Positions 1 through 42,815 of a stretch of DNA of 42,815 nucleotides are shown one piece after another. Each line of letters starts with the position of its first letter. Positions within the stretch are counted from its first letter, which is position 1. The DNA comes from a virus: IMG/VR virus record IMGVR_UViG_3300025941_000046, positions 1-42,815 of that record, one strand, 5' to 3'. The position numbers and the translations under genes were made by a program. Below the pieces are notes generated by a model. That model did not search any database. It was not told where the DNA came from and saw only the letters and a program-made list of their open reading frames with translations.

Positions 1-1599
1 TGGACCGGCTCGGTGCGGATGGACGGGCGGGGCGCGCTGACGGCCGCCGCCGTCGCCCGTCCGGTCGCTTCTGCCGAGCTCGACGGTCTCGGAGCATTCG
101 TCGCCGACGCCGCGCATACCCCGACGGCACAGGCGATGCTTGCCGGTGACGGGACGTTCTTGGCCGCGCTGCGGACCATCCAGCCCATTGCCGCAAAGCT
201 GACCGGGACCGGCGCTTTCGTCGCTGCGGCCAGTCACACGCCGCTGTTGCAGGCCACGTTGGCGGGCGCCGGTTCATGCACCGCATCGGCGAACGTCGTG
301 CGCGCCGCCGCCGCTTCGCTCGCGGGGGTCGGCTCCCTGGCGGCGATTCCGATACCCCGTCGCACCGTCTCGGCGACCCTCGCCGGCGATGGCGAACTCG
401 ACGCGGACACACAGCAGATCTGGGCCTCGGCCGCAGCGCTCGCGGGCGCCGGCGCGATCACCGGGAACGTGCTGCACACACCGCGCTTGGCCGCCACGCT
501 CGCAGGCACAGGCAAGCTGACCGTCACCTCGCGGGCGATCACACGACCGGCCTCCGCGCGGCTCAATGGCGCGGGCACGATTACCGCCTCGCTCAGACAG
601 CGTCTGCGCGCCTCCGCGATATTGGCCGGGCTTGGCACACTCACGGCGCGGGCCAGCGGCGTATCGAGCTGGACCGTATCGGCAACACTGGCCGGACGCG
701 GCGCGATCGCCGCAGCTGCCTCGGTCCGTGCCGTGGCGTCCGGCGCGATGGCGGGCACCGGCACACTCTCCGGCAACGTCAGCCACACCCCGCTGTTGCG
801 CGCGGCACTCATCGGAGCGGGCACGCTCACGGGCAATCCGTCGCGGCAGACCGCAGCGGCAACATTGATCCACGGGGTCGGCGCGCTCGCCGCCAACCCG
901 CTTGCGCTGCATCCCGGCGCTGCCGTCCTCGATGGACGTGGCGCGATCGTCGCTGTCGGAGGCCGCACGTCGCCGGCAATCGCCACGCTGGCCGGGCAAG
1001 GCGTCCTGTCGGTCCCGGGTTTCGTGCGGCAGGTGGTGCGCGCCCAGATCGACGGACGCGGCGCGGTGCTTGCCACCCCCTTCCGGCAGGTGCCGATGCT
1101 CACCTCGCTCGCCGGGCGAGGCACGCTCGCGACGATTGCCGGTCTCCAGATCCCTGTCGCTGCCACGCTCGCCGGTCGCGGCACGCTGGCGGCGGTCGTC
1201 TCTGGCCTGATCTTGGCGGCAGCGGCGCGGCTCAACGGAATCGGAGCGCTGGCACCGCCGACATTGCGCGCGGTGCTGCTGTCCTCGACGCAGCTCGACG
1301 GGCTCGGGCGTGTGCTGGGCGCGCCGTTCCATGCGGTTCCGGTCTCGGCCGAACTCGACGGAATCGGTCGCCTGCGCGGCAAGCTGCGCGACGAGTTCGC
1401 GCAGGCCGACCTCGGCGCCGTGCTGCGGCCGATGGATCACGGGGTCGCGCTGCCGCCGTTCCTGCGCGGGCGTCGTCTCGGTGTGGCCGAGCATGGCGTC
1501 ACCCTGCCGCCGTTCGAGCGGGGCGTGCGGCTCGCAGCCGATGAGGGCGGTGCCGGTCTTCCGCCACGGAAGGTCATCTGGGTGGAGCGCGTATCATGA
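1..1599 (+). CDS. Repetitive fibre-like virion protein (5' end missing)
   Basis: The reading frame is open from base 1 and already in repeat register there, so the gene starts upstream. About 530 residues are visible. They are built from some 17 imperfect repeats of roughly 27 residues with the core A-x-L-x-G-x-G-x-L-x-A. The C-terminal 75 residues instead carry two copies of a G-V-x-L-P-P-F motif. Short hydrophobic, Gly-rich repeats of this kind suggest a beta-rich fibre or tail-surface protein. Its place just upstream of the lysis genes fits a tail-end structural gene. I recognise no catalytic domain, so the function is inferred from repeats and position. Confidence 0.6.
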   Translation, partial: WTGSVRMDGRGALTAAAVARPVASAELDGLGAFVADAAHTPTAQAMLAGDGTFLAALRTIQPIAAKLTGTGAFVAAASHTPLLQATLAGAGSCTASANVVRAAAASLAGVGSLAAIPIPRRTVSATLAGDGELDADTQQIWASAAALAGAGAITGNVLHTPRLAATLAGTGKLTVTSRAITRPASARLNGAGTITASLRQRLRASAILAGLGTLTARASGVSSWTVSATLAGRGAIAAAASVRAVASGAMAGTGTLSGNVSHTPLLRAALIGAGTLTGNPSRQTAAATLIHGVGALAANPLALHPGAAVLDGRGAIVAVGGRTSPAIATLAGQGVLSVPGFVRQVVRAQIDGRGAVLATPFRQVPMLTSLAGRGTLATIAGLQIPVAATLAGRGTLAAVVSGLILAAAARLNGIGALAPPTLRAVLLSSTQLDGLGRVLGAPFHAVPVSAELDGIGRLRGKLRDEFAQADLGAVLRPMDHGVALPPFLRGRRLGVAEHGVTLPPFERGVRLAADEGGAGLPPRKVIWVERVS

Positions 1600-1970
1600 C
1601 GATTGCCAATCCCTACTCGTGGCCTCCGGTGCCTATGCCGGCGATGCGTGCCGGCGAAACCGATGGCCGGTACATCGACACGACACTCGATCTCGGCGCC
1701 GCCGGCGATGCGATTCCAAGTGCGGGCGCGGTCGAAATCACAATCAGCCGGGTGGACGGCACGCCGACGGACGCGACCGATCTCACTCAGGCGGGCGACG
1801 CTTGGCAGAACACGCTCGATGCCACGGGCCTGATCTTCACCGTGGGTCTGATCGCGCCGGCCACTGCTGCCGGGCGCGGCTATTACCTGACCATGCGGGT
1901 CAACAAGACCGTCGCCGGTCGCGTGTTCATCCGCGACGTCTCGCTCGCGGTCGCACCATTGCTCGGCTGA
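1596..1970 (+). CDS. Small virion-like protein, beta-rich
   Basis: This 124-residue protein starts at an ATG that overlaps the stop of the fibre-like gene (ATGA), so the two are translationally coupled. The sequence alternates hydrophobic and polar residues (DTTLDLG, VEITISRVDG, YYLTMRVNK), as expected of a beta-sandwich. It has no signal peptide or membrane segment. It resembles small baseplate or fibre-associated proteins in type, but I cannot name a family. Confidence 0.6.
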   Translation: MTIANPYSWPPVPMPAMRAGETDGRYIDTTLDLGAAGDAIPSAGAVEITISRVDGTPTDATDLTQAGDAWQNTLDATGLIFTVGLIAPATAAGRGYYLTMRVNKTVAGRVFIRDVSLAVAPLLG

Positions 1971-1983
1971 CGGAGGTCGCTGC

Positions 1984-2493
1984 ATGTCGCCCGACACGTT
2001 CCTGAATCTCATCGACAACGGGCTCGAGTTCTTGGCCTCGCTCAACGGTCCGCAGCCGACCGATGCAGCGCGGCGACTGCTGCTTGCCATCGCGATGCAG
2101 GAAAGCGGACCGAAGCTCGACGCGCGGTATCAGAACAGCCCCTCGCCGATGCCGGGCCCGGCGAAATCTTTCTGGCAATTCGAGCAAGGTGGCGGCGTGA
2201 CGGGCGTACTCAATCACAGCGCTTCGCGGGCGCTGGCGCGTGAGGCGTGCGCGACACTGGCCGTTGTGGCGGATCCGGCTGCGGTGTGGCGCGCGATGGA
2301 AGGCAACGACGAGCTTGCCTGCACCTTCGCGCGGTTGCTGGTCTGGACCGATCCGCAGCCGCTGCCGACGACCGAGGCCGCCGCATGGGAATGCTATCTG
2401 CGCCTGTGGCGGCCAGGGAAGCCGCATCCCGAGACGTGGCCTGCGAACTGGCAGGCGGCGACGACGGCCGTGCTGAACACGCCCCTGGCATGA
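1984..2493 (+). CDS. Transglycosylase-like endolysin
   Basis: This 169-residue protein probably cleaves peptidoglycan at lysis. AIAMQESG near residues 36-43 places a Glu in the context of lysozyme-like transglycosylases. The downstream SFWQFEQGGGV segment (about 62-72) matches a phage lysozyme-fold family I recognise from its 'GPA-x-x-FWQFE-x-GGGV' signature. No signal peptide is visible, so export would need the neighbouring membrane protein. GGAGG lies 7 bases before the ATG. The stop overlaps the start of the membrane-protein gene. The enzymatic class is inferred from motif and context. Confidence 0.65.
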   Translation: MSPDTFLNLIDNGLEFLASLNGPQPTDAARRLLLAIAMQESGPKLDARYQNSPSPMPGPAKSFWQFEQGGGVTGVLNHSASRALAREACATLAVVADPAAVWRAMEGNDELACTFARLLVWTDPQPLPTTEAAAWECYLRLWRPGKPHPETWPANWQAATTAVLNTPLA

Positions 2494-3119
2494 GCGACAA
2501 GCCGGAAGGGACGAAGCTGACGCCTGCGGGCGTATTCGAGCGGCTGCTGACCTACGCCGACAGGCCGTGGAAAGCAGCGGTGATGATCATCCTGCTGATC
2601 ATCGGCGGGTTGGGGTGGTTGGTTTACGACCAGCGTGGATCGATCGCCGATGCCGTGCTGCATAAAGCGAATGAGCGCGCGGAACTCGATTCCGCGGCTT
2701 TCCTGCGGGACATCGACAAACTATTGCGCGACACCAGGGCCGACTACGGCCTGCTGCTTGAGGTCCACCTCGGGGACAATCTGATCGTCGATCGGGTGGG
2801 GATCGATCGAGACGGCAGCCGATGGATTCCAAGCGCCGGCGCACAGCAGGCGTTGCAGCCTCAATCGTCGATGCCTCTGGTCGTGCAGTTCCTGTCCAAC
2901 GAGTCGGTCTGCATGGATACGTCTTTAGCGATCAATGACGATATGCGGACCTTGGATGCCAAAGGATACAAGCGGGTCTGCATCGTCGCTGTGCCGCCGA
3001 TCCTCGGAGTGTCAGTAGGTGCTTTGGTGCTCGCCTGGATGCAGGCGCTGACGCCCATTGCTGAGGGGCGGGCGAAGATCACCATGACCGCCGCCGCGAT
3101 GAAATTCGCGTCGTGGTGA
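2490..3119 (+). CDS. Membrane protein of the lysis cassette (holin candidate)
   Basis: I start this gene at the ATG overlapping the endolysin stop, giving 209 residues. A strong transmembrane helix lies near residues 29-48 (AAVMIILLIIGGLGWLVYDQ). About 115 mostly soluble residues follow, then a second hydrophobic stretch near 165-190. Directly after an endolysin this is a natural holin or holin-like candidate, although it is longer than most holins. It may instead be a membrane-anchored accessory protein. Confidence 0.5.
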   Translation: MSDKPEGTKLTPAGVFERLLTYADRPWKAAVMIILLIIGGLGWLVYDQRGSIADAVLHKANERAELDSAAFLRDIDKLLRDTRADYGLLLEVHLGDNLIVDRVGIDRDGSRWIPSAGAQQALQPQSSMPLVVQFLSNESVCMDTSLAINDDMRTLDAKGYKRVCIVAVPPILGVSVGALVLAWMQALTPIAEGRAKITMTAAAMKFASW

Positions 3120-3122
3120 TGA

Positions 3123-3548
3123 ATGGCGGAGGGCAATGGCGGCGGATGGAGCATAAACCGTAGGGACGGCATCTACGCGGCCCTGTTGGCGTTGAGCTTC
3201 GGTGGTGAACGGGTGCTGGATCGCGGCAGCGACGCCGATGTGCTGAAGGAAAAGGTCGGCTCGCTCGAGCACAACGTCGGTGAACTCCGGGACCCAGGCG
3301 GTCCGGTGCTGCGGCAGGCGGTGCAGCAAATGAAGAACCATGAAGAGCGCATCCACGATCTGGAGCAGGCGCTGCGCAGCGGAGTGTCGCGCGAGGCGGT
3401 GGACGATCTCAAACAGCGGCTGGCTGATGCCAGGGAAGCCGACAAAGACCTGCGGCAACAACTCGACAATCTGCGCAACGCGATCGATAGCCTGCGCTCG
3501 GAGATCGCCCGCGCCACCACCTCGCGTCTGGTAGGACCGAACCGATGA
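3123..3548 (+). CDS. Coiled-coil protein, i-spanin (Rz-like) candidate
   Basis: This 141-residue protein has a short, weakly hydrophobic N-terminal stretch (YAALLALSF, about 18-26). A long heptad-patterned region (about 40-130) rich in Glu, Arg, Leu and Gln follows and predicts a coiled coil. The next gene overlaps its end and encodes a small lipoprotein. That order is the classical arrangement of two-component spanins, which fuse inner and outer membrane in the last step of Gram-negative lysis. The weak membrane anchor is the main doubt. Confidence 0.45.
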   Translation: MAEGNGGGWSINRRDGIYAALLALSFGGERVLDRGSDADVLKEKVGSLEHNVGELRDPGGPVLRQAVQQMKNHEERIHDLEQALRSGVSREAVDDLKQRLADAREADKDLRQQLDNLRNAIDSLRSEIARATTSRLVGPNR

Positions 3549-3805
3549 GATGGATCGTGCTGGCGGGCATTCTGGTCGCGTGCAGCGCACCCGATCCCCT
3601 GACGCCGCCGCCGACCGGAACCTGCACAGCGGATGCGAAGTTGCCGCAGCCGCCCGCGCCGAGCCAACGCAGCATCCCGGTGCTGGTGAAGTGGGCCAAT
3701 ACCGCAGCGACGACGGCAAATCGGGCGATCATCGAACGCGATGTGTGCCGCGGCTCGTACGAACGGCTGAACGCCTGGGCGCAGTCCGTCAGCAAATCAA
3801 AGTAG
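3545..3805 (+). CDS. Small lipoprotein, o-spanin (Rz1-like) candidate
   Basis: The 86-residue product begins with a lipoprotein signal peptide (MRWIVLAGILVAC) in which LVAC is a good lipobox with Cys13. A Pro-rich segment typical of outer-membrane spanins follows. The ATG overlaps the stop of the coiled-coil gene, which supports joint function as a spanin pair. Lipidation is inferred from the signal; the spanin role comes from size, Pro content and position. Confidence 0.55.
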   Translation: MRWIVLAGILVACSAPDPLTPPPTGTCTADAKLPQPPAPSQRSIPVLVKWANTAATTANRAIIERDVCRGSYERLNAWAQSVSKSK

Positions 3806-3815
3806 GGGACCATCA

Positions 3816-4223
3816 ATGGCCGACATCCCGCTCGACCCGAATCCCGCATTGCGTGCCGAACTCGAAGCGGCGAAGGCGGTACTCGAGCCCGAGCTGCGCG
3901 GGCTGCGCGATCTGTTCGTGGTGTCGATATCGGCGCCGCTGCAATCGTCAGTGAATGACCAGATCCTCGTGCGCCAGCGCCGGCTCGATCTGATCAATGA
4001 GGTGCTGAATGCGCTCGACAACGTGGTGCTCGACCGCACCGCGCTGGAAGCGGACGGCTATCCGGAGATGCCGGATGCGCCGCTGCCCGCTGATCAGTTC
4101 ACCGAGCTGCAGGGCCAGGACACCGACCTGCAAGCCGCTATCGGCGTGTTCGAGGAAGCGCCGCCGCCCGCCACCACTCTGACGGTCAACCTGGGCGAAC
4201 CGGTCCCGAAGCCCGCGCCGTGA
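3816..4223 (+). CDS. Unknown virion-like protein with LG-x-PVPK tail
   Basis: The product has 135 residues. The first about 85 are helical and acidic; a Pro-rich linker and a C-terminal TLTVNLGEPVPKPAP follow. AGGGG stands about 9 bases before the ATG. The same C-terminal motif closes the next gene, so the two proteins may share a docking tail. I recognise no family; placement after the lysis genes and before the terminator suggests a late virion or decoration role. Confidence 0.55.
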   Translation: MADIPLDPNPALRAELEAAKAVLEPELRGLRDLFVVSISAPLQSSVNDQILVRQRRLDLINEVLNALDNVVLDRTALEADGYPEMPDAPLPADQFTELQGQDTDLQAAIGVFEEAPPPATTLTVNLGEPVPKPAP

Positions 4224-4252
4224 CGTGCCTACCCAACCCGAAAGGATGAGAC

Positions 4253-4582
4253 ATGGCCGACATCAACACCTCGCAGCAGTTCGACATCACGCTTGCGATC
4301 ACCAACGCGAACGGCGATCCCGCGCCGGTCGATGGCGTGCCTGTATGGGCGTCCAGCGATGAGACAGTGATCTCTGTGACCGCAGCCGCCGACGGCATGA
4401 GTGCCGTCGCTCCGGCGGTGGCTCCGGGCACCGCGCGCATCACGGTGACGGCGGATGCCGATACCGGGAGCGGGGTGACGACGATCACCGGCGTCAGCGA
4501 GGACATCACCGTCGTGGTCGATCCAGCGAATCAGGCCAGCGTGATCACGCTGACCTTGGGCGCCCCCGTTCCGAAGACCTGA
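4253..4582 (+). CDS. Ig-like (Big2-type) decoration protein
   Basis: This 109-residue protein has the look of a bacterial Ig-like domain: GVPVWASSDETVISVT, then a short turn, then GTARITVTADAD. Such domains are common add-ons on phage capsids and tails. AAAGGA precedes the ATG. The C-terminus ITLTLGAPVPKT repeats the tail motif of the upstream protein. It is the last gene before a strong terminator, so it ends the rightward late operon in this part of the genome. Confidence 0.6.
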   Translation: MADINTSQQFDITLAITNANGDPAPVDGVPVWASSDETVISVTAAADGMSAVAPAVAPGTARITVTADADTGSGVTTITGVSEDITVVVDPANQASVITLTLGAPVPKT

Positions 4583-4624
4583 TCGCGGCCTCCCCAGACC
4601 GACCTTCTACCCAGGCCGCGATCT

Positions 4625-4657
4625 GGCCCCAGGCACTCCGGTGTCTGGGGCCTTTTT
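4625..4657 (+). terminator. Rho-independent terminator of the late operon
   Basis: A 12-bp stem (GGCCCCAGGCAC against GTGTCTGGGGCC, one G-T pair) encloses a TCCG loop and is followed by TTTTT. Just upstream, GATCGCGGCCT and AGGCCGCGATC (about 4581-4623) form a second hairpin. The T-run abuts the stop of the convergent gene on the other strand. Confidence 0.9.
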
Positions 4658-5127
4658 CATGTCCGCAGCGTCACCGAGGCGATGGCGCGCGGATGCCAGA
4701 TGCAGCCGCCGGCTACGTCCCAGCCGTAGTACCACATGGCCTCAAGCCGCCGCTCCCAGACGTAGGGCGTGATGATCAGTCCGTCGTAGCGTTCCATCAC
4801 CACAGGCCAGTTCAGCCACATCGACCCAAGGCGCGAGATGGGGCCGGCCCACTCCGGGACGACGCACCATTCGGCGCCGAAGGCATCGATGTCGGCTGGC
4901 GTGCTCAAGATCAGCACGTTGGCGCCCGGCGCCAGCTCGACATCGTGCGCGTGCGTCAGTCGGTCGGTGCCGAATTTCTCGGCGGCGCACCACGCGGGCC
5001 AGTTGTCCTCGCAGGCGTCGTCCGACACCCACAGCCCAGCCGGCTTCATCAGGGCACGATTACCGGGAGGCAGCGTCCCCGGCCGCAGCTCCCCGAGCGG
5101 TTCGCTGGAATAGTGGACGAGCTTCAT
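4657..5127 (-). CDS. Conserved phage-type protein, Trp-rich, function unknown
   Basis: This 156-residue protein starts MKLVHYSSEPL and has conserved-looking blocks KPAGLWVSDD (about 28-37) and AMWYYGWDVAGGCIW near residues 130-144. 'HYS...GLWVS' beginnings occur in some ADP-ribosyltransferase-fold proteins, but I see no clear catalytic triad, so that is only a weak lead. The ATG overlaps the stop of the preceding gene (ATGA), making it the last gene of the leftward 9.0-4.7 kb operon. Confidence 0.55.
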   Translation of the reverse strand: MKLVHYSSEPLGELRPGTLPPGNRALMKPAGLWVSDDACEDNWPAWCAAEKFGTDRLTHAHDVELAPGANVLILSTPADIDAFGAEWCVVPEWAGPISRLGSMWLNWPVVMERYDGLIITPYVWERRLEAMWYYGWDVAGGCIWHPRAIASVTLRT

Positions 5128-5390
5128 GCCCAGCCTTCCCGCTCCGGGTCCGGTGCCCGCCCGATCATGCCAGTGTAGCGCTGGACCATGACCTCAACGT
5201 CGGCCAGGGGGACCGGGATCTCATGCAGCACTCGGCCGCTACCGAACATCGCGCGGGCACTGATCTCGAGCGCCCGTTCGCGTGAATAGCGTCCAGCCTC
5301 ACTGATACGCTGCGTGTAGCCTATCTCGCCCGGCCCCCACCAAGCCGAGTGCTCGTGCGACCAGATCAGGTAGTCGCGTGCCTCGCTAAT
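5124..5390 (-). CDS. Small YLIWSHEH-AWWGP family protein with ATT start
   Basis: An 88-residue frame encodes ISEARDYLIWSHEHSAWWGP near its start and EAGRYSRERALEIS further on. This pattern is common in small phage proteins of unknown function. No ATG, GTG or TTG lies between an in-frame upstream TGA and this conserved start. An ATT codon at 5388-5390 has GGAGG 8 bases before it and overlaps the stop of the upstream gene. The frame ends with ATGA over the next start. Coding is well supported by the family pattern; the start codon is inferred. Confidence 0.65.
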   Translation of the reverse strand: MSEARDYLIWSHEHSAWWGPGEIGYTQRISEAGRYSRERALEISARAMFGSGRVLHEIPVPLADVEVMVQRYTGMIGRAPDPEREGWA

Positions 5391-5793
5391 CGCCGTTTCC
5401 TCCGTTCTGCCAGCCCTGCCCGCTCACTTCATCGAAAATGACTGCCTCATAGGCTCGGATAGCCGCTTGCACCGCTCCGTGCAGGAGCTTGGGCTCAATG
5501 CGCTCGACCGGGGTCCCCAACCTGGCGCCTAGGGTCTCCATGAGGGCCTGCTTGGCGGCCTCAATGGCTGCTTCATCGCAGCGATCATTCATCATGTCCC
5601 CTCGCGCGTCAGGCTGCGCCCACTCCAGGTCTTCTCGCAGTGTCGCTGCCGAGGCGATGCCAGCGTATCTGACGAACACGTAGCTGGCATTGAAGGACGT
5701 GATCATCCCCTCCTCAACCTTGCGGCCGGGAAAGTCGCCGTGCTCCCGGTAGATCACTTTTCGGCCGATGTCCGTGGGTTTTGGCTCGATCAT
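5386..5793 (-). CDS. Conserved phage protein, function unknown
   Basis: The 135-residue product opens with a compact beta-rich domain (PTDIGRKVIYREHGDF, then EEGMITSFNASYVFVRY, residues about 6-44). An acidic linker and a helical C-terminal half (about 75-125) follow. The N-terminal pattern is familiar from phages of many hosts and resembles SH3-like barrels, but no function is known to me. AGGAGG lies upstream of its ATG inside a repeated intergenic cassette. Confidence 0.6.
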   Translation of the reverse strand: MIEPKPTDIGRKVIYREHGDFPGRKVEEGMITSFNASYVFVRYAGIASAATLREDLEWAQPDARGDMMNDRCDEAAIEAAKQALMETLGARLGTPVERIEPKLLHGAVQAAIRAYEAVIFDEVSGQGWQNGGNGD

Positions 5794-5796
5794 TTT

Positions 5797-5840
5797 CCTA
5801 ATTCCTCCTAGCGCGATAAACGGCCTTATCGCGCCTGACC
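5797..5840 (-). repeat. Intergenic hairpin plus ribosome-site cassette, copy 1
   Basis: Read leftward, the gap holds a perfect 9-bp stem (GCGCGATAA against TTATCGCGC) directly followed by TAGGAGGAATTAGG and the next start codon. Related cassettes precede or separate other genes up to 7636. Confidence 0.7.
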
Positions 5841-5845
5841 GACGA

Positions 5846-6103
5846 TCACGCCCATTTCCCGCCGGCAGGCTTGATGATTAGGTTCGGCTTATCCTTCGAG
5901 AACTCTAGCGGCGTTCCTGGTGGATCAATCCGCTCGATGATGACCTGAAAGCCGCTGACGTTGAGCCGGGTGCCAACCTTCGGCAGCGGCTTGCCGCGTG
6001 GTCCCTTGGTTCGCCAGAGCAAGGTGAAGCGTGGCAGTTGGCCATCTACGCGACGGCAGATCAGTGCGTGCTTCTGGTCCAGATCGGGGATGCTGTCGCT
6101 CAT
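5846..6103 (-). CDS. Small hypothetical protein
   Basis: The 85-residue protein has alternating charged and hydrophobic segments (FTLLWRTKG, GFQVIIERIDPP) and is probably beta-rich. I do not recognise a family. Its ATG is overlapped by the stop of an 11-codon minigene, which may couple its translation. It sits between two copies of the repeated intergenic cassette. Confidence 0.55.
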   Translation of the reverse strand: MSDSIPDLDQKHALICRRVDGQLPRFTLLWRTKGPRGKPLPKVGTRLNVSGFQVIIERIDPPGTPLEFSKDKPNLIIKPAGGKWA

Positions 6104-6135
6104 GTTTCGCTTCCGGTGGACGGCGGCTCTCTCAT
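6100..6135 (-). CDS. Candidate 11-residue minigene (MREPPSTGSET)
   Basis: An ATG at 6133-6135 has GGAGGG with 6-base spacing and opens an 11-codon frame. Its TGA overlaps the ATG of the next gene (ATGA). The arrangement matches a translation-coupling leader. Such a short frame can arise by chance, so I rate it low. Confidence 0.35.
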   Translation of the reverse strand: MREPPSTGSET

Positions 6136-6189
6136 TGATTTCCCTCCCTCTTTTGCCAGTCGGGCGCGGTAACTGAGCTGTTATCGCGC
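6136..6189 (-). repeat. Intergenic cassette, copy 2 (long form)
   Basis: About 54 bp, nearly identical to the copy at 6468-6522. Read leftward it has the stem GCGCGATAAC / GTTACCGCGC (one mismatch) around AGCTCA, then GGCAAAAGAGG and a ribosome site. The stop of the upstream gene lies inside the stem. Confidence 0.8.
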
Positions 6190-6462
6190 GTCGTCAGCGT
6201 CCTGTAGGCCCATGACAACGTATCCAGGCTCAATGCCAAGCTGGCCGCCCGTCAGGATGTAGCTGATCCGCTTCCGCACTTCCTTGAAGCTGTAGGAGCC
6301 GGGTTCCGTTGTCGAAAGCCCGGTTTTTCGTTCCGTGCACCGCAGCACGAGGATATCGCCACGCTGAAAGCCGCGATCATCCCGGCGAACCTCAAAGGGC
6401 TTCGCGCCGGACGCCACCGCCTCCCAGTAGGGCTGCCACGTTTTCAGGACGTGCTCGGTCAT
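6181..6462 (-). CDS. DUF3850 / ASCH-type RNA-binding protein
   Basis: This 93-residue protein matches the DUF3850 pattern closely: an N-terminal His and KTWQPYWEAVASGAKPFEVR (about 7-26), then DDRGFQRGDILVLR (about 28-41) and a C-terminal GYVVMGL. DUF3850 belongs to the ASCH superfamily of PUA-like beta-barrels thought to bind RNA or modified nucleotides. The length is complete for the family. Its ribosome site lies in a repeated intergenic cassette. Family assignment is firm; the phage role is unknown. Confidence 0.8.
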   Translation of the reverse strand: MTEHVLKTWQPYWEAVASGAKPFEVRRDDRGFQRGDILVLRCTERKTGLSTTEPGSYSFKEVRKRISYILTGGQLGIEPGYVVMGLQDADDAR

Positions 6463-6467
6463 CCGCC

Positions 6468-6522
6468 TGATTTCCCTTCCTCTTTTGCCGGCTCAGCGCG
6501 GGTAACTGAGCTGTTATCGCGC
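6468..6522 (-). repeat. Intergenic cassette, copy 3 (long form)
   Basis: Aligned with 6136-6189 this copy differs at only a few positions, although the flanking genes are unrelated. The hairpin again contains the stop codon (TAA) of the preceding gene and is followed by GGAAGGG before the next ATG. Confidence 0.8.
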
Positions 6523-6795
6523 CCGGCCAACGTCTACGGAGGCGCCAAGCCAGTTGGCTGCCATTGCATAGAAAACGTGATCTGCGGCTGCCTCGCCCGG
6601 AGAATCGCCGCGCGGTCCCAGTTCAAACTGCTGCCCCGTTCCAGCCTGATCTATTTGCCTTTCCAGGGCGGCGATGGCCCGCAGCATATTGCTGGCGAGT
6701 CGTTCGTGAAACGCTAGAAGGTGCTCCGGCGGAAGCTGAGCGAGCCACAGGTCGTATTCAACGACCGGATCGTCGAGGTCGAGATCGCTCTGCAT
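6514..6795 (-). CDS. Small helical hypothetical protein
   Basis: The 93-residue protein is mostly helical, with an acidic start (MQSDLDLDDPVVEYD) and a Leu/Ala-rich helix (PPEHLLAFHERLASNMLRAIAALERQID, about 22-49). I recognise no family. Its TAA is part of the hairpin in the downstream cassette. The upstream gap (6796-6833) carries another cassette with TTTAGGAGCG before the ATG. Confidence 0.5.
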   Translation of the reverse strand: MQSDLDLDDPVVEYDLWLAQLPPEHLLAFHERLASNMLRAIAALERQIDQAGTGQQFELGPRGDSPGEAAADHVFYAMAANWLGASVDVGRAR

Positions 6796-6801
6796 TGGGC
6801 G

Positions 6802-6845
6802 CTCCTAAATTCCACTAGGCGCGAGAAGCGGGACTATGGCGCCCG
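6802..6845 (-). repeat. Intergenic cassette, copy 4 (short form)
   Basis: Read leftward: GGCGC and GCGCC arms, then CTAGTGGAATTTAGGAGCG and the start codon. The CTAGTGGAATT core recurs at 7077-7098 and, in part, at 7597-7612. Confidence 0.65.
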
Positions 6846-7070
6846 GCTTAGGGCCTCCCTGATCTTGTCCATGGTCCCTGCGTTCGGCGCCGTGTTGAAC
6901 ATCATGTCGTCCACCACCTCCTGAAGCAGCGAGCGCAGCCGCCCGATCTCTTCATCAGACACCCGCAGCATCTCGCGGGCTGCACGCATCGCAGCTTCAC
7001 GGTCTTGCTCGTAGGCGCTGTCGTCCGATTGCAACCAGTCAGCCGCCGCCTCAATGCGAGCATGGCTCAT
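6834..7070 (-). CDS. Small helical hypothetical protein
   Basis: The 78-residue product is chosen from the ATG behind GGGAGCG. It is a charged, helical protein (AYEQDREAAMRAAREMLRVS, then a Leu-rich helix LRSLLQEVVDDMM) that could form a short coiled coil. No family is recognised. It follows the HNH-like nuclease gene after a 19-base spacer that is another copy of the repeated start element. Confidence 0.5.
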   Translation of the reverse strand: MSHARIEAAADWLQSDDSAYEQDREAAMRAAREMLRVSDEEIGRLRSLLQEVVDDMMFNTAPNAGTMDKIREALSRAP

Positions 7071-7076
7071 GTTTCG

Positions 7077-7098
7077 CTCCCTAATTCCACTAGGCGCG
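7077..7098 (-). repeat. Intergenic cassette, copy 5 (start element only)
   Basis: GCGCCTAGTGGAATTAGGGAG repeats the start element of copy 4. Here its first bases are the last codons and the TAG stop of the nuclease gene. Confidence 0.6.
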
Positions 7099-7584
7099 GT
7101 CGGCATAGCGCCATCCACTCATCGATCGCGAGGCGCGGTAGCGTGCTGTTGCAGGGTGTATCCCATAATGCCGGGCCGCTGATTTTATTGACGGGAAGAG
7201 ACCATCGGGCGTCTGGCACGCTTTGGCCTGCCTTGAGTCGGCGCCATTTTCCTTCGCGGAACCACAGAAGATATTGCCCAGCTCATAGGGGCCGCGGTCG
7301 TTGAATCGGCACATACGCCACTGTCCCAAACCCTTCCCGCGTTCCGCTCCTGGCCCTTTTCGAGCAAGGGCATCGTGCCACCAGTTGAACCACGCCTCAT
7401 AAGTCAGATTGAATTCGATGCCACGTCTGGCTGCCTGTTTTCTGTGTGCCTCACAGGCCATCCGGCTGAGCATGTGGCCCTTGCAACAGTCCCGACAAAA
7501 GGTCGCACGGCCGTCTGCCGAGAACATGGTGTAGTGAAAATCGGCGATGTCTTTGTTTTCCCCACACTTTTCGCAATGCTTCAT
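7090..7584 (-). CDS. HNH-like homing endonuclease with zinc ribbon and C-terminal DNA-binding module
   Basis: This 164-residue protein starts with a zinc ribbon (CEKC at 4-7, CRDC near 30-33). A nuclease-like core follows, ending QWRMCRFNDRGPYELGNIFC (about 88-107) and then KEN. The GPY-x-x-GN signature is typical of phage HNH-like nucleases. The C-terminal 40 residues (TPDGLFPSIKSAARHYGI to SGWRYADRA) form a helix-turn-helix module like those of NUMOD/IENR repeats. A very similar module ends the protein at 31048-31608. It is probably a free-standing mobile endonuclease. Confidence 0.65.
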   Translation of the reverse strand: MKHCEKCGENKDIADFHYTMFSADGRATFCRDCCKGHMLSRMACEAHRKQAARRGIEFNLTYEAWFNWWHDALARKGPGAERGKGLGQWRMCRFNDRGPYELGNIFCGSAKENGADSRQAKACQTPDGLFPSIKSAARHYGIHPATARYRASRSMSGWRYADRA

Positions 7585-7596
7585 GGGTGCCTCGGG

Positions 7597-7636
7597 TAAA
7601 TTCCACTACTCCACATAATCGGGGTTATCGCGCCTA
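7597..7636 (-). repeat. Intergenic cassette, copy 6
   Basis: Read leftward the gap has GGCGCGATAAC, then TAGTGGAATTTA shortly before the nuclease start codon. It shares both parts of the cassette, but the hairpin is incomplete. Confidence 0.55.
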
Positions 7637-7852
7637 GGTGCCCTCCGGTGCGATTTCCGGCACGCTCCGCTCGATCTCGTCGGCGATGAAGCGCAACATC
7701 CGCGACAGCCCTGCGGTGACGGCCGGCGTCGCCTGAACCGAGAACCCACTCCCCGCAGGGCCGCCGATCACCACAACGATCACGCCCTCTGCCGCCGCCT
7801 GCTCGCGGACGAGCGTCGCGAGGTCGTCGTATTTTCCGGGTCCGGCTGGCAT
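7634..7852 (-). CDS. Conserved small phage protein (KYDDL...GGPAGSGFS)
   Basis: The 72-residue protein reads MPAGPGKYDDLATLVRE, then GVIVVVIGGPAGSGFSVQ, then a helix RMLRFIADEIE. I associate this pattern with a widespread small phage family of unknown function. The Gly-rich turn after a hydrophobic strand suggests a nucleotide-binding-like loop, but the protein is too short for a full P-loop domain. Confidence 0.6.
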   Translation of the reverse strand: MPAGPGKYDDLATLVREQAAAEGVIVVVIGGPAGSGFSVQATPAVTAGLSRMLRFIADEIERSVPEIAPEGT

Positions 7853-7870
7853 AGCTTCTTTTGACCTCCG

Positions 7871-8065
7871 TCATCCACCCCCTCGAATCCGGCGAAGCAG
7901 CTGCGACAGGCGCCATGGCCGCATCGCCCTGGCCTCGGCCAGCTGCTGGCGCAGCGCCTCCGCGGGGCATTCCATCTCCTTTTCTTTCGGCAGCGAGGCG
8001 CACATCCCGCACGTCTCGACCCCCCACCACCGGGCGCCGCAGCGCGGACAGCGCCAGGGTTTCAT
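7871..8065 (-). CDS. Zinc-ribbon protein
   Basis: In 64 residues, CPRC (6-9) and CGMC (about 19-22) make a four-Cys zinc ribbon, followed by a basic helix (QQLAEARAMRPWRLSQLLRRIR). It could bind nucleic acid or a protein partner. Its ATG overlaps the stop of the preceding membrane-protein gene. Confidence 0.6.
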   Translation of the reverse strand: MKPWRCPRCGARWWGVETCGMCASLPKEKEMECPAEALRQQLAEARAMRPWRLSQLLRRIRGGG

Positions 8066-8250
8066 TCGTCGCGTCCCATTTCCCGCAGCGCTTCCTCCCG
8101 CTCCTTCGGATCCATCCGCGCCAGGATCTTCTCGATCTCGCGCATCAGCATTTCACAGTACGTGTAGGGAAAGGCTTCCCACGCGGCCGCGAGATGGACC
8201 AACACCACGAGCGAGATCAGCCAAAGCCCGAGTTCGACGGTTAGGATCAT
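8062..8250 (-). CDS. Small single-span membrane protein
   Basis: I start at the ATG that overlaps the upstream stop, giving 62 residues. An N-terminal transmembrane helix (MILTVELGLWLISLVVLVHLAAAW) is followed by a charged cytoplasmic-type helix (EIEKILARMDPKEREEALREM). It is coupled on both sides by ATGA overlaps. No family is recognised; possible roles include superinfection interference or lysis timing. Confidence 0.55.
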   Translation of the reverse strand: MILTVELGLWLISLVVLVHLAAAWEAFPYTYCEMLMREIEKILARMDPKEREEALREMGRDE

Positions 8251-8627
8251 GCCAACTTCAACATAAACAGCCCCGGCTGCCGATCTTGCACCGGCTCGAC
8301 TACCCGGACGCCGATGGCGCGAGCCTGCCGCACGCAATCCCGGGTCCCCTTCCCGCCCGGAAACGCCAGAACGACGTCGGGCTTCGCATCCAGCAGCATG
8401 TGCTTGTTACGTTCCGGCCCAGCACGATCCCCGCGGCTCCAGTCGGCCTTATAGGTCACGAGGGGCACCTTGCGCCGGCGCGCCCAGGCGGCGGCGAGAC
8501 GGTCGGCCCCCGGAGCTCCGCCCTGCCCGAGGATCTCGATGCCGTAGTTGTTGTGCCAGAGGTCCAGCACATGCCAGAGCGTCTGCCGGTCGGCGTAATT
8601 CCTCCCGCCGCACACCACGACCATCAT
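8247..8627 (-). CDS. DUF2493 / SLOG-fold nucleotide-binding protein
   Basis: The 126-residue protein begins MMVVVCGGRNYADRQTLWHVLD and contains GQGGAPGADRLAAAWARRR (about 34-52) and VVLAFPGGKGTRDCVRQA (about 83-100). These three blocks are the signature of the DUF2493 branch of the SLOG superfamily, Rossmann-like proteins related to YpsA that bind nucleotides or ADP-ribose derivatives. Family length is complete. The role in phage is unknown. Starts at 8627 or 8624 are both possible. Confidence 0.75.
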   Translation of the reverse strand: MMVVVCGGRNYADRQTLWHVLDLWHNNYGIEILGQGGAPGADRLAAAWARRRKVPLVTYKADWSRGDRAGPERNKHMLLDAKPDVVLAFPGGKGTRDCVRQARAIGVRVVEPVQDRQPGLFMLKLA

Positions 8628-8797
8628 GCGGCGTCCCTTTCGTGCGGCAGCCGGCGCCGCATTTCCTCCCGCTCCTCCGGATCCCCGATCCCGGCGATGA
8701 ACGAGCAGGTCAGGCAACGTCCGTGCTCTGGCGGGCGGCCCAGCGCCATCGAATGGATCGACCAGCCGCAGCCGCAGCATATGAATGTCACGCTCAT
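8624..8797 (-). CDS. Tiny zinc-ribbon protein
   Basis: This 57-residue frame encodes ICCGCGWSIHS near its start and HGRCLTCSF in the middle, a plausible CxC...CxxC zinc site, then a charged tail. AAGGG precedes the ATG at 8795-8797. Its TGA overlaps the start of the DUF2493 gene. Spacing and overlap fit the surrounding operon, so I consider it real despite its size. Confidence 0.6.
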   Translation of the reverse strand: MSVTFICCGCGWSIHSMALGRPPEHGRCLTCSFIAGIGDPEEREEMRRRLPHERDAA

Positions 8798-8807
8798 GCC
8801 CGCCCTT

Positions 8808-9023
8808 TCACCATCCTTGGGGTGGAACGGGATCGTGGATCACCATGCGCCGGCTATCCGGGTCGAGGCTGGCGAACCAGTAGGTCGCCTCGGCCTCAAT
8901 GGCCTGGGTTGCGACTCGCGGCGGCAGGGCATCGCGCGCCACGAAACGGGCGACGCGCCCCTCCCTGTCGATGATCTCCCAGTGCCTATGATCGGCGCGA
9001 GGCCGCATAACCTTGACGATCAT
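8808..9023 (-). CDS. Small hypothetical protein, first gene of the leftward operon
   Basis: The ATG at 9021-9023 has a strong GAGGAGGA upstream and gives 71 residues. The protein has HWEIIDREGRVARFVA, a likely beta-hairpin, then EAEATYWFASLDPDSRRMVIHDP. I recognise no family. As first gene after the divergent spacer 9024-9096 it is probably controlled by the palindrome there. Confidence 0.55.
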   Translation of the reverse strand: MIVKVMRPRADHRHWEIIDREGRVARFVARDALPPRVATQAIEAEATYWFASLDPDSRRMVIHDPVPPQGW

Positions 9024-9064
9024 AGAGTCCTCCTCTCTTGCGCGAATCTTTGCGGTGTGTACCC

Positions 9065-9083
9065 GGCACGACAGTCGCCCATT
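9065..9083. promoter_or_regulatory. Dispersed palindrome CGACWGTCG, site A (divergent promoter region)
   Basis: GGCACGACAGTCGCCC centres on A9073 in the 73-bp gap between two divergent genes and ends 17-20 bases before the GTG of the regulator gene. It is one of seven exact copies of the core. Confidence 0.65.
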
Positions 9084-9096
9084 TTCCGGAGGCCGC

Positions 9097-9489
9097 GTGT
9101 CGGAAGACGAGATCCCCCAGGACGAGCTGGCTGGGGACAAGCTGGCCAACTACACGATCAAGAACCTGCCCTTGCGGGCCCGGATGCGGGCCTCGAACGC
9201 AGCCAGGATGGCCGGCCGGCCGCTCGGCCAATGGATGGACTGGGCGATCGGCCTTGCGGCCGACCAGCAGGAGCGGAACGCGGTGCTGCCTGGGGGCGAC
9301 AGTCGTGCCCTCGTGCCCCCGGGCTCCGAGGCGACGGCCCCGGCGCTGCCAGGGGCGACAGTCGCCCCTCCGGATCCGATGCTCTGTCTGGTGCACGCCG
9401 CCGTGGCGCTGAGCGGGGTCGGTGTGCGGAATACCAAGGTCGTGCGGCAGGCGCGTGACCTCGTCAGCCGAAAGCTGCTCGAGCTGTAG
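9097..9489 (+). CDS. Ribbon-helix-helix-like regulator candidate
   Basis: I choose the GTG at 9097 (CCGGAGG, 4 bases upstream) over an ATG at 9013 that would run through the divergent promoter region. The 130-residue product contains KLANYTIKNLPLRARMRASN then AARMAGRPLGQWMDWAIGL (about 14-52). A beta-strand followed by two helices of this kind resembles Arc-type ribbon-helix-helix DNA-binding proteins. A low-complexity Pro/Ala linker (about 65-95) is encoded by DNA that carries two more copies of the palindrome found in front of the gene. It is alone between oppositely oriented operons, so a self-regulated repressor is plausible. Confidence 0.55.
   Translation: MSEDEIPQDELAGDKLANYTIKNLPLRARMRASNAARMAGRPLGQWMDWAIGLAADQQERNAVLPGGDSRALVPPGSEATAPALPGATVAPPDPMLCLVHAAVALSGVGVRNTKVVRQARDLVSRKLLEL
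9297..9305. promoter_or_regulatory. CGACWGTCG site B
   Basis: Exact core CGACAGTCG inside the regulator gene; flanks GGGGG and TGCCC give partial dyad symmetry. Confidence 0.5.
9351..9369. promoter_or_regulatory. CGACWGTCG site C (perfect 19-bp palindrome)
   Basis: AGGGGCGACAGTCGCCCCT is perfectly symmetrical around A9360, 59 bases after site B. Confidence 0.6.
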
Positions 9490-9512
9490 GCGACGCTGGC
9501 GTAGCGACGGCA

Positions 9513-10814
9513 TCAGCCAGCCTCCAGCATCCGGTCGATCTCCCCCGGCGTGGGGAGGATCGCCGCGTGCGCTTTTGTCCAGCCACCTTTGTCGAGCTCG
9601 CTCAGCGGCCGGTCGAGCTTGCCGGGGGCGCCGATCCAATCGGCGATCTTCTCGGCCATCTCGGCGCTGGTGATCTTGTCGGTCTCGTCCTCCGCGTCTT
9701 CGAGTGCGCCGATGTTAAACTCGGTGAAGTCGACGTGGTCGATGCCCGGTACCGTGATCGCGATGTCGTAGCCGTTCCACTGGAAGCGCTTCAGCCCGGA
9801 GAAATGCAGCTTGATTGCGCGGATCCCGCGTTTGGTCCGTCGCTGATGGGCACGCACCAAATGGAAAATCCGCCGTCTCTTGCCGTCAGCGGTCTGCACC
9901 TGCTCACGGTCGCGGAAGAAGGCTGGGGTTTCCAACACGTCGACCACGAACGGCATGACAATGTTGTCCTTGGTCGCCGTGACCCGGATCATGCTGCGGT
10001 GCGCGGAGTAGAGCCACATGTTCATGCAGCTGATGAAGGTCCGGCGCAGATGTTCGGCCGAACTGAGGCCCTCGCTATAGTTATCCTCAAAGTCACTCAG
10101 CCCCCAACGCTGATGCTTAATGACGCTCTCTCCACCCTTGCGATGGCGGATCACCTGCGATTCTGACTTCAGCACCCGAAGCGCTCGCACGGTCCCGTCG
10201 GGGAAGACATTGACGACATAGTCATCGCCCCACCCATGCTTGCGCTGGTGATTGTTGAGCGTCTTGTTCTTCTTGTCGTCCCAATAGACGTGACAGCGAT
10301 AGGTGACTCCGGCGTTGACCCGTTCGATGTTGTGGCCTGGACGCTCCAGGCGGACGAAGGTCATGAAGCGGCCCTGGACCTTCCTCTCACCATTGACCAC
10401 ATCGTCGTCGGAGCTGGTGAGACCGATCGCGACGGCTCCGAAGGCTGGCATGATGCGCAATGCCTCCGGCTCCAGCTCGCGATGATCGTGCTTCAAGCCG
10501 CGCACGATATAGGCTCCGAGCCGGCGATAGAGCGCGTAGTGATCTGGCGACCAGCGGCGCATGCGCTTGATGTACGTCTGATAGATATCCAGCCTGTCGA
10601 GTACGTCGGCCTTCAGTTTCGCTATGTGCCTGCGGGGCGCCCGGGGCGGGGTGGGTGGGCTGACAGCCTTGGGTGCCGGCTCTGGGGCCAGCACCGCCTC
10701 GATCGCCGTCTCGTCGCAGTCGAGCAGCGAGCGAGCACCGACCCCGCCCATACAGGTCTTCCAAAAGCCGATCCAAGCCTGCGAGGCGGCGTGATTGATG
10801 GCGGCGTGATTCAA
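9513..10814 (-). CDS. Large conserved phage protein, function unknown
   Basis: A TTG at 10812-10814 with GGGGGGAGGA 7 bases upstream gives 433 residues; an internal ATG at 10749-10751 is the alternative. The protein has a Pro-rich N-terminal linker (about 45-65) and a basic region (KRMRRWSPDHYALYRRLG). Its long C-terminal half contains TFISCMNMWLYSAHRS, ETPAFFRDREQV and FHLVRAHQRRTKRG, then LHFSGLKRFQWNGYDIAITVPG. I recognise this C-terminal pattern as recurring in alphaproteobacterial phages but know no function. It closes the leftward recombination operon. Confidence 0.65.
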   Translation of the reverse strand: MNHAAINHAASQAWIGFWKTCMGGVGARSLLDCDETAIEAVLAPEPAPKAVSPPTPPRAPRRHIAKLKADVLDRLDIYQTYIKRMRRWSPDHYALYRRLGAYIVRGLKHDHRELEPEALRIMPAFGAVAIGLTSSDDDVVNGERKVQGRFMTFVRLERPGHNIERVNAGVTYRCHVYWDDKKNKTLNNHQRKHGWGDDYVVNVFPDGTVRALRVLKSESQVIRHRKGGESVIKHQRWGLSDFEDNYSEGLSSAEHLRRTFISCMNMWLYSAHRSMIRVTATKDNIVMPFVVDVLETPAFFRDREQVQTADGKRRRIFHLVRAHQRRTKRGIRAIKLHFSGLKRFQWNGYDIAITVPGIDHVDFTEFNIGALEDAEDETDKITSAEMAEKIADWIGAPGKLDRPLSELDKGGWTKAHAAILPTPGEIDRMLEAG

Positions 10815-10847
10815 AAACGGTCCTCCCCCCAAAGGCTCGTCAGTGGG

Positions 10848-10907
10848 TCACAGCGCCATCCCCGGCCTCGTGATCGGGCAATAGTCGCGGTCTGGCCCTG
10901 AACTCAT
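10848..10907 (-). CDS. Candidate 19-residue minigene
   Basis: The frame MSSGPDRDYCPITRPGMAL starts at an ATG that overlaps the stop of the MarR-like gene (ATGA) and ends 33 bases before the next start. The overlap suggests translation, but 19 codons is within chance expectation. Confidence 0.35.
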   Translation of the reverse strand: MSSGPDRDYCPITRPGMAL

Positions 10908-11146
10908 GCAACGGCCTCTCGCGTGGTCTCCTCGGCGCGGCGGCCGGTCCGTGTGATGGCGAACAGCACGAACCGCAGGTCGCCGGAGCTCGGCGGGTGT
11001 CGGGTCACCAGCTTCCGCGCCACCAATCCGTTCGCCAGCCTCGACGCCTGCGAGCGCGATATCCCCATCAGCGAGGCGATCGAGCCGAGCGCCAGCCGCT
11101 CGTGTGTCGCCAGCACGCCCAGCAGCTGTCGCTCGCGCGGTGTCAT
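10904..11146 (-). CDS. MarR-like winged-helix regulator
   Basis: The 80-residue product is a single winged helix: RERQLLGVLATHERLALGSIASLMGISRSQASRLANGLVARKLVTRH (about 4-50), then a wing GDLRFVLFAITRTGRR. It lacks the dimerisation helices of full MarR proteins, so it may act alone or with a partner. The ATG overlaps the stop of the ERF gene, so it is co-translated with the recombination module. Confidence 0.65.
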   Translation of the reverse strand: MTPRERQLLGVLATHERLALGSIASLMGISRSQASRLANGLVARKLVTRHPPSSGDLRFVLFAITRTGRRAEETTREAVA

Positions 11147-12603
11147 GCTGCGGCCGCCGGCAGCTCGTTGTGCTTCGCGGTGAACTCGGCATTGATCCGG
11201 TTGAACAGCGGCGGCTTGCTGGTCCGCAGCTTGGCGATCTGCGGCCGGATCTCGGAGACTAGGCGATCGAAGTCCTTCCGCCCGTTGGCGTCCGCCGTGA
11301 TCTTCTGGATCTTCGTGACCTGCGCATCGACCCAGACCGCGTCCTCATCCTGCGCCGGCGGCGGCGCGGGCTCCTTCATCCAGTCCGGCACCACATCGCC
11401 GTCGTCTTCCTCGGCGCGCCGTTGCGCCTCGCCACGGTCGAAGTTGTCCATCATCCGACCGACGACTGACGCCGGCTCTTGCAGATCGACCAACAACGGT
11501 CCGACGGCTGGGTAGGTCCTGGCCGCGGCCAAGGCGTCGGCGTTGTGGTGCAGCAGGTTCGGCCGCTCGAAGCCCGGCGTCCGCTCCCATTCCTTGAGCA
11601 TCAGACGGGCCCAGCGCGCCGGGTCGACGGTCAGCTCGCCGTCGGTCTCGCCGTTGGCGTCGAACACCGGGAAGTCGAAGCCCGGCGGCGGCGTTGCGAC
11701 CTTCTGCGCCAGCCGCTTGCGAGCGGCGCCGAGCGCTGCGGCGATCTCCACCTGCGCCGGCTTGGGTGCTTTGTCGACGTGCTCGCGCACGATCTGCACG
11801 AGCTCCTCGAGCTTCTCCGCCGTCGGCTCGCTGGCGAAGGCCGCCTTCAGCCGATCGACTTCCGCTCGCTCGCCGCGGGCCAGCCGTTGCTTCCAGTCCC
11901 GCGGGGGAGGGGCGACTGTCGTGTCGGGCTGGCGTGGGGGCTGCTCGCGCTTCACCTGATCGCGGCGTTCGAGGCTCTGGCTCCGCTGTCGGCCGCCGTC
12001 GTCGTCCTGGGAGCTTGCATTGCCGTCGATTTCCTCGCGGCGCATCGCAATGCCGATCGCGCGGCAGAGCAGGCCACGCTGGACGTAGGTTATCGACGCC
12101 TGCTGCCCCTGGATGACCGTCTTGTTGACGGTCCCCTTCGGTCCCATCGTGTCGGGGGCGAAATACTCCTCCTCGTGTCCGGCCGCGTGGCGGACGATGC
12201 ACTTGAGGCGGATCAGCTCGGTGCCGGTCGGCACGGTGTCGAACGAGACGCTGAACCCGTGCGCGGTCCAGATCTGGTAGCACGCCTCCCACAGATCGCC
12301 GTAGTCGGTGTACTTGCCCTTGCCTTCCTGGTTGGGCGTGTCTTTATCCAACACCGGGAGCGCTCGCTGCATTGCCGGCAAGGCGGCATAGAAGGCGATG
12401 CGGGCGGCGTCGGCGCGATCGGCCTTCTCCCATTCACGCTGCTTTTCCTGCGTGATGATCCAGGTTTCCGCCAGCGTCTTCAGCTTGTCGGCGTCGATCG
12501 CCGGGTTCATCGCCATCCGGGTCAGAAAATCGTCCGGCGCCTCGGCCACATGATTTCCGTTCGTCGGCACGACAGTCGTGCCGGGCTTCTGATCGTCGCT
12601 CAT
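11143..12603 (-). CDS. erf: ERF-family single-strand annealing protein with long C-terminal extension
   Basis: The 486-residue protein anneals complementary single DNA strands in phage recombination. The ERF domain spans about residues 65-190, with FYAALPAMQRALPVLDKDT, GKYTDYGDLWEACYQIWTAHGFSVSFDT, the RHAAGHEEEYF strand and NKTVIQGQQASITYVQRGLL. This is followed by a disordered, Glu/Arg/Gln-rich linker and about 240 extra residues not found in minimal ERF proteins. Two copies of the CGACWGTCG palindrome lie in the coding sequence, each read as a T-T-V-(V/A)-P peptide. ATGA overlaps join it to both neighbours. Confidence 0.85.
   Translation of the reverse strand: MSDDQKPGTTVVPTNGNHVAEAPDDFLTRMAMNPAIDADKLKTLAETWIITQEKQREWEKADRADAARIAFYAALPAMQRALPVLDKDTPNQEGKGKYTDYGDLWEACYQIWTAHGFSVSFDTVPTGTELIRLKCIVRHAAGHEEEYFAPDTMGPKGTVNKTVIQGQQASITYVQRGLLCRAIGIAMRREEIDGNASSQDDDGGRQRSQSLERRDQVKREQPPRQPDTTVAPPPRDWKQRLARGERAEVDRLKAAFASEPTAEKLEELVQIVREHVDKAPKPAQVEIAAALGAARKRLAQKVATPPPGFDFPVFDANGETDGELTVDPARWARLMLKEWERTPGFERPNLLHHNADALAAARTYPAVGPLLVDLQEPASVVGRMMDNFDRGEAQRRAEEDDGDVVPDWMKEPAPPPAQDEDAVWVDAQVTKIQKITADANGRKDFDRLVSEIRPQIAKLRTSKPPLFNRINAEFTAKHNELPAAAA
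11908..11926. promoter_or_regulatory. CGACWGTCG site D
   Basis: AGGGGCGACTGTCGTGTCG, core at 11913-11921, inside the ERF linker coding sequence. The centre base is T rather than A on the + strand. Confidence 0.5.
12565..12583. promoter_or_regulatory. CGACWGTCG site E (perfect 19-bp palindrome)
   Basis: CGGCACGACAGTCGTGCCG is fully symmetrical around A12574 and lies 20 bases inside the ERF gene, close to its start. Confidence 0.6.
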
Positions 12604-13397
12604 CAGCGGATACCGAGCGAGGCGACTTCCACCCAACGAATACCCGGCACCTTGGTCGTCGGCCGTCCGGTTGCCTTGTCACGCTGCTTCATCGCCGCTT
12701 TGATGGCGGAGTCATTGATCATCAAATAAGCCAGCGGAATCTTATCGAAGTCCTCGATCTCGTACTCCCAGCGGGTGCGGACCGAGGCGACGGCACCGTA
12801 ATGACCTACCGTTTTCGCCAGCTGGGCCGGCTTGCCGGCGGCGATCTCCGCGGCGTTCCTTGCCGCCCTGGCAGAGTCCGCGGCGGCATGGGCCTGTCCG
12901 TCGTCCGGATCGAAGATGCCGCGCCGCTGCACTGCGGCCGCAGCCTCGGCATCGCGCCGTGCGCGTTCCGCGGCTTCCGCGGCCCGGCGCTGCGCTTCGG
13001 CGCGGGCGGCCGCCGCTTTGCGGGTCTGGTAGTCGAGCAGAATGGCGCGGGCCTGCTGCAGCGGGGCGCCCAGCGTGGTCATGAACCTGTCGCGCCAGCC
13101 ATCCACCGTCTTGCCGGCGTCGATGAAGGGGCGCTTTTCGGCGAGGATCCGCTCTCTCGCGGCGCGCTCCATATCGCCGGCGATGCGGATGTTGTCGGTG
13201 AACAGCGCGGCGGCTTCGTCGTCCTCGACCTGCGGGTGCGCCTCGATCATTGCGTCGAGGGCGGGGACGACCTCTTCGTTGCGGCGCTCGACCAGATCGG
13301 CGAGGCAGTAGTCGAGCCACTCGGTGACCTGCTGCGCCGACAGCGGCTCGGGAGGCGGCGGAGCGTTGCTCCCCGTCAGTATGGCGGTGGTTCCCAT
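12603..13397 (-). CDS. Coiled-coil phage protein next to ERF
   Basis: The 264-residue protein begins at the ATG behind AAGGA. The order is: a Pro-rich start, a helical domain with WLDYCLADLVERRNEEV, the DGWRDRFMTTLGAPLQQARAILLDYQ segment (about 98-123), and a very Ala/Arg/Glu-rich coiled coil (about 125-195). It ends with a GHYGAVASVRTRWEYEIEDFDKIP domain (about 196-219). This architecture is common beside RecT/ERF-type recombinases in phages. It may act with the annealing protein; the function is not established. Confidence 0.65.
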   Translation of the reverse strand: MGTTAILTGSNAPPPPEPLSAQQVTEWLDYCLADLVERRNEEVVPALDAMIEAHPQVEDDEAAALFTDNIRIAGDMERAARERILAEKRPFIDAGKTVDGWRDRFMTTLGAPLQQARAILLDYQTRKAAAARAEAQRRAAEAAERARRDAEAAAAVQRRGIFDPDDGQAHAAADSARAARNAAEIAAGKPAQLAKTVGHYGAVASVRTRWEYEIEDFDKIPLAYLMINDSAIKAAMKQRDKATGRPTTKVPGIRWVEVASLGIR

Positions 13398-13759
13398 GAT
13401 TGCGGTTTCCTTGGATAGAGAGGCCGCAGATTGAGGCGGTCTATCGCGCGACGCGGCCAGCACGCGGGATGATCGGGGTTGTTCTCGGCGGCCCAGGATT
13501 TGATAGAGAGCAGCCAGGAATAAGTCTCAGCGTCGATGCGTTCACCGTAGGCGTGGATGTTGGAGACGCCCTCAGCGCGCCACGGGTCCGGATTGGCTGG
13601 GTGGGTGAACCCGTCGATCGTGGCCTGCCAGCCATCGCTGGTTGACTCGATCCGGCAGGGCACCTGCCAGCCGCCGCGGACGAGGCGGAGCCGGAAATAA
13701 CCGGGCTCGACGATATCGACGAAACGGGCCTGGGAGGCTGCGTGGCGAGGGTTGCTCAC
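13376..13759 (-). CDS. Conserved phage protein, function unknown
   Basis: A GTG overlapping the upstream stop (GTGA) starts this 127-residue protein. EPGYFRLRLVRGGWQVPCRIE (about 18-38), HPANPDPWRAEGV and PDHPACWPRRAIDRLNLRPLYP are hallmarks of a small phage family widespread in alphaproteobacteria. The N-terminal strands look like an SH3- or OB-type barrel. It overlaps the start of the coiled-coil gene by 22 bases. Confidence 0.6.
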   Translation of the reverse strand: MSNPRHAASQARFVDIVEPGYFRLRLVRGGWQVPCRIESTSDGWQATIDGFTHPANPDPWRAEGVSNIHAYGERIDAETYSWLLSIKSWAAENNPDHPACWPRRAIDRLNLRPLYPRKPQSWEPPPY

Positions 13760-14229
13760 GCCACGTGCTGCCAAGATTTGCGGGTGACGATATGAGAGAT
13801 TGCTGCGCGGCTTACGCCGTAGATCTTACCCAAGTCGGCATAGCTCTTTTGGCCAGTGGCATACTGCCGCCTGATCGACGTGACGTTCTCTTCGGTCAGA
13901 ACGGGGGGCCGGCCAGCGCCACGTCGCAGGCCAAGATCGGCCTTGCGCTTCAAATCAGCCGCGTTCTCCGCTGGCGAGCCAAGGAATAAGTGGCGTGGGT
14001 TACAGCAGGCCGGGACATCACACCGATGGCAGACATGCTTGCCTTGTGGGATTTCGCCTATCCAGAGCCGATAAGCGGATTTGGCCGCAGTCTCTCGTCG
14101 ACCATCAGGACTTTCGGATAATCCGTAGCCGGCGCCCGGCCTTCCATCTACCGGTCCTGTCCAAAGCCAACATTCCTCGTCGGATCCGCGCCTGATACGG
14201 GCTTCAAAAACATCAACTTTCCACGCCAT
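13756..14229 (-). CDS. HNH homing endonuclease (HNH_3 type) with C-terminal HTH
   Basis: The 157-residue protein has CWLWTG and GYGLSES near the start. The nuclease core is AYRLWIGEIPQGKHVCHRCDVPACCNPRHLFLGSPAENAADLKRK (about 52-96). It holds the paired His (KHVCH), two Cys pairs and the final Asn of the betabeta-alpha-metal fold. LTEENVTSIRRQYATGQKSYADLGKIYGVSRAAISHIV (about 112-149) is a helix-turn-helix. Free-standing enzymes of this type cut intron-less or rival phage DNA. It is the promoter-proximal gene of the leftward operon. Confidence 0.85.
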   Translation of the reverse strand: MAWKVDVFEARIRRGSDEECWLWTGPVDGRPGAGYGLSESPDGRRETAAKSAYRLWIGEIPQGKHVCHRCDVPACCNPRHLFLGSPAENAADLKRKADLGLRRGAGRPPVLTEENVTSIRRQYATGQKSYADLGKIYGVSRAAISHIVTRKSWQHVA

Positions 14230-14234
14230 AGGCC

Positions 14235-14269
14235 GTCAACCATTGTCATGAACTTTGGCAATAGTTGAC
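14235..14269. promoter_or_regulatory. Long dyad in front of the leftward operon
   Basis: Arms GTCAACCATTG and CAATAGTTGAC are inverted repeats (10 of 11 pairs) separated by 13 bases, just upstream of the HNH gene start. A TTGACA box (minus strand, 14285-14290) with an AACTAT 18 bases further would place a leftward promoter across it. Confidence 0.5.
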
Positions 14270-14297
14270 GAAGCTAGCCTGCGTTGTCAATCCGGTG

Positions 14298-14316
14298 AAT
14301 CGGTACAAAACCGATT
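14298..14316. promoter_or_regulatory. Perfect dyad AATCGGT-N5-ACCGATT
   Basis: Seven-base perfect arms around ACAAA in the 148-bp gap between the repressor gene and the leftward operon. It could be a repressor operator or a short hairpin. Confidence 0.45.
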
Positions 14317-14351
14317 TATTTCTGCGAAGGCTGGCGCCTCGGCAGACTGAT

Positions 14352-14373
14352 CGCTGTTAGGAATGTAACAGCG
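14352..14373 (-). terminator. Hairpin after the repressor gene
   Basis: CGCTGTTA and TAACAGCG form a perfect 8-bp stem with a 6-base loop, 4 bases beyond the repressor stop. No T-run follows, so termination would be weak; an operator role is possible. Confidence 0.4.
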
Positions 14374-14377
14374 GAAA

Positions 14378-21471: not shown

Positions 21472-22430
21472 CCACTCAGCACGAGCTAGAGATCGAGGTG
21501 TGGCTCTCCGACCTGTCACTCAGGTGCGAGCCGCGCTCGAAAGAGAACCTCCGCGTCATTATCGCCAAATACGCGGAGGGCCTAGCCGACCTGCCTTACG
21601 AGGCGTTCACCACAGCCTCCGGCGAGGGCGCAGCCCGCAACTGGGAGCGCTTCCCGAGCTACAAGGCGCTCCGGAAGTTCCTGGAGGACTGGGCCGACAA
21701 GCACGGGGCGAAGGACACCAAGCTCCTTCCGCCCATCGATGATCCCGGCCTTTCGGACGAGGACCGGGCCCATGTGCGCTCCTGGATCAACCTCCGAGCC
21801 GAGCGCCAGAAGAGCGGCAGGTTCGCCCAGGCGCTCAGCCTCATGCGCAAATGGCCAGCCGCCTTCGCCTACATCTGCCGCACCGACGACGAAGCCCACG
21901 CCACCGCCCAGCAGCGGGGCTGGCTTCCCGAAACCGGCGATACGGTGGACGTCTCCGAGGCCGGCATCACGGAGCGACTGATCGAGCTCGAAAGTATCGC
22001 CGGCGGATCGCTGGGCGCCGTTCTTGCCCCCTTTGGCCTTTCCATTCTCCGCAAGAATGTCGCTGCCCGCGCGCCCGAGCGGCTCCATCTGCTGCCGGAT
22101 GTGGTGCTCCCGCAGCGCCAGCCGCGCGAGCCGTCCGAGCGTCGACAGGACGCGGAGGCCGAAGCCAGCGCGCGAGCCCAGAGGGAGAAACTCCAGCCGG
22201 AGATTGACGCCGCCTCCGCTGCCTTCGAGGCCCGCACCGGCCGTAAGCCCGGCCAGCTCTCCCCAGAACAGCTCGCCGCCGTCCGCGCCCAGGCCGGCAT
22301 CCACCACCCGCCGGTGCAACAGTCGCCCCAGACCATCGACGGCGACGCCGAGGAGATCCCGCCCCCTAAGCAATCCGCCAAGGTCATCGACCTCTGGGGC
22401 TTTGGCGATACCGAGGAGGTCGCCGCATGA
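21468..22430 (+). CDS. Probable helicase loader or replisome accessory protein
   Basis: The ATG overlaps the initiator stop; 320 residues. EIEVWLSDLSLRCEPRSKENLRVIIAKYAEGLADLPYEAFTTASGE (about 7-52) is a helical domain. A Trp/Lys-rich part, a long Glu/Arg/Ala linker (about 215-260) and an acidic tail ending KVIDLWGFGDTEEVAA follow. That short hydrophobic tail could be a protein-docking peptide. There is no ATPase motif. The assignment rests on its position after an initiator, as lambda P follows O. Confidence 0.5.
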   Translation: MTTQHELEIEVWLSDLSLRCEPRSKENLRVIIAKYAEGLADLPYEAFTTASGEGAARNWERFPSYKALRKFLEDWADKHGAKDTKLLPPIDDPGLSDEDRAHVRSWINLRAERQKSGRFAQALSLMRKWPAAFAYICRTDDEAHATAQQRGWLPETGDTVDVSEAGITERLIELESIAGGSLGAVLAPFGLSILRKNVAARAPERLHLLPDVVLPQRQPREPSERRQDAEAEASARAQREKLQPEIDAASAAFEARTGRKPGQLSPEQLAAVRAQAGIHHPPVQQSPQTIDGDAEEIPPPKQSAKVIDLWGFGDTEEVAA

Positions 22431-22792
22431 TCTCCATCGCCCACATTCAGGCCGCCGTCTGCCGCCGCTACAACGTCGGCCTCGCCGATCTCCTCTCCGA
22501 CCGCCGTGAGCAAGCCATCGTCCGCCCACGACACGTCGCCATGTGGCTCGCCCGCAGGCTCACCCGAAAGTCCTGCGCCGCCATCGGCCGCGCCTTCGGT
22601 AACCGCGATCACACCTCGATCCACAGCGCGCTGGCCCGCGTCGAGGCCCGCATGGCGGCCGGGGAAAGCGGGGATATCTGGGCGTTGCTGGCCGAGCTGC
22701 AGACGCCGCTGCCGACCGTGTGGCCACAAACCGCCCTGGCCCACCTCTGGATCACGGCGGCGACCAGCCGCAGCAGGGAGATCGCCGCATGA
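22427..22792 (+). CDS. Stand-alone DnaA domain IV-like DNA-binding protein
   Basis: In 121 residues the pattern of the DnaA C-terminal domain is clear: IVRPRHVAMWLARRLTRKSCAAIGRAFGNRDHTSIHSALARVE (about 31-73). It includes the FG-x-RDH-x-(S/T) signature that reads DnaA boxes. The ATPase and oligomerisation domains of DnaA are absent. It overlaps the previous gene by ATGA. It could bind DnaA boxes on phage or host DNA, competing with host DnaA or recruiting replication proteins. Confidence 0.85.
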   Translation: MISIAHIQAAVCRRYNVGLADLLSDRREQAIVRPRHVAMWLARRLTRKSCAAIGRAFGNRDHTSIHSALARVEARMAAGESGDIWALLAELQTPLPTVWPQTALAHLWITAATSRSREIAA

Positions 22793-22986
22793 AGCCGATC
22801 AACGACGTCATCGCCGACGGCCACCAAGTCAGCATCCCCGACCCGCGCACCGTCCTGCTCGATCGCGCCGTCGAGGCGCTTGAGCGCGAGCTCCGCCACC
22901 GCCTGGACACTGTCGAGCGCCCGGCCGTCGTGCGCCTCCTCGAACAGCTCGCCGACGACTGGCCTGAATCCGGGAGCTTCTGGTGA
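22789..22986 (+). CDS. Small helical protein
   Basis: The 65-residue product is coupled to the DnaA-like gene by ATGA. It is mostly one long amphipathic helix (LLDRAVEALERELRHRLDTVERPAVVRLLEQLADDW). No family recognised. Confidence 0.5.
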   Translation: MKPINDVIADGHQVSIPDPRTVLLDRAVEALERELRHRLDTVERPAVVRLLEQLADDWPESGSFW

Positions 22987-23002
22987 AAGGAGAGTCCAAC
23001 CC

Positions 23003-23200
23003 ATGAACGACACCACCCCCTGGAAGGGCGTCCACCGCACGGACGGCCTCTGCATCGCCGAGGGCGTCGACGGATGGGTCGTCATCCCGCGCGACGGCGA
23101 GGTGCTCGACCGCTGTCCCTGCTGCACCCGCCCCATCACCGCGCCCTACTACGCCAAGCTCATCGCGGGGAACGCCTTCCCGCTGGATCCAGTGCCATGA
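23003..23200 (+). CDS. Small zinc-knuckle phage protein
   Basis: This 65-residue protein (AAAGGAG upstream) contains WVVIPRDGEVLDRCPCCTRPITAPYYAKLIA. The CPCC pair and context recur in small phage proteins of unknown function. It overlaps the GcrA-like gene by ATGA. Confidence 0.6.
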   Translation: MNDTTPWKGVHRTDGLCIAEGVDGWVVIPRDGEVLDRCPCCTRPITAPYYAKLIAGNAFPLDPVP

Positions 23201-23409
23201 ACTGGACCCCCGAGCAGGTCGACACGCTGCGCCGCCTGCACGCCGCCGGATGCAACGACGAGGAGATCGCCCTCGCCCTCAGCATCACCCCGCGCGCCGC
23301 GACGGGGAAGCGCCAGCGTCTCGGGCTGCTCTCCGGCCGGCGGACCGACGCCTACGAGACCGCTATCGCCCGCGCCAGCCGGGCCAGGGCCAAGGAGACC
23401 ACCACATGA
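23197..23409 (+). CDS. GcrA N-terminal-like DNA-binding protein
   Basis: The 70 residues MNWTPEQVDTLRRLHAAGCN to TGKRQRLGL match the N-terminal helix-turn-helix of GcrA, an alphaproteobacterial cell-cycle regulator that recruits sigma70 RNA polymerase at methylated GANTC promoters. The C-terminal sigma-binding part of GcrA is missing. The phage version may therefore compete for promoters or act as a minimal activator. It is the best single indicator of an alphaproteobacterial host. Confidence 0.65.
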   Translation: MNWTPEQVDTLRRLHAAGCNDEEIALALSITPRAATGKRQRLGLLSGRRTDAYETAIARASRARAKETTT

Positions 23410-24044
23410 CCAAGGCCCGCGCCGGCGCCGCGCGTTCCCGTTTCGATCCGCGCCACATCCCATCTCCCGGGACGCTCGAGCCGCACCACGTCCGCAAGGC
23501 CGCCAGGAGCGGCTCCACGGCCGTCATGCGATCCTGCTGGCGGGACCCGCTCGATGACAATCCGCGGGCTCGCAGCGCCCGGGAAATCACCGGCTGGCGG
23601 GGCTACTGCACGCTCCGGGCGGCGGTGAAACGCAACAACTCGGCGATCACCGAGCGCCACATCTATGCCGCCGATCGGCTCCGGCAGGCCTGTGACCTAG
23701 CCGCAATCGGCGCGTCAGGGCCGCGGGAGATCCTGCCGGTGGTGGCGATCGTCTACGGCCCACGCGGCGGCCCGAGCTACGCGGCCCTGGCCCAGACCAG
23801 GGGATGGCGCGACTTCCAGCGCGCGATGGCGCAGTTCGACGCCTCCCAGCGGCTGCTGCTGACGATGGTCATCCTGCTGAATTATTCAGTTTCCGCATGG
23901 TGCGCGATGCAGTCGAAGCCCGGCCGGGTGGTCTACCCCACGCCCGAAATGCAGCGGCTGGTGCTCTGCCTTGAGCGGTTGGCCGAGCACTACGCCTCGG
24001 AGATCGACGAGGATCTGGCGAAGGGGCGACTGCTGGCGGCGTAG
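23406..24044 (+). CDS. Conserved protein at the end of the early operon (late regulator candidate)
   Basis: Starting at the ATG overlapping the GcrA-like stop, the protein has 212 residues. RSCWRDPLDDNPRARSAREITGWRGYCTLR (about 45-74) and AADRLRQACDLAAIGASGPREILPV are well-ordered blocks of a family I have seen at this place in related phages. Position, last in the early operon before the packaging block, would suit a late-gene activator. No function is established. Confidence 0.5.
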   Translation: MTKARAGAARSRFDPRHIPSPGTLEPHHVRKAARSGSTAVMRSCWRDPLDDNPRARSAREITGWRGYCTLRAAVKRNNSAITERHIYAADRLRQACDLAAIGASGPREILPVVAIVYGPRGGPSYAALAQTRGWRDFQRAMAQFDASQRLLLTMVILLNYSVSAWCAMQSKPGRVVYPTPEMQRLVLCLERLAEHYASEIDEDLAKGRLLAA

Positions 24045-24119
24045 CGCGCGCGGATTCAAAGTTGCTCATTCTTTTTGCCAGACATGCACAGATGATCTGT
24101 GCTTCGATTCGCCCTGCCT

Positions 24120-24485
24120 CTACGGGTCCCCTACTCGTAGGGGCGCGGTACCGGAAACAAACTTGCCCCCGGCAGTCTGTCGGGGCTTCCTTTGGATCGC
24201 GACTCGCTCGGTCTGTTCTAAACCGCACACTTGGCAGGTCGATTGATCTCGAATAAATCCGACGACGTCCATGGGTTGTAACGCCGCCAAGAACTCTGGG
24301 AGTGAGGCGGAACGCGGTTTCATCCCGGGATAGAGAGCCAGGAGGGGGTCGGCGGCGCGTTTCACGCTGATAGCGCTGCCGGCCCCTCTTCGTACAAGCC
24401 ATTGGGTCCCGGCGCAGGTTTTTGGCCAAATGTTGCGCTTTCTCTCTTTACACGCATTTAGAATGACCCCATCCTCACCCAACAA
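24120..24485 (-). CDS. Doubtful hypothetical ORF
   Basis: A 121-residue frame from a TTG without a good ribosome site. It contains PLLALYPGMKPRS, LAALQPMDVVGF and TCQVCGLEQ, which read like a folded small protein, but codon use is less GC-biased than its neighbours. It lies in the about 500-bp gap between the convergent early operon and leftward array. The rest of that gap (24045-24119, 24486-24555) holds only hairpins. Confidence 0.3.
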   Translation of the reverse strand: MLGEDGVILNACKERKRNIWPKTCAGTQWLVRRGAGSAISVKRAADPLLALYPGMKPRSASLPEFLAALQPMDVVGFIRDQSTCQVCGLEQTERVAIQRKPRQTAGGKFVSGTAPLRVGDP

Positions 24486-24513
24486 TCGCGGGGTTTACGC
24501 CCGTGATGTTGGG
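24478..24513. terminator. Long hairpin between convergent operons
   Basis: CCCAACA and TGTTGGG, continued by CGGG and CCCG with a small bulge, make a stem of about 14 bp. There is no T-run. The place between two operons running toward each other suggests a transcription or end-protection role. Confidence 0.4.
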
Positions 24514-24555
24514 CGCCACGGGCGACATTCCATGTAACCCACTGATATTCCGGGA

Positions 24556-24876
24556 CTAATCGGCTTCGTCATCCTTACGCTCGATGATGTCGATCCGCGA
24601 GGAGAGCATCGCGACCTGCCGTTGTAGCGCCACCAGGGCGTTGGCCAGATCGCCGTGCATGTCCATCGCGGTGCGCGCTGTCTTCTCACTCGCGCCGGCG
24701 ATCTTCTGATTCTGGGCGAGCAACTGGAGCAGGAACTCGTCCTGCTCGAAGCCCTCGGTCACCTTGTCCTGCAGCCGGTCGAGCCGCTTCATGATTTCGG
24801 TGTGGCCGCCGGCGATCTCGCCGCGGAGGTCGGCGCCGAGCTTGGCGATGGCGGTCAGGATCGGGTCTTCGCTCAT
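24556..24876 (-). CDS. Coiled-coil protein, family member 1
   Basis: The 106-residue protein is nearly all heptad-like (AKLGADLRGEIAGGHTEIMKRLDRLQDKVTEGFEQ to AMLSSRIDIIERKDDE). Two other genes in this array (27472-27723, 27720-28001) encode similar small coiled-coil proteins. Its ATG overlaps the stop of the HTH gene. Function unknown. Confidence 0.55.
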   Translation of the reverse strand: MSEDPILTAIAKLGADLRGEIAGGHTEIMKRLDRLQDKVTEGFEQDEFLLQLLAQNQKIAGASEKTARTAMDMHGDLANALVALQRQVAMLSSRIDIIERKDDEAD

Positions 24877-25091
24877 GGTGATTCCTTCCGCGGCGGGTTG
24901 CCGAGCAGCAGCTCGATCTGGGTGGCGTGGCCGTCGATCGCGCGCAACCAGTCGGCCAGCGGCTCGTCGATGGACTGGCGTCCGGAGGCCATCTGCCTGA
25001 CGCGCGCCTTGCTCCGCTGGGCCCGGTCAGCGCAGTCGCCAAGCGACCAGCCGAGCCGGAGCAGGATGGCGCGCATCTCGTCAGGGCCCAT
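24873..25091 (-). CDS. XRE-like HTH protein
   Basis: This 72-residue protein reads EMRAILLRLGWSLGDCADRAQRSKARVRQMASGRQSIDEPLADWLRA, a single Cro/XRE-type helix-turn-helix with little else. It could repress this leftward array, including its own promoter. It overlaps the upstream zinc-protein gene by 11 bases. Confidence 0.6.
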   Translation of the reverse strand: MGPDEMRAILLRLGWSLGDCADRAQRSKARVRQMASGRQSIDEPLADWLRAIDGHATQIELLLGNPPRKESP

Positions 25092-25278
25092 CGAGGTCTT
25101 CCATGTCGACGAGCTCGGTCTTTACCCACTCGTCGCCGGTGCCGCGGCAGGCAGAGCAGCGATGGAACCGGGCAACCGGCTCGTGACCGGACCAGTAGAC
25201 CTCTTCGAAGCAGCCGTCGCCGCCGCAGTATTCACAGGTGATCGAGCGGAGATCCTCGAGCTCGGCCGCGTCGCTCAT
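25081..25278 (-). CDS. DnaJ-type zinc-finger protein
   Basis: Starting at the ATG overlapping the previous stop, the 65 residues contain CEYCGGDG (about 15-22) and CSACRGTG (about 41-48). These CxxCxGxG pairs are the zinc-binding repeats of DnaJ, here as one pair without a J domain. Such mini zinc proteins are frequent in phages and may bind RNA or unfolded protein. Confidence 0.6.
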   Translation of the reverse strand: MSDAAELEDLRSITCEYCGGDGCFEEVYWSGHEPVARFHRCSACRGTGDEWVKTELVDMEDLDGP

Positions 25279-25487
25279 ATGCTGATGGACGGGCACGGGA
25301 TGCCGAACCCGTAGCCGACGTCGATCTCGCCAGTCGTGCGATCCAGGATGCCGGCGCCGAACACGCAGCTGTTGTGGCGGGCGTGCCAGAGCGCGGTCTC
25401 CAGGTTGTCGGTGGCGACGATCGTGACAGCGGCGTTGAGGCTGACGCACTCGGCGGTGGCGATCGGCGAAACCACGTAGCGGGGCAT
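25275..25487 (-). CDS. Small hypothetical protein
   Basis: An ATG with AAAGGAG upstream gives 70 residues. VVSPIATAECVSLNAAVTIVATDNLETALWHAR is followed by CVFGAGILDRTTGEIDVGYGF, where the DRTTGEI turn is reminiscent of a beta-hairpin. Unrecognised. Confidence 0.5.
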   Translation of the reverse strand: MPRYVVSPIATAECVSLNAAVTIVATDNLETALWHARHNSCVFGAGILDRTTGEIDVGYGFGIPCPSISI

Positions 25488-25756
25488 CACTGGTCTCCTT
25501 TGGCCATCGGCGTGGTGAAGTTGAGGAAGCTGTTTGGGTCGCGAGCCATCGCTTCGGCGCGGCGGCGCCTGTATTCCTGGCGCGCTTCCTCCCGCGTTGG
25601 GAACACATCGGCCAGCGCTACCTCCATCGGGCGCTGCGCCCATTTGCTGCGCTGGCCTCTCCCGTAGACGCGGGCGCGGTCGTCGGTCGCTCGGTCGAAC
25701 ATAACGGACGTCGTGCCACATGGTGCGATACGCCAGACGATGTCGCCGCTCTTCAT
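25487..25756 (-). CDS. Small basic protein
   Basis: The 89-residue product has AGGAGG before its ATG. A beta-rich start (GDIVWRIAPCGTTSVMFDRA) is followed by a basic helix (FPTREEARQEYRRRRAEAMARD). The stop overlaps the next start (TGATG). No family recognised. Confidence 0.5.
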   Translation of the reverse strand: MKSGDIVWRIAPCGTTSVMFDRATDDRARVYGRGQRSKWAQRPMEVALADVFPTREEARQEYRRRRAEAMARDPNSFLNFTTPMAKGDQ

Positions 25757-25757
25757 C

Positions 25758-25991
25758 TTAGCCCTCCTCTTCGGACGCGAGCTCGATCATCTCCTGACCG
25801 ATCGACTGCGCCAGCATGGAGTGCCGCGTCGCCAGGGTCTGATTGCCGGCCTTGCTCCACAGCTGCGCGGCGAGCGAGTGCTCGGTCGCGGCCGTGCTCA
25901 GCCTCTCGTCGATGTAGCTTGATGTCGCCGCCGCGCTTACCGCCAGGGCCAGATTGAGAACGTCGCGGCTGCTGAATTCCAGGGAAATCAC
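25758..25991 (-). CDS. Small helical protein, first gene of a transcription unit
   Basis: A GTG with GAGGA 8 bases upstream gives 77 residues, Ala/Ser/Leu-rich and helical (RDVLNLALAVSAAATSSYIDERLSTAATEHSLAAQLWSKAGN). It is the first gene behind the array promoter at 26042-26070. Unrecognised. Confidence 0.5.
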   Translation of the reverse strand: MISLEFSSRDVLNLALAVSAAATSSYIDERLSTAATEHSLAAQLWSKAGNQTLATRHSMLAQSIGQEMIELASEEEG

Positions 25992-26041
25992 GGGAGTTAT
26001 CCTCGTATCGGTGGGCGTCGGACCATCGTCCTGACCAGTCT

Positions 26042-26070
26042 GGTATAAACAACTATACTCTTCGCGTCAA
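26042..26070 (-). promoter_or_regulatory. Array promoter 1
   Basis: Minus strand TTGACG, 17 bp, TATACC. The -35 box overlaps the stop codon (TGA) of the preceding gene. GTCA is replaced by GTAT in the spacer. Confidence 0.75.
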
Positions 26071-27077
26071 GTAGTTTCTTTCCGCTCCTGCTGCATTGCG
26101 TAGAAACTGCGAGCCAGCGGCGCGTCCGGATTGACGAGGTTCACCAGCGCGTCTCTGACCCACACGGTGCCGCCGCCGTGCATCTCGTGCCGATGGCGCA
26201 GGTGGCCGCGGCGGAGATGCGGGAGGGGGCTCGCGTGGTGCCCATCACCGGGCTCGCTGCGCCTCCGCCCGCGATTCTCGATCGCGGTCACATACGGTCC
26301 GCTGTTGACCCGCCAGTGCGCCGGGATCGCCGGCTTGCCGCCACGCACCCGGTGCTTGTTCAGCTTCTCCGGTGCCGCGATACGGTCGACCGTCACGCCG
26401 TCGGTGGCGAGCAGCAGCAGGCAGGCAGCGACCGGGTCGAACAGGTTGCAGATGACCTGCGTGTCGGTCGCGTCGCTCTTGAGCTCTTCGTTCAGCACGC
26501 CGCGGAAGATGACGCCGTCATACGTGCAGCCTGGGTTCTCCGGCTTCTTGACGATTGCGGCGAGCGCCGCATCGCACAGCATCATCATACGCTGATCGAA
26601 CACCATGATCGGCTCCGCCTCGGCGACCAGGAAGCTGTTCGGCGGATACCGGCCGCCTGAAAGTTTGTGCCAGTCGATCGAGGCGTCGACGAGATACGCG
26701 GCACCGACGACCTTCTGGGCGTTCAGGACCGGATCCTGCCACGTATGGAACAGCACATAGGGCTCGCGGAACGGATGGCCGATGTGTCCCGTGGCGAGGA
26801 GCTCGACGGCTCGGTCGGCTTCCTGGCGCAGCACCTTCGAGCTCATGTGCCCGAGATCGAACAGCCGACCGGCGTTGACCACCTCCCGGAATGTGCTCGG
26901 CATCGCGCTGAAGAATTTGGGCTCGCGTGATACCGAGCCGTCCGGCGACGTCGGGATCATGAAGGCTTCGCCGATCATGGCGTTGCGGACGCTCTCGAGC
27001 GTTGGATGCACCCACGGCCGTATGCCGCGCATCACCGCGGCGCTCTCGGCCTCGGTCATCCGATGGAGATCGCTCAT
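26067..27077 (-). CDS. Conserved phage protein with RRGH motif, function unknown
   Basis: The ATG overlaps the preceding stop; 336 residues. The C-terminal third has RVRGGKPAIPAHWRV and then SPLPHLRRGHLRHRHEMHGGGTVWVRDALVNLVN (about 284-317). The 'HLRRGHLR...VWV' pattern is known from many phage proteins, without function. The middle part is helical and contains EPYVLFHTWQDPV and PIMVFDQRMMMLCD. It is the largest gene of the leftward block. Confidence 0.6.
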   Translation of the reverse strand: MSDLHRMTEAESAAVMRGIRPWVHPTLESVRNAMIGEAFMIPTSPDGSVSREPKFFSAMPSTFREVVNAGRLFDLGHMSSKVLRQEADRAVELLATGHIGHPFREPYVLFHTWQDPVLNAQKVVGAAYLVDASIDWHKLSGGRYPPNSFLVAEAEPIMVFDQRMMMLCDAALAAIVKKPENPGCTYDGVIFRGVLNEELKSDATDTQVICNLFDPVAACLLLLATDGVTVDRIAAPEKLNKHRVRGGKPAIPAHWRVNSGPYVTAIENRGRRRSEPGDGHHASPLPHLRRGHLRHRHEMHGGGTVWVRDALVNLVNPDAPLARSFYAMQQERKETT

Positions 27078-27475
27078 GCGGCGTCCTTTCCGCGGATCCG
27101 ATAGCCGGCGGCGAAAGCCTGCTCGGCGAAGGAGCCGGCGCAGCGCTGCGTGCAGAACGGCCAATAGGCCACCTGATACTTCTCGCCGTCCCAGGTGCTG
27201 ACCTCGCTCAGCCGGCGCTCGCGCGTGCCGGCGCGCTGTTCCGGGGTCTTCCAGTTCCAGGCCGCCTCGTCCTTGAAACCGTCATCCCAGAGGATCGGCT
27301 TGTCGTCGGGACGAACGAGCACGTCGACATAGCGTTTGCTGATGACCTGCAGGTTGCCCTGGTAGCGCCAGCCCCGGACCGGCAGGTAGGTGTCCGCCTC
27401 GGTCGGTGCGCGATGGATCTGCGTGGCGTAGGGCAGGGGCTTTCCGCAGCAGGCGCAACGGGGACGGGCGGTCAT
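27074..27475 (-). CDS. Treble-clef-type zinc protein
   Basis: The 133-residue protein has CACCGKPLP (about 7-15) and WPFCTQRCAGSFAEQAF (about 105-121), together a four-Cys zinc site at the two ends of the chain. A Trp-rich central part (GWRYQGN, ILWDDGFKDEAAWNW) lies between. ATGA overlaps join it to both neighbours. Role unknown. Confidence 0.6.
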   Translation of the reverse strand: MTARPRCACCGKPLPYATQIHRAPTEADTYLPVRGWRYQGNLQVISKRYVDVLVRPDDKPILWDDGFKDEAAWNWKTPEQRAGTRERRLSEVSTWDGEKYQVAYWPFCTQRCAGSFAEQAFAAGYRIRGKDAA

Positions 27476-27723
27476 GGGGCCGCCTCGACCAGCCCGAGCC
27501 GGCGCTCGATCCGCTCCAGTCGTTGCGTGGTGTCGCTCGACCACGCTTCCATCGCGCCCATCCGGATCTCGAGACCGGCGACGCGGCCGGTCAGTCCGAC
27601 CAGATGGCCGCTTATGGTCTCGAACCCGCGCGCCATGTCCTTCGACAGCTGGTCGAGTTTCACGTCCAGCGCGCGCAGGTGGCGCAGGGTGATGTCCTCT
27701 GGTCCGTCGCTATGCTCGCTCAT
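27472..27723 (-). CDS. Coiled-coil protein, family member 2
   Basis: The 83-residue product ends with DTTQRLERIERRLGLVEAAP and is built of heptads throughout. The 'RLERIERRLGLVE' ending is common in small rhizobial and phage coiled-coil proteins. It overlaps the third family member by ATGA. Confidence 0.6.
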   Translation of the reverse strand: MSEHSDGPEDITLRHLRALDVKLDQLSKDMARGFETISGHLVGLTGRVAGLEIRMGAMEAWSSDTTQRLERIERRLGLVEAAP

Positions 27724-28001
27724 GCGATGTCCTCGATGCCGCCGACCTTGATGGCCAGCCGCTGCAGCAGGAAATGCGTCCGGGCTGCGGTGAGCTCGAG
27801 CTTGCTCTGGCGCTCGACGAAAGCATCGAGGCGCTGCTCGAAGATCCCCTGCCGGCGTTCGAGGCTGGCCATGCGGTCCTCGAGACCGCTGAATCGCTCG
27901 GTGAGCGCGAGCATGTTGCGGCGGATATCGGCGGTGTCGGCTTGCACGGCGTCGAGGCGACGGCCGATGAATTCCCAGGATACGGTCGCGGTTTCGCTCA
28001 T
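27720..28001 (-). CDS. Coiled-coil protein, family member 3
   Basis: The ATG at 27999-28001 gives 93 residues: IGRRLDAVQADTADIRRNMLALTERFSGLEDRMASLERRQGIFEQRLDAFVERQ. It is similar in design to its downstream neighbour, suggesting duplication. The two may form a hetero-oligomer. Confidence 0.6.
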   Translation of the reverse strand: MSETATVSWEFIGRRLDAVQADTADIRRNMLALTERFSGLEDRMASLERRQGIFEQRLDAFVERQSKLELTAARTHFLLQRLAIKVGGIEDIA

Positions 28002-28423
28002 GCGCTCTGCTCCTCTGCCATCTCGGCCCTTATCTCCGCCATCTCGGCGGCGAACCGGGCCGCCTCCTCGGCAGCCATCCGCTCGGCGCCGCCGAACATT
28101 AACACCTTGACGCCGGCCAGCGGCTGCATCCGGCCAGCCCACTTGCCGACCAGGGCGTTCTCCCTGGTGGAGTAGGCGCCGGCGCCGATCCACGCGTCGG
28201 CCAGCTGGCCCTCGGCCAGAGGGGACGAGACCTCCCGGCAGTAGCCGGGGACGCCGGCCTTGCGCCAGATCACGAAGCCCTTGGGCTTGCCCTTGTTCTT
28301 GCCGCTGGCCCTGACGGGCAGGGAGGCGATCGCCTCGGCGCCGAACAGCTTGGTGGCCCACTCGAGGCCGAACTCGGTCTCCAGCCCGGCCCATTTGGTC
28401 ACCAGCAATGCGAACTTGGCCAT
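27998..28423 (-). CDS. Hypothetical protein behind array promoter 2
   Basis: With AAGGAG 7 bases before the ATG the protein has 141 residues. It has LVTKWAGLETEFGLEWATKLFG, a basic segment RASGKNKGKPKGFVIWRKAG and a strongly Ala/Glu-rich C-terminal helix (ERMAAEEAARFAAEMAEIRAEMAEEQ). Unrecognised. Confidence 0.55.
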   Translation of the reverse strand: MAKFALLVTKWAGLETEFGLEWATKLFGAEAIASLPVRASGKNKGKPKGFVIWRKAGVPGYCREVSSPLAEGQLADAWIGAGAYSTRENALVGKWAGRMQPLAGVKVLMFGGAERMAAEEAARFAAEMAEIRAEMAEEQSA

Positions 28424-28445
28424 CTCAAATCTCCTTACAGGCGGC

Positions 28446-28474
28446 AATATAAGCCGCCTGACGCAGTCAGTCAA
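28446..28474 (-). promoter_or_regulatory. Array promoter 2
   Basis: Minus strand TTGACT, 17 bp, TATATT, with GTCA seven bases after TTGAC. The upstream flank is AATTAGC. The ATG of the driven gene is about 22 bases beyond the -10 box. Confidence 0.9.
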
Positions 28475-28479
28475 GCTAA

Positions 28480-28674
28480 TTATGGTTTGGCGTCAAGATT
28501 ATTCCGAGCGAGCGCCTCGCGGATCGCGTCGGTGTGGTAGGTCAGGACGTGGTCGATCGCGTCGGCTGCCGCGGTGAAGCCGGATGCGGTGCAGTCGGCC
28601 ATCAACAGGTGCAGCTTCTCCTCGATCTCGGCGAGCCGCACGGTAGCCTGCTCCCCGGTCACGGGTGCACCCAT
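28480..28674 (-). CDS. Small helical protein
   Basis: The 64-residue protein is helical (QATVRLAEIEEKLHLLMADC, AAADAIDHVLTYHTDAIREALARN). Its TAA lies 6 bases from the -35 box of array promoter 2. Unrecognised. Confidence 0.5.
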   Translation of the reverse strand: MGAPVTGEQATVRLAEIEEKLHLLMADCTASGFTAAADAIDHVLTYHTDAIREALARNNLDAKP

Positions 28675-28826
28675 CGGGCGGAGCAGTTGAGCTCCTCAGG
28701 GTCCACCATGAACCCGCCGTGATGGCAGGAAACAGCCAGCATCCCGCCGGTCAGCCAAAACGTGCATGACGTGACGTAGATCAGGACGAGGGCACCGGCG
28801 ATCGCGAGCTTGATGGTGGTGGTCAT
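28659..28826 (-). CDS. 55-residue membrane or secreted protein
   Basis: The frame begins MTTTIKLAIAGALVLIYVTS, an N-terminal hydrophobic helix, followed by CTFWLTGGMLAVSCHHGGF and a short acidic tail. Cys21 follows VTS, which is not a good lipobox, so a membrane anchor is more likely than lipidation. The ATG overlaps the stop of the next-upstream gene (ATGA). Confidence 0.5.
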   Translation of the reverse strand: MTTTIKLAIAGALVLIYVTSCTFWLTGGMLAVSCHHGGFMVDPEELNCSARWVHP

Positions 28827-29101
28827 CTCCGCGGCCGCCTCTGCACCGCCACGAGCTGCTCGCGCGTGCGCTGCACAAACGCCTCGGGATAGGGCTCGTC
28901 CGGCATCGCCAGCCCCGATCGCTCGATCACCCGGTCGACCTGCTCGTCGATGCCAGAGAACAACGCCGGCAGGTCTTGATCCTTCCAGCCATCCGGCGAC
29001 AGTAGGCCGCTGTTCGCAGCCCAGGCGCCGAGCGCCTCGAGCACCGCGGTGCGCGCGTCATCGCGCAGCCATTCGCGGCAGAGATACGGTCGATCTATCA
29101 T
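28823..29101 (-). CDS. Small hypothetical protein
   Basis: The 92-residue product has a Trp-rich first half (YLCREWLRDDARTAVLEALGAWAANSGLLSPDGW) and a helical, basic end. Its stop overlaps the membrane-protein start. Unrecognised. Confidence 0.5.
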   Translation of the reverse strand: MIDRPYLCREWLRDDARTAVLEALGAWAANSGLLSPDGWKDQDLPALFSGIDEQVDRVIERSGLAMPDEPYPEAFVQRTREQLVAVQRRPRR

Positions 29102-29104
29102 GGT

Positions 29105-29275
29105 TCAGTCCTCCTCAATCGGTTCGTCGGCCCAGTACTGGCTGTCGGTCAGGACGTCCGGCCGATAGCGCGCCAGCTTCTCCTTCCGGCAGCGATCGCA
29201 GACGCGGCACAGCGGGATGCCGCGCGCGTCGCTCTCCCACCAGGAGCTCTGGCCGGAGCCGCAGGGGCAGGTCAC
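29105..29275 (-). CDS. Small zinc-binding phage protein (CRVCDRCRKEKL)
   Basis: A GTG overlapping the upstream stop gives 56 residues. CPCGSGQSSWWESDARGIPL, CRVCDRCRKEKLARYRPDVL and QYWADEPIEED are all characteristic of a common small phage family with two Cys pairs. The zinc site probably folds the whole protein; no function is known. Confidence 0.65.
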   Translation of the reverse strand: MTCPCGSGQSSWWESDARGIPLCRVCDRCRKEKLARYRPDVLTDSQYWADEPIEED

Positions 29276-29613
29276 GCCATCCTCGCGTCGATCTGGTCGG
29301 CCAGGGTGAGCGCCCCAGCCAGGATCGCGTTGGTCTTCTCGTTGTCGCTGTAGTCGCAGATCACCTCGGTGCCGTTGCCGTTGCCGTAAACGAGGTTGAC
29401 GTGGCCCACCTTGCTCGCGGTGCTCCGGAACAGCAGGGTCTCCTCGTCGGTGGCGAACATCGCGGCGAAGACCTCGGCGCCCTTGGTGGACCCGGAAACG
29501 ACCCACTCCTCGCCGTCGTGCACGCTGATCTTGTAGCCGGCGGCCAGCGCGTCCTTGATGATCTGCCGCACGATCCGCTTCTCGGTGGCGATCCGCTTCT
29601 CGACATTGTCCAT
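29272..29613 (-). CDS. Conserved small phage protein
   Basis: The 113-residue protein has CGAGGAG before its ATG. IVRQIIKDALAAGYKISVHDGEEWVVSGST and VICDYSDNEKTNAILAGALTLADQI recall a phage family of unknown function seen in several hosts. Probably an alpha/beta fold. Confidence 0.6.
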   Translation of the reverse strand: MDNVEKRIATEKRIVRQIIKDALAAGYKISVHDGEEWVVSGSTKGAEVFAAMFATDEETLLFRSTASKVGHVNLVYGNGNGTEVICDYSDNEKTNAILAGALTLADQIDARMA

Positions 29614-29629
29614 CGGAATCTCCTCGGGG

Positions 29630-30148
29630 TTAGGCAGCGGCTTTCGCCGCCGCCTTTCTGACTGTGCCGGCCTTGGTCAGGGTCGCCTGATAGGCCAGCG
29701 CCTCGGCCTGCTTGGCCGCCTTGAACTCGGCGCCCCAGCCCTTCCGGACCATGGTGCCGGGATACTGGCCCATGCCGTATTGGCCATACTTCGCGTGCTC
29801 GGTGGTGATCATCAGCATTGTCTTGCTGTAGGGAACCATCACGCCATCCAGGCTTGACCCGGTCTGGACGGTCTCGGTGATCTCGGTGATTGGCGCGAAG
29901 TAGATCACGCCCTTGAAGAAATCATCCATCTGGACGAGGTCGCCGACCTTCAGGGTCTCGACCGGCACCTTGAGGCTCTCGGCGTAGTACTTCGCGGCTG
30001 CTGCGCCCTTGGCGGTGTAGCAGACCTTTGTGCCGTGGCACTTGAAGCACTTGGTGCCGTAGCTCTGGCAGTAGCTGTAGTTGCCGGAACCGCCGCACCG
30101 CGAGCAGCTCTGCATCTCGAAGCCCAATTTGGAAACCATCCCAGTCAT
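29630..30148 (-). CDS. DnaJ-type zinc-ribbon protein
   Basis: The ATG 8 bases after CGGAG gives 172 residues. CSRCGGSGNYSYCQSYGTKCFKCHGTKVC (about 15-43) is a paired CxxCGGSG / CFKCxG zinc ribbon. A central beta domain follows (VPVETLKVGDLVQMDDFFKGVIYFAPI, about 62-88), then a basic Ala/Lys-rich tail. Single-stranded or RNA binding is plausible. It is the only gene behind array promoter 3. Confidence 0.65.
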   Translation of the reverse strand: MTGMVSKLGFEMQSCSRCGGSGNYSYCQSYGTKCFKCHGTKVCYTAKGAAAAKYYAESLKVPVETLKVGDLVQMDDFFKGVIYFAPITEITETVQTGSSLDGVMVPYSKTMLMITTEHAKYGQYGMGQYPGTMVRKGWGAEFKAAKQAEALAYQATLTKAGTVRKAAAKAAA

Positions 30149-30174
30149 CACACTTACTCCGCTCTTACGCACGA

Positions 30175-30203
30175 CATATAATACGGTTGACTGAATGCGT
30201 CAA
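30175..30203 (-). promoter_or_regulatory. Array promoter 3
   Basis: Minus strand TTGACG, 17 bp, TATATG with a perfect TTGAC-N7-GTCAA dyad. The upstream flank ATTAAATAGC includes the TAG stop of the preceding gene. Confidence 0.9.
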
Positions 30204-30204
30204 G

Positions 30205-30387
30205 CTATTTAATGGGCTGGGCTGACTCTTTTTCGAGCTCCCGGCGGGCGATGTCGGCGAGCCTCTGCTCGTGTTCCGCCCATGCCTGATTCAGCGTTTT
30301 CGTGGTCAGCGCGCGGCGTTGAATGTCCTGTCGCTCGAAAGACCAGATGTCGTGCGAATTGCGGCGTTCGGCGGCGAAGTTGGTCAT
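30205..30387 (-). CDS. Small basic helical protein
   Basis: Sixty residues: FAAERRNSHDIWSFERQDIQ then LNQAWAEHEQRLADIARRELEKES. The stop lies in the flank of array promoter 3. The ATG overlaps the stop of the 29-residue gene (TGATG). Unrecognised. Confidence 0.5.
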   Translation of the reverse strand: MTNFAAERRNSHDIWSFERQDIQRRALTTKTLNQAWAEHEQRLADIARRELEKESAQPIK

Positions 30388-30476
30388 CACGCCATCTCCA
30401 GAGCCGAGGCTTTCCACTCGGCTTGCATCAGCAGGAAAATGCCGACCGCGGCGATCGCGGCAGCGAGGAGGAACAT
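30387..30476 (-). CDS. 29-residue membrane peptide
   Basis: MFLLAAAIAAVGIFLLMQAE begins a one-helix membrane peptide. AAAGGAG stands 7 bases before the ATG, and the sequence around it (GGAGCCGTGTGATGTT) is repeated at the start of the next-upstream gene. The stop overlaps the following start. Confidence 0.5.
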   Translation of the reverse strand: MFLLAAAIAAVGIFLLMQAEWKASALEMA

Positions 30477-30489
30477 CACACGGCTCCTT

Positions 30490-30729
30490 TCATCCGATGT
30501 AGAGGGTGGAGCCGATGACGGCCCCGAACTGGCCGGAGTAGATCTCCGCCTCCTCCGGGGTGGCGCTGGCGGGCAGGCCCTTGATCAGTTCCATGGCACC
30601 GGCCTTGCTGATCCTGACCCACTGCTCAGAGGTGCCGAACCGGACTTGCGCCAGCACCTCGCTGGCCTCCCGAACCGCCCGCTTGAACGCGGGCACGGTC
30701 ATGATGCTGATCTCGGTCTCGGCCAACAT
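30490..30729 (-). CDS. Small hypothetical protein
   Basis: The 79-residue protein has EISIMTVPAFKRAVREASEVLAQVRFGTSEQWVRISKAGAMELI, an alpha/beta pattern. Its start shares GGAGCCGTGTGATGTT with the downstream membrane-peptide gene. It overlaps the previous gene by one base. Confidence 0.5.
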   Translation of the reverse strand: MLAETEISIMTVPAFKRAVREASEVLAQVRFGTSEQWVRISKAGAMELIKGLPASATPEEAEIYSGQFGAVIGSTLYIG

Positions 30730-30986
30730 CACACGGCTCCCTTCAGGGGGTAATAGGTGCAGGACCCGGTGAAGCCCGAGGGCCTGTAACCGAACTCGAC
30801 CCCAGCCTTGACCAGCTCGTAATAGGTCGCGCCCCCATATCCGGGGAACTTGCTGCCACTCTTCACCAGCGACCACAGGAACTTCTCGCCGTTCCAGCCG
30901 GAGGTCAGGGCATACTTGAACTCGCCGCCGGCCTTCAGGATCTCCAGCGCCCTGGCGGCCCGGGGGGAGAGCTTCATGGTGGTCAT
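30729..30986 (-). CDS. Small protein behind array promoter 4
   Basis: The 85-residue product (CGGAG upstream) contains KLSPRAARALEILKAGGEFKYALTSGWNGEKFLWSLV and YYELVKAGVEFGY, compatible with a small winged-helix fold. Function unknown. Confidence 0.5.
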   Translation of the reverse strand: MTTMKLSPRAARALEILKAGGEFKYALTSGWNGEKFLWSLVKSGSKFPGYGGATYYELVKAGVEFGYRPSGFTGSCTYYPLKGAV

Positions 30987-31013
30987 GGGAAATACTCCGT
31001 CCTTACAAAGCGG

Positions 31014-31042
31014 AGTATAAGTTACCTGACCTATTGCGTCAA
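31014..31042 (-). promoter_or_regulatory. Array promoter 4
   Basis: Minus strand TTGACG, 17 bp, TATACT, with GTCAG in the dyad position. The flank TTAAATGTC includes the TAA stop of the preceding gene. The leader contains the short inverted repeat ACTCCG...CGGAGT. Confidence 0.9.
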
Positions 31043-31047
31043 GACAT

Positions 31048-31608
31048 TTAATCGGCGTCAGGCGACTTTTCTGCCGGCTTCCCGTCCGGATATTTGCGCC
31101 AGCCGACCGGGCGCCCGCGCGGTGCCGGTGGAGGCTGCGGCCGATCGTCGTCGGCATAGCGCCAGCCAGGGGACCGCTTCACCGCCCGCTCCGACACCGC
31201 CGCCTTGGTGATGCCGAGCGCGCGAGCCGCCTCGGCCGCGGACGGAAACCTGCCATGCGGTGTGATGATCTCGCGCGCGTTGAACGGCGGCGGCTTCTCG
31301 GTGACCGGGCGCTTGCGCACCTGCCACACTCGACCGTCAACAGCCTTCGCCTGCACCGCCAGGATGGACGCCGCACGCTCGGGGTCGACCCGGAACCAGT
31401 CGGACCCCTTGACCCGCGCATTGCGCAGCTTGGCCATCACAGCGCTCTGCAGCGCGCCGCGTTCCTGCGGCGGCACGATCCAGCCGGCAACCAGCTCGAT
31501 CGGCAGGGGACAATGCGGACGCATTTCAGCTACAACCGCGGCCGGATCCGGCGAGATACCGAAGAAGACGAAGCGGGCGCACGAGGCGATAAAGTTCACA
31601 GGTTCCAT
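31048..31608 (-). CDS. GIY-YIG-related (T5orf172-like) protein with C-terminal NUMOD-type module
   Basis: The 186-residue protein has an N-terminal part (NFIASCARFVFFGISPDPAAVVAEM to LPIELVAGWIVPPQE, then VKGSDWFRVDPERAASIL, about 5-86) resembling the T5orf172 / MUG113 branch of GIY-YIG-like domains. I cannot see a full catalytic set. Residues about 113-155 (ITPHGRFPSAAEAARALGITKAAVSERAVKRSPGWRYADD) are a DNA-binding module closely matching the end of the 7090-7584 nuclease. A Pro-rich basic tail follows. Confidence 0.55.
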   Translation of the reverse strand: MEPVNFIASCARFVFFGISPDPAAVVAEMRPHCPLPIELVAGWIVPPQERGALQSAVMAKLRNARVKGSDWFRVDPERAASILAVQAKAVDGRVWQVRKRPVTEKPPPFNAREIITPHGRFPSAAEAARALGITKAAVSERAVKRSPGWRYADDDRPQPPPAPRGRPVGWRKYPDGKPAEKSPDAD

Positions 31609-31616
31609 GGTGTGGC

Positions 31617-31645
31617 CATGTATGGCGGTTGACGGGATATGTCAA
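31617..31645 (-). promoter_or_regulatory. Array promoter 5
   Basis: Minus strand TTGACA, 17 bp, TACATG with a perfect TTGAC-N7-GTCAA dyad and flank TTAAATAGC. Only 8 bases separate the -10 box from the ATG, so the transcript would be almost leaderless. Confidence 0.85.
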
Positions 31646-31683
31646 GCTATTTAACCCGGACCAGGGGTAAGCTGCCGCTACCG

Positions 31684-31830
31684 ATGAAGCTCGACCACGA
31701 GCTGCGATGCACGGCGTGCCGCGGCGATGCGACGGCCGGCTACGTCGCGGAACACAGCCCGCTGGTGCGGCCAGAGGAGCGGCTCTGCCTGCGCTGCTAC
31801 GGCGTGAGGCGGCAGGCGGTGAAGCGATGA
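31684..31830 (+). CDS. Small zinc-ribbon protein, first gene of the packaging operon
   Basis: I choose the ATG at 31684: 48 residues, with CTACRGDAT (about 9-17) and RLCLRCYGVRR (about 33-43) forming a CxxC...CxxC ribbon. The ribosome site is weak. It overlaps the next gene by ATGA. Confidence 0.5.
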   Translation: MKLDHELRCTACRGDATAGYVAEHSPLVRPEERLCLRCYGVRRQAVKR

Positions 31831-32090
31831 CCGACGACGCCATGGTCGGCCTGGACGAGGCGCTGGACCGGGCGGAGCGCGTGCTGCGCGGCGAGGACAT
31901 TACCAACGAGGCCGCGGCTGCAGCGATCGCGGCAGGCACCATCCCAGCCTACTACGGCCCTGACGCGACGGCGGAGAGCGTCAGCAAGGTCTGGCTCGTG
32001 ATGTGGGACCGGATGAAGGGCAGCCGGCCCGGCGACGAGTGGTTCTACCTGTCCAATGCCATTGGCTGGGCCGCGCGCGCCACCGCCTGA
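31827..32090 (+). CDS. Small acidic protein
   Basis: The 87-residue product (DEALDRAERVLRGEDITNEAAAAAIAAGTIPAYYGPDATAES, WLVMWDRMKGSRPGDEWFYLSNAIGW) has no family I recognise. It is coupled to the gene before and overlaps the next one by 35 bases. Confidence 0.5.
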   Translation: MTDDAMVGLDEALDRAERVLRGEDITNEAAAAAIAAGTIPAYYGPDATAESVSKVWLVMWDRMKGSRPGDEWFYLSNAIGWAARATA

Positions 32091-32283
32091 CGGCACTCTG
32101 GTGCGTGTCGTCGGCCCGAACTTCGTGGCCGGTCTGATCGTCGACAACGATCGTGTGGTCTATGCGGCGCCGATCCTGCGGCGGCTGCTCTGGCAGGACG
32201 CCGACGAGCTGCGGGAGATCTTCCAGCGCCGCGGGTGGAAAGCAACGATCGTGCGGGAGCGCCGGTTTTTCCCCCGCCTTTAG
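32056..32283 (+). CDS. Conserved small phage protein (GPNFVAGLIVDN)
   Basis: VRVVGPNFVAGLIVDNDRVVYAAPILRRLLWQDADELREIFQRRGW is a compact alpha/beta pattern I recognise from many phage genomes, usually before the terminase. The ATG at 32056 gives 75 residues; a GTG at 32101 (60 residues) starts just before the conserved part and is an alternative. Confidence 0.6.
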   Translation: MPLAGPRAPPPDGTLVRVVGPNFVAGLIVDNDRVVYAAPILRRLLWQDADELREIFQRRGWKATIVRERRFFPRL

Positions 32284-32301
32284 AAGCACAAAGGGAAATA
32301 C

Positions 32302-32766
32302 ATGCCGTCTGATCTCGGCGGGCGTCCCGCGCATGAGGTAACGCCCGAGCGCCAGAACACCGTGCAGGTGATGCACGCCAATGGCATCTCGCACCGCATC
32401 ATCGCCAAGGCCGTCGGCATCGACGTGAAGACGTTGCGCAAGTGGTATCGCACCGAGCTTCGCGACGCCCACGAGGAGGTCGAGGCGATGATGGGTGCCG
32501 CGCTGATCTCGGCCGCGAACAAGGGCGCCTGGGGGGCCGCGAAATACTGGCTGACCGTCAACGGCGCCGCGCGCTGGCGCGTGCCTGAGCGGCACCTCAT
32601 CGGCGGCGATCCCGACTCGCCACCCGTCCGCGTCGATGTCGACCAGATGACCGAGGCCGAGATTGCAGAAGAGCTCGACGCTATCCGAGAACGACGCCGA
32701 ATTGCGGCTGGAGCGCGCGCTCTGGCAGAAGCACTGCCGAAGCGATCTAACGGCGTGGGCCACTGA
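32302..32766 (+). CDS. terS: Terminase small subunit
   Basis: The 154-residue protein has AAAGGGA before its ATG. Its N-terminal helix-turn-helix (EVTPERQNTVQVMHANGISHRIIAKAVGIDVKTLRKWYRTEL, about 12-53) is the usual DNA-recognition part of small terminases. A helical oligomerisation region and a Glu/Arg-rich tail follow. It directly precedes and overlaps the large subunit, which supports the role of recognising the packaging site. Confidence 0.7.
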   Translation: MPSDLGGRPAHEVTPERQNTVQVMHANGISHRIIAKAVGIDVKTLRKWYRTELRDAHEEVEAMMGAALISAANKGAWGAAKYWLTVNGAARWRVPERHLIGGDPDSPPVRVDVDQMTEAEIAEELDAIRERRRIAAGARALAEALPKRSNGVGH

Positions 32767-34106
32767 GGCGCTGCGGGCCTACGGAGAAACGCCCGCCCGG
32801 CATCACGCCTTCCTGCTGCGCGAGCTCGAGACCGTCGCCCGCGGCGAGGTCGACCGGCTGATGATCTTCATGCCGCCCGGCAGCGCCAAGACCAGATACG
32901 CTTCGATCGTGTTCCCCGCCTGGATGATGGCGCAGCGCGTGGGGGTCGACATGATCGGCGCCTCGCACACCGGCGACTACGCCGAGGACCTGTCGCTGCA
33001 GCTCATCCGGCTGATCCAGGAGAACAGCGACACGCTCGGCTACAAACTGCTCAACGACAGCCGCAAGCTCTGGCGCACCGACAAACGCGGCCAATACCGG
33101 GCGGCGGGCGCCAACGGGGCCATCACCGGACGCCGCGCCGATCTCGTGCTGATCGACGACCCGATCAAAGGCCGCGAGGACGCCGACAGCGAGATCATGC
33201 GCGACAAGGTGTGGGGGTGGTATCGCCGAGGTCGTCACCCGGCTCAAGCCACGCGCCCGCATAGTGCTCATACAGACTCGCTGGCACCAAGACGACCTCG
33301 CCGGCCGGATCCTGAACAGCAGCCGCGCATCCGAATGGCACGTCATCGAGCTGCCTGCCTTCGCCGGTGAGAATGACCCGATCGGCCGCGCACCCGGCGA
33401 GGCGCTCTGGCCGGAGTGGGAAGACAGGGTCGCACTCGAACGCAAACGCGACGAGGTCGGCCCGCGTGAATGGTCAGCCCTGTTCCAGCAGCGCCCAACG
33501 CCGCTCGAAGGCGCGCTGTTCAGGCCCGCCCAGATCCAGGTGCTCGATGCGCCGCCGGTCTGCGTCGCCACCGTGCGCGCCTGGGACCTCGCCGCCACCT
33601 CGGCAGCCCTCGGCGGCAACCCTGATTGGACGCGCGGCCTGAAACTCGGGAGGACGCAGAATGGTGGCTACGTCATCCTCGATCTTGTCTCGATGCGCGG
33701 CGGGCCCGACGAAGTGCTCGCGGCCGTAGTCAACACCGCCAAGCTCGACGGCAAGACGGTCAAGATCCGACTACCGGAGGATCCCGGCCAAGCCGGCAAG
33801 CAGCAGACGCTGTATTATGGCCGCCACCTCGCCGGTTACATGGTGACCAACGATCGCGAGACCGGCGACAAGGTGACGCGGGCCAGCCCAGTCGCCAGTC
33901 AGGTCAACATCGGCAACGTCGCCATGGTGCGCGCCTCCTGGAACCTGGAGCTGCGCGACGAGCTCATCGACTTCCCGAACGGGCTGCACGACGACATCGT
34001 CGATGCGCTCTCCGGTGCCTTCGGTGTGGTCGGCCTGGGCCTGCAGGGCATCCGCATTTCGCCCGAGGCCATGAGCCGCTTCGCCACCCGCGTGGTGCAC
34101 CGATGA
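32663..34106 (+). CDS. terL: Terminase large subunit, split by a frameshift near 33222
   Basis: The motor ATPase/nuclease is encoded in two frames. The first (TTG at 32663, start uncertain) has FMPPGSAKTRYAS as Walker A (about 70-82), SHTGDYAED, and LVLIDDPIKGRED as Walker B (about 161-173). It then runs out of register after DKVWGWYR. The second resumes at about 33229 with EVVTRLKPRARIVLIQTRWHQDDLAGRI. It carries the nuclease part: RAWDLAAT, then PEDPGQAGKQQ and a final DFPNGLHDDIVDALSG. The change is +1 (or -2) and follows a run of five G (33213-33217). A sequencing error, a real mutation or recoding are all possible. All key motifs survive. Confidence 0.85.
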
Positions 34107-36955
34107 TCCGCCTGCTGCCGCGCCTGCGCCGGCCGACTGAGCCGCCGCGGCAGCGCGTCGAGCCGACCGTGACATGGCCACAGCGTGCGCCGATGAGGGT
34201 GTCGATCTCCGCGCTCGCCGCCAGCCTCAGCAAGCCGGCGCCGCCTGAGCCCAAGATCAACCCGTTCCAAATGCCTCGCTATCCCAAGGGCGTCCTGCCG
34301 AACGGCCGCACCGAGCTGGCGATGGACGAGAACACGACGCAGATCGTCGCCTCGGCCTGGGACTTCGGGGCAGCCCTTCACGGGCTTTGGGCCGAAGGCA
34401 TAGGGTTTATGGGATATCCCTACCTCGCGGAGCTCAGCCAACGCGCCGAGTATCGCCGCGCCTCCGAGGTCATCGCCGAGGAGATGACCCGCAAGTGGAT
34501 CAAGCTGCGGGCGACCGGCGACGACGACAAGGCCGACAAGATCAAGGTGCTGGGCGATCGGCTCGAGCAGTTCCATGTGCGGGACGTGTTCCGCGAGGTG
34601 CTGGAATTCGACGGCTTCTTCGGACTCGGCTTCGTCTACCTGGACTTTGGCGACACCGACACCGACGAGCTCCGCACGCCGCTGGTAGCCTCGCCGGAGA
34701 AGATCGGCCATCACCGCCTCAAGGCAATCCGCGCCGTCGATCCGACCTGGACCGCGCCGAATCGCTACGACGCCCGCGACCCGACCTCGCCCACGTTCTA
34801 CCGGCCGCAGTCGTGGTTCATGATGGGGCGGGAGATCCACACGACCCGGCTGCTGTCCGTGGTCTCGCGTCCGCTGCCCGACATCCTGAAGCCCGCCTAC
34901 AATTTCGGCGGCTTGTCGCTGTCGCAGCTCATGAAGCCCTACGTCGACAACTGGCTGCGCACCCGCCAGAGCGTCTCCGACCTGATCAACGCGTTCACCG
35001 TGTTCAACCTCTCGACGAACCTCGAGGGGCTGCTGACCGGCGCCGGCGGTGAGGCGGAGAACCAGCGCCTGGAGATCATGACCAACATCCGCAGCAACCG
35101 CGGGATGCTGGTGACCGACAAGGCCACCGAGGAGCTCAAGAACATCAGCGCGCCGTTGGGCACGCTCGACAAGCTGCAGGCGCAGAGCCAGGAGCAGATC
35201 TGCTCGGTGATCGCCGTGCCGCTCGTGAAGTATCTCGGCGTGACGCCATCGGGCCTGAACGCCAGCGCGGACGGCGAGATCCGCGTGTTCTACGACGGAA
35301 TCAAAGCGAGGCAGGAGAAGGTGTGCACCGACAAGGTCCGCACCATCTTGCAGATCCTGCAGCTCGACGAGTGGAGCGAGGTCGATCCGGAGATCGACTT
35401 CGAATGGGTGCCGCTCTGGGAGCTGGACGAGGCGTCCGCGGCGACCGTGCGCAAGACCAACGCCGACACCGACGCCGTGCTGGTCGAGGTCGGCGCGATC
35501 GACCCGGACGAGGTGCGCCAGCGCATCGCCGCCGAGCCGGAAAGCCCCTATGCCGGGCTCGACCTCTCCAAGCCAGCCCCGGGCCCGCCCGCAGCCGCCG
35601 GCATGGAAGGCGAGATGCCGCCGGAGGGCGGCCAGGACATCGATCCGGCGACCTCGCACGCCATCTTCACCGCGCTGCGCGACCACGGTGTGGCGGATCC
35701 GACGGCCGAGGCGCTGCTCGAAGCGCTGCAGCTTGGCGGTGCCGGCGAGGACGTAGAGCAGGCGCTGCTCGCCGCCCTGCGCAGCGGGGACGATGCGGGC
35801 GTAGGCAAGGCTCTGATCGCTGCGTTGGGCGGGACCGACAGCGTCTTCCTCGAGGCGCTCAAGGCGAACGACGACCAGCCCTTCCAGAAGACGCTGATGG
35901 GCGCGTTCGCGCAGGACGCTGCCGAGTTCAAGGAGTCCGACCATCCGCGCGGCCAGCCGGGCAATGCCGGGCAGTTCGGTCCGGGCGGCGGCGGCAAGGG
36001 AGCTGGCAAGAAGAAGGCCGGCGGAGAGGGGAAAGAGCAGGCCGGGCAGAAGGGCGCCGAGGGCGCCCCAGCCGCGGGCGAGGCAGCGAAGAAGTCGCCG
36101 GCTTCGAGCCTGATGCCGAACCCGAAGAGGTATTCCGAGGCGGAAGCTCGCGAGCTCGGCGCCAAGATCGCGGCCTCGGTCGGCGCCACGCAGGCGGTCA
36201 GCGAAGCCCGCCGCAAAGTCCTGGCCATGAACGGGGCGCAGAGTATCGATCCGGTCGAGAAGGACGGCCATATCGACGCCGCCGGCGAGTTCACACCCGA
36301 GCGGGCTGCGCTGCATGACAAGCTGCTGAACGACATCTTCACGCCCGAGGCTATCGAGCGGGCGCTGCCCAGGAAGGGGGAAAAGCCGGTGGTCGTCGTG
36401 CTCGGCGGCCGCGGCGGATCCGGCAAGTCGTGGCTGACCGACACAGAGAAGGGCGGACCGGTCGACAAATCGAAGTTCATCCTGATCGACGCCGACCACT
36501 TCAAGGGCGAGCTGCCGGAATATCAGGGCTGGAACGCCGCCCAGCTGCACGAGGAAAGCGACCTCCTGGTCAGGCGGGCGGAAGATCGGGCGCGGAACCT
36601 CGGGCTGAACATCGTGCACGACGCCACCCTGAAGTCGGCCAAGAGCATCAACGAGCGGGTCGATCGCTACGCCAAGGACGGTTACGACATCCACGGCCAC
36701 TACATGCACCTGTCGCCGGAGATGGCGACCGAGCGGGCGACCAAGCGGTTCGCCAGAGGCCAGGAGAAGACCGGCAAGGGCCGGTTCGTGCCGCCCGAGA
36801 TCATCCTGGGCAACACCGACAACGAAAAGAACTTCGATGCGCTGATTCCGCTGTTCAAGGAATGGAGCGTGTTTGACAATAGCGGCGACGCCCCCAGATT
36901 TGTGGATGGCAGCAGGGACTATGGCGGTGCCAAAGGACAAGGACGCAAAGACTGA
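34103..36955 (+). CDS. Portal protein (DUF1073 type) fused to a zeta-toxin-like kinase
   Basis: The ATG overlaps the terminase stop, giving 950 residues, about twice a normal portal. Residues about 60-470 are a DUF1073-type portal (GFMGYPYLAELSQRAEYRRA, LSLSQLMKPYVDNWLRTRQS, LEIMTNIRSNRGMLVTDK, VPLVKYLGVTPSGLNASADGE). A helical, Ala-rich part and a linker with HPRGQPGNAGQFGPGGGGKG follow. Residues about 755-945 are a P-loop kinase of the zeta/PezT family: VVVVLGGRGGSGKSWL (Walker A), LIDADHFKGELPEYQGW, LHEESDLLVRRAEDRA, NIVHDATLK and GKGRFVPPEII. The kinase could be carried in the virion vertex and act on nucleotide sugars after cleavage; that is inference. Confidence 0.8.
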   Translation: MIRLLPRLRRPTEPPRQRVEPTVTWPQRAPMRVSISALAASLSKPAPPEPKINPFQMPRYPKGVLPNGRTELAMDENTTQIVASAWDFGAALHGLWAEGIGFMGYPYLAELSQRAEYRRASEVIAEEMTRKWIKLRATGDDDKADKIKVLGDRLEQFHVRDVFREVLEFDGFFGLGFVYLDFGDTDTDELRTPLVASPEKIGHHRLKAIRAVDPTWTAPNRYDARDPTSPTFYRPQSWFMMGREIHTTRLLSVVSRPLPDILKPAYNFGGLSLSQLMKPYVDNWLRTRQSVSDLINAFTVFNLSTNLEGLLTGAGGEAENQRLEIMTNIRSNRGMLVTDKATEELKNISAPLGTLDKLQAQSQEQICSVIAVPLVKYLGVTPSGLNASADGEIRVFYDGIKARQEKVCTDKVRTILQILQLDEWSEVDPEIDFEWVPLWELDEASAATVRKTNADTDAVLVEVGAIDPDEVRQRIAAEPESPYAGLDLSKPAPGPPAAAGMEGEMPPEGGQDIDPATSHAIFTALRDHGVADPTAEALLEALQLGGAGEDVEQALLAALRSGDDAGVGKALIAALGGTDSVFLEALKANDDQPFQKTLMGAFAQDAAEFKESDHPRGQPGNAGQFGPGGGGKGAGKKKAGGEGKEQAGQKGAEGAPAAGEAAKKSPASSLMPNPKRYSEAEARELGAKIAASVGATQAVSEARRKVLAMNGAQSIDPVEKDGHIDAAGEFTPERAALHDKLLNDIFTPEAIERALPRKGEKPVVVVLGGRGGSGKSWLTDTEKGGPVDKSKFILIDADHFKGELPEYQGWNAAQLHEESDLLVRRAEDRARNLGLNIVHDATLKSAKSINERVDRYAKDGYDIHGHYMHLSPEMATERATKRFARGQEKTGKGRFVPPEIILGNTDNEKNFDALIPLFKEWSVFDNSGDAPRFVDGSRDYGGAKGQGRKD

Positions 36956-37145
36956 GAAGCCCGCCACCGAGGGCGACGGGCAGGTGATGGGCTATCCGGC
37001 GGAATACTGGGAGAACGATGTGCCAGACCTGGGCATCGATCCAGCAAAGCGCTATCGCGCGGCGGACCGCGAGAAGATGGATAGGCAGCTCGACGCCGAT
37101 CGCAAGGTGATCGAAGACATCCGCCGCAGGCGCGGGGAAAGCTAG
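36921..37145 (+). CDS. Small protein overlapping the kinase end (antitoxin or head-accessory candidate)
   Basis: The ATG at 36921 with AGGGA just upstream gives 74 residues and overlaps the portal-kinase gene by 35 bases. PAEYWENDVPDLGIDPAKRYRAADREKMDRQLDADRKVIEDIRRRR is mostly helical. A small helical gene coupled to a zeta-like kinase recalls epsilon antitoxins, but I see no sequence match to epsilon. Confidence 0.5.
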   Translation: MAVPKDKDAKTEKPATEGDGQVMGYPAEYWENDVPDLGIDPAKRYRAADREKMDRQLDADRKVIEDIRRRRGES

Positions 37146-37381
37146 CGGAGCATCGCCTTAGCGTCGGCGACGGTGTAGCCGGCGAGATCCTCGATAGTCT
37201 CGATGGCGTGCTCGGCCATCCCCTTCAGCAGCGCGAAATTGGCGTTGATCACGGCACGCTCGCCGTGGATCGCTGCCAGCTCGGGATCCGGGGTGGGCCC
37301 TCGATCCGCGCAGCTGCACATCGTCTCGAGGGTGAGCAGCAGCTTCTTGAACACGAAGGCCGACGGGACATTGCTGGCCAT
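37142..37381 (-). CDS. Small helical protein
   Basis: Seventy-nine residues: FKKLLLTLETMCSCADRG, then ELAAIHGERAVINANFALLKGMAEHAIETIEDLAGYTVADAKAML. The stop overlaps the end of the convergent + strand gene. Unrecognised; last gene of the leftward cargo island. Confidence 0.5.
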   Translation of the reverse strand: MASNVPSAFVFKKLLLTLETMCSCADRGPTPDPELAAIHGERAVINANFALLKGMAEHAIETIEDLAGYTVADAKAMLR

Positions 37382-37383
37382 GT

Positions 37384-37566
37384 CTACCCCCTCAGGGCCT
37401 TGGCCGCCTCGATAGCGTCGTCCGCCATCTTGGCTATGACCGGGTTCTTGTTGGCACCGTAGTGCGCCACGGCCGCGATCTTCTCGAGCGCGTCCATGAG
37501 GTTGGTGATGGTCATCCCCATGATGGCGACGAGCGCCACGTCGTGGGGCTTCGGGTTCGTGTTCAT
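37384..37566 (-). CDS. Small helical protein
   Basis: The 60-residue product VALVAIMGMTITNLMDALEKIAAVAHYGANKNPVIAKMADDAIEAAK is a compact helical peptide without clear membrane character. The ATG overlaps the stop of the next-upstream gene. Confidence 0.5.
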   Translation of the reverse strand: MNTNPKPHDVALVAIMGMTITNLMDALEKIAAVAHYGANKNPVIAKMADDAIEAAKALRG

Positions 37567-37760
37567 GACGCACCTGCTTTCTCGACATAGGCGACCATGG
37601 CAGCGCCGACGGTCTCCTCGGGCTCTCCGGCCAGGATCATCGGTCCGGCCATCTTGAACAGGCCGCCGATCTTCAGGACGCTGATCTGCATTCCGGAGCA
37701 ATACCTGCCGTAGATCTTGGTGATCGCGGCATCGAGCTTCTTCGGGGACAATTTGGTCAT
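37563..37760 (-). CDS. Small hypothetical protein
   Basis: Sixty-five residues with AAAGGAG before the ATG. TKLSPKKLDAAITKIYGRYCSGMQISVLKI then MAGPMILAGEPEETVGAAMVAYVE. Unrecognised. Confidence 0.5.
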   Translation of the reverse strand: MTKLSPKKLDAAITKIYGRYCSGMQISVLKIGGLFKMAGPMILAGEPEETVGAAMVAYVEKAGAS

Positions 37761-37772
37761 CGTCGGTCTCCT

Positions 37773-37958
37773 TTATTCTGGCATCATCACGTAGAACACT
37801 GGGCCAAGCCGCGGTTGAATAACCTCGCCGCCGACCTTCTCCGCAGCGCGCGCAGCCTGCGTCTTGTTCGCGAAGGTCTTGGCGAAAACGCCGGTGGGGG
37901 TGGATTTCGCGAGAACCACGACCCCGCTGTTGAGTTTCGAAGTCAGAATGGCGGTCAT
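37773..37958 (-). CDS. Small conserved phage protein (FANKTQAARAAEKVG)
   Basis: The 61-residue protein has a strand-helix-strand pattern: GVFAKTFANKTQAARAAEKVGGEVIQPRLGPVFYVMM. The 'ANKTQA...KVG...FYV' pattern is frequent in small phage proteins of unknown function. AAAGGAG precedes the ATG. It is the first gene behind array promoter 6. Confidence 0.6.
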   Translation of the reverse strand: MTAILTSKLNSGVVVLAKSTPTGVFAKTFANKTQAARAAEKVGGEVIQPRLGPVFYVMMPE

Positions 37959-38006
37959 AACTGGTCGCTCCTTTCGGGAGGTTGGTCAGTCCTGGTTGTC
38001 AGGGGC

Positions 38007-38024
38007 GCCGGGAACTCTCCCGGC
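38007..38024 (-). promoter_or_regulatory. Leader hairpin behind array promoter 6
   Basis: GCCGGG and CCCGGC with a 6-base loop, 6 bases downstream of the -10 box, hence at the 5' end of the transcript. A similar hairpin follows array promoter 7. Confidence 0.6.
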
Positions 38025-38030
38025 AAGGTT

Positions 38031-38059
38031 TATATAGCGCGCCTGACCGTAGCAGTCAA
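38031..38059 (-). promoter_or_regulatory. Array promoter 6
   Basis: Minus strand TTGACT, 17 bp, TATATA, with GTCAG in the dyad position and flank TAAATAGC. Confidence 0.9.
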
Positions 38060-38074
38060 GCTATTTAGAGCCAA

Positions 38075-38197
38075 TCAATCGCAGTCCCAGTGCGTGAGCA
38101 GGCCGAATTCGTAGTGGGTCGCGCAGTGCTTACCGGGTGGCGGTTCGCAGGCTGCGAGCAGCAGCGCGGTGGCCAGGATGGCCAGGATCGTCTTCAT
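38075..38197 (-). CDS. 40-residue lipoprotein
   Basis: The frame begins with an almost ideal lipoprotein signal, MKTILAILATALLLAAC (Cys17). The mature part is only 24 residues: CEPPPGKHCATHYEFGLLTH followed by WDCD, with three Cys. AAGGAG lies 9 bases before the ATG. Small phage lipoproteins of this kind, such as T5 Llp, block receptors against superinfection. That role is inferred from size, signal and its place in a cargo island. Confidence 0.65.
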   Translation of the reverse strand: MKTILAILATALLLAACEPPPGKHCATHYEFGLLTHWDCD

Positions 38198-38223
38198 CGG
38201 TGGTTACTCCTTGGAGGTTGGGG

Positions 38224-39117
38224 TTAAGCGGCGAGCGCCAGTGGCGCCCAGTCATTGGCCGGCTTGGCGAAGGGAATCGCCTCGACGGCGTGGATCGACA
38301 TCGCGGCGACTGCCGGGGCGATGATCTTCTCGGCGTTCTCGACGAACACCGACCAGAGCTCGTAGTCGCCCTCGTCCTCGAGCAGCCACGCGAACGCTTC
38401 GGTCAGGAAGTTCGCGGCGACCGCCCTGTTCTTGGTGATCGGCCGTCCCTGACCGACCTGGGCCCGGATCCGGGCTGCGTCGGTGGTCACCATGGTGCCG
38501 GGAGAGGCCTCGCTGATCACCGCGAGGAGTGCCGCCAGCTTCTTCTTCGCGGCAGCGATCCCGAGCAGGTGCAGCCGCTTCGGCTTGATCTCGCCGCCCA
38601 GCAGGTTCGCCAGCTCCGCGACGGAGAAGGCCGACTGATTGGACGGGACGGAGACGGTGAAATCCTCGGTCCCCAGGATGGCTGCCGCGGCCCGGTAGGC
38701 CTCGTAGGGCGGCAGCTCGCCCTTCTGCACCGGCACCAGCGCGTCGTGTCCGGCGCCGATCACGAGCTCGACCAGCCCCTTCCACTCGGCGAGCAGCTTC
38801 AGGCTCTCGGCCTGATTGCCGATCACGTCGGGCATCACGATGTGCATCCTGGTTCCGGGCGCCTCGTGCACCAGCTTGGTGATGGTCGCCGCGACCTTGG
38901 GCCAGTTCATCGGCTCGCCGTGGGTGCAGGCGGTAAACGCGCCGCTGTCGACGAACACCTCGCCGCCCCGGCTCGCATACTCGATCATCATGTCCCACGC
39001 GGCACCGCCGACGGTGAGCTCGGCCAGGGAAACGCCGATCGCCGATCCGGCGACGATGTAGCCCCGCATGATGTTGGGCGCACTCGCGCCCGACCGATAA
39101 GAGGTCGTCACTAACAT
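38224..39117 (-). CDS. tRNA-guanine-transglycosylase-like protein (DpdA-type candidate)
   Basis: The 297-residue protein resembles TGT-fold base-exchange enzymes. It has VFVDSGAFT (about 55-62, the conserved Asp-Ser-Gly), VMPDVIGNQAES (about 94-105, second Asp), LVPVQKG (127-133), VSVPSNQSAF (155-164), RLHLLGIAAAKKK (181-193) and TTDAARIRAQVG (211-222). In phages the DpdA branch of this family inserts 7-deazaguanines into DNA rather than tRNA. No preQ0 synthesis genes are in the window, so the base would come from the host. Family is inferred from motif order; substrate is open. Confidence 0.65.
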   Translation of the reverse strand: MLVTTSYRSGASAPNIMRGYIVAGSAIGVSLAELTVGGAAWDMMIEYASRGGEVFVDSGAFTACTHGEPMNWPKVAATITKLVHEAPGTRMHIVMPDVIGNQAESLKLLAEWKGLVELVIGAGHDALVPVQKGELPPYEAYRAAAAILGTEDFTVSVPSNQSAFSVAELANLLGGEIKPKRLHLLGIAAAKKKLAALLAVISEASPGTMVTTDAARIRAQVGQGRPITKNRAVAANFLTEAFAWLLEDEGDYELWSVFVENAEKIIAPAVAAMSIHAVEAIPFAKPANDWAPLALAA

Positions 39118-39141
39118 CGGAAGTCTCTCGGGAAAGTGGAA

Positions 39142-39160
39142 GCCGGGAACCGTGCCCGGC
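39142..39160 (-). promoter_or_regulatory. Leader hairpin behind array promoter 7
   Basis: GCCGGG and CCCGGC with a 7-base loop, starting 6 bases downstream of the -10 box, in front of the TGT-like gene. Confidence 0.6.
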
Positions 39161-39166
39161 GAGTCC

Positions 39167-39195
39167 TATGTAATACGCCTGACTGTAAGCGTCAA
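39167..39195 (-). promoter_or_regulatory. Array promoter 7
   Basis: Minus strand TTGACG, 17 bp, TACATA, with GTCAG in the dyad position and flank TTTAATTAGC. It drives the TGT-like gene. Confidence 0.9.
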
Positions 39196-39219
39196 GCTAA
39201 TTAAATAGCGGCGGGCGAT

Positions 39220-39534
39220 TTAGTTCCGGAAGTAGGCCATGCCGTAAGGCGTGCAGCCGGCCAGAGGGTCGGGGTCGAAGATGTTGCCCCGCTTGCCCTT
39301 GGCGGGGGCCTTCCAGCCGGCGGACTTCAGCAGGTCGCCGGTGGTCTGATCGATGAAGCCGTAGGCGCTCCGCGAGCTGCCCTGGGCGAGCACGATTCTG
39401 GCGTATTTGGTCGCCGGCTCGATGGTGATCGTCGGCGGGGTGCCGACGTTGGCGGCCTTCTGCCAATGAGCGTGGACGAAGCCCTGCAGCTTGGTCTGGA
39501 AAGCGGACAGGTCGGCGGTGGTGACTTTGTTCAC
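39220..39534 (-). CDS. Small conserved phage protein (DLLKSAGWKAPAKGKRGNIFD)
   Basis: A GTG preceded by AAAGGATTCA gives 104 residues. The C-terminal GFIDQTTGDLLKSAGWKAPAKGKRGNIFD is a pattern found in many small phage proteins: a beta-hairpin, then 'K-x-x-WK-x-PA...RGNI'. Function unknown. Its ribosome site lies in a sequence repeated in front of the LPD29-like gene. Confidence 0.65.
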   Translation of the reverse strand: MNKVTTADLSAFQTKLQGFVHAHWQKAANVGTPPTITIEPATKYARIVLAQGSSRSAYGFIDQTTGDLLKSAGWKAPAKGKRGNIFDPDPLAGCTPYGMAYFRN

Positions 39535-39547
39535 GGTCTGAATCCTT

Positions 39548-39805
39548 TCAGGTTGCCATACCGCAGAGGTATTCGTTGGCGCGCTTGCCGAGGTCGTTGG
39601 CCTTCGCGGCCTCTGCGGCCTCTGCGTTGGCTTTCATCGCGGCCAGGATGAAGTGCTCCTTCACTCCGGTCGCCGCGGAGATCGCGTCCGAGCTCATGCG
39701 CATGGCGATCAGTTTGTTCAGCGCGGTGCTCTCGTCGGCCGGGGTCGCCTTGCGGCCGAGGAACAGGCCTTCCGTCAGCACTTTCAGCGCTTCAGCGTAG
39801 GTCAT
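39548..39805 (-). CDS. Small helical protein behind array promoter 8
   Basis: The 85-residue product (CGGAG upstream) is helical: YAEALKVLTEGLFLGRKATPADESTALNKLIAMRMSSDAISAATG. Unrecognised. Confidence 0.5.
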   Translation of the reverse strand: MTYAEALKVLTEGLFLGRKATPADESTALNKLIAMRMSSDAISAATGVKEHFILAAMKANAEAAEAAKANDLGKRANEYLCGMAT

Positions 39806-39830
39806 CGTCAGACTCCGTTCTTGCAGGCAG

Positions 39831-39859
39831 AGAATATCCGGCTTGACCATATGCGTCAA
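39831..39859 (-). promoter_or_regulatory. Array promoter 8
   Basis: Minus strand TTGACG, 17 bp, TATTCT with a perfect TTGAC-N7-GTCAA dyad and flank GTTAAATAGC. Confidence 0.9.
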
Positions 39860-39883
39860 GCTATTTAACGGCGGACAGGGGAT

Positions 39884-40474
39884 TTATTTGCCGCCAGCGC
39901 AGCAGTGGGTCTTGTGCGCCGCGGCCATGATCTCGCGCTCCATGTCGAAGCCGCGGGTCTTCTCCTGGTCATAGGTCAGGGTCTTCACGTAGGCGTCGCC
40001 GTAATCGCTCACGACGATCTCGACCACCTCGACCGGGTATCCCTTGGCGGCCAGCCTGTCGCGCGCTCTGGTCAGCAGCGCGGGGCTGATCGTCCGATTG
40101 CAGAAAATGAAGTCCGCGCCGAAGTGCACCAGCTTCGCATCCGGATCCGGCATCCAATTCCGCACCGGGCCGTAGACGCCGCCGCTGCCGGCCGTGCCCT
40201 CGTCGCTGGCGGTCATCGCCGTGCCATCCGGTGACAGCCAGGAATCGCGGCCGAACTTCAGGTCGATCATGCCGTCGAAGCCGCCGCCCTGGAATTGCTT
40301 GGCAACCGGCTCGACCGCGGCGGAGCAGGGACCGTCGGTCCACCTCACGTCGATCGACGCGCCGCCGGCGTATTTGTCGGACTTGACCGAGAACTTGACG
40401 CCGGGGAAGGCCTTCTTGAGCGCGCCCCGCACCAGCTTGGCGGTCTCGGTGACGGAAACGTAAGTCGACTTCAC
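39884..40474 (-). CDS. LPD29-like domain protein
   Basis: A GTG overlapping the upstream stop gives 196 residues. ETAKLVRGALKKAFPGVKFSVKSDKYAGGASIDVRWTDGP (about 10-49) followed by FDGMIDLKFGRDSW fits the LPD29 domain, first defined in large polyvalent proteins of phages and conjugative elements. Such domains probably travel into the host with DNA or modify host processes. The C-terminal half is helical and ends HKTHCCAGGK. Confidence 0.6.
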   Translation of the reverse strand: MKSTYVSVTETAKLVRGALKKAFPGVKFSVKSDKYAGGASIDVRWTDGPCSAAVEPVAKQFQGGGFDGMIDLKFGRDSWLSPDGTAMTASDEGTAGSGGVYGPVRNWMPDPDAKLVHFGADFIFCNRTISPALLTRARDRLAAKGYPVEVVEIVVSDYGDAYVKTLTYDQEKTRGFDMEREIMAAAHKTHCCAGGK

Positions 40475-40821
40475 GGGATGAATCCTTTCAGGTTGCCGTA
40501 GCGGCCCAGATAAGCGCCGGCCCGGCTGGTCGGGTTGTTCGGAAACTCGTGCGCGATGTGCGCGTCCTCCGCGTCCTGCTCATCGGCGAACAGCGGCATA
40601 TCGGCGGGCACCTCGAACACCTGATATTTCCTGTGAGCGGTCTCCCGGCAGATCACGACCTTGCCGTTCCACTCCCAGACCGCCACGACCGGGCTGTAGG
40701 CGTAGGGGCTCGGAATCGGATCAGTCTGGAACCGCGCCAGCCATGCGATTGGCTCCTCGCTCGCTTCCGCGATCCACTGCGCGTGGCCGGCGTACGACCG
40801 AATGGTCTTGATGCACTTCAT
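40471..40821 (-). CDS. Hypothetical protein
   Basis: The 116-residue protein has GGAGG upstream. WIAEASEEPIAWLARFQTD, VVAVWEWNGKVVICRETAHRKYQVFEVP and DAEDAHIAHEFPNN are well-patterned but unknown to me. Its last nine codons are also a copy of the start element used by the 39534 gene. Confidence 0.55.
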   Translation of the reverse strand: MKCIKTIRSYAGHAQWIAEASEEPIAWLARFQTDPIPSPYAYSPVVAVWEWNGKVVICRETAHRKYQVFEVPADMPLFADEQDAEDAHIAHEFPNNPTSRAGAYLGRYGNLKGFIP

Positions 40822-40834
40822 CGAATGTCCTCCT

Positions 40835-41095
40835 TCACAGTCCGTGCTCTGGGCCCATGCCCAGCTTCTTGCAGGCCTCGTAAGCGGCGCTTGTCTCGGC
40901 CTCGACCTTCCTCTGGCCCATCGGGGTCACGAACACCGAGCCGAGGTAGCGGTCTTCTTGCGCGAGCCTGAAGTTGTAGGCTGCCAGCGCCTTCTTCTGT
41001 GCCGCGGTCAACTTCACCTTCGGGGCGAAGGTGGACTCGGCTTTCTCGGCAGCCTTCAATGTCGCTGCCAGCTTCTTCCACTGCTCGTTGGTCAT
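40835..41095 (-). CDS. Small basic helical protein
   Basis: Eighty-six residues, Lys/Ala-rich: NEQWKKLAATLKAAEKAESTFAPKVKLTAAQKKALAAYNFRLAQEDRYLGS. GGAGG inside the end of the upstream gene serves as its ribosome site. Unrecognised. Confidence 0.5.
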   Translation of the reverse strand: MTNEQWKKLAATLKAAEKAESTFAPKVKLTAAQKKALAAYNFRLAQEDRYLGSVFVTPMGQRKVEAETSAAYEACKKLGMGPEHGL

Positions 41096-41098
41096 CGC

Positions 41099-41245
41099 TC
41101 AGCCTCCCATCCACGCGTTCAACCAAGAGGTCGCCCACAGCCGGGCGAACGCAGTCCCGACGACGTAGGGGTTGGCGCTCAGGGGAGCCCCGGCCAGGAA
41201 AGCGGCCTTGCCGCCCTTCATCGCGGCGAACCTCATTGCAATCAT
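41099..41245 (-). CDS. 48-residue Rmf-like peptide
   Basis: AGGAGG stands 5 bases before the ATG. The product runs KGGKAAFLAGAPLSANPYVVG then TAFARLWATSWLNAWMGG, an A-x-x-x-G...NPY...W...W pattern like the ribosome modulation factor motif in the 15790-16386 protein. It is the first gene behind array promoter 9. The Rmf resemblance is a pattern match only. Confidence 0.5.
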   Translation of the reverse strand: MIAMRFAAMKGGKAAFLAGAPLSANPYVVGTAFARLWATSWLNAWMGG

Positions 41246-41293
41246 CGGAACCTCCTGGGGAAAGCCGAGGAGCCACTCTCACCCGGCACTCTC

Positions 41294-41322
41294 TATATAA
41301 TCCACATGACGAATATCGTCAA
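41294..41322 (-). promoter_or_regulatory. Array promoter 9
   Basis: Minus strand TTGACG, 17 bp, TATATA, with GTCAT in the dyad position and flank ATAATCCGC. Confidence 0.9.
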
Positions 41323-41351
41323 GCGGATTATGCGGTGATTCGCAGAAAAGT

Positions 41352-41594
41352 TCAGGCGCCCACCGCCGCGTAGTAGCCGGGAGCCTTGACGCTCCCGTAT
41401 CCGAACTTCGCCTCGCTGCCGGTGAAGAACATGATCGCGAACCTGATCCTGGCCACTTCGGCCGTGGTCAGCGTCTTCGGCAGCTTGGCATCGATCGGCA
41501 TCTTCCAGTTCGGCTTCGGCGCGACGAGGGCGAATGCCGCCTCGAGCTCCTCCTGGGTGTAGCCGCCCATCAGGGTGTTGGGGTCGAAGGCCAT
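41352..41594 (-). CDS. Small conserved phage-type protein (GGYTQEELEAAF)
   Basis: The ATG after AAAGGAG gives 80 residues: GGYTQEELEAAFALVAPKPNWKMPIDAKLP, then VARIRFAIMFFTGSEAKF. This combination recurs in small proteins of alphaproteobacterial phages, with no known function. Confidence 0.55.
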   Translation of the reverse strand: MAFDPNTLMGGYTQEELEAAFALVAPKPNWKMPIDAKLPKTLTTAEVARIRFAIMFFTGSEAKFGYGSVKAPGYYAAVGA

Positions 41595-41617
41595 AGCTTT
41601 GTCTCCTTTCGAGAGGG

Positions 41618-41848
41618 TCATAGAAGAGGGAGGCCGGCGACGGCCTCCGCCTCGGTATCGGCCTGCCGGATGATCTCCGGCCCGCCCGTCACCGGGTCAG
41701 TGAGGTGGGCGTCCGCGACCAGCCAGCACACGGCATCGAACCGAGTGTGGATCGCCCAGACGGCATACCGCCGGTATTCGCCGAACAGCCGCTTCTTGGA
41801 AGCGGCCTTGCCGGCCAGGGCGGGGACGTTGGAGAGGGGAGCAGCCAT
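41618..41848 (-). CDS. Small hypothetical protein behind array promoter 10
   Basis: TAGGAGG before the ATG gives 76 residues: KRLFGEYRRYAVWAIHTRFDAVCWLVADAHLTDPVTGGPEIIRQ. Aromatic-rich and probably alpha/beta. Unrecognised. Confidence 0.5.
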   Translation of the reverse strand: MAAPLSNVPALAGKAASKKRLFGEYRRYAVWAIHTRFDAVCWLVADAHLTDPVTGGPEIIRQADTEAEAVAGLPLL

Positions 41849-41925
41849 AGAGGCCTCCTAGAGAGGGGTTTCGGTCATCTTGTCTGGGCTGCCGCGCCCG
41901 GAACCTCAGTCCTGCCGACACACTC

Positions 41926-41954
41926 TATATATAACACCATACGGGGCACGTCAA
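41926..41954 (-). promoter_or_regulatory. Array promoter 10
   Basis: Minus strand TTGACG, 17 bp, TATATA, with flank TTTAATTCGC. GTCA in the dyad position is replaced by GTAT. Confidence 0.85.
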
Positions 41955-41963
41955 GCGAATTAA

Positions 41964-42779
41964 ATGGCTGCGGCGAGAAAAATTCGCACTGGCGGCAAGC
42001 CGAAGACGCTCGCAGCGGTGCGGCCGAATGTTGGGCTCGAGGCGGCATACCGCCGGGCGCTCGACACGCTGGTCGGCGAGATGCACGCCTCGCTCGTCCG
42101 CTTCCTGAGCGCGCAGTATCGGCGCCGGCCTCCGGTGATGGCGCAGGACAGTCCGGCCTCCGACATGGCGGCGGCGATGCGGATCCTGCGGCGGCGGTGG
42201 GAATCGCGCTTCGACGAGGCCTCCGACCGGCTGGCGACCCACTATTCGCGGGCGATCGCGCGGCGCTCCGACGCGAACCTTCGCTCGATCCTCAAGCGGG
42301 CAGGGATCGCGGTAGAGTTCAAGATGACGCCCGCGATGACCGACGTCATGCACGCCACGATCGGCGAGCAGGTCAGCCTGATCCGTTCGATCGCGAGCGA
42401 GCACCTGACGCAGGTCGAAGGCCTCGTGATGCGCAGCGTGCAACAAGGGGGCGATCTGGCGACTCTGACGCGGCAGCTGCAGCATCGGTATGCGGTGACG
42501 CGCCATCGCGCAGCGCTGATAGCCCGCGATCAGAACTCGAAGGCGGTTGCGGCGATGACGCGAGCTCGTCAGGAGGAGCTCGGCATAACCGAGGCGGTCT
42601 GGCTGCACAGTCGTGGCGGACGCGAGCCGCGGCCAACGCACCTCGCGAACGACGGAGAGAAGTTCGTTGTGAGCGAGGGGTGGTTCGATCCTGACCCCAA
42701 GGTGCGGCAGCGGATCTGGCCTGGGCAGCTGATCAACTGCCGCTGTGTGAGCAAGCCGATAGTGCCGGGATTCACATGA
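41964..42779 (+). CDS. Mu F-like minor head (morphogenesis) protein
   Basis: The 271-residue protein has a helical N-terminal two thirds. Its C-terminal domain runs ALIARDQNSKAVAAMTRARQEELGITEAVWLHSRGGREPRPTHLANDGE (about 187-235) and ends WPGQLINCRCVSKPIVPGF. This R-D-Q...W...D-x-R-x-x-H...CRC pattern is that of the phage Mu F / SPP1 gp7 head-morphogenesis family. Such a gene normally follows the portal; here a 4.8-kb leftward island separates them. Confidence 0.85.
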   Translation: MAAARKIRTGGKPKTLAAVRPNVGLEAAYRRALDTLVGEMHASLVRFLSAQYRRRPPVMAQDSPASDMAAAMRILRRRWESRFDEASDRLATHYSRAIARRSDANLRSILKRAGIAVEFKMTPAMTDVMHATIGEQVSLIRSIASEHLTQVEGLVMRSVQQGGDLATLTRQLQHRYAVTRHRAALIARDQNSKAVAAMTRARQEELGITEAVWLHSRGGREPRPTHLANDGEKFVVSEGWFDPDPKVRQRIWPGQLINCRCVSKPIVPGFT

Positions 42780-42815
42780 AGAGCTGACGCTGGGGCTGAC
42801 GGGTTTTCCTCCCCC

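Follow-up and report, generated by a model that had tools for sequence, protein, structure and literature searches.

Why should unrelated small genes in a phage genome be preceded, in two separate places, by what looks like one and the same promoter? This question was raised by the window analysed here, a stretch of 42,815 nucleotides comprising IMG/VR virus record IMGVR_UViG_3300025941_000046, a record that may be partial. The original prediction described ten near-identical leftward promoters carrying a dyad, in two blocks on either side of the terminase-portal operon. The two-block layout, with a repeated promoter and embedded dyad before unrelated genes, was supported, and all ten promoter-like sites were found where predicted, each with an exact 17-bp spacer.

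24556..31608, minus strand: block 1, leftward small-gene module, units P1-P5; position common with relative G042
34103..36955, plus strand: portal protein with a C-terminal zeta-toxin-type domain, between the blocks
37142..41848, minus strand: block 2, leftward small-gene insertion, units P6-P10; between the portal operon and the minor-head gene

26042..26070, minus strand: P1, predicted promoter (-35 to -10) with a degenerate operator-like dyad (GTAT); predicted unit 25991-24556, including the XRE gene 24873-25091
28446..28474, minus strand: P2, predicted promoter with dyad; predicted unit 28423-26067
30175..30203, minus strand: P3, predicted promoter with dyad; predicted unit 30148-28480
31014..31042, minus strand: P4, predicted promoter with dyad; predicted unit 30986-30205; present in contig L002 too
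31617..31645, minus strand: P5, predicted promoter with dyad and weak -10; hardly any leader before ATG 31608; in L002 too
38031..38059, minus strand: P6, predicted promoter with dyad and leader hairpin; predicted unit 37958-37142; in L002 too
39167..39195, minus strand: P7, predicted promoter with dyad; predicted unit 39117-38075
39831..39859, minus strand: P8, predicted promoter with 7/7 inner dyad pairs and weak -10; predicted unit 39805-39220
41294..41322, minus strand: P9, predicted promoter with 12/17 dyad pairs across long arms; predicted unit 41245-39884
41926..41954, minus strand: P10, predicted promoter with a degenerate dyad (GTAT); predicted unit 41848-41352; AT flank overlaps the start codon of 41964 (+)

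At every site, TTGAC (placed at the higher coordinate of its line) is followed by a sixth base, 17 bp and a -10 hexamer opening with TA, or with GA at P8. The TATA-like -10 box expected at all ten sites is present everywhere, but it is weak at P5 (TACATG) and at P8 (GATATT, or TATTCT one base on). GTCA follows seven bases after TTGAC, at +12, in eight of the ten, as had been predicted; the outermost pair, P1 and P10, carries GTAT instead, and the GT of the right half-site is kept in all ten.

Seven of the sites match TTGAC-N17..19-TATA, against 0.1 expected for a genome of 65.5% G+C. Searching for TTGACN7GTCA with at most one mismatch gave 23 matches versus 5.5 ± 2.6 in shuffled sequences, with 0/100 shuffles as high, and 12 exact matches versus 0 for the reversed control pattern. 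Leave-one-out scores against a profile of the ten sites were 29.8-53.5 for nine of them, exceeding the top score across ten simulated genomes (19.2); P1, at 15.4, fell below it and alone is a weak family member. Among 44 comparable TTGAC/TATA sites in other loci, none had GT at the corresponding place. The motif is thus not as frequent at random positions, as checked with the shuffles, the reversed pattern and the simulated genomes, and the first two of these controls exclude chance: the ten leftward sites are real.

The symmetry exceeds the earlier description. The full element is an inverted repeat of 33 bp, TAA-N3-GC-N-TGAC-N7-GTCA-N-GC-N3-TTA, and its upstream AT flank mirrors the first bases of the -10 box.

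31621..31653, no strand assigned: 33-bp palindrome, example at P5; at each site it runs from the TTGAC coordinate minus 24 to plus 8

Around the dyad centre, the TGAC/GTCA positions are paired in 10, 10, 8 and 8 of the ten sites, GC/GC in 8 and 7, and TAA/TTA in 6, 10 and 9; at the positions separating these blocks, complementarity is near chance. All seven column pairs conserved in at least eight of ten sites on both sides are complementary. When the columns downstream of the -35 box were shuffled, the best symmetry centre (98 matches at half-length 16) was equalled in 0/5000 permutations, and the symmetry observed at half-length 10 was reached once in 5000. The 7-bp core and the positions between paired blocks vary among the ten sites, and a variable core makes selection on the arms more likely than recent copying alone. 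Half of the inner right arm is missing from two of the ten sites, P1 and P10. The TGAC and TAA blocks are spaced about 10 bp apart and would sit on the same helix face. The pattern suggests a putative symmetric operator overlapping a sigma-70 promoter, although the AT flank may mirror the -10 box by chance, being simply an UP element.

The promoters had been placed directly behind the stop of the previous unit. This holds for P1, whose -35 box overlaps the upstream stop codon, and for P2-P4, within 2-6 bp of theirs; it holds loosely for P6-P9, about 15-29 bp past the stop of the upstream leftward gene, but not for P5 and P10, which face rightward genes, the P10 flank overlapping the minor-head start codon. 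Short leaders with a purine-rich RBS follow P2, P3, P4 and P8 (CGGAGT in three of these), and the P5 message would be almost leaderless. Longer leaders able to form a 5' hairpin follow P6, P7, P9 and P10, the hairpin being clearly more stable than shuffles at P6 only (z = -3.7). No terminators above chance level were found for the units, which therefore probably read into each other. Rfam and tRNA scans gave no matches.

Comparison with related phages bears on the origin of the two blocks. In G004, with a portal 88% identical over the N-terminal half and a minor-head protein 78% identical, the portal gene is followed directly by one small gene and the minor-head gene, and block 2 is missing; it is also missing from G042, a 71.7-kb relative with 127-bp end repeats. 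Block 2, absent from both, is a lineage-specific antisense insertion between the portal and minor-head genes, and it carries the promoter. G042 carries leftward genes of its own between the early rightward genes and terminase; this module includes homologues of 26067-27077 (32%) and 29105-29275 (54%), but the promoter family was not found in it. Since these homologous leftward genes lack the promoters, block 1 is an old module that acquired them.

Other relatives carry repeated elements of their own. Upstream of its terminase, G007 (69% portal identity) carries 17 leftward genes, and the repeated leader between them is a different one, consisting of a hairpin and AACAGAGGACACC before the ATG. 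In G005 (52% portal identity, 122-bp end repeats), the block-2 position, past the portal and before the next virion genes, holds three antisense genes, each behind its own near-identical TTGACGG-AGTACAG-TATATAAACA promoter, and one of these units encodes an ArdC anti-restriction protein. No clear dyad was seen in the three G005 promoters, so the 33-bp palindrome is not general; as these units bear a promoter brand of their own, the same design has arisen with different sequences. None of the portal relatives examined, G004, G007 and G042 among them, has the promoter family of the window, and scans of viral contigs with the promoter pattern gave isolated matches, with no contig holding at least two distinct sites except L002, a near-identical contig that carries P4-P6 in the same order. 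Within the collections searched, the family is restricted to one phage lineage. A more speculative extension, to which we attach rather low probability, is that the portal/minor-head gap is a docking place for antisense anti-defence units in this portal family, each lineage using its own promoter brand (33-bp palindromic here, TTGACGG-AGTACAG in G005) and one lineage-specific repressor controlling an exchangeable arsenal.

The cargo genes are unrelated, as first proposed: they are mostly orphans, and paralogy is limited to a neighbouring pair of small proteins with weak similarity and a single short, weak match outside the cargo. The product of 39220-39534 belongs to DUF7717, with homologues in cyanophages, Caulobacter phages and an Agrobacterium jumbo phage. 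That of 29272-29613 belongs to phrog_5680, whose homologues lie close to the genome ends in Pseudomonas phages VCM and PaP1 and within the terminal sequences of Caulobacter phage CcrPW; phage genome ends are a frequent location of early genes. The gene at 39884-40474 encodes LPD29, a domain of large polyvalent proteins. Pattern scans gave no other viral relatives for 38224-39117 or 26067-27077, one relative of the latter surfacing only via L258. Because the known cargo families occur in large phages, several of which belong to virulent groups, early lytic roles are favoured over those of host-benefit morons.

The explanation we lean towards is that early host-takeover or anti-defence genes are silenced together by one dimeric phage repressor at a shared operator. 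The AT-rich flank, TTGAC -35 box, 17-bp spacer and TATA-like -10 box would act as host sigma-70-type promoters, with the 33-bp symmetric operator presumably built over the -35 box, the spacer and the start of the -10 box. A single dimeric DNA-binding protein encoded by the phage would bind all ten sites and block RNA polymerase, keeping the ten units silent in a lysogen or shutting them off later in infection. With the protein absent, at DNA entry or induction, all units would fire at once via host polymerase, and their products may be small early host-takeover or anti-defence proteins, a role to which the DUF7717 and phrog_5680 homologues, the LPD29 domain and the ArdC of the parallel G005 unit point. 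A dyad over the -35 box would point to silence in the lysogen if the lysogeny repressor binds that dyad.

Two candidates for such a protein are encoded in the window.

14378..15133, minus strand: candidate regulator, CI-like repressor (phrog_2328, E = 7e-6)
24873..25091, minus strand: candidate regulator, 72-aa HTH_31-like (XRE) protein in unit P1 (HTH_31 E = 4.8e-4, below the curated cut-off)

Sequence comparison tied neither of them to the motif. The CI-like gene has a divergent HTH neighbour (15206-15793), and the CI/Cro-like intergenic region (15134-15205) holds no copy of the palindrome or promoter element; no relatives of the CI-like protein were found in viral contigs, and its single-sequence fold model was poor. 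The XRE protein gave a helical model (pLDDT 72). Its gene lies in the unit of the most degenerate promoter copy, P1, which would suit a repressor escaping its own control; in G042, a 54%-identical homologue is present and the promoters are absent. Naming a regulator from an HTH annotation calls for caution, because the regulator of the similar ten-site set of SPbeta is a protein with a tyrosine-recombinase fold (PMC10516654). The CI-like gene, together with ParB-like and Erf matches, indicates that the phage is probably temperate; no integrase was seen among the proteins scanned.

The original prediction read the cargo as expressed from a prophage in the manner of morons, that is, as accessory genes with constitutive or lysogen-active promoters copied along with them and the dyad as a by-product. 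Accessory loci are typically antisense with their own promoter (PMC7067206). Block 2 fits this pattern: it is antisense to virion genes, has its own promoters and is inserted between genes that are adjacent in G004, and to that extent the earlier reading stands. It does not extend to block 1, an ancestral module with homologous genes at the same place in G042, nor does it explain a palindrome conserved beyond promoter needs. Moreover, the units have promoters, but terminators only at chance level, the cargo families recur in large phages, several of virulent groups, and a G005 unit carries ArdC. As an account of the whole set we regard it as unlikely.

Little credence is given to the idea that the palindrome consists of two back-to-back promoters that overlap and fire both ways, the left AT flank serving as a rightward -10 box. 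The reverse strand does score high on the motif (35.3 at 41306+ and 27.3 at 39179+), and TA occupies the mirror position of the -10 box in 9-10 of the ten sites. However, at 17-bp spacing the rightward strand offers only poor -10 boxes (TATGCG, TAATGG, TAACCC), with the final T missing nearly throughout, the rightward -35 is mostly CTGAC, and rightward genes follow at P5 and P10 only. Known bidirectional promoters share a -10 box (PMC12825309), whereas here none is shared between the strands.

Recognition of the dyad by a host regulator, such that the phage units follow host physiology, has in our view only a slight chance of being correct. The -35 and -10 boxes are host-like, and the element is placed where a host repressor could act. 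The host is perhaps alphaproteobacterial, and a Rhodopila MAG encodes a related portal; when that MAG's family was searched for a related prophage, nothing but portals of about 37-52% identity emerged. Against a host operator, the strict element AGCTTGAC-N7-GTCA-N7-TATA had 0 matches in 385 genomes of the MAG's class, although so strict a pattern may miss host sites and the class may not be the host's, and other viral contigs showed no clustering of such sites. Its absence from the relatives and from these class genomes makes the element look phage-specific. The alphaproteobacterial LexA site consists of direct repeats, GTTC-N7-GTTC, and the CtrA site is TTAA-N7-TTAA; these known sites do not fit the palindrome arms, and both regulators were dropped as candidates.

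Least probable of all, we judge, is that the sites are recombination sites for swapping cargo, resembling tyrosine-recombinase cores or offering homology for Erf, with a secondary promoter role: a variable 7-bp core lies between conserved inverted arms at unit boundaries, the cargo is unrelated and an Erf-type annealing protein is encoded, but the -10 box and 17-bp spacing are conserved although recombination does not need them, and the near-identical L002 keeps the same order, with no alternative arrangement seen.

Joint repression at a shared operator thus remains our preferred reading, and it would make the locus a regulon open to test, with one promoter-operator in ten natural variants, two of them half-operators. 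The small genes behind these sites are uncharacterised and may act early against host defences. The identity of the repressor would reveal how the phage controls scattered early genes through one switch, and further such genes can be sought with the palindrome. At the same position, G005 carries units with another promoter brand, which suggests an insertion site where a survey for anti-defence genes would be worthwhile.

The closest known parallel is the SPBRE/MrpR system of SPbeta, in which about ten dispersed copies of a 15-bp motif lie in the promoter regions of genes that mostly lack a known function, under one master lysogeny repressor (PMC10516654). As there, several near-identical phage-specific motifs (ten here) occupy promoter regions, and the motif is lineage-restricted, being absent from the relatives examined and from 385 genomes of one class that may not be the host's. 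SPBRE, in contrast, is a 15-bp element of a Bacillus phage with a known regulator, and the element here is a 33-bp palindrome that covers the -35 box and spacer and reaches into the -10 box. The stoperators of Cluster A mycobacteriophages are 20-30 repressor sites spread genome-wide, oriented with transcription, without dyad symmetry and mostly outside promoters (PMC6550527). The present sites are likewise dispersed and oriented with transcription, but all ten are symmetric and promoter-embedded. Block 2 resembles morons (PMC7067206) in being antisense within virion genes with its own promoters; it differs in its multi-gene units, lack of terminators, shared operator-like palindrome and cargo families common with large phages. 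The start-associated sequences of Cluster K phages are 13-bp elements at the RBS position, 3-7 bp from the start codon, which are not promoters and about half of which also bear inverted repeats (PMC3203893). They too are repeated in one orientation upstream of many small non-structural genes, whereas the ten sites here are predicted promoters rather than an RBS-position element. In the PeSL mobile cassettes of T4-type phages, repeated early promoters separate swappable small genes; to our knowledge, no operator dyad has been described for them. The repeated promoters between small genes and the potential leader hairpins of P6, P7, P9 and P10 recall these cassettes, but the operator-like dyad sets the present family apart, and only the P6 hairpin clearly beats shuffles. 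On these comparisons, coordinated repression by one dimeric phage protein appears most likely, a kind of control known from SPbeta and other phages; what is new here is the 33-bp palindrome over the promoter core, its presence in both an old block and an inserted one, and the parallel that G005 provides.

Two phage relatives of the window, related through their portal proteins, carry genes with repeated upstream sequences. In the G007 stretch (L085, 1-7300), small leftward genes are present, most of which have a repeated leader composed of a hairpin and a AACAGAGGACACC-type sequence ahead of the ATG, and TTGAC promoters are absent at these genes. The G005 stretch (L087, 1-1750) contains three antisense units, with TTGACGG-AGTACAG promoters that are near-identical among the units, one of the three encoding the anti-restriction protein ArdC.

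Promoter-like matches were also found in other viral contigs. A 160-kb contig (L224) contains a lone consensus sigma-70 promoter, TTGACA-N17-TATAAT, at 2188-2220, together with the full 33-bp palindrome that overlaps the core of the window promoters; this is one site only, at a frequency close to that expected by chance for a scan of viral contigs. The match TTTAAATAGCTTGACGATGTAAGTCA at 220-244 of L001, upstream of a small gene in an AT-rich phage, likewise occurs at about chance frequency.

Elsewhere in the window, two neighbouring small proteins (27472-28001) are weakly paralogous to each other, and a 526-aa protein (19-1599) matches DUF2807 (auto-transporter adhesin head). Comparison with the near-identical contigs L002 and L003 revealed that the terminase large-subunit frame (32861-34106) is broken near 33224 by an indel, which is either an assembly error or a real lesion.

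At its C-terminus, the portal protein (34103-36955) has a kinase domain of the zeta-toxin type (Pfam match, E = 9e-24), in place of which the portal of relative G004 ends in an ADP-ribosyltransferase-type domain (E = 8e-10). The toxin-like portal tails appear exchangeable, and merit separate study.
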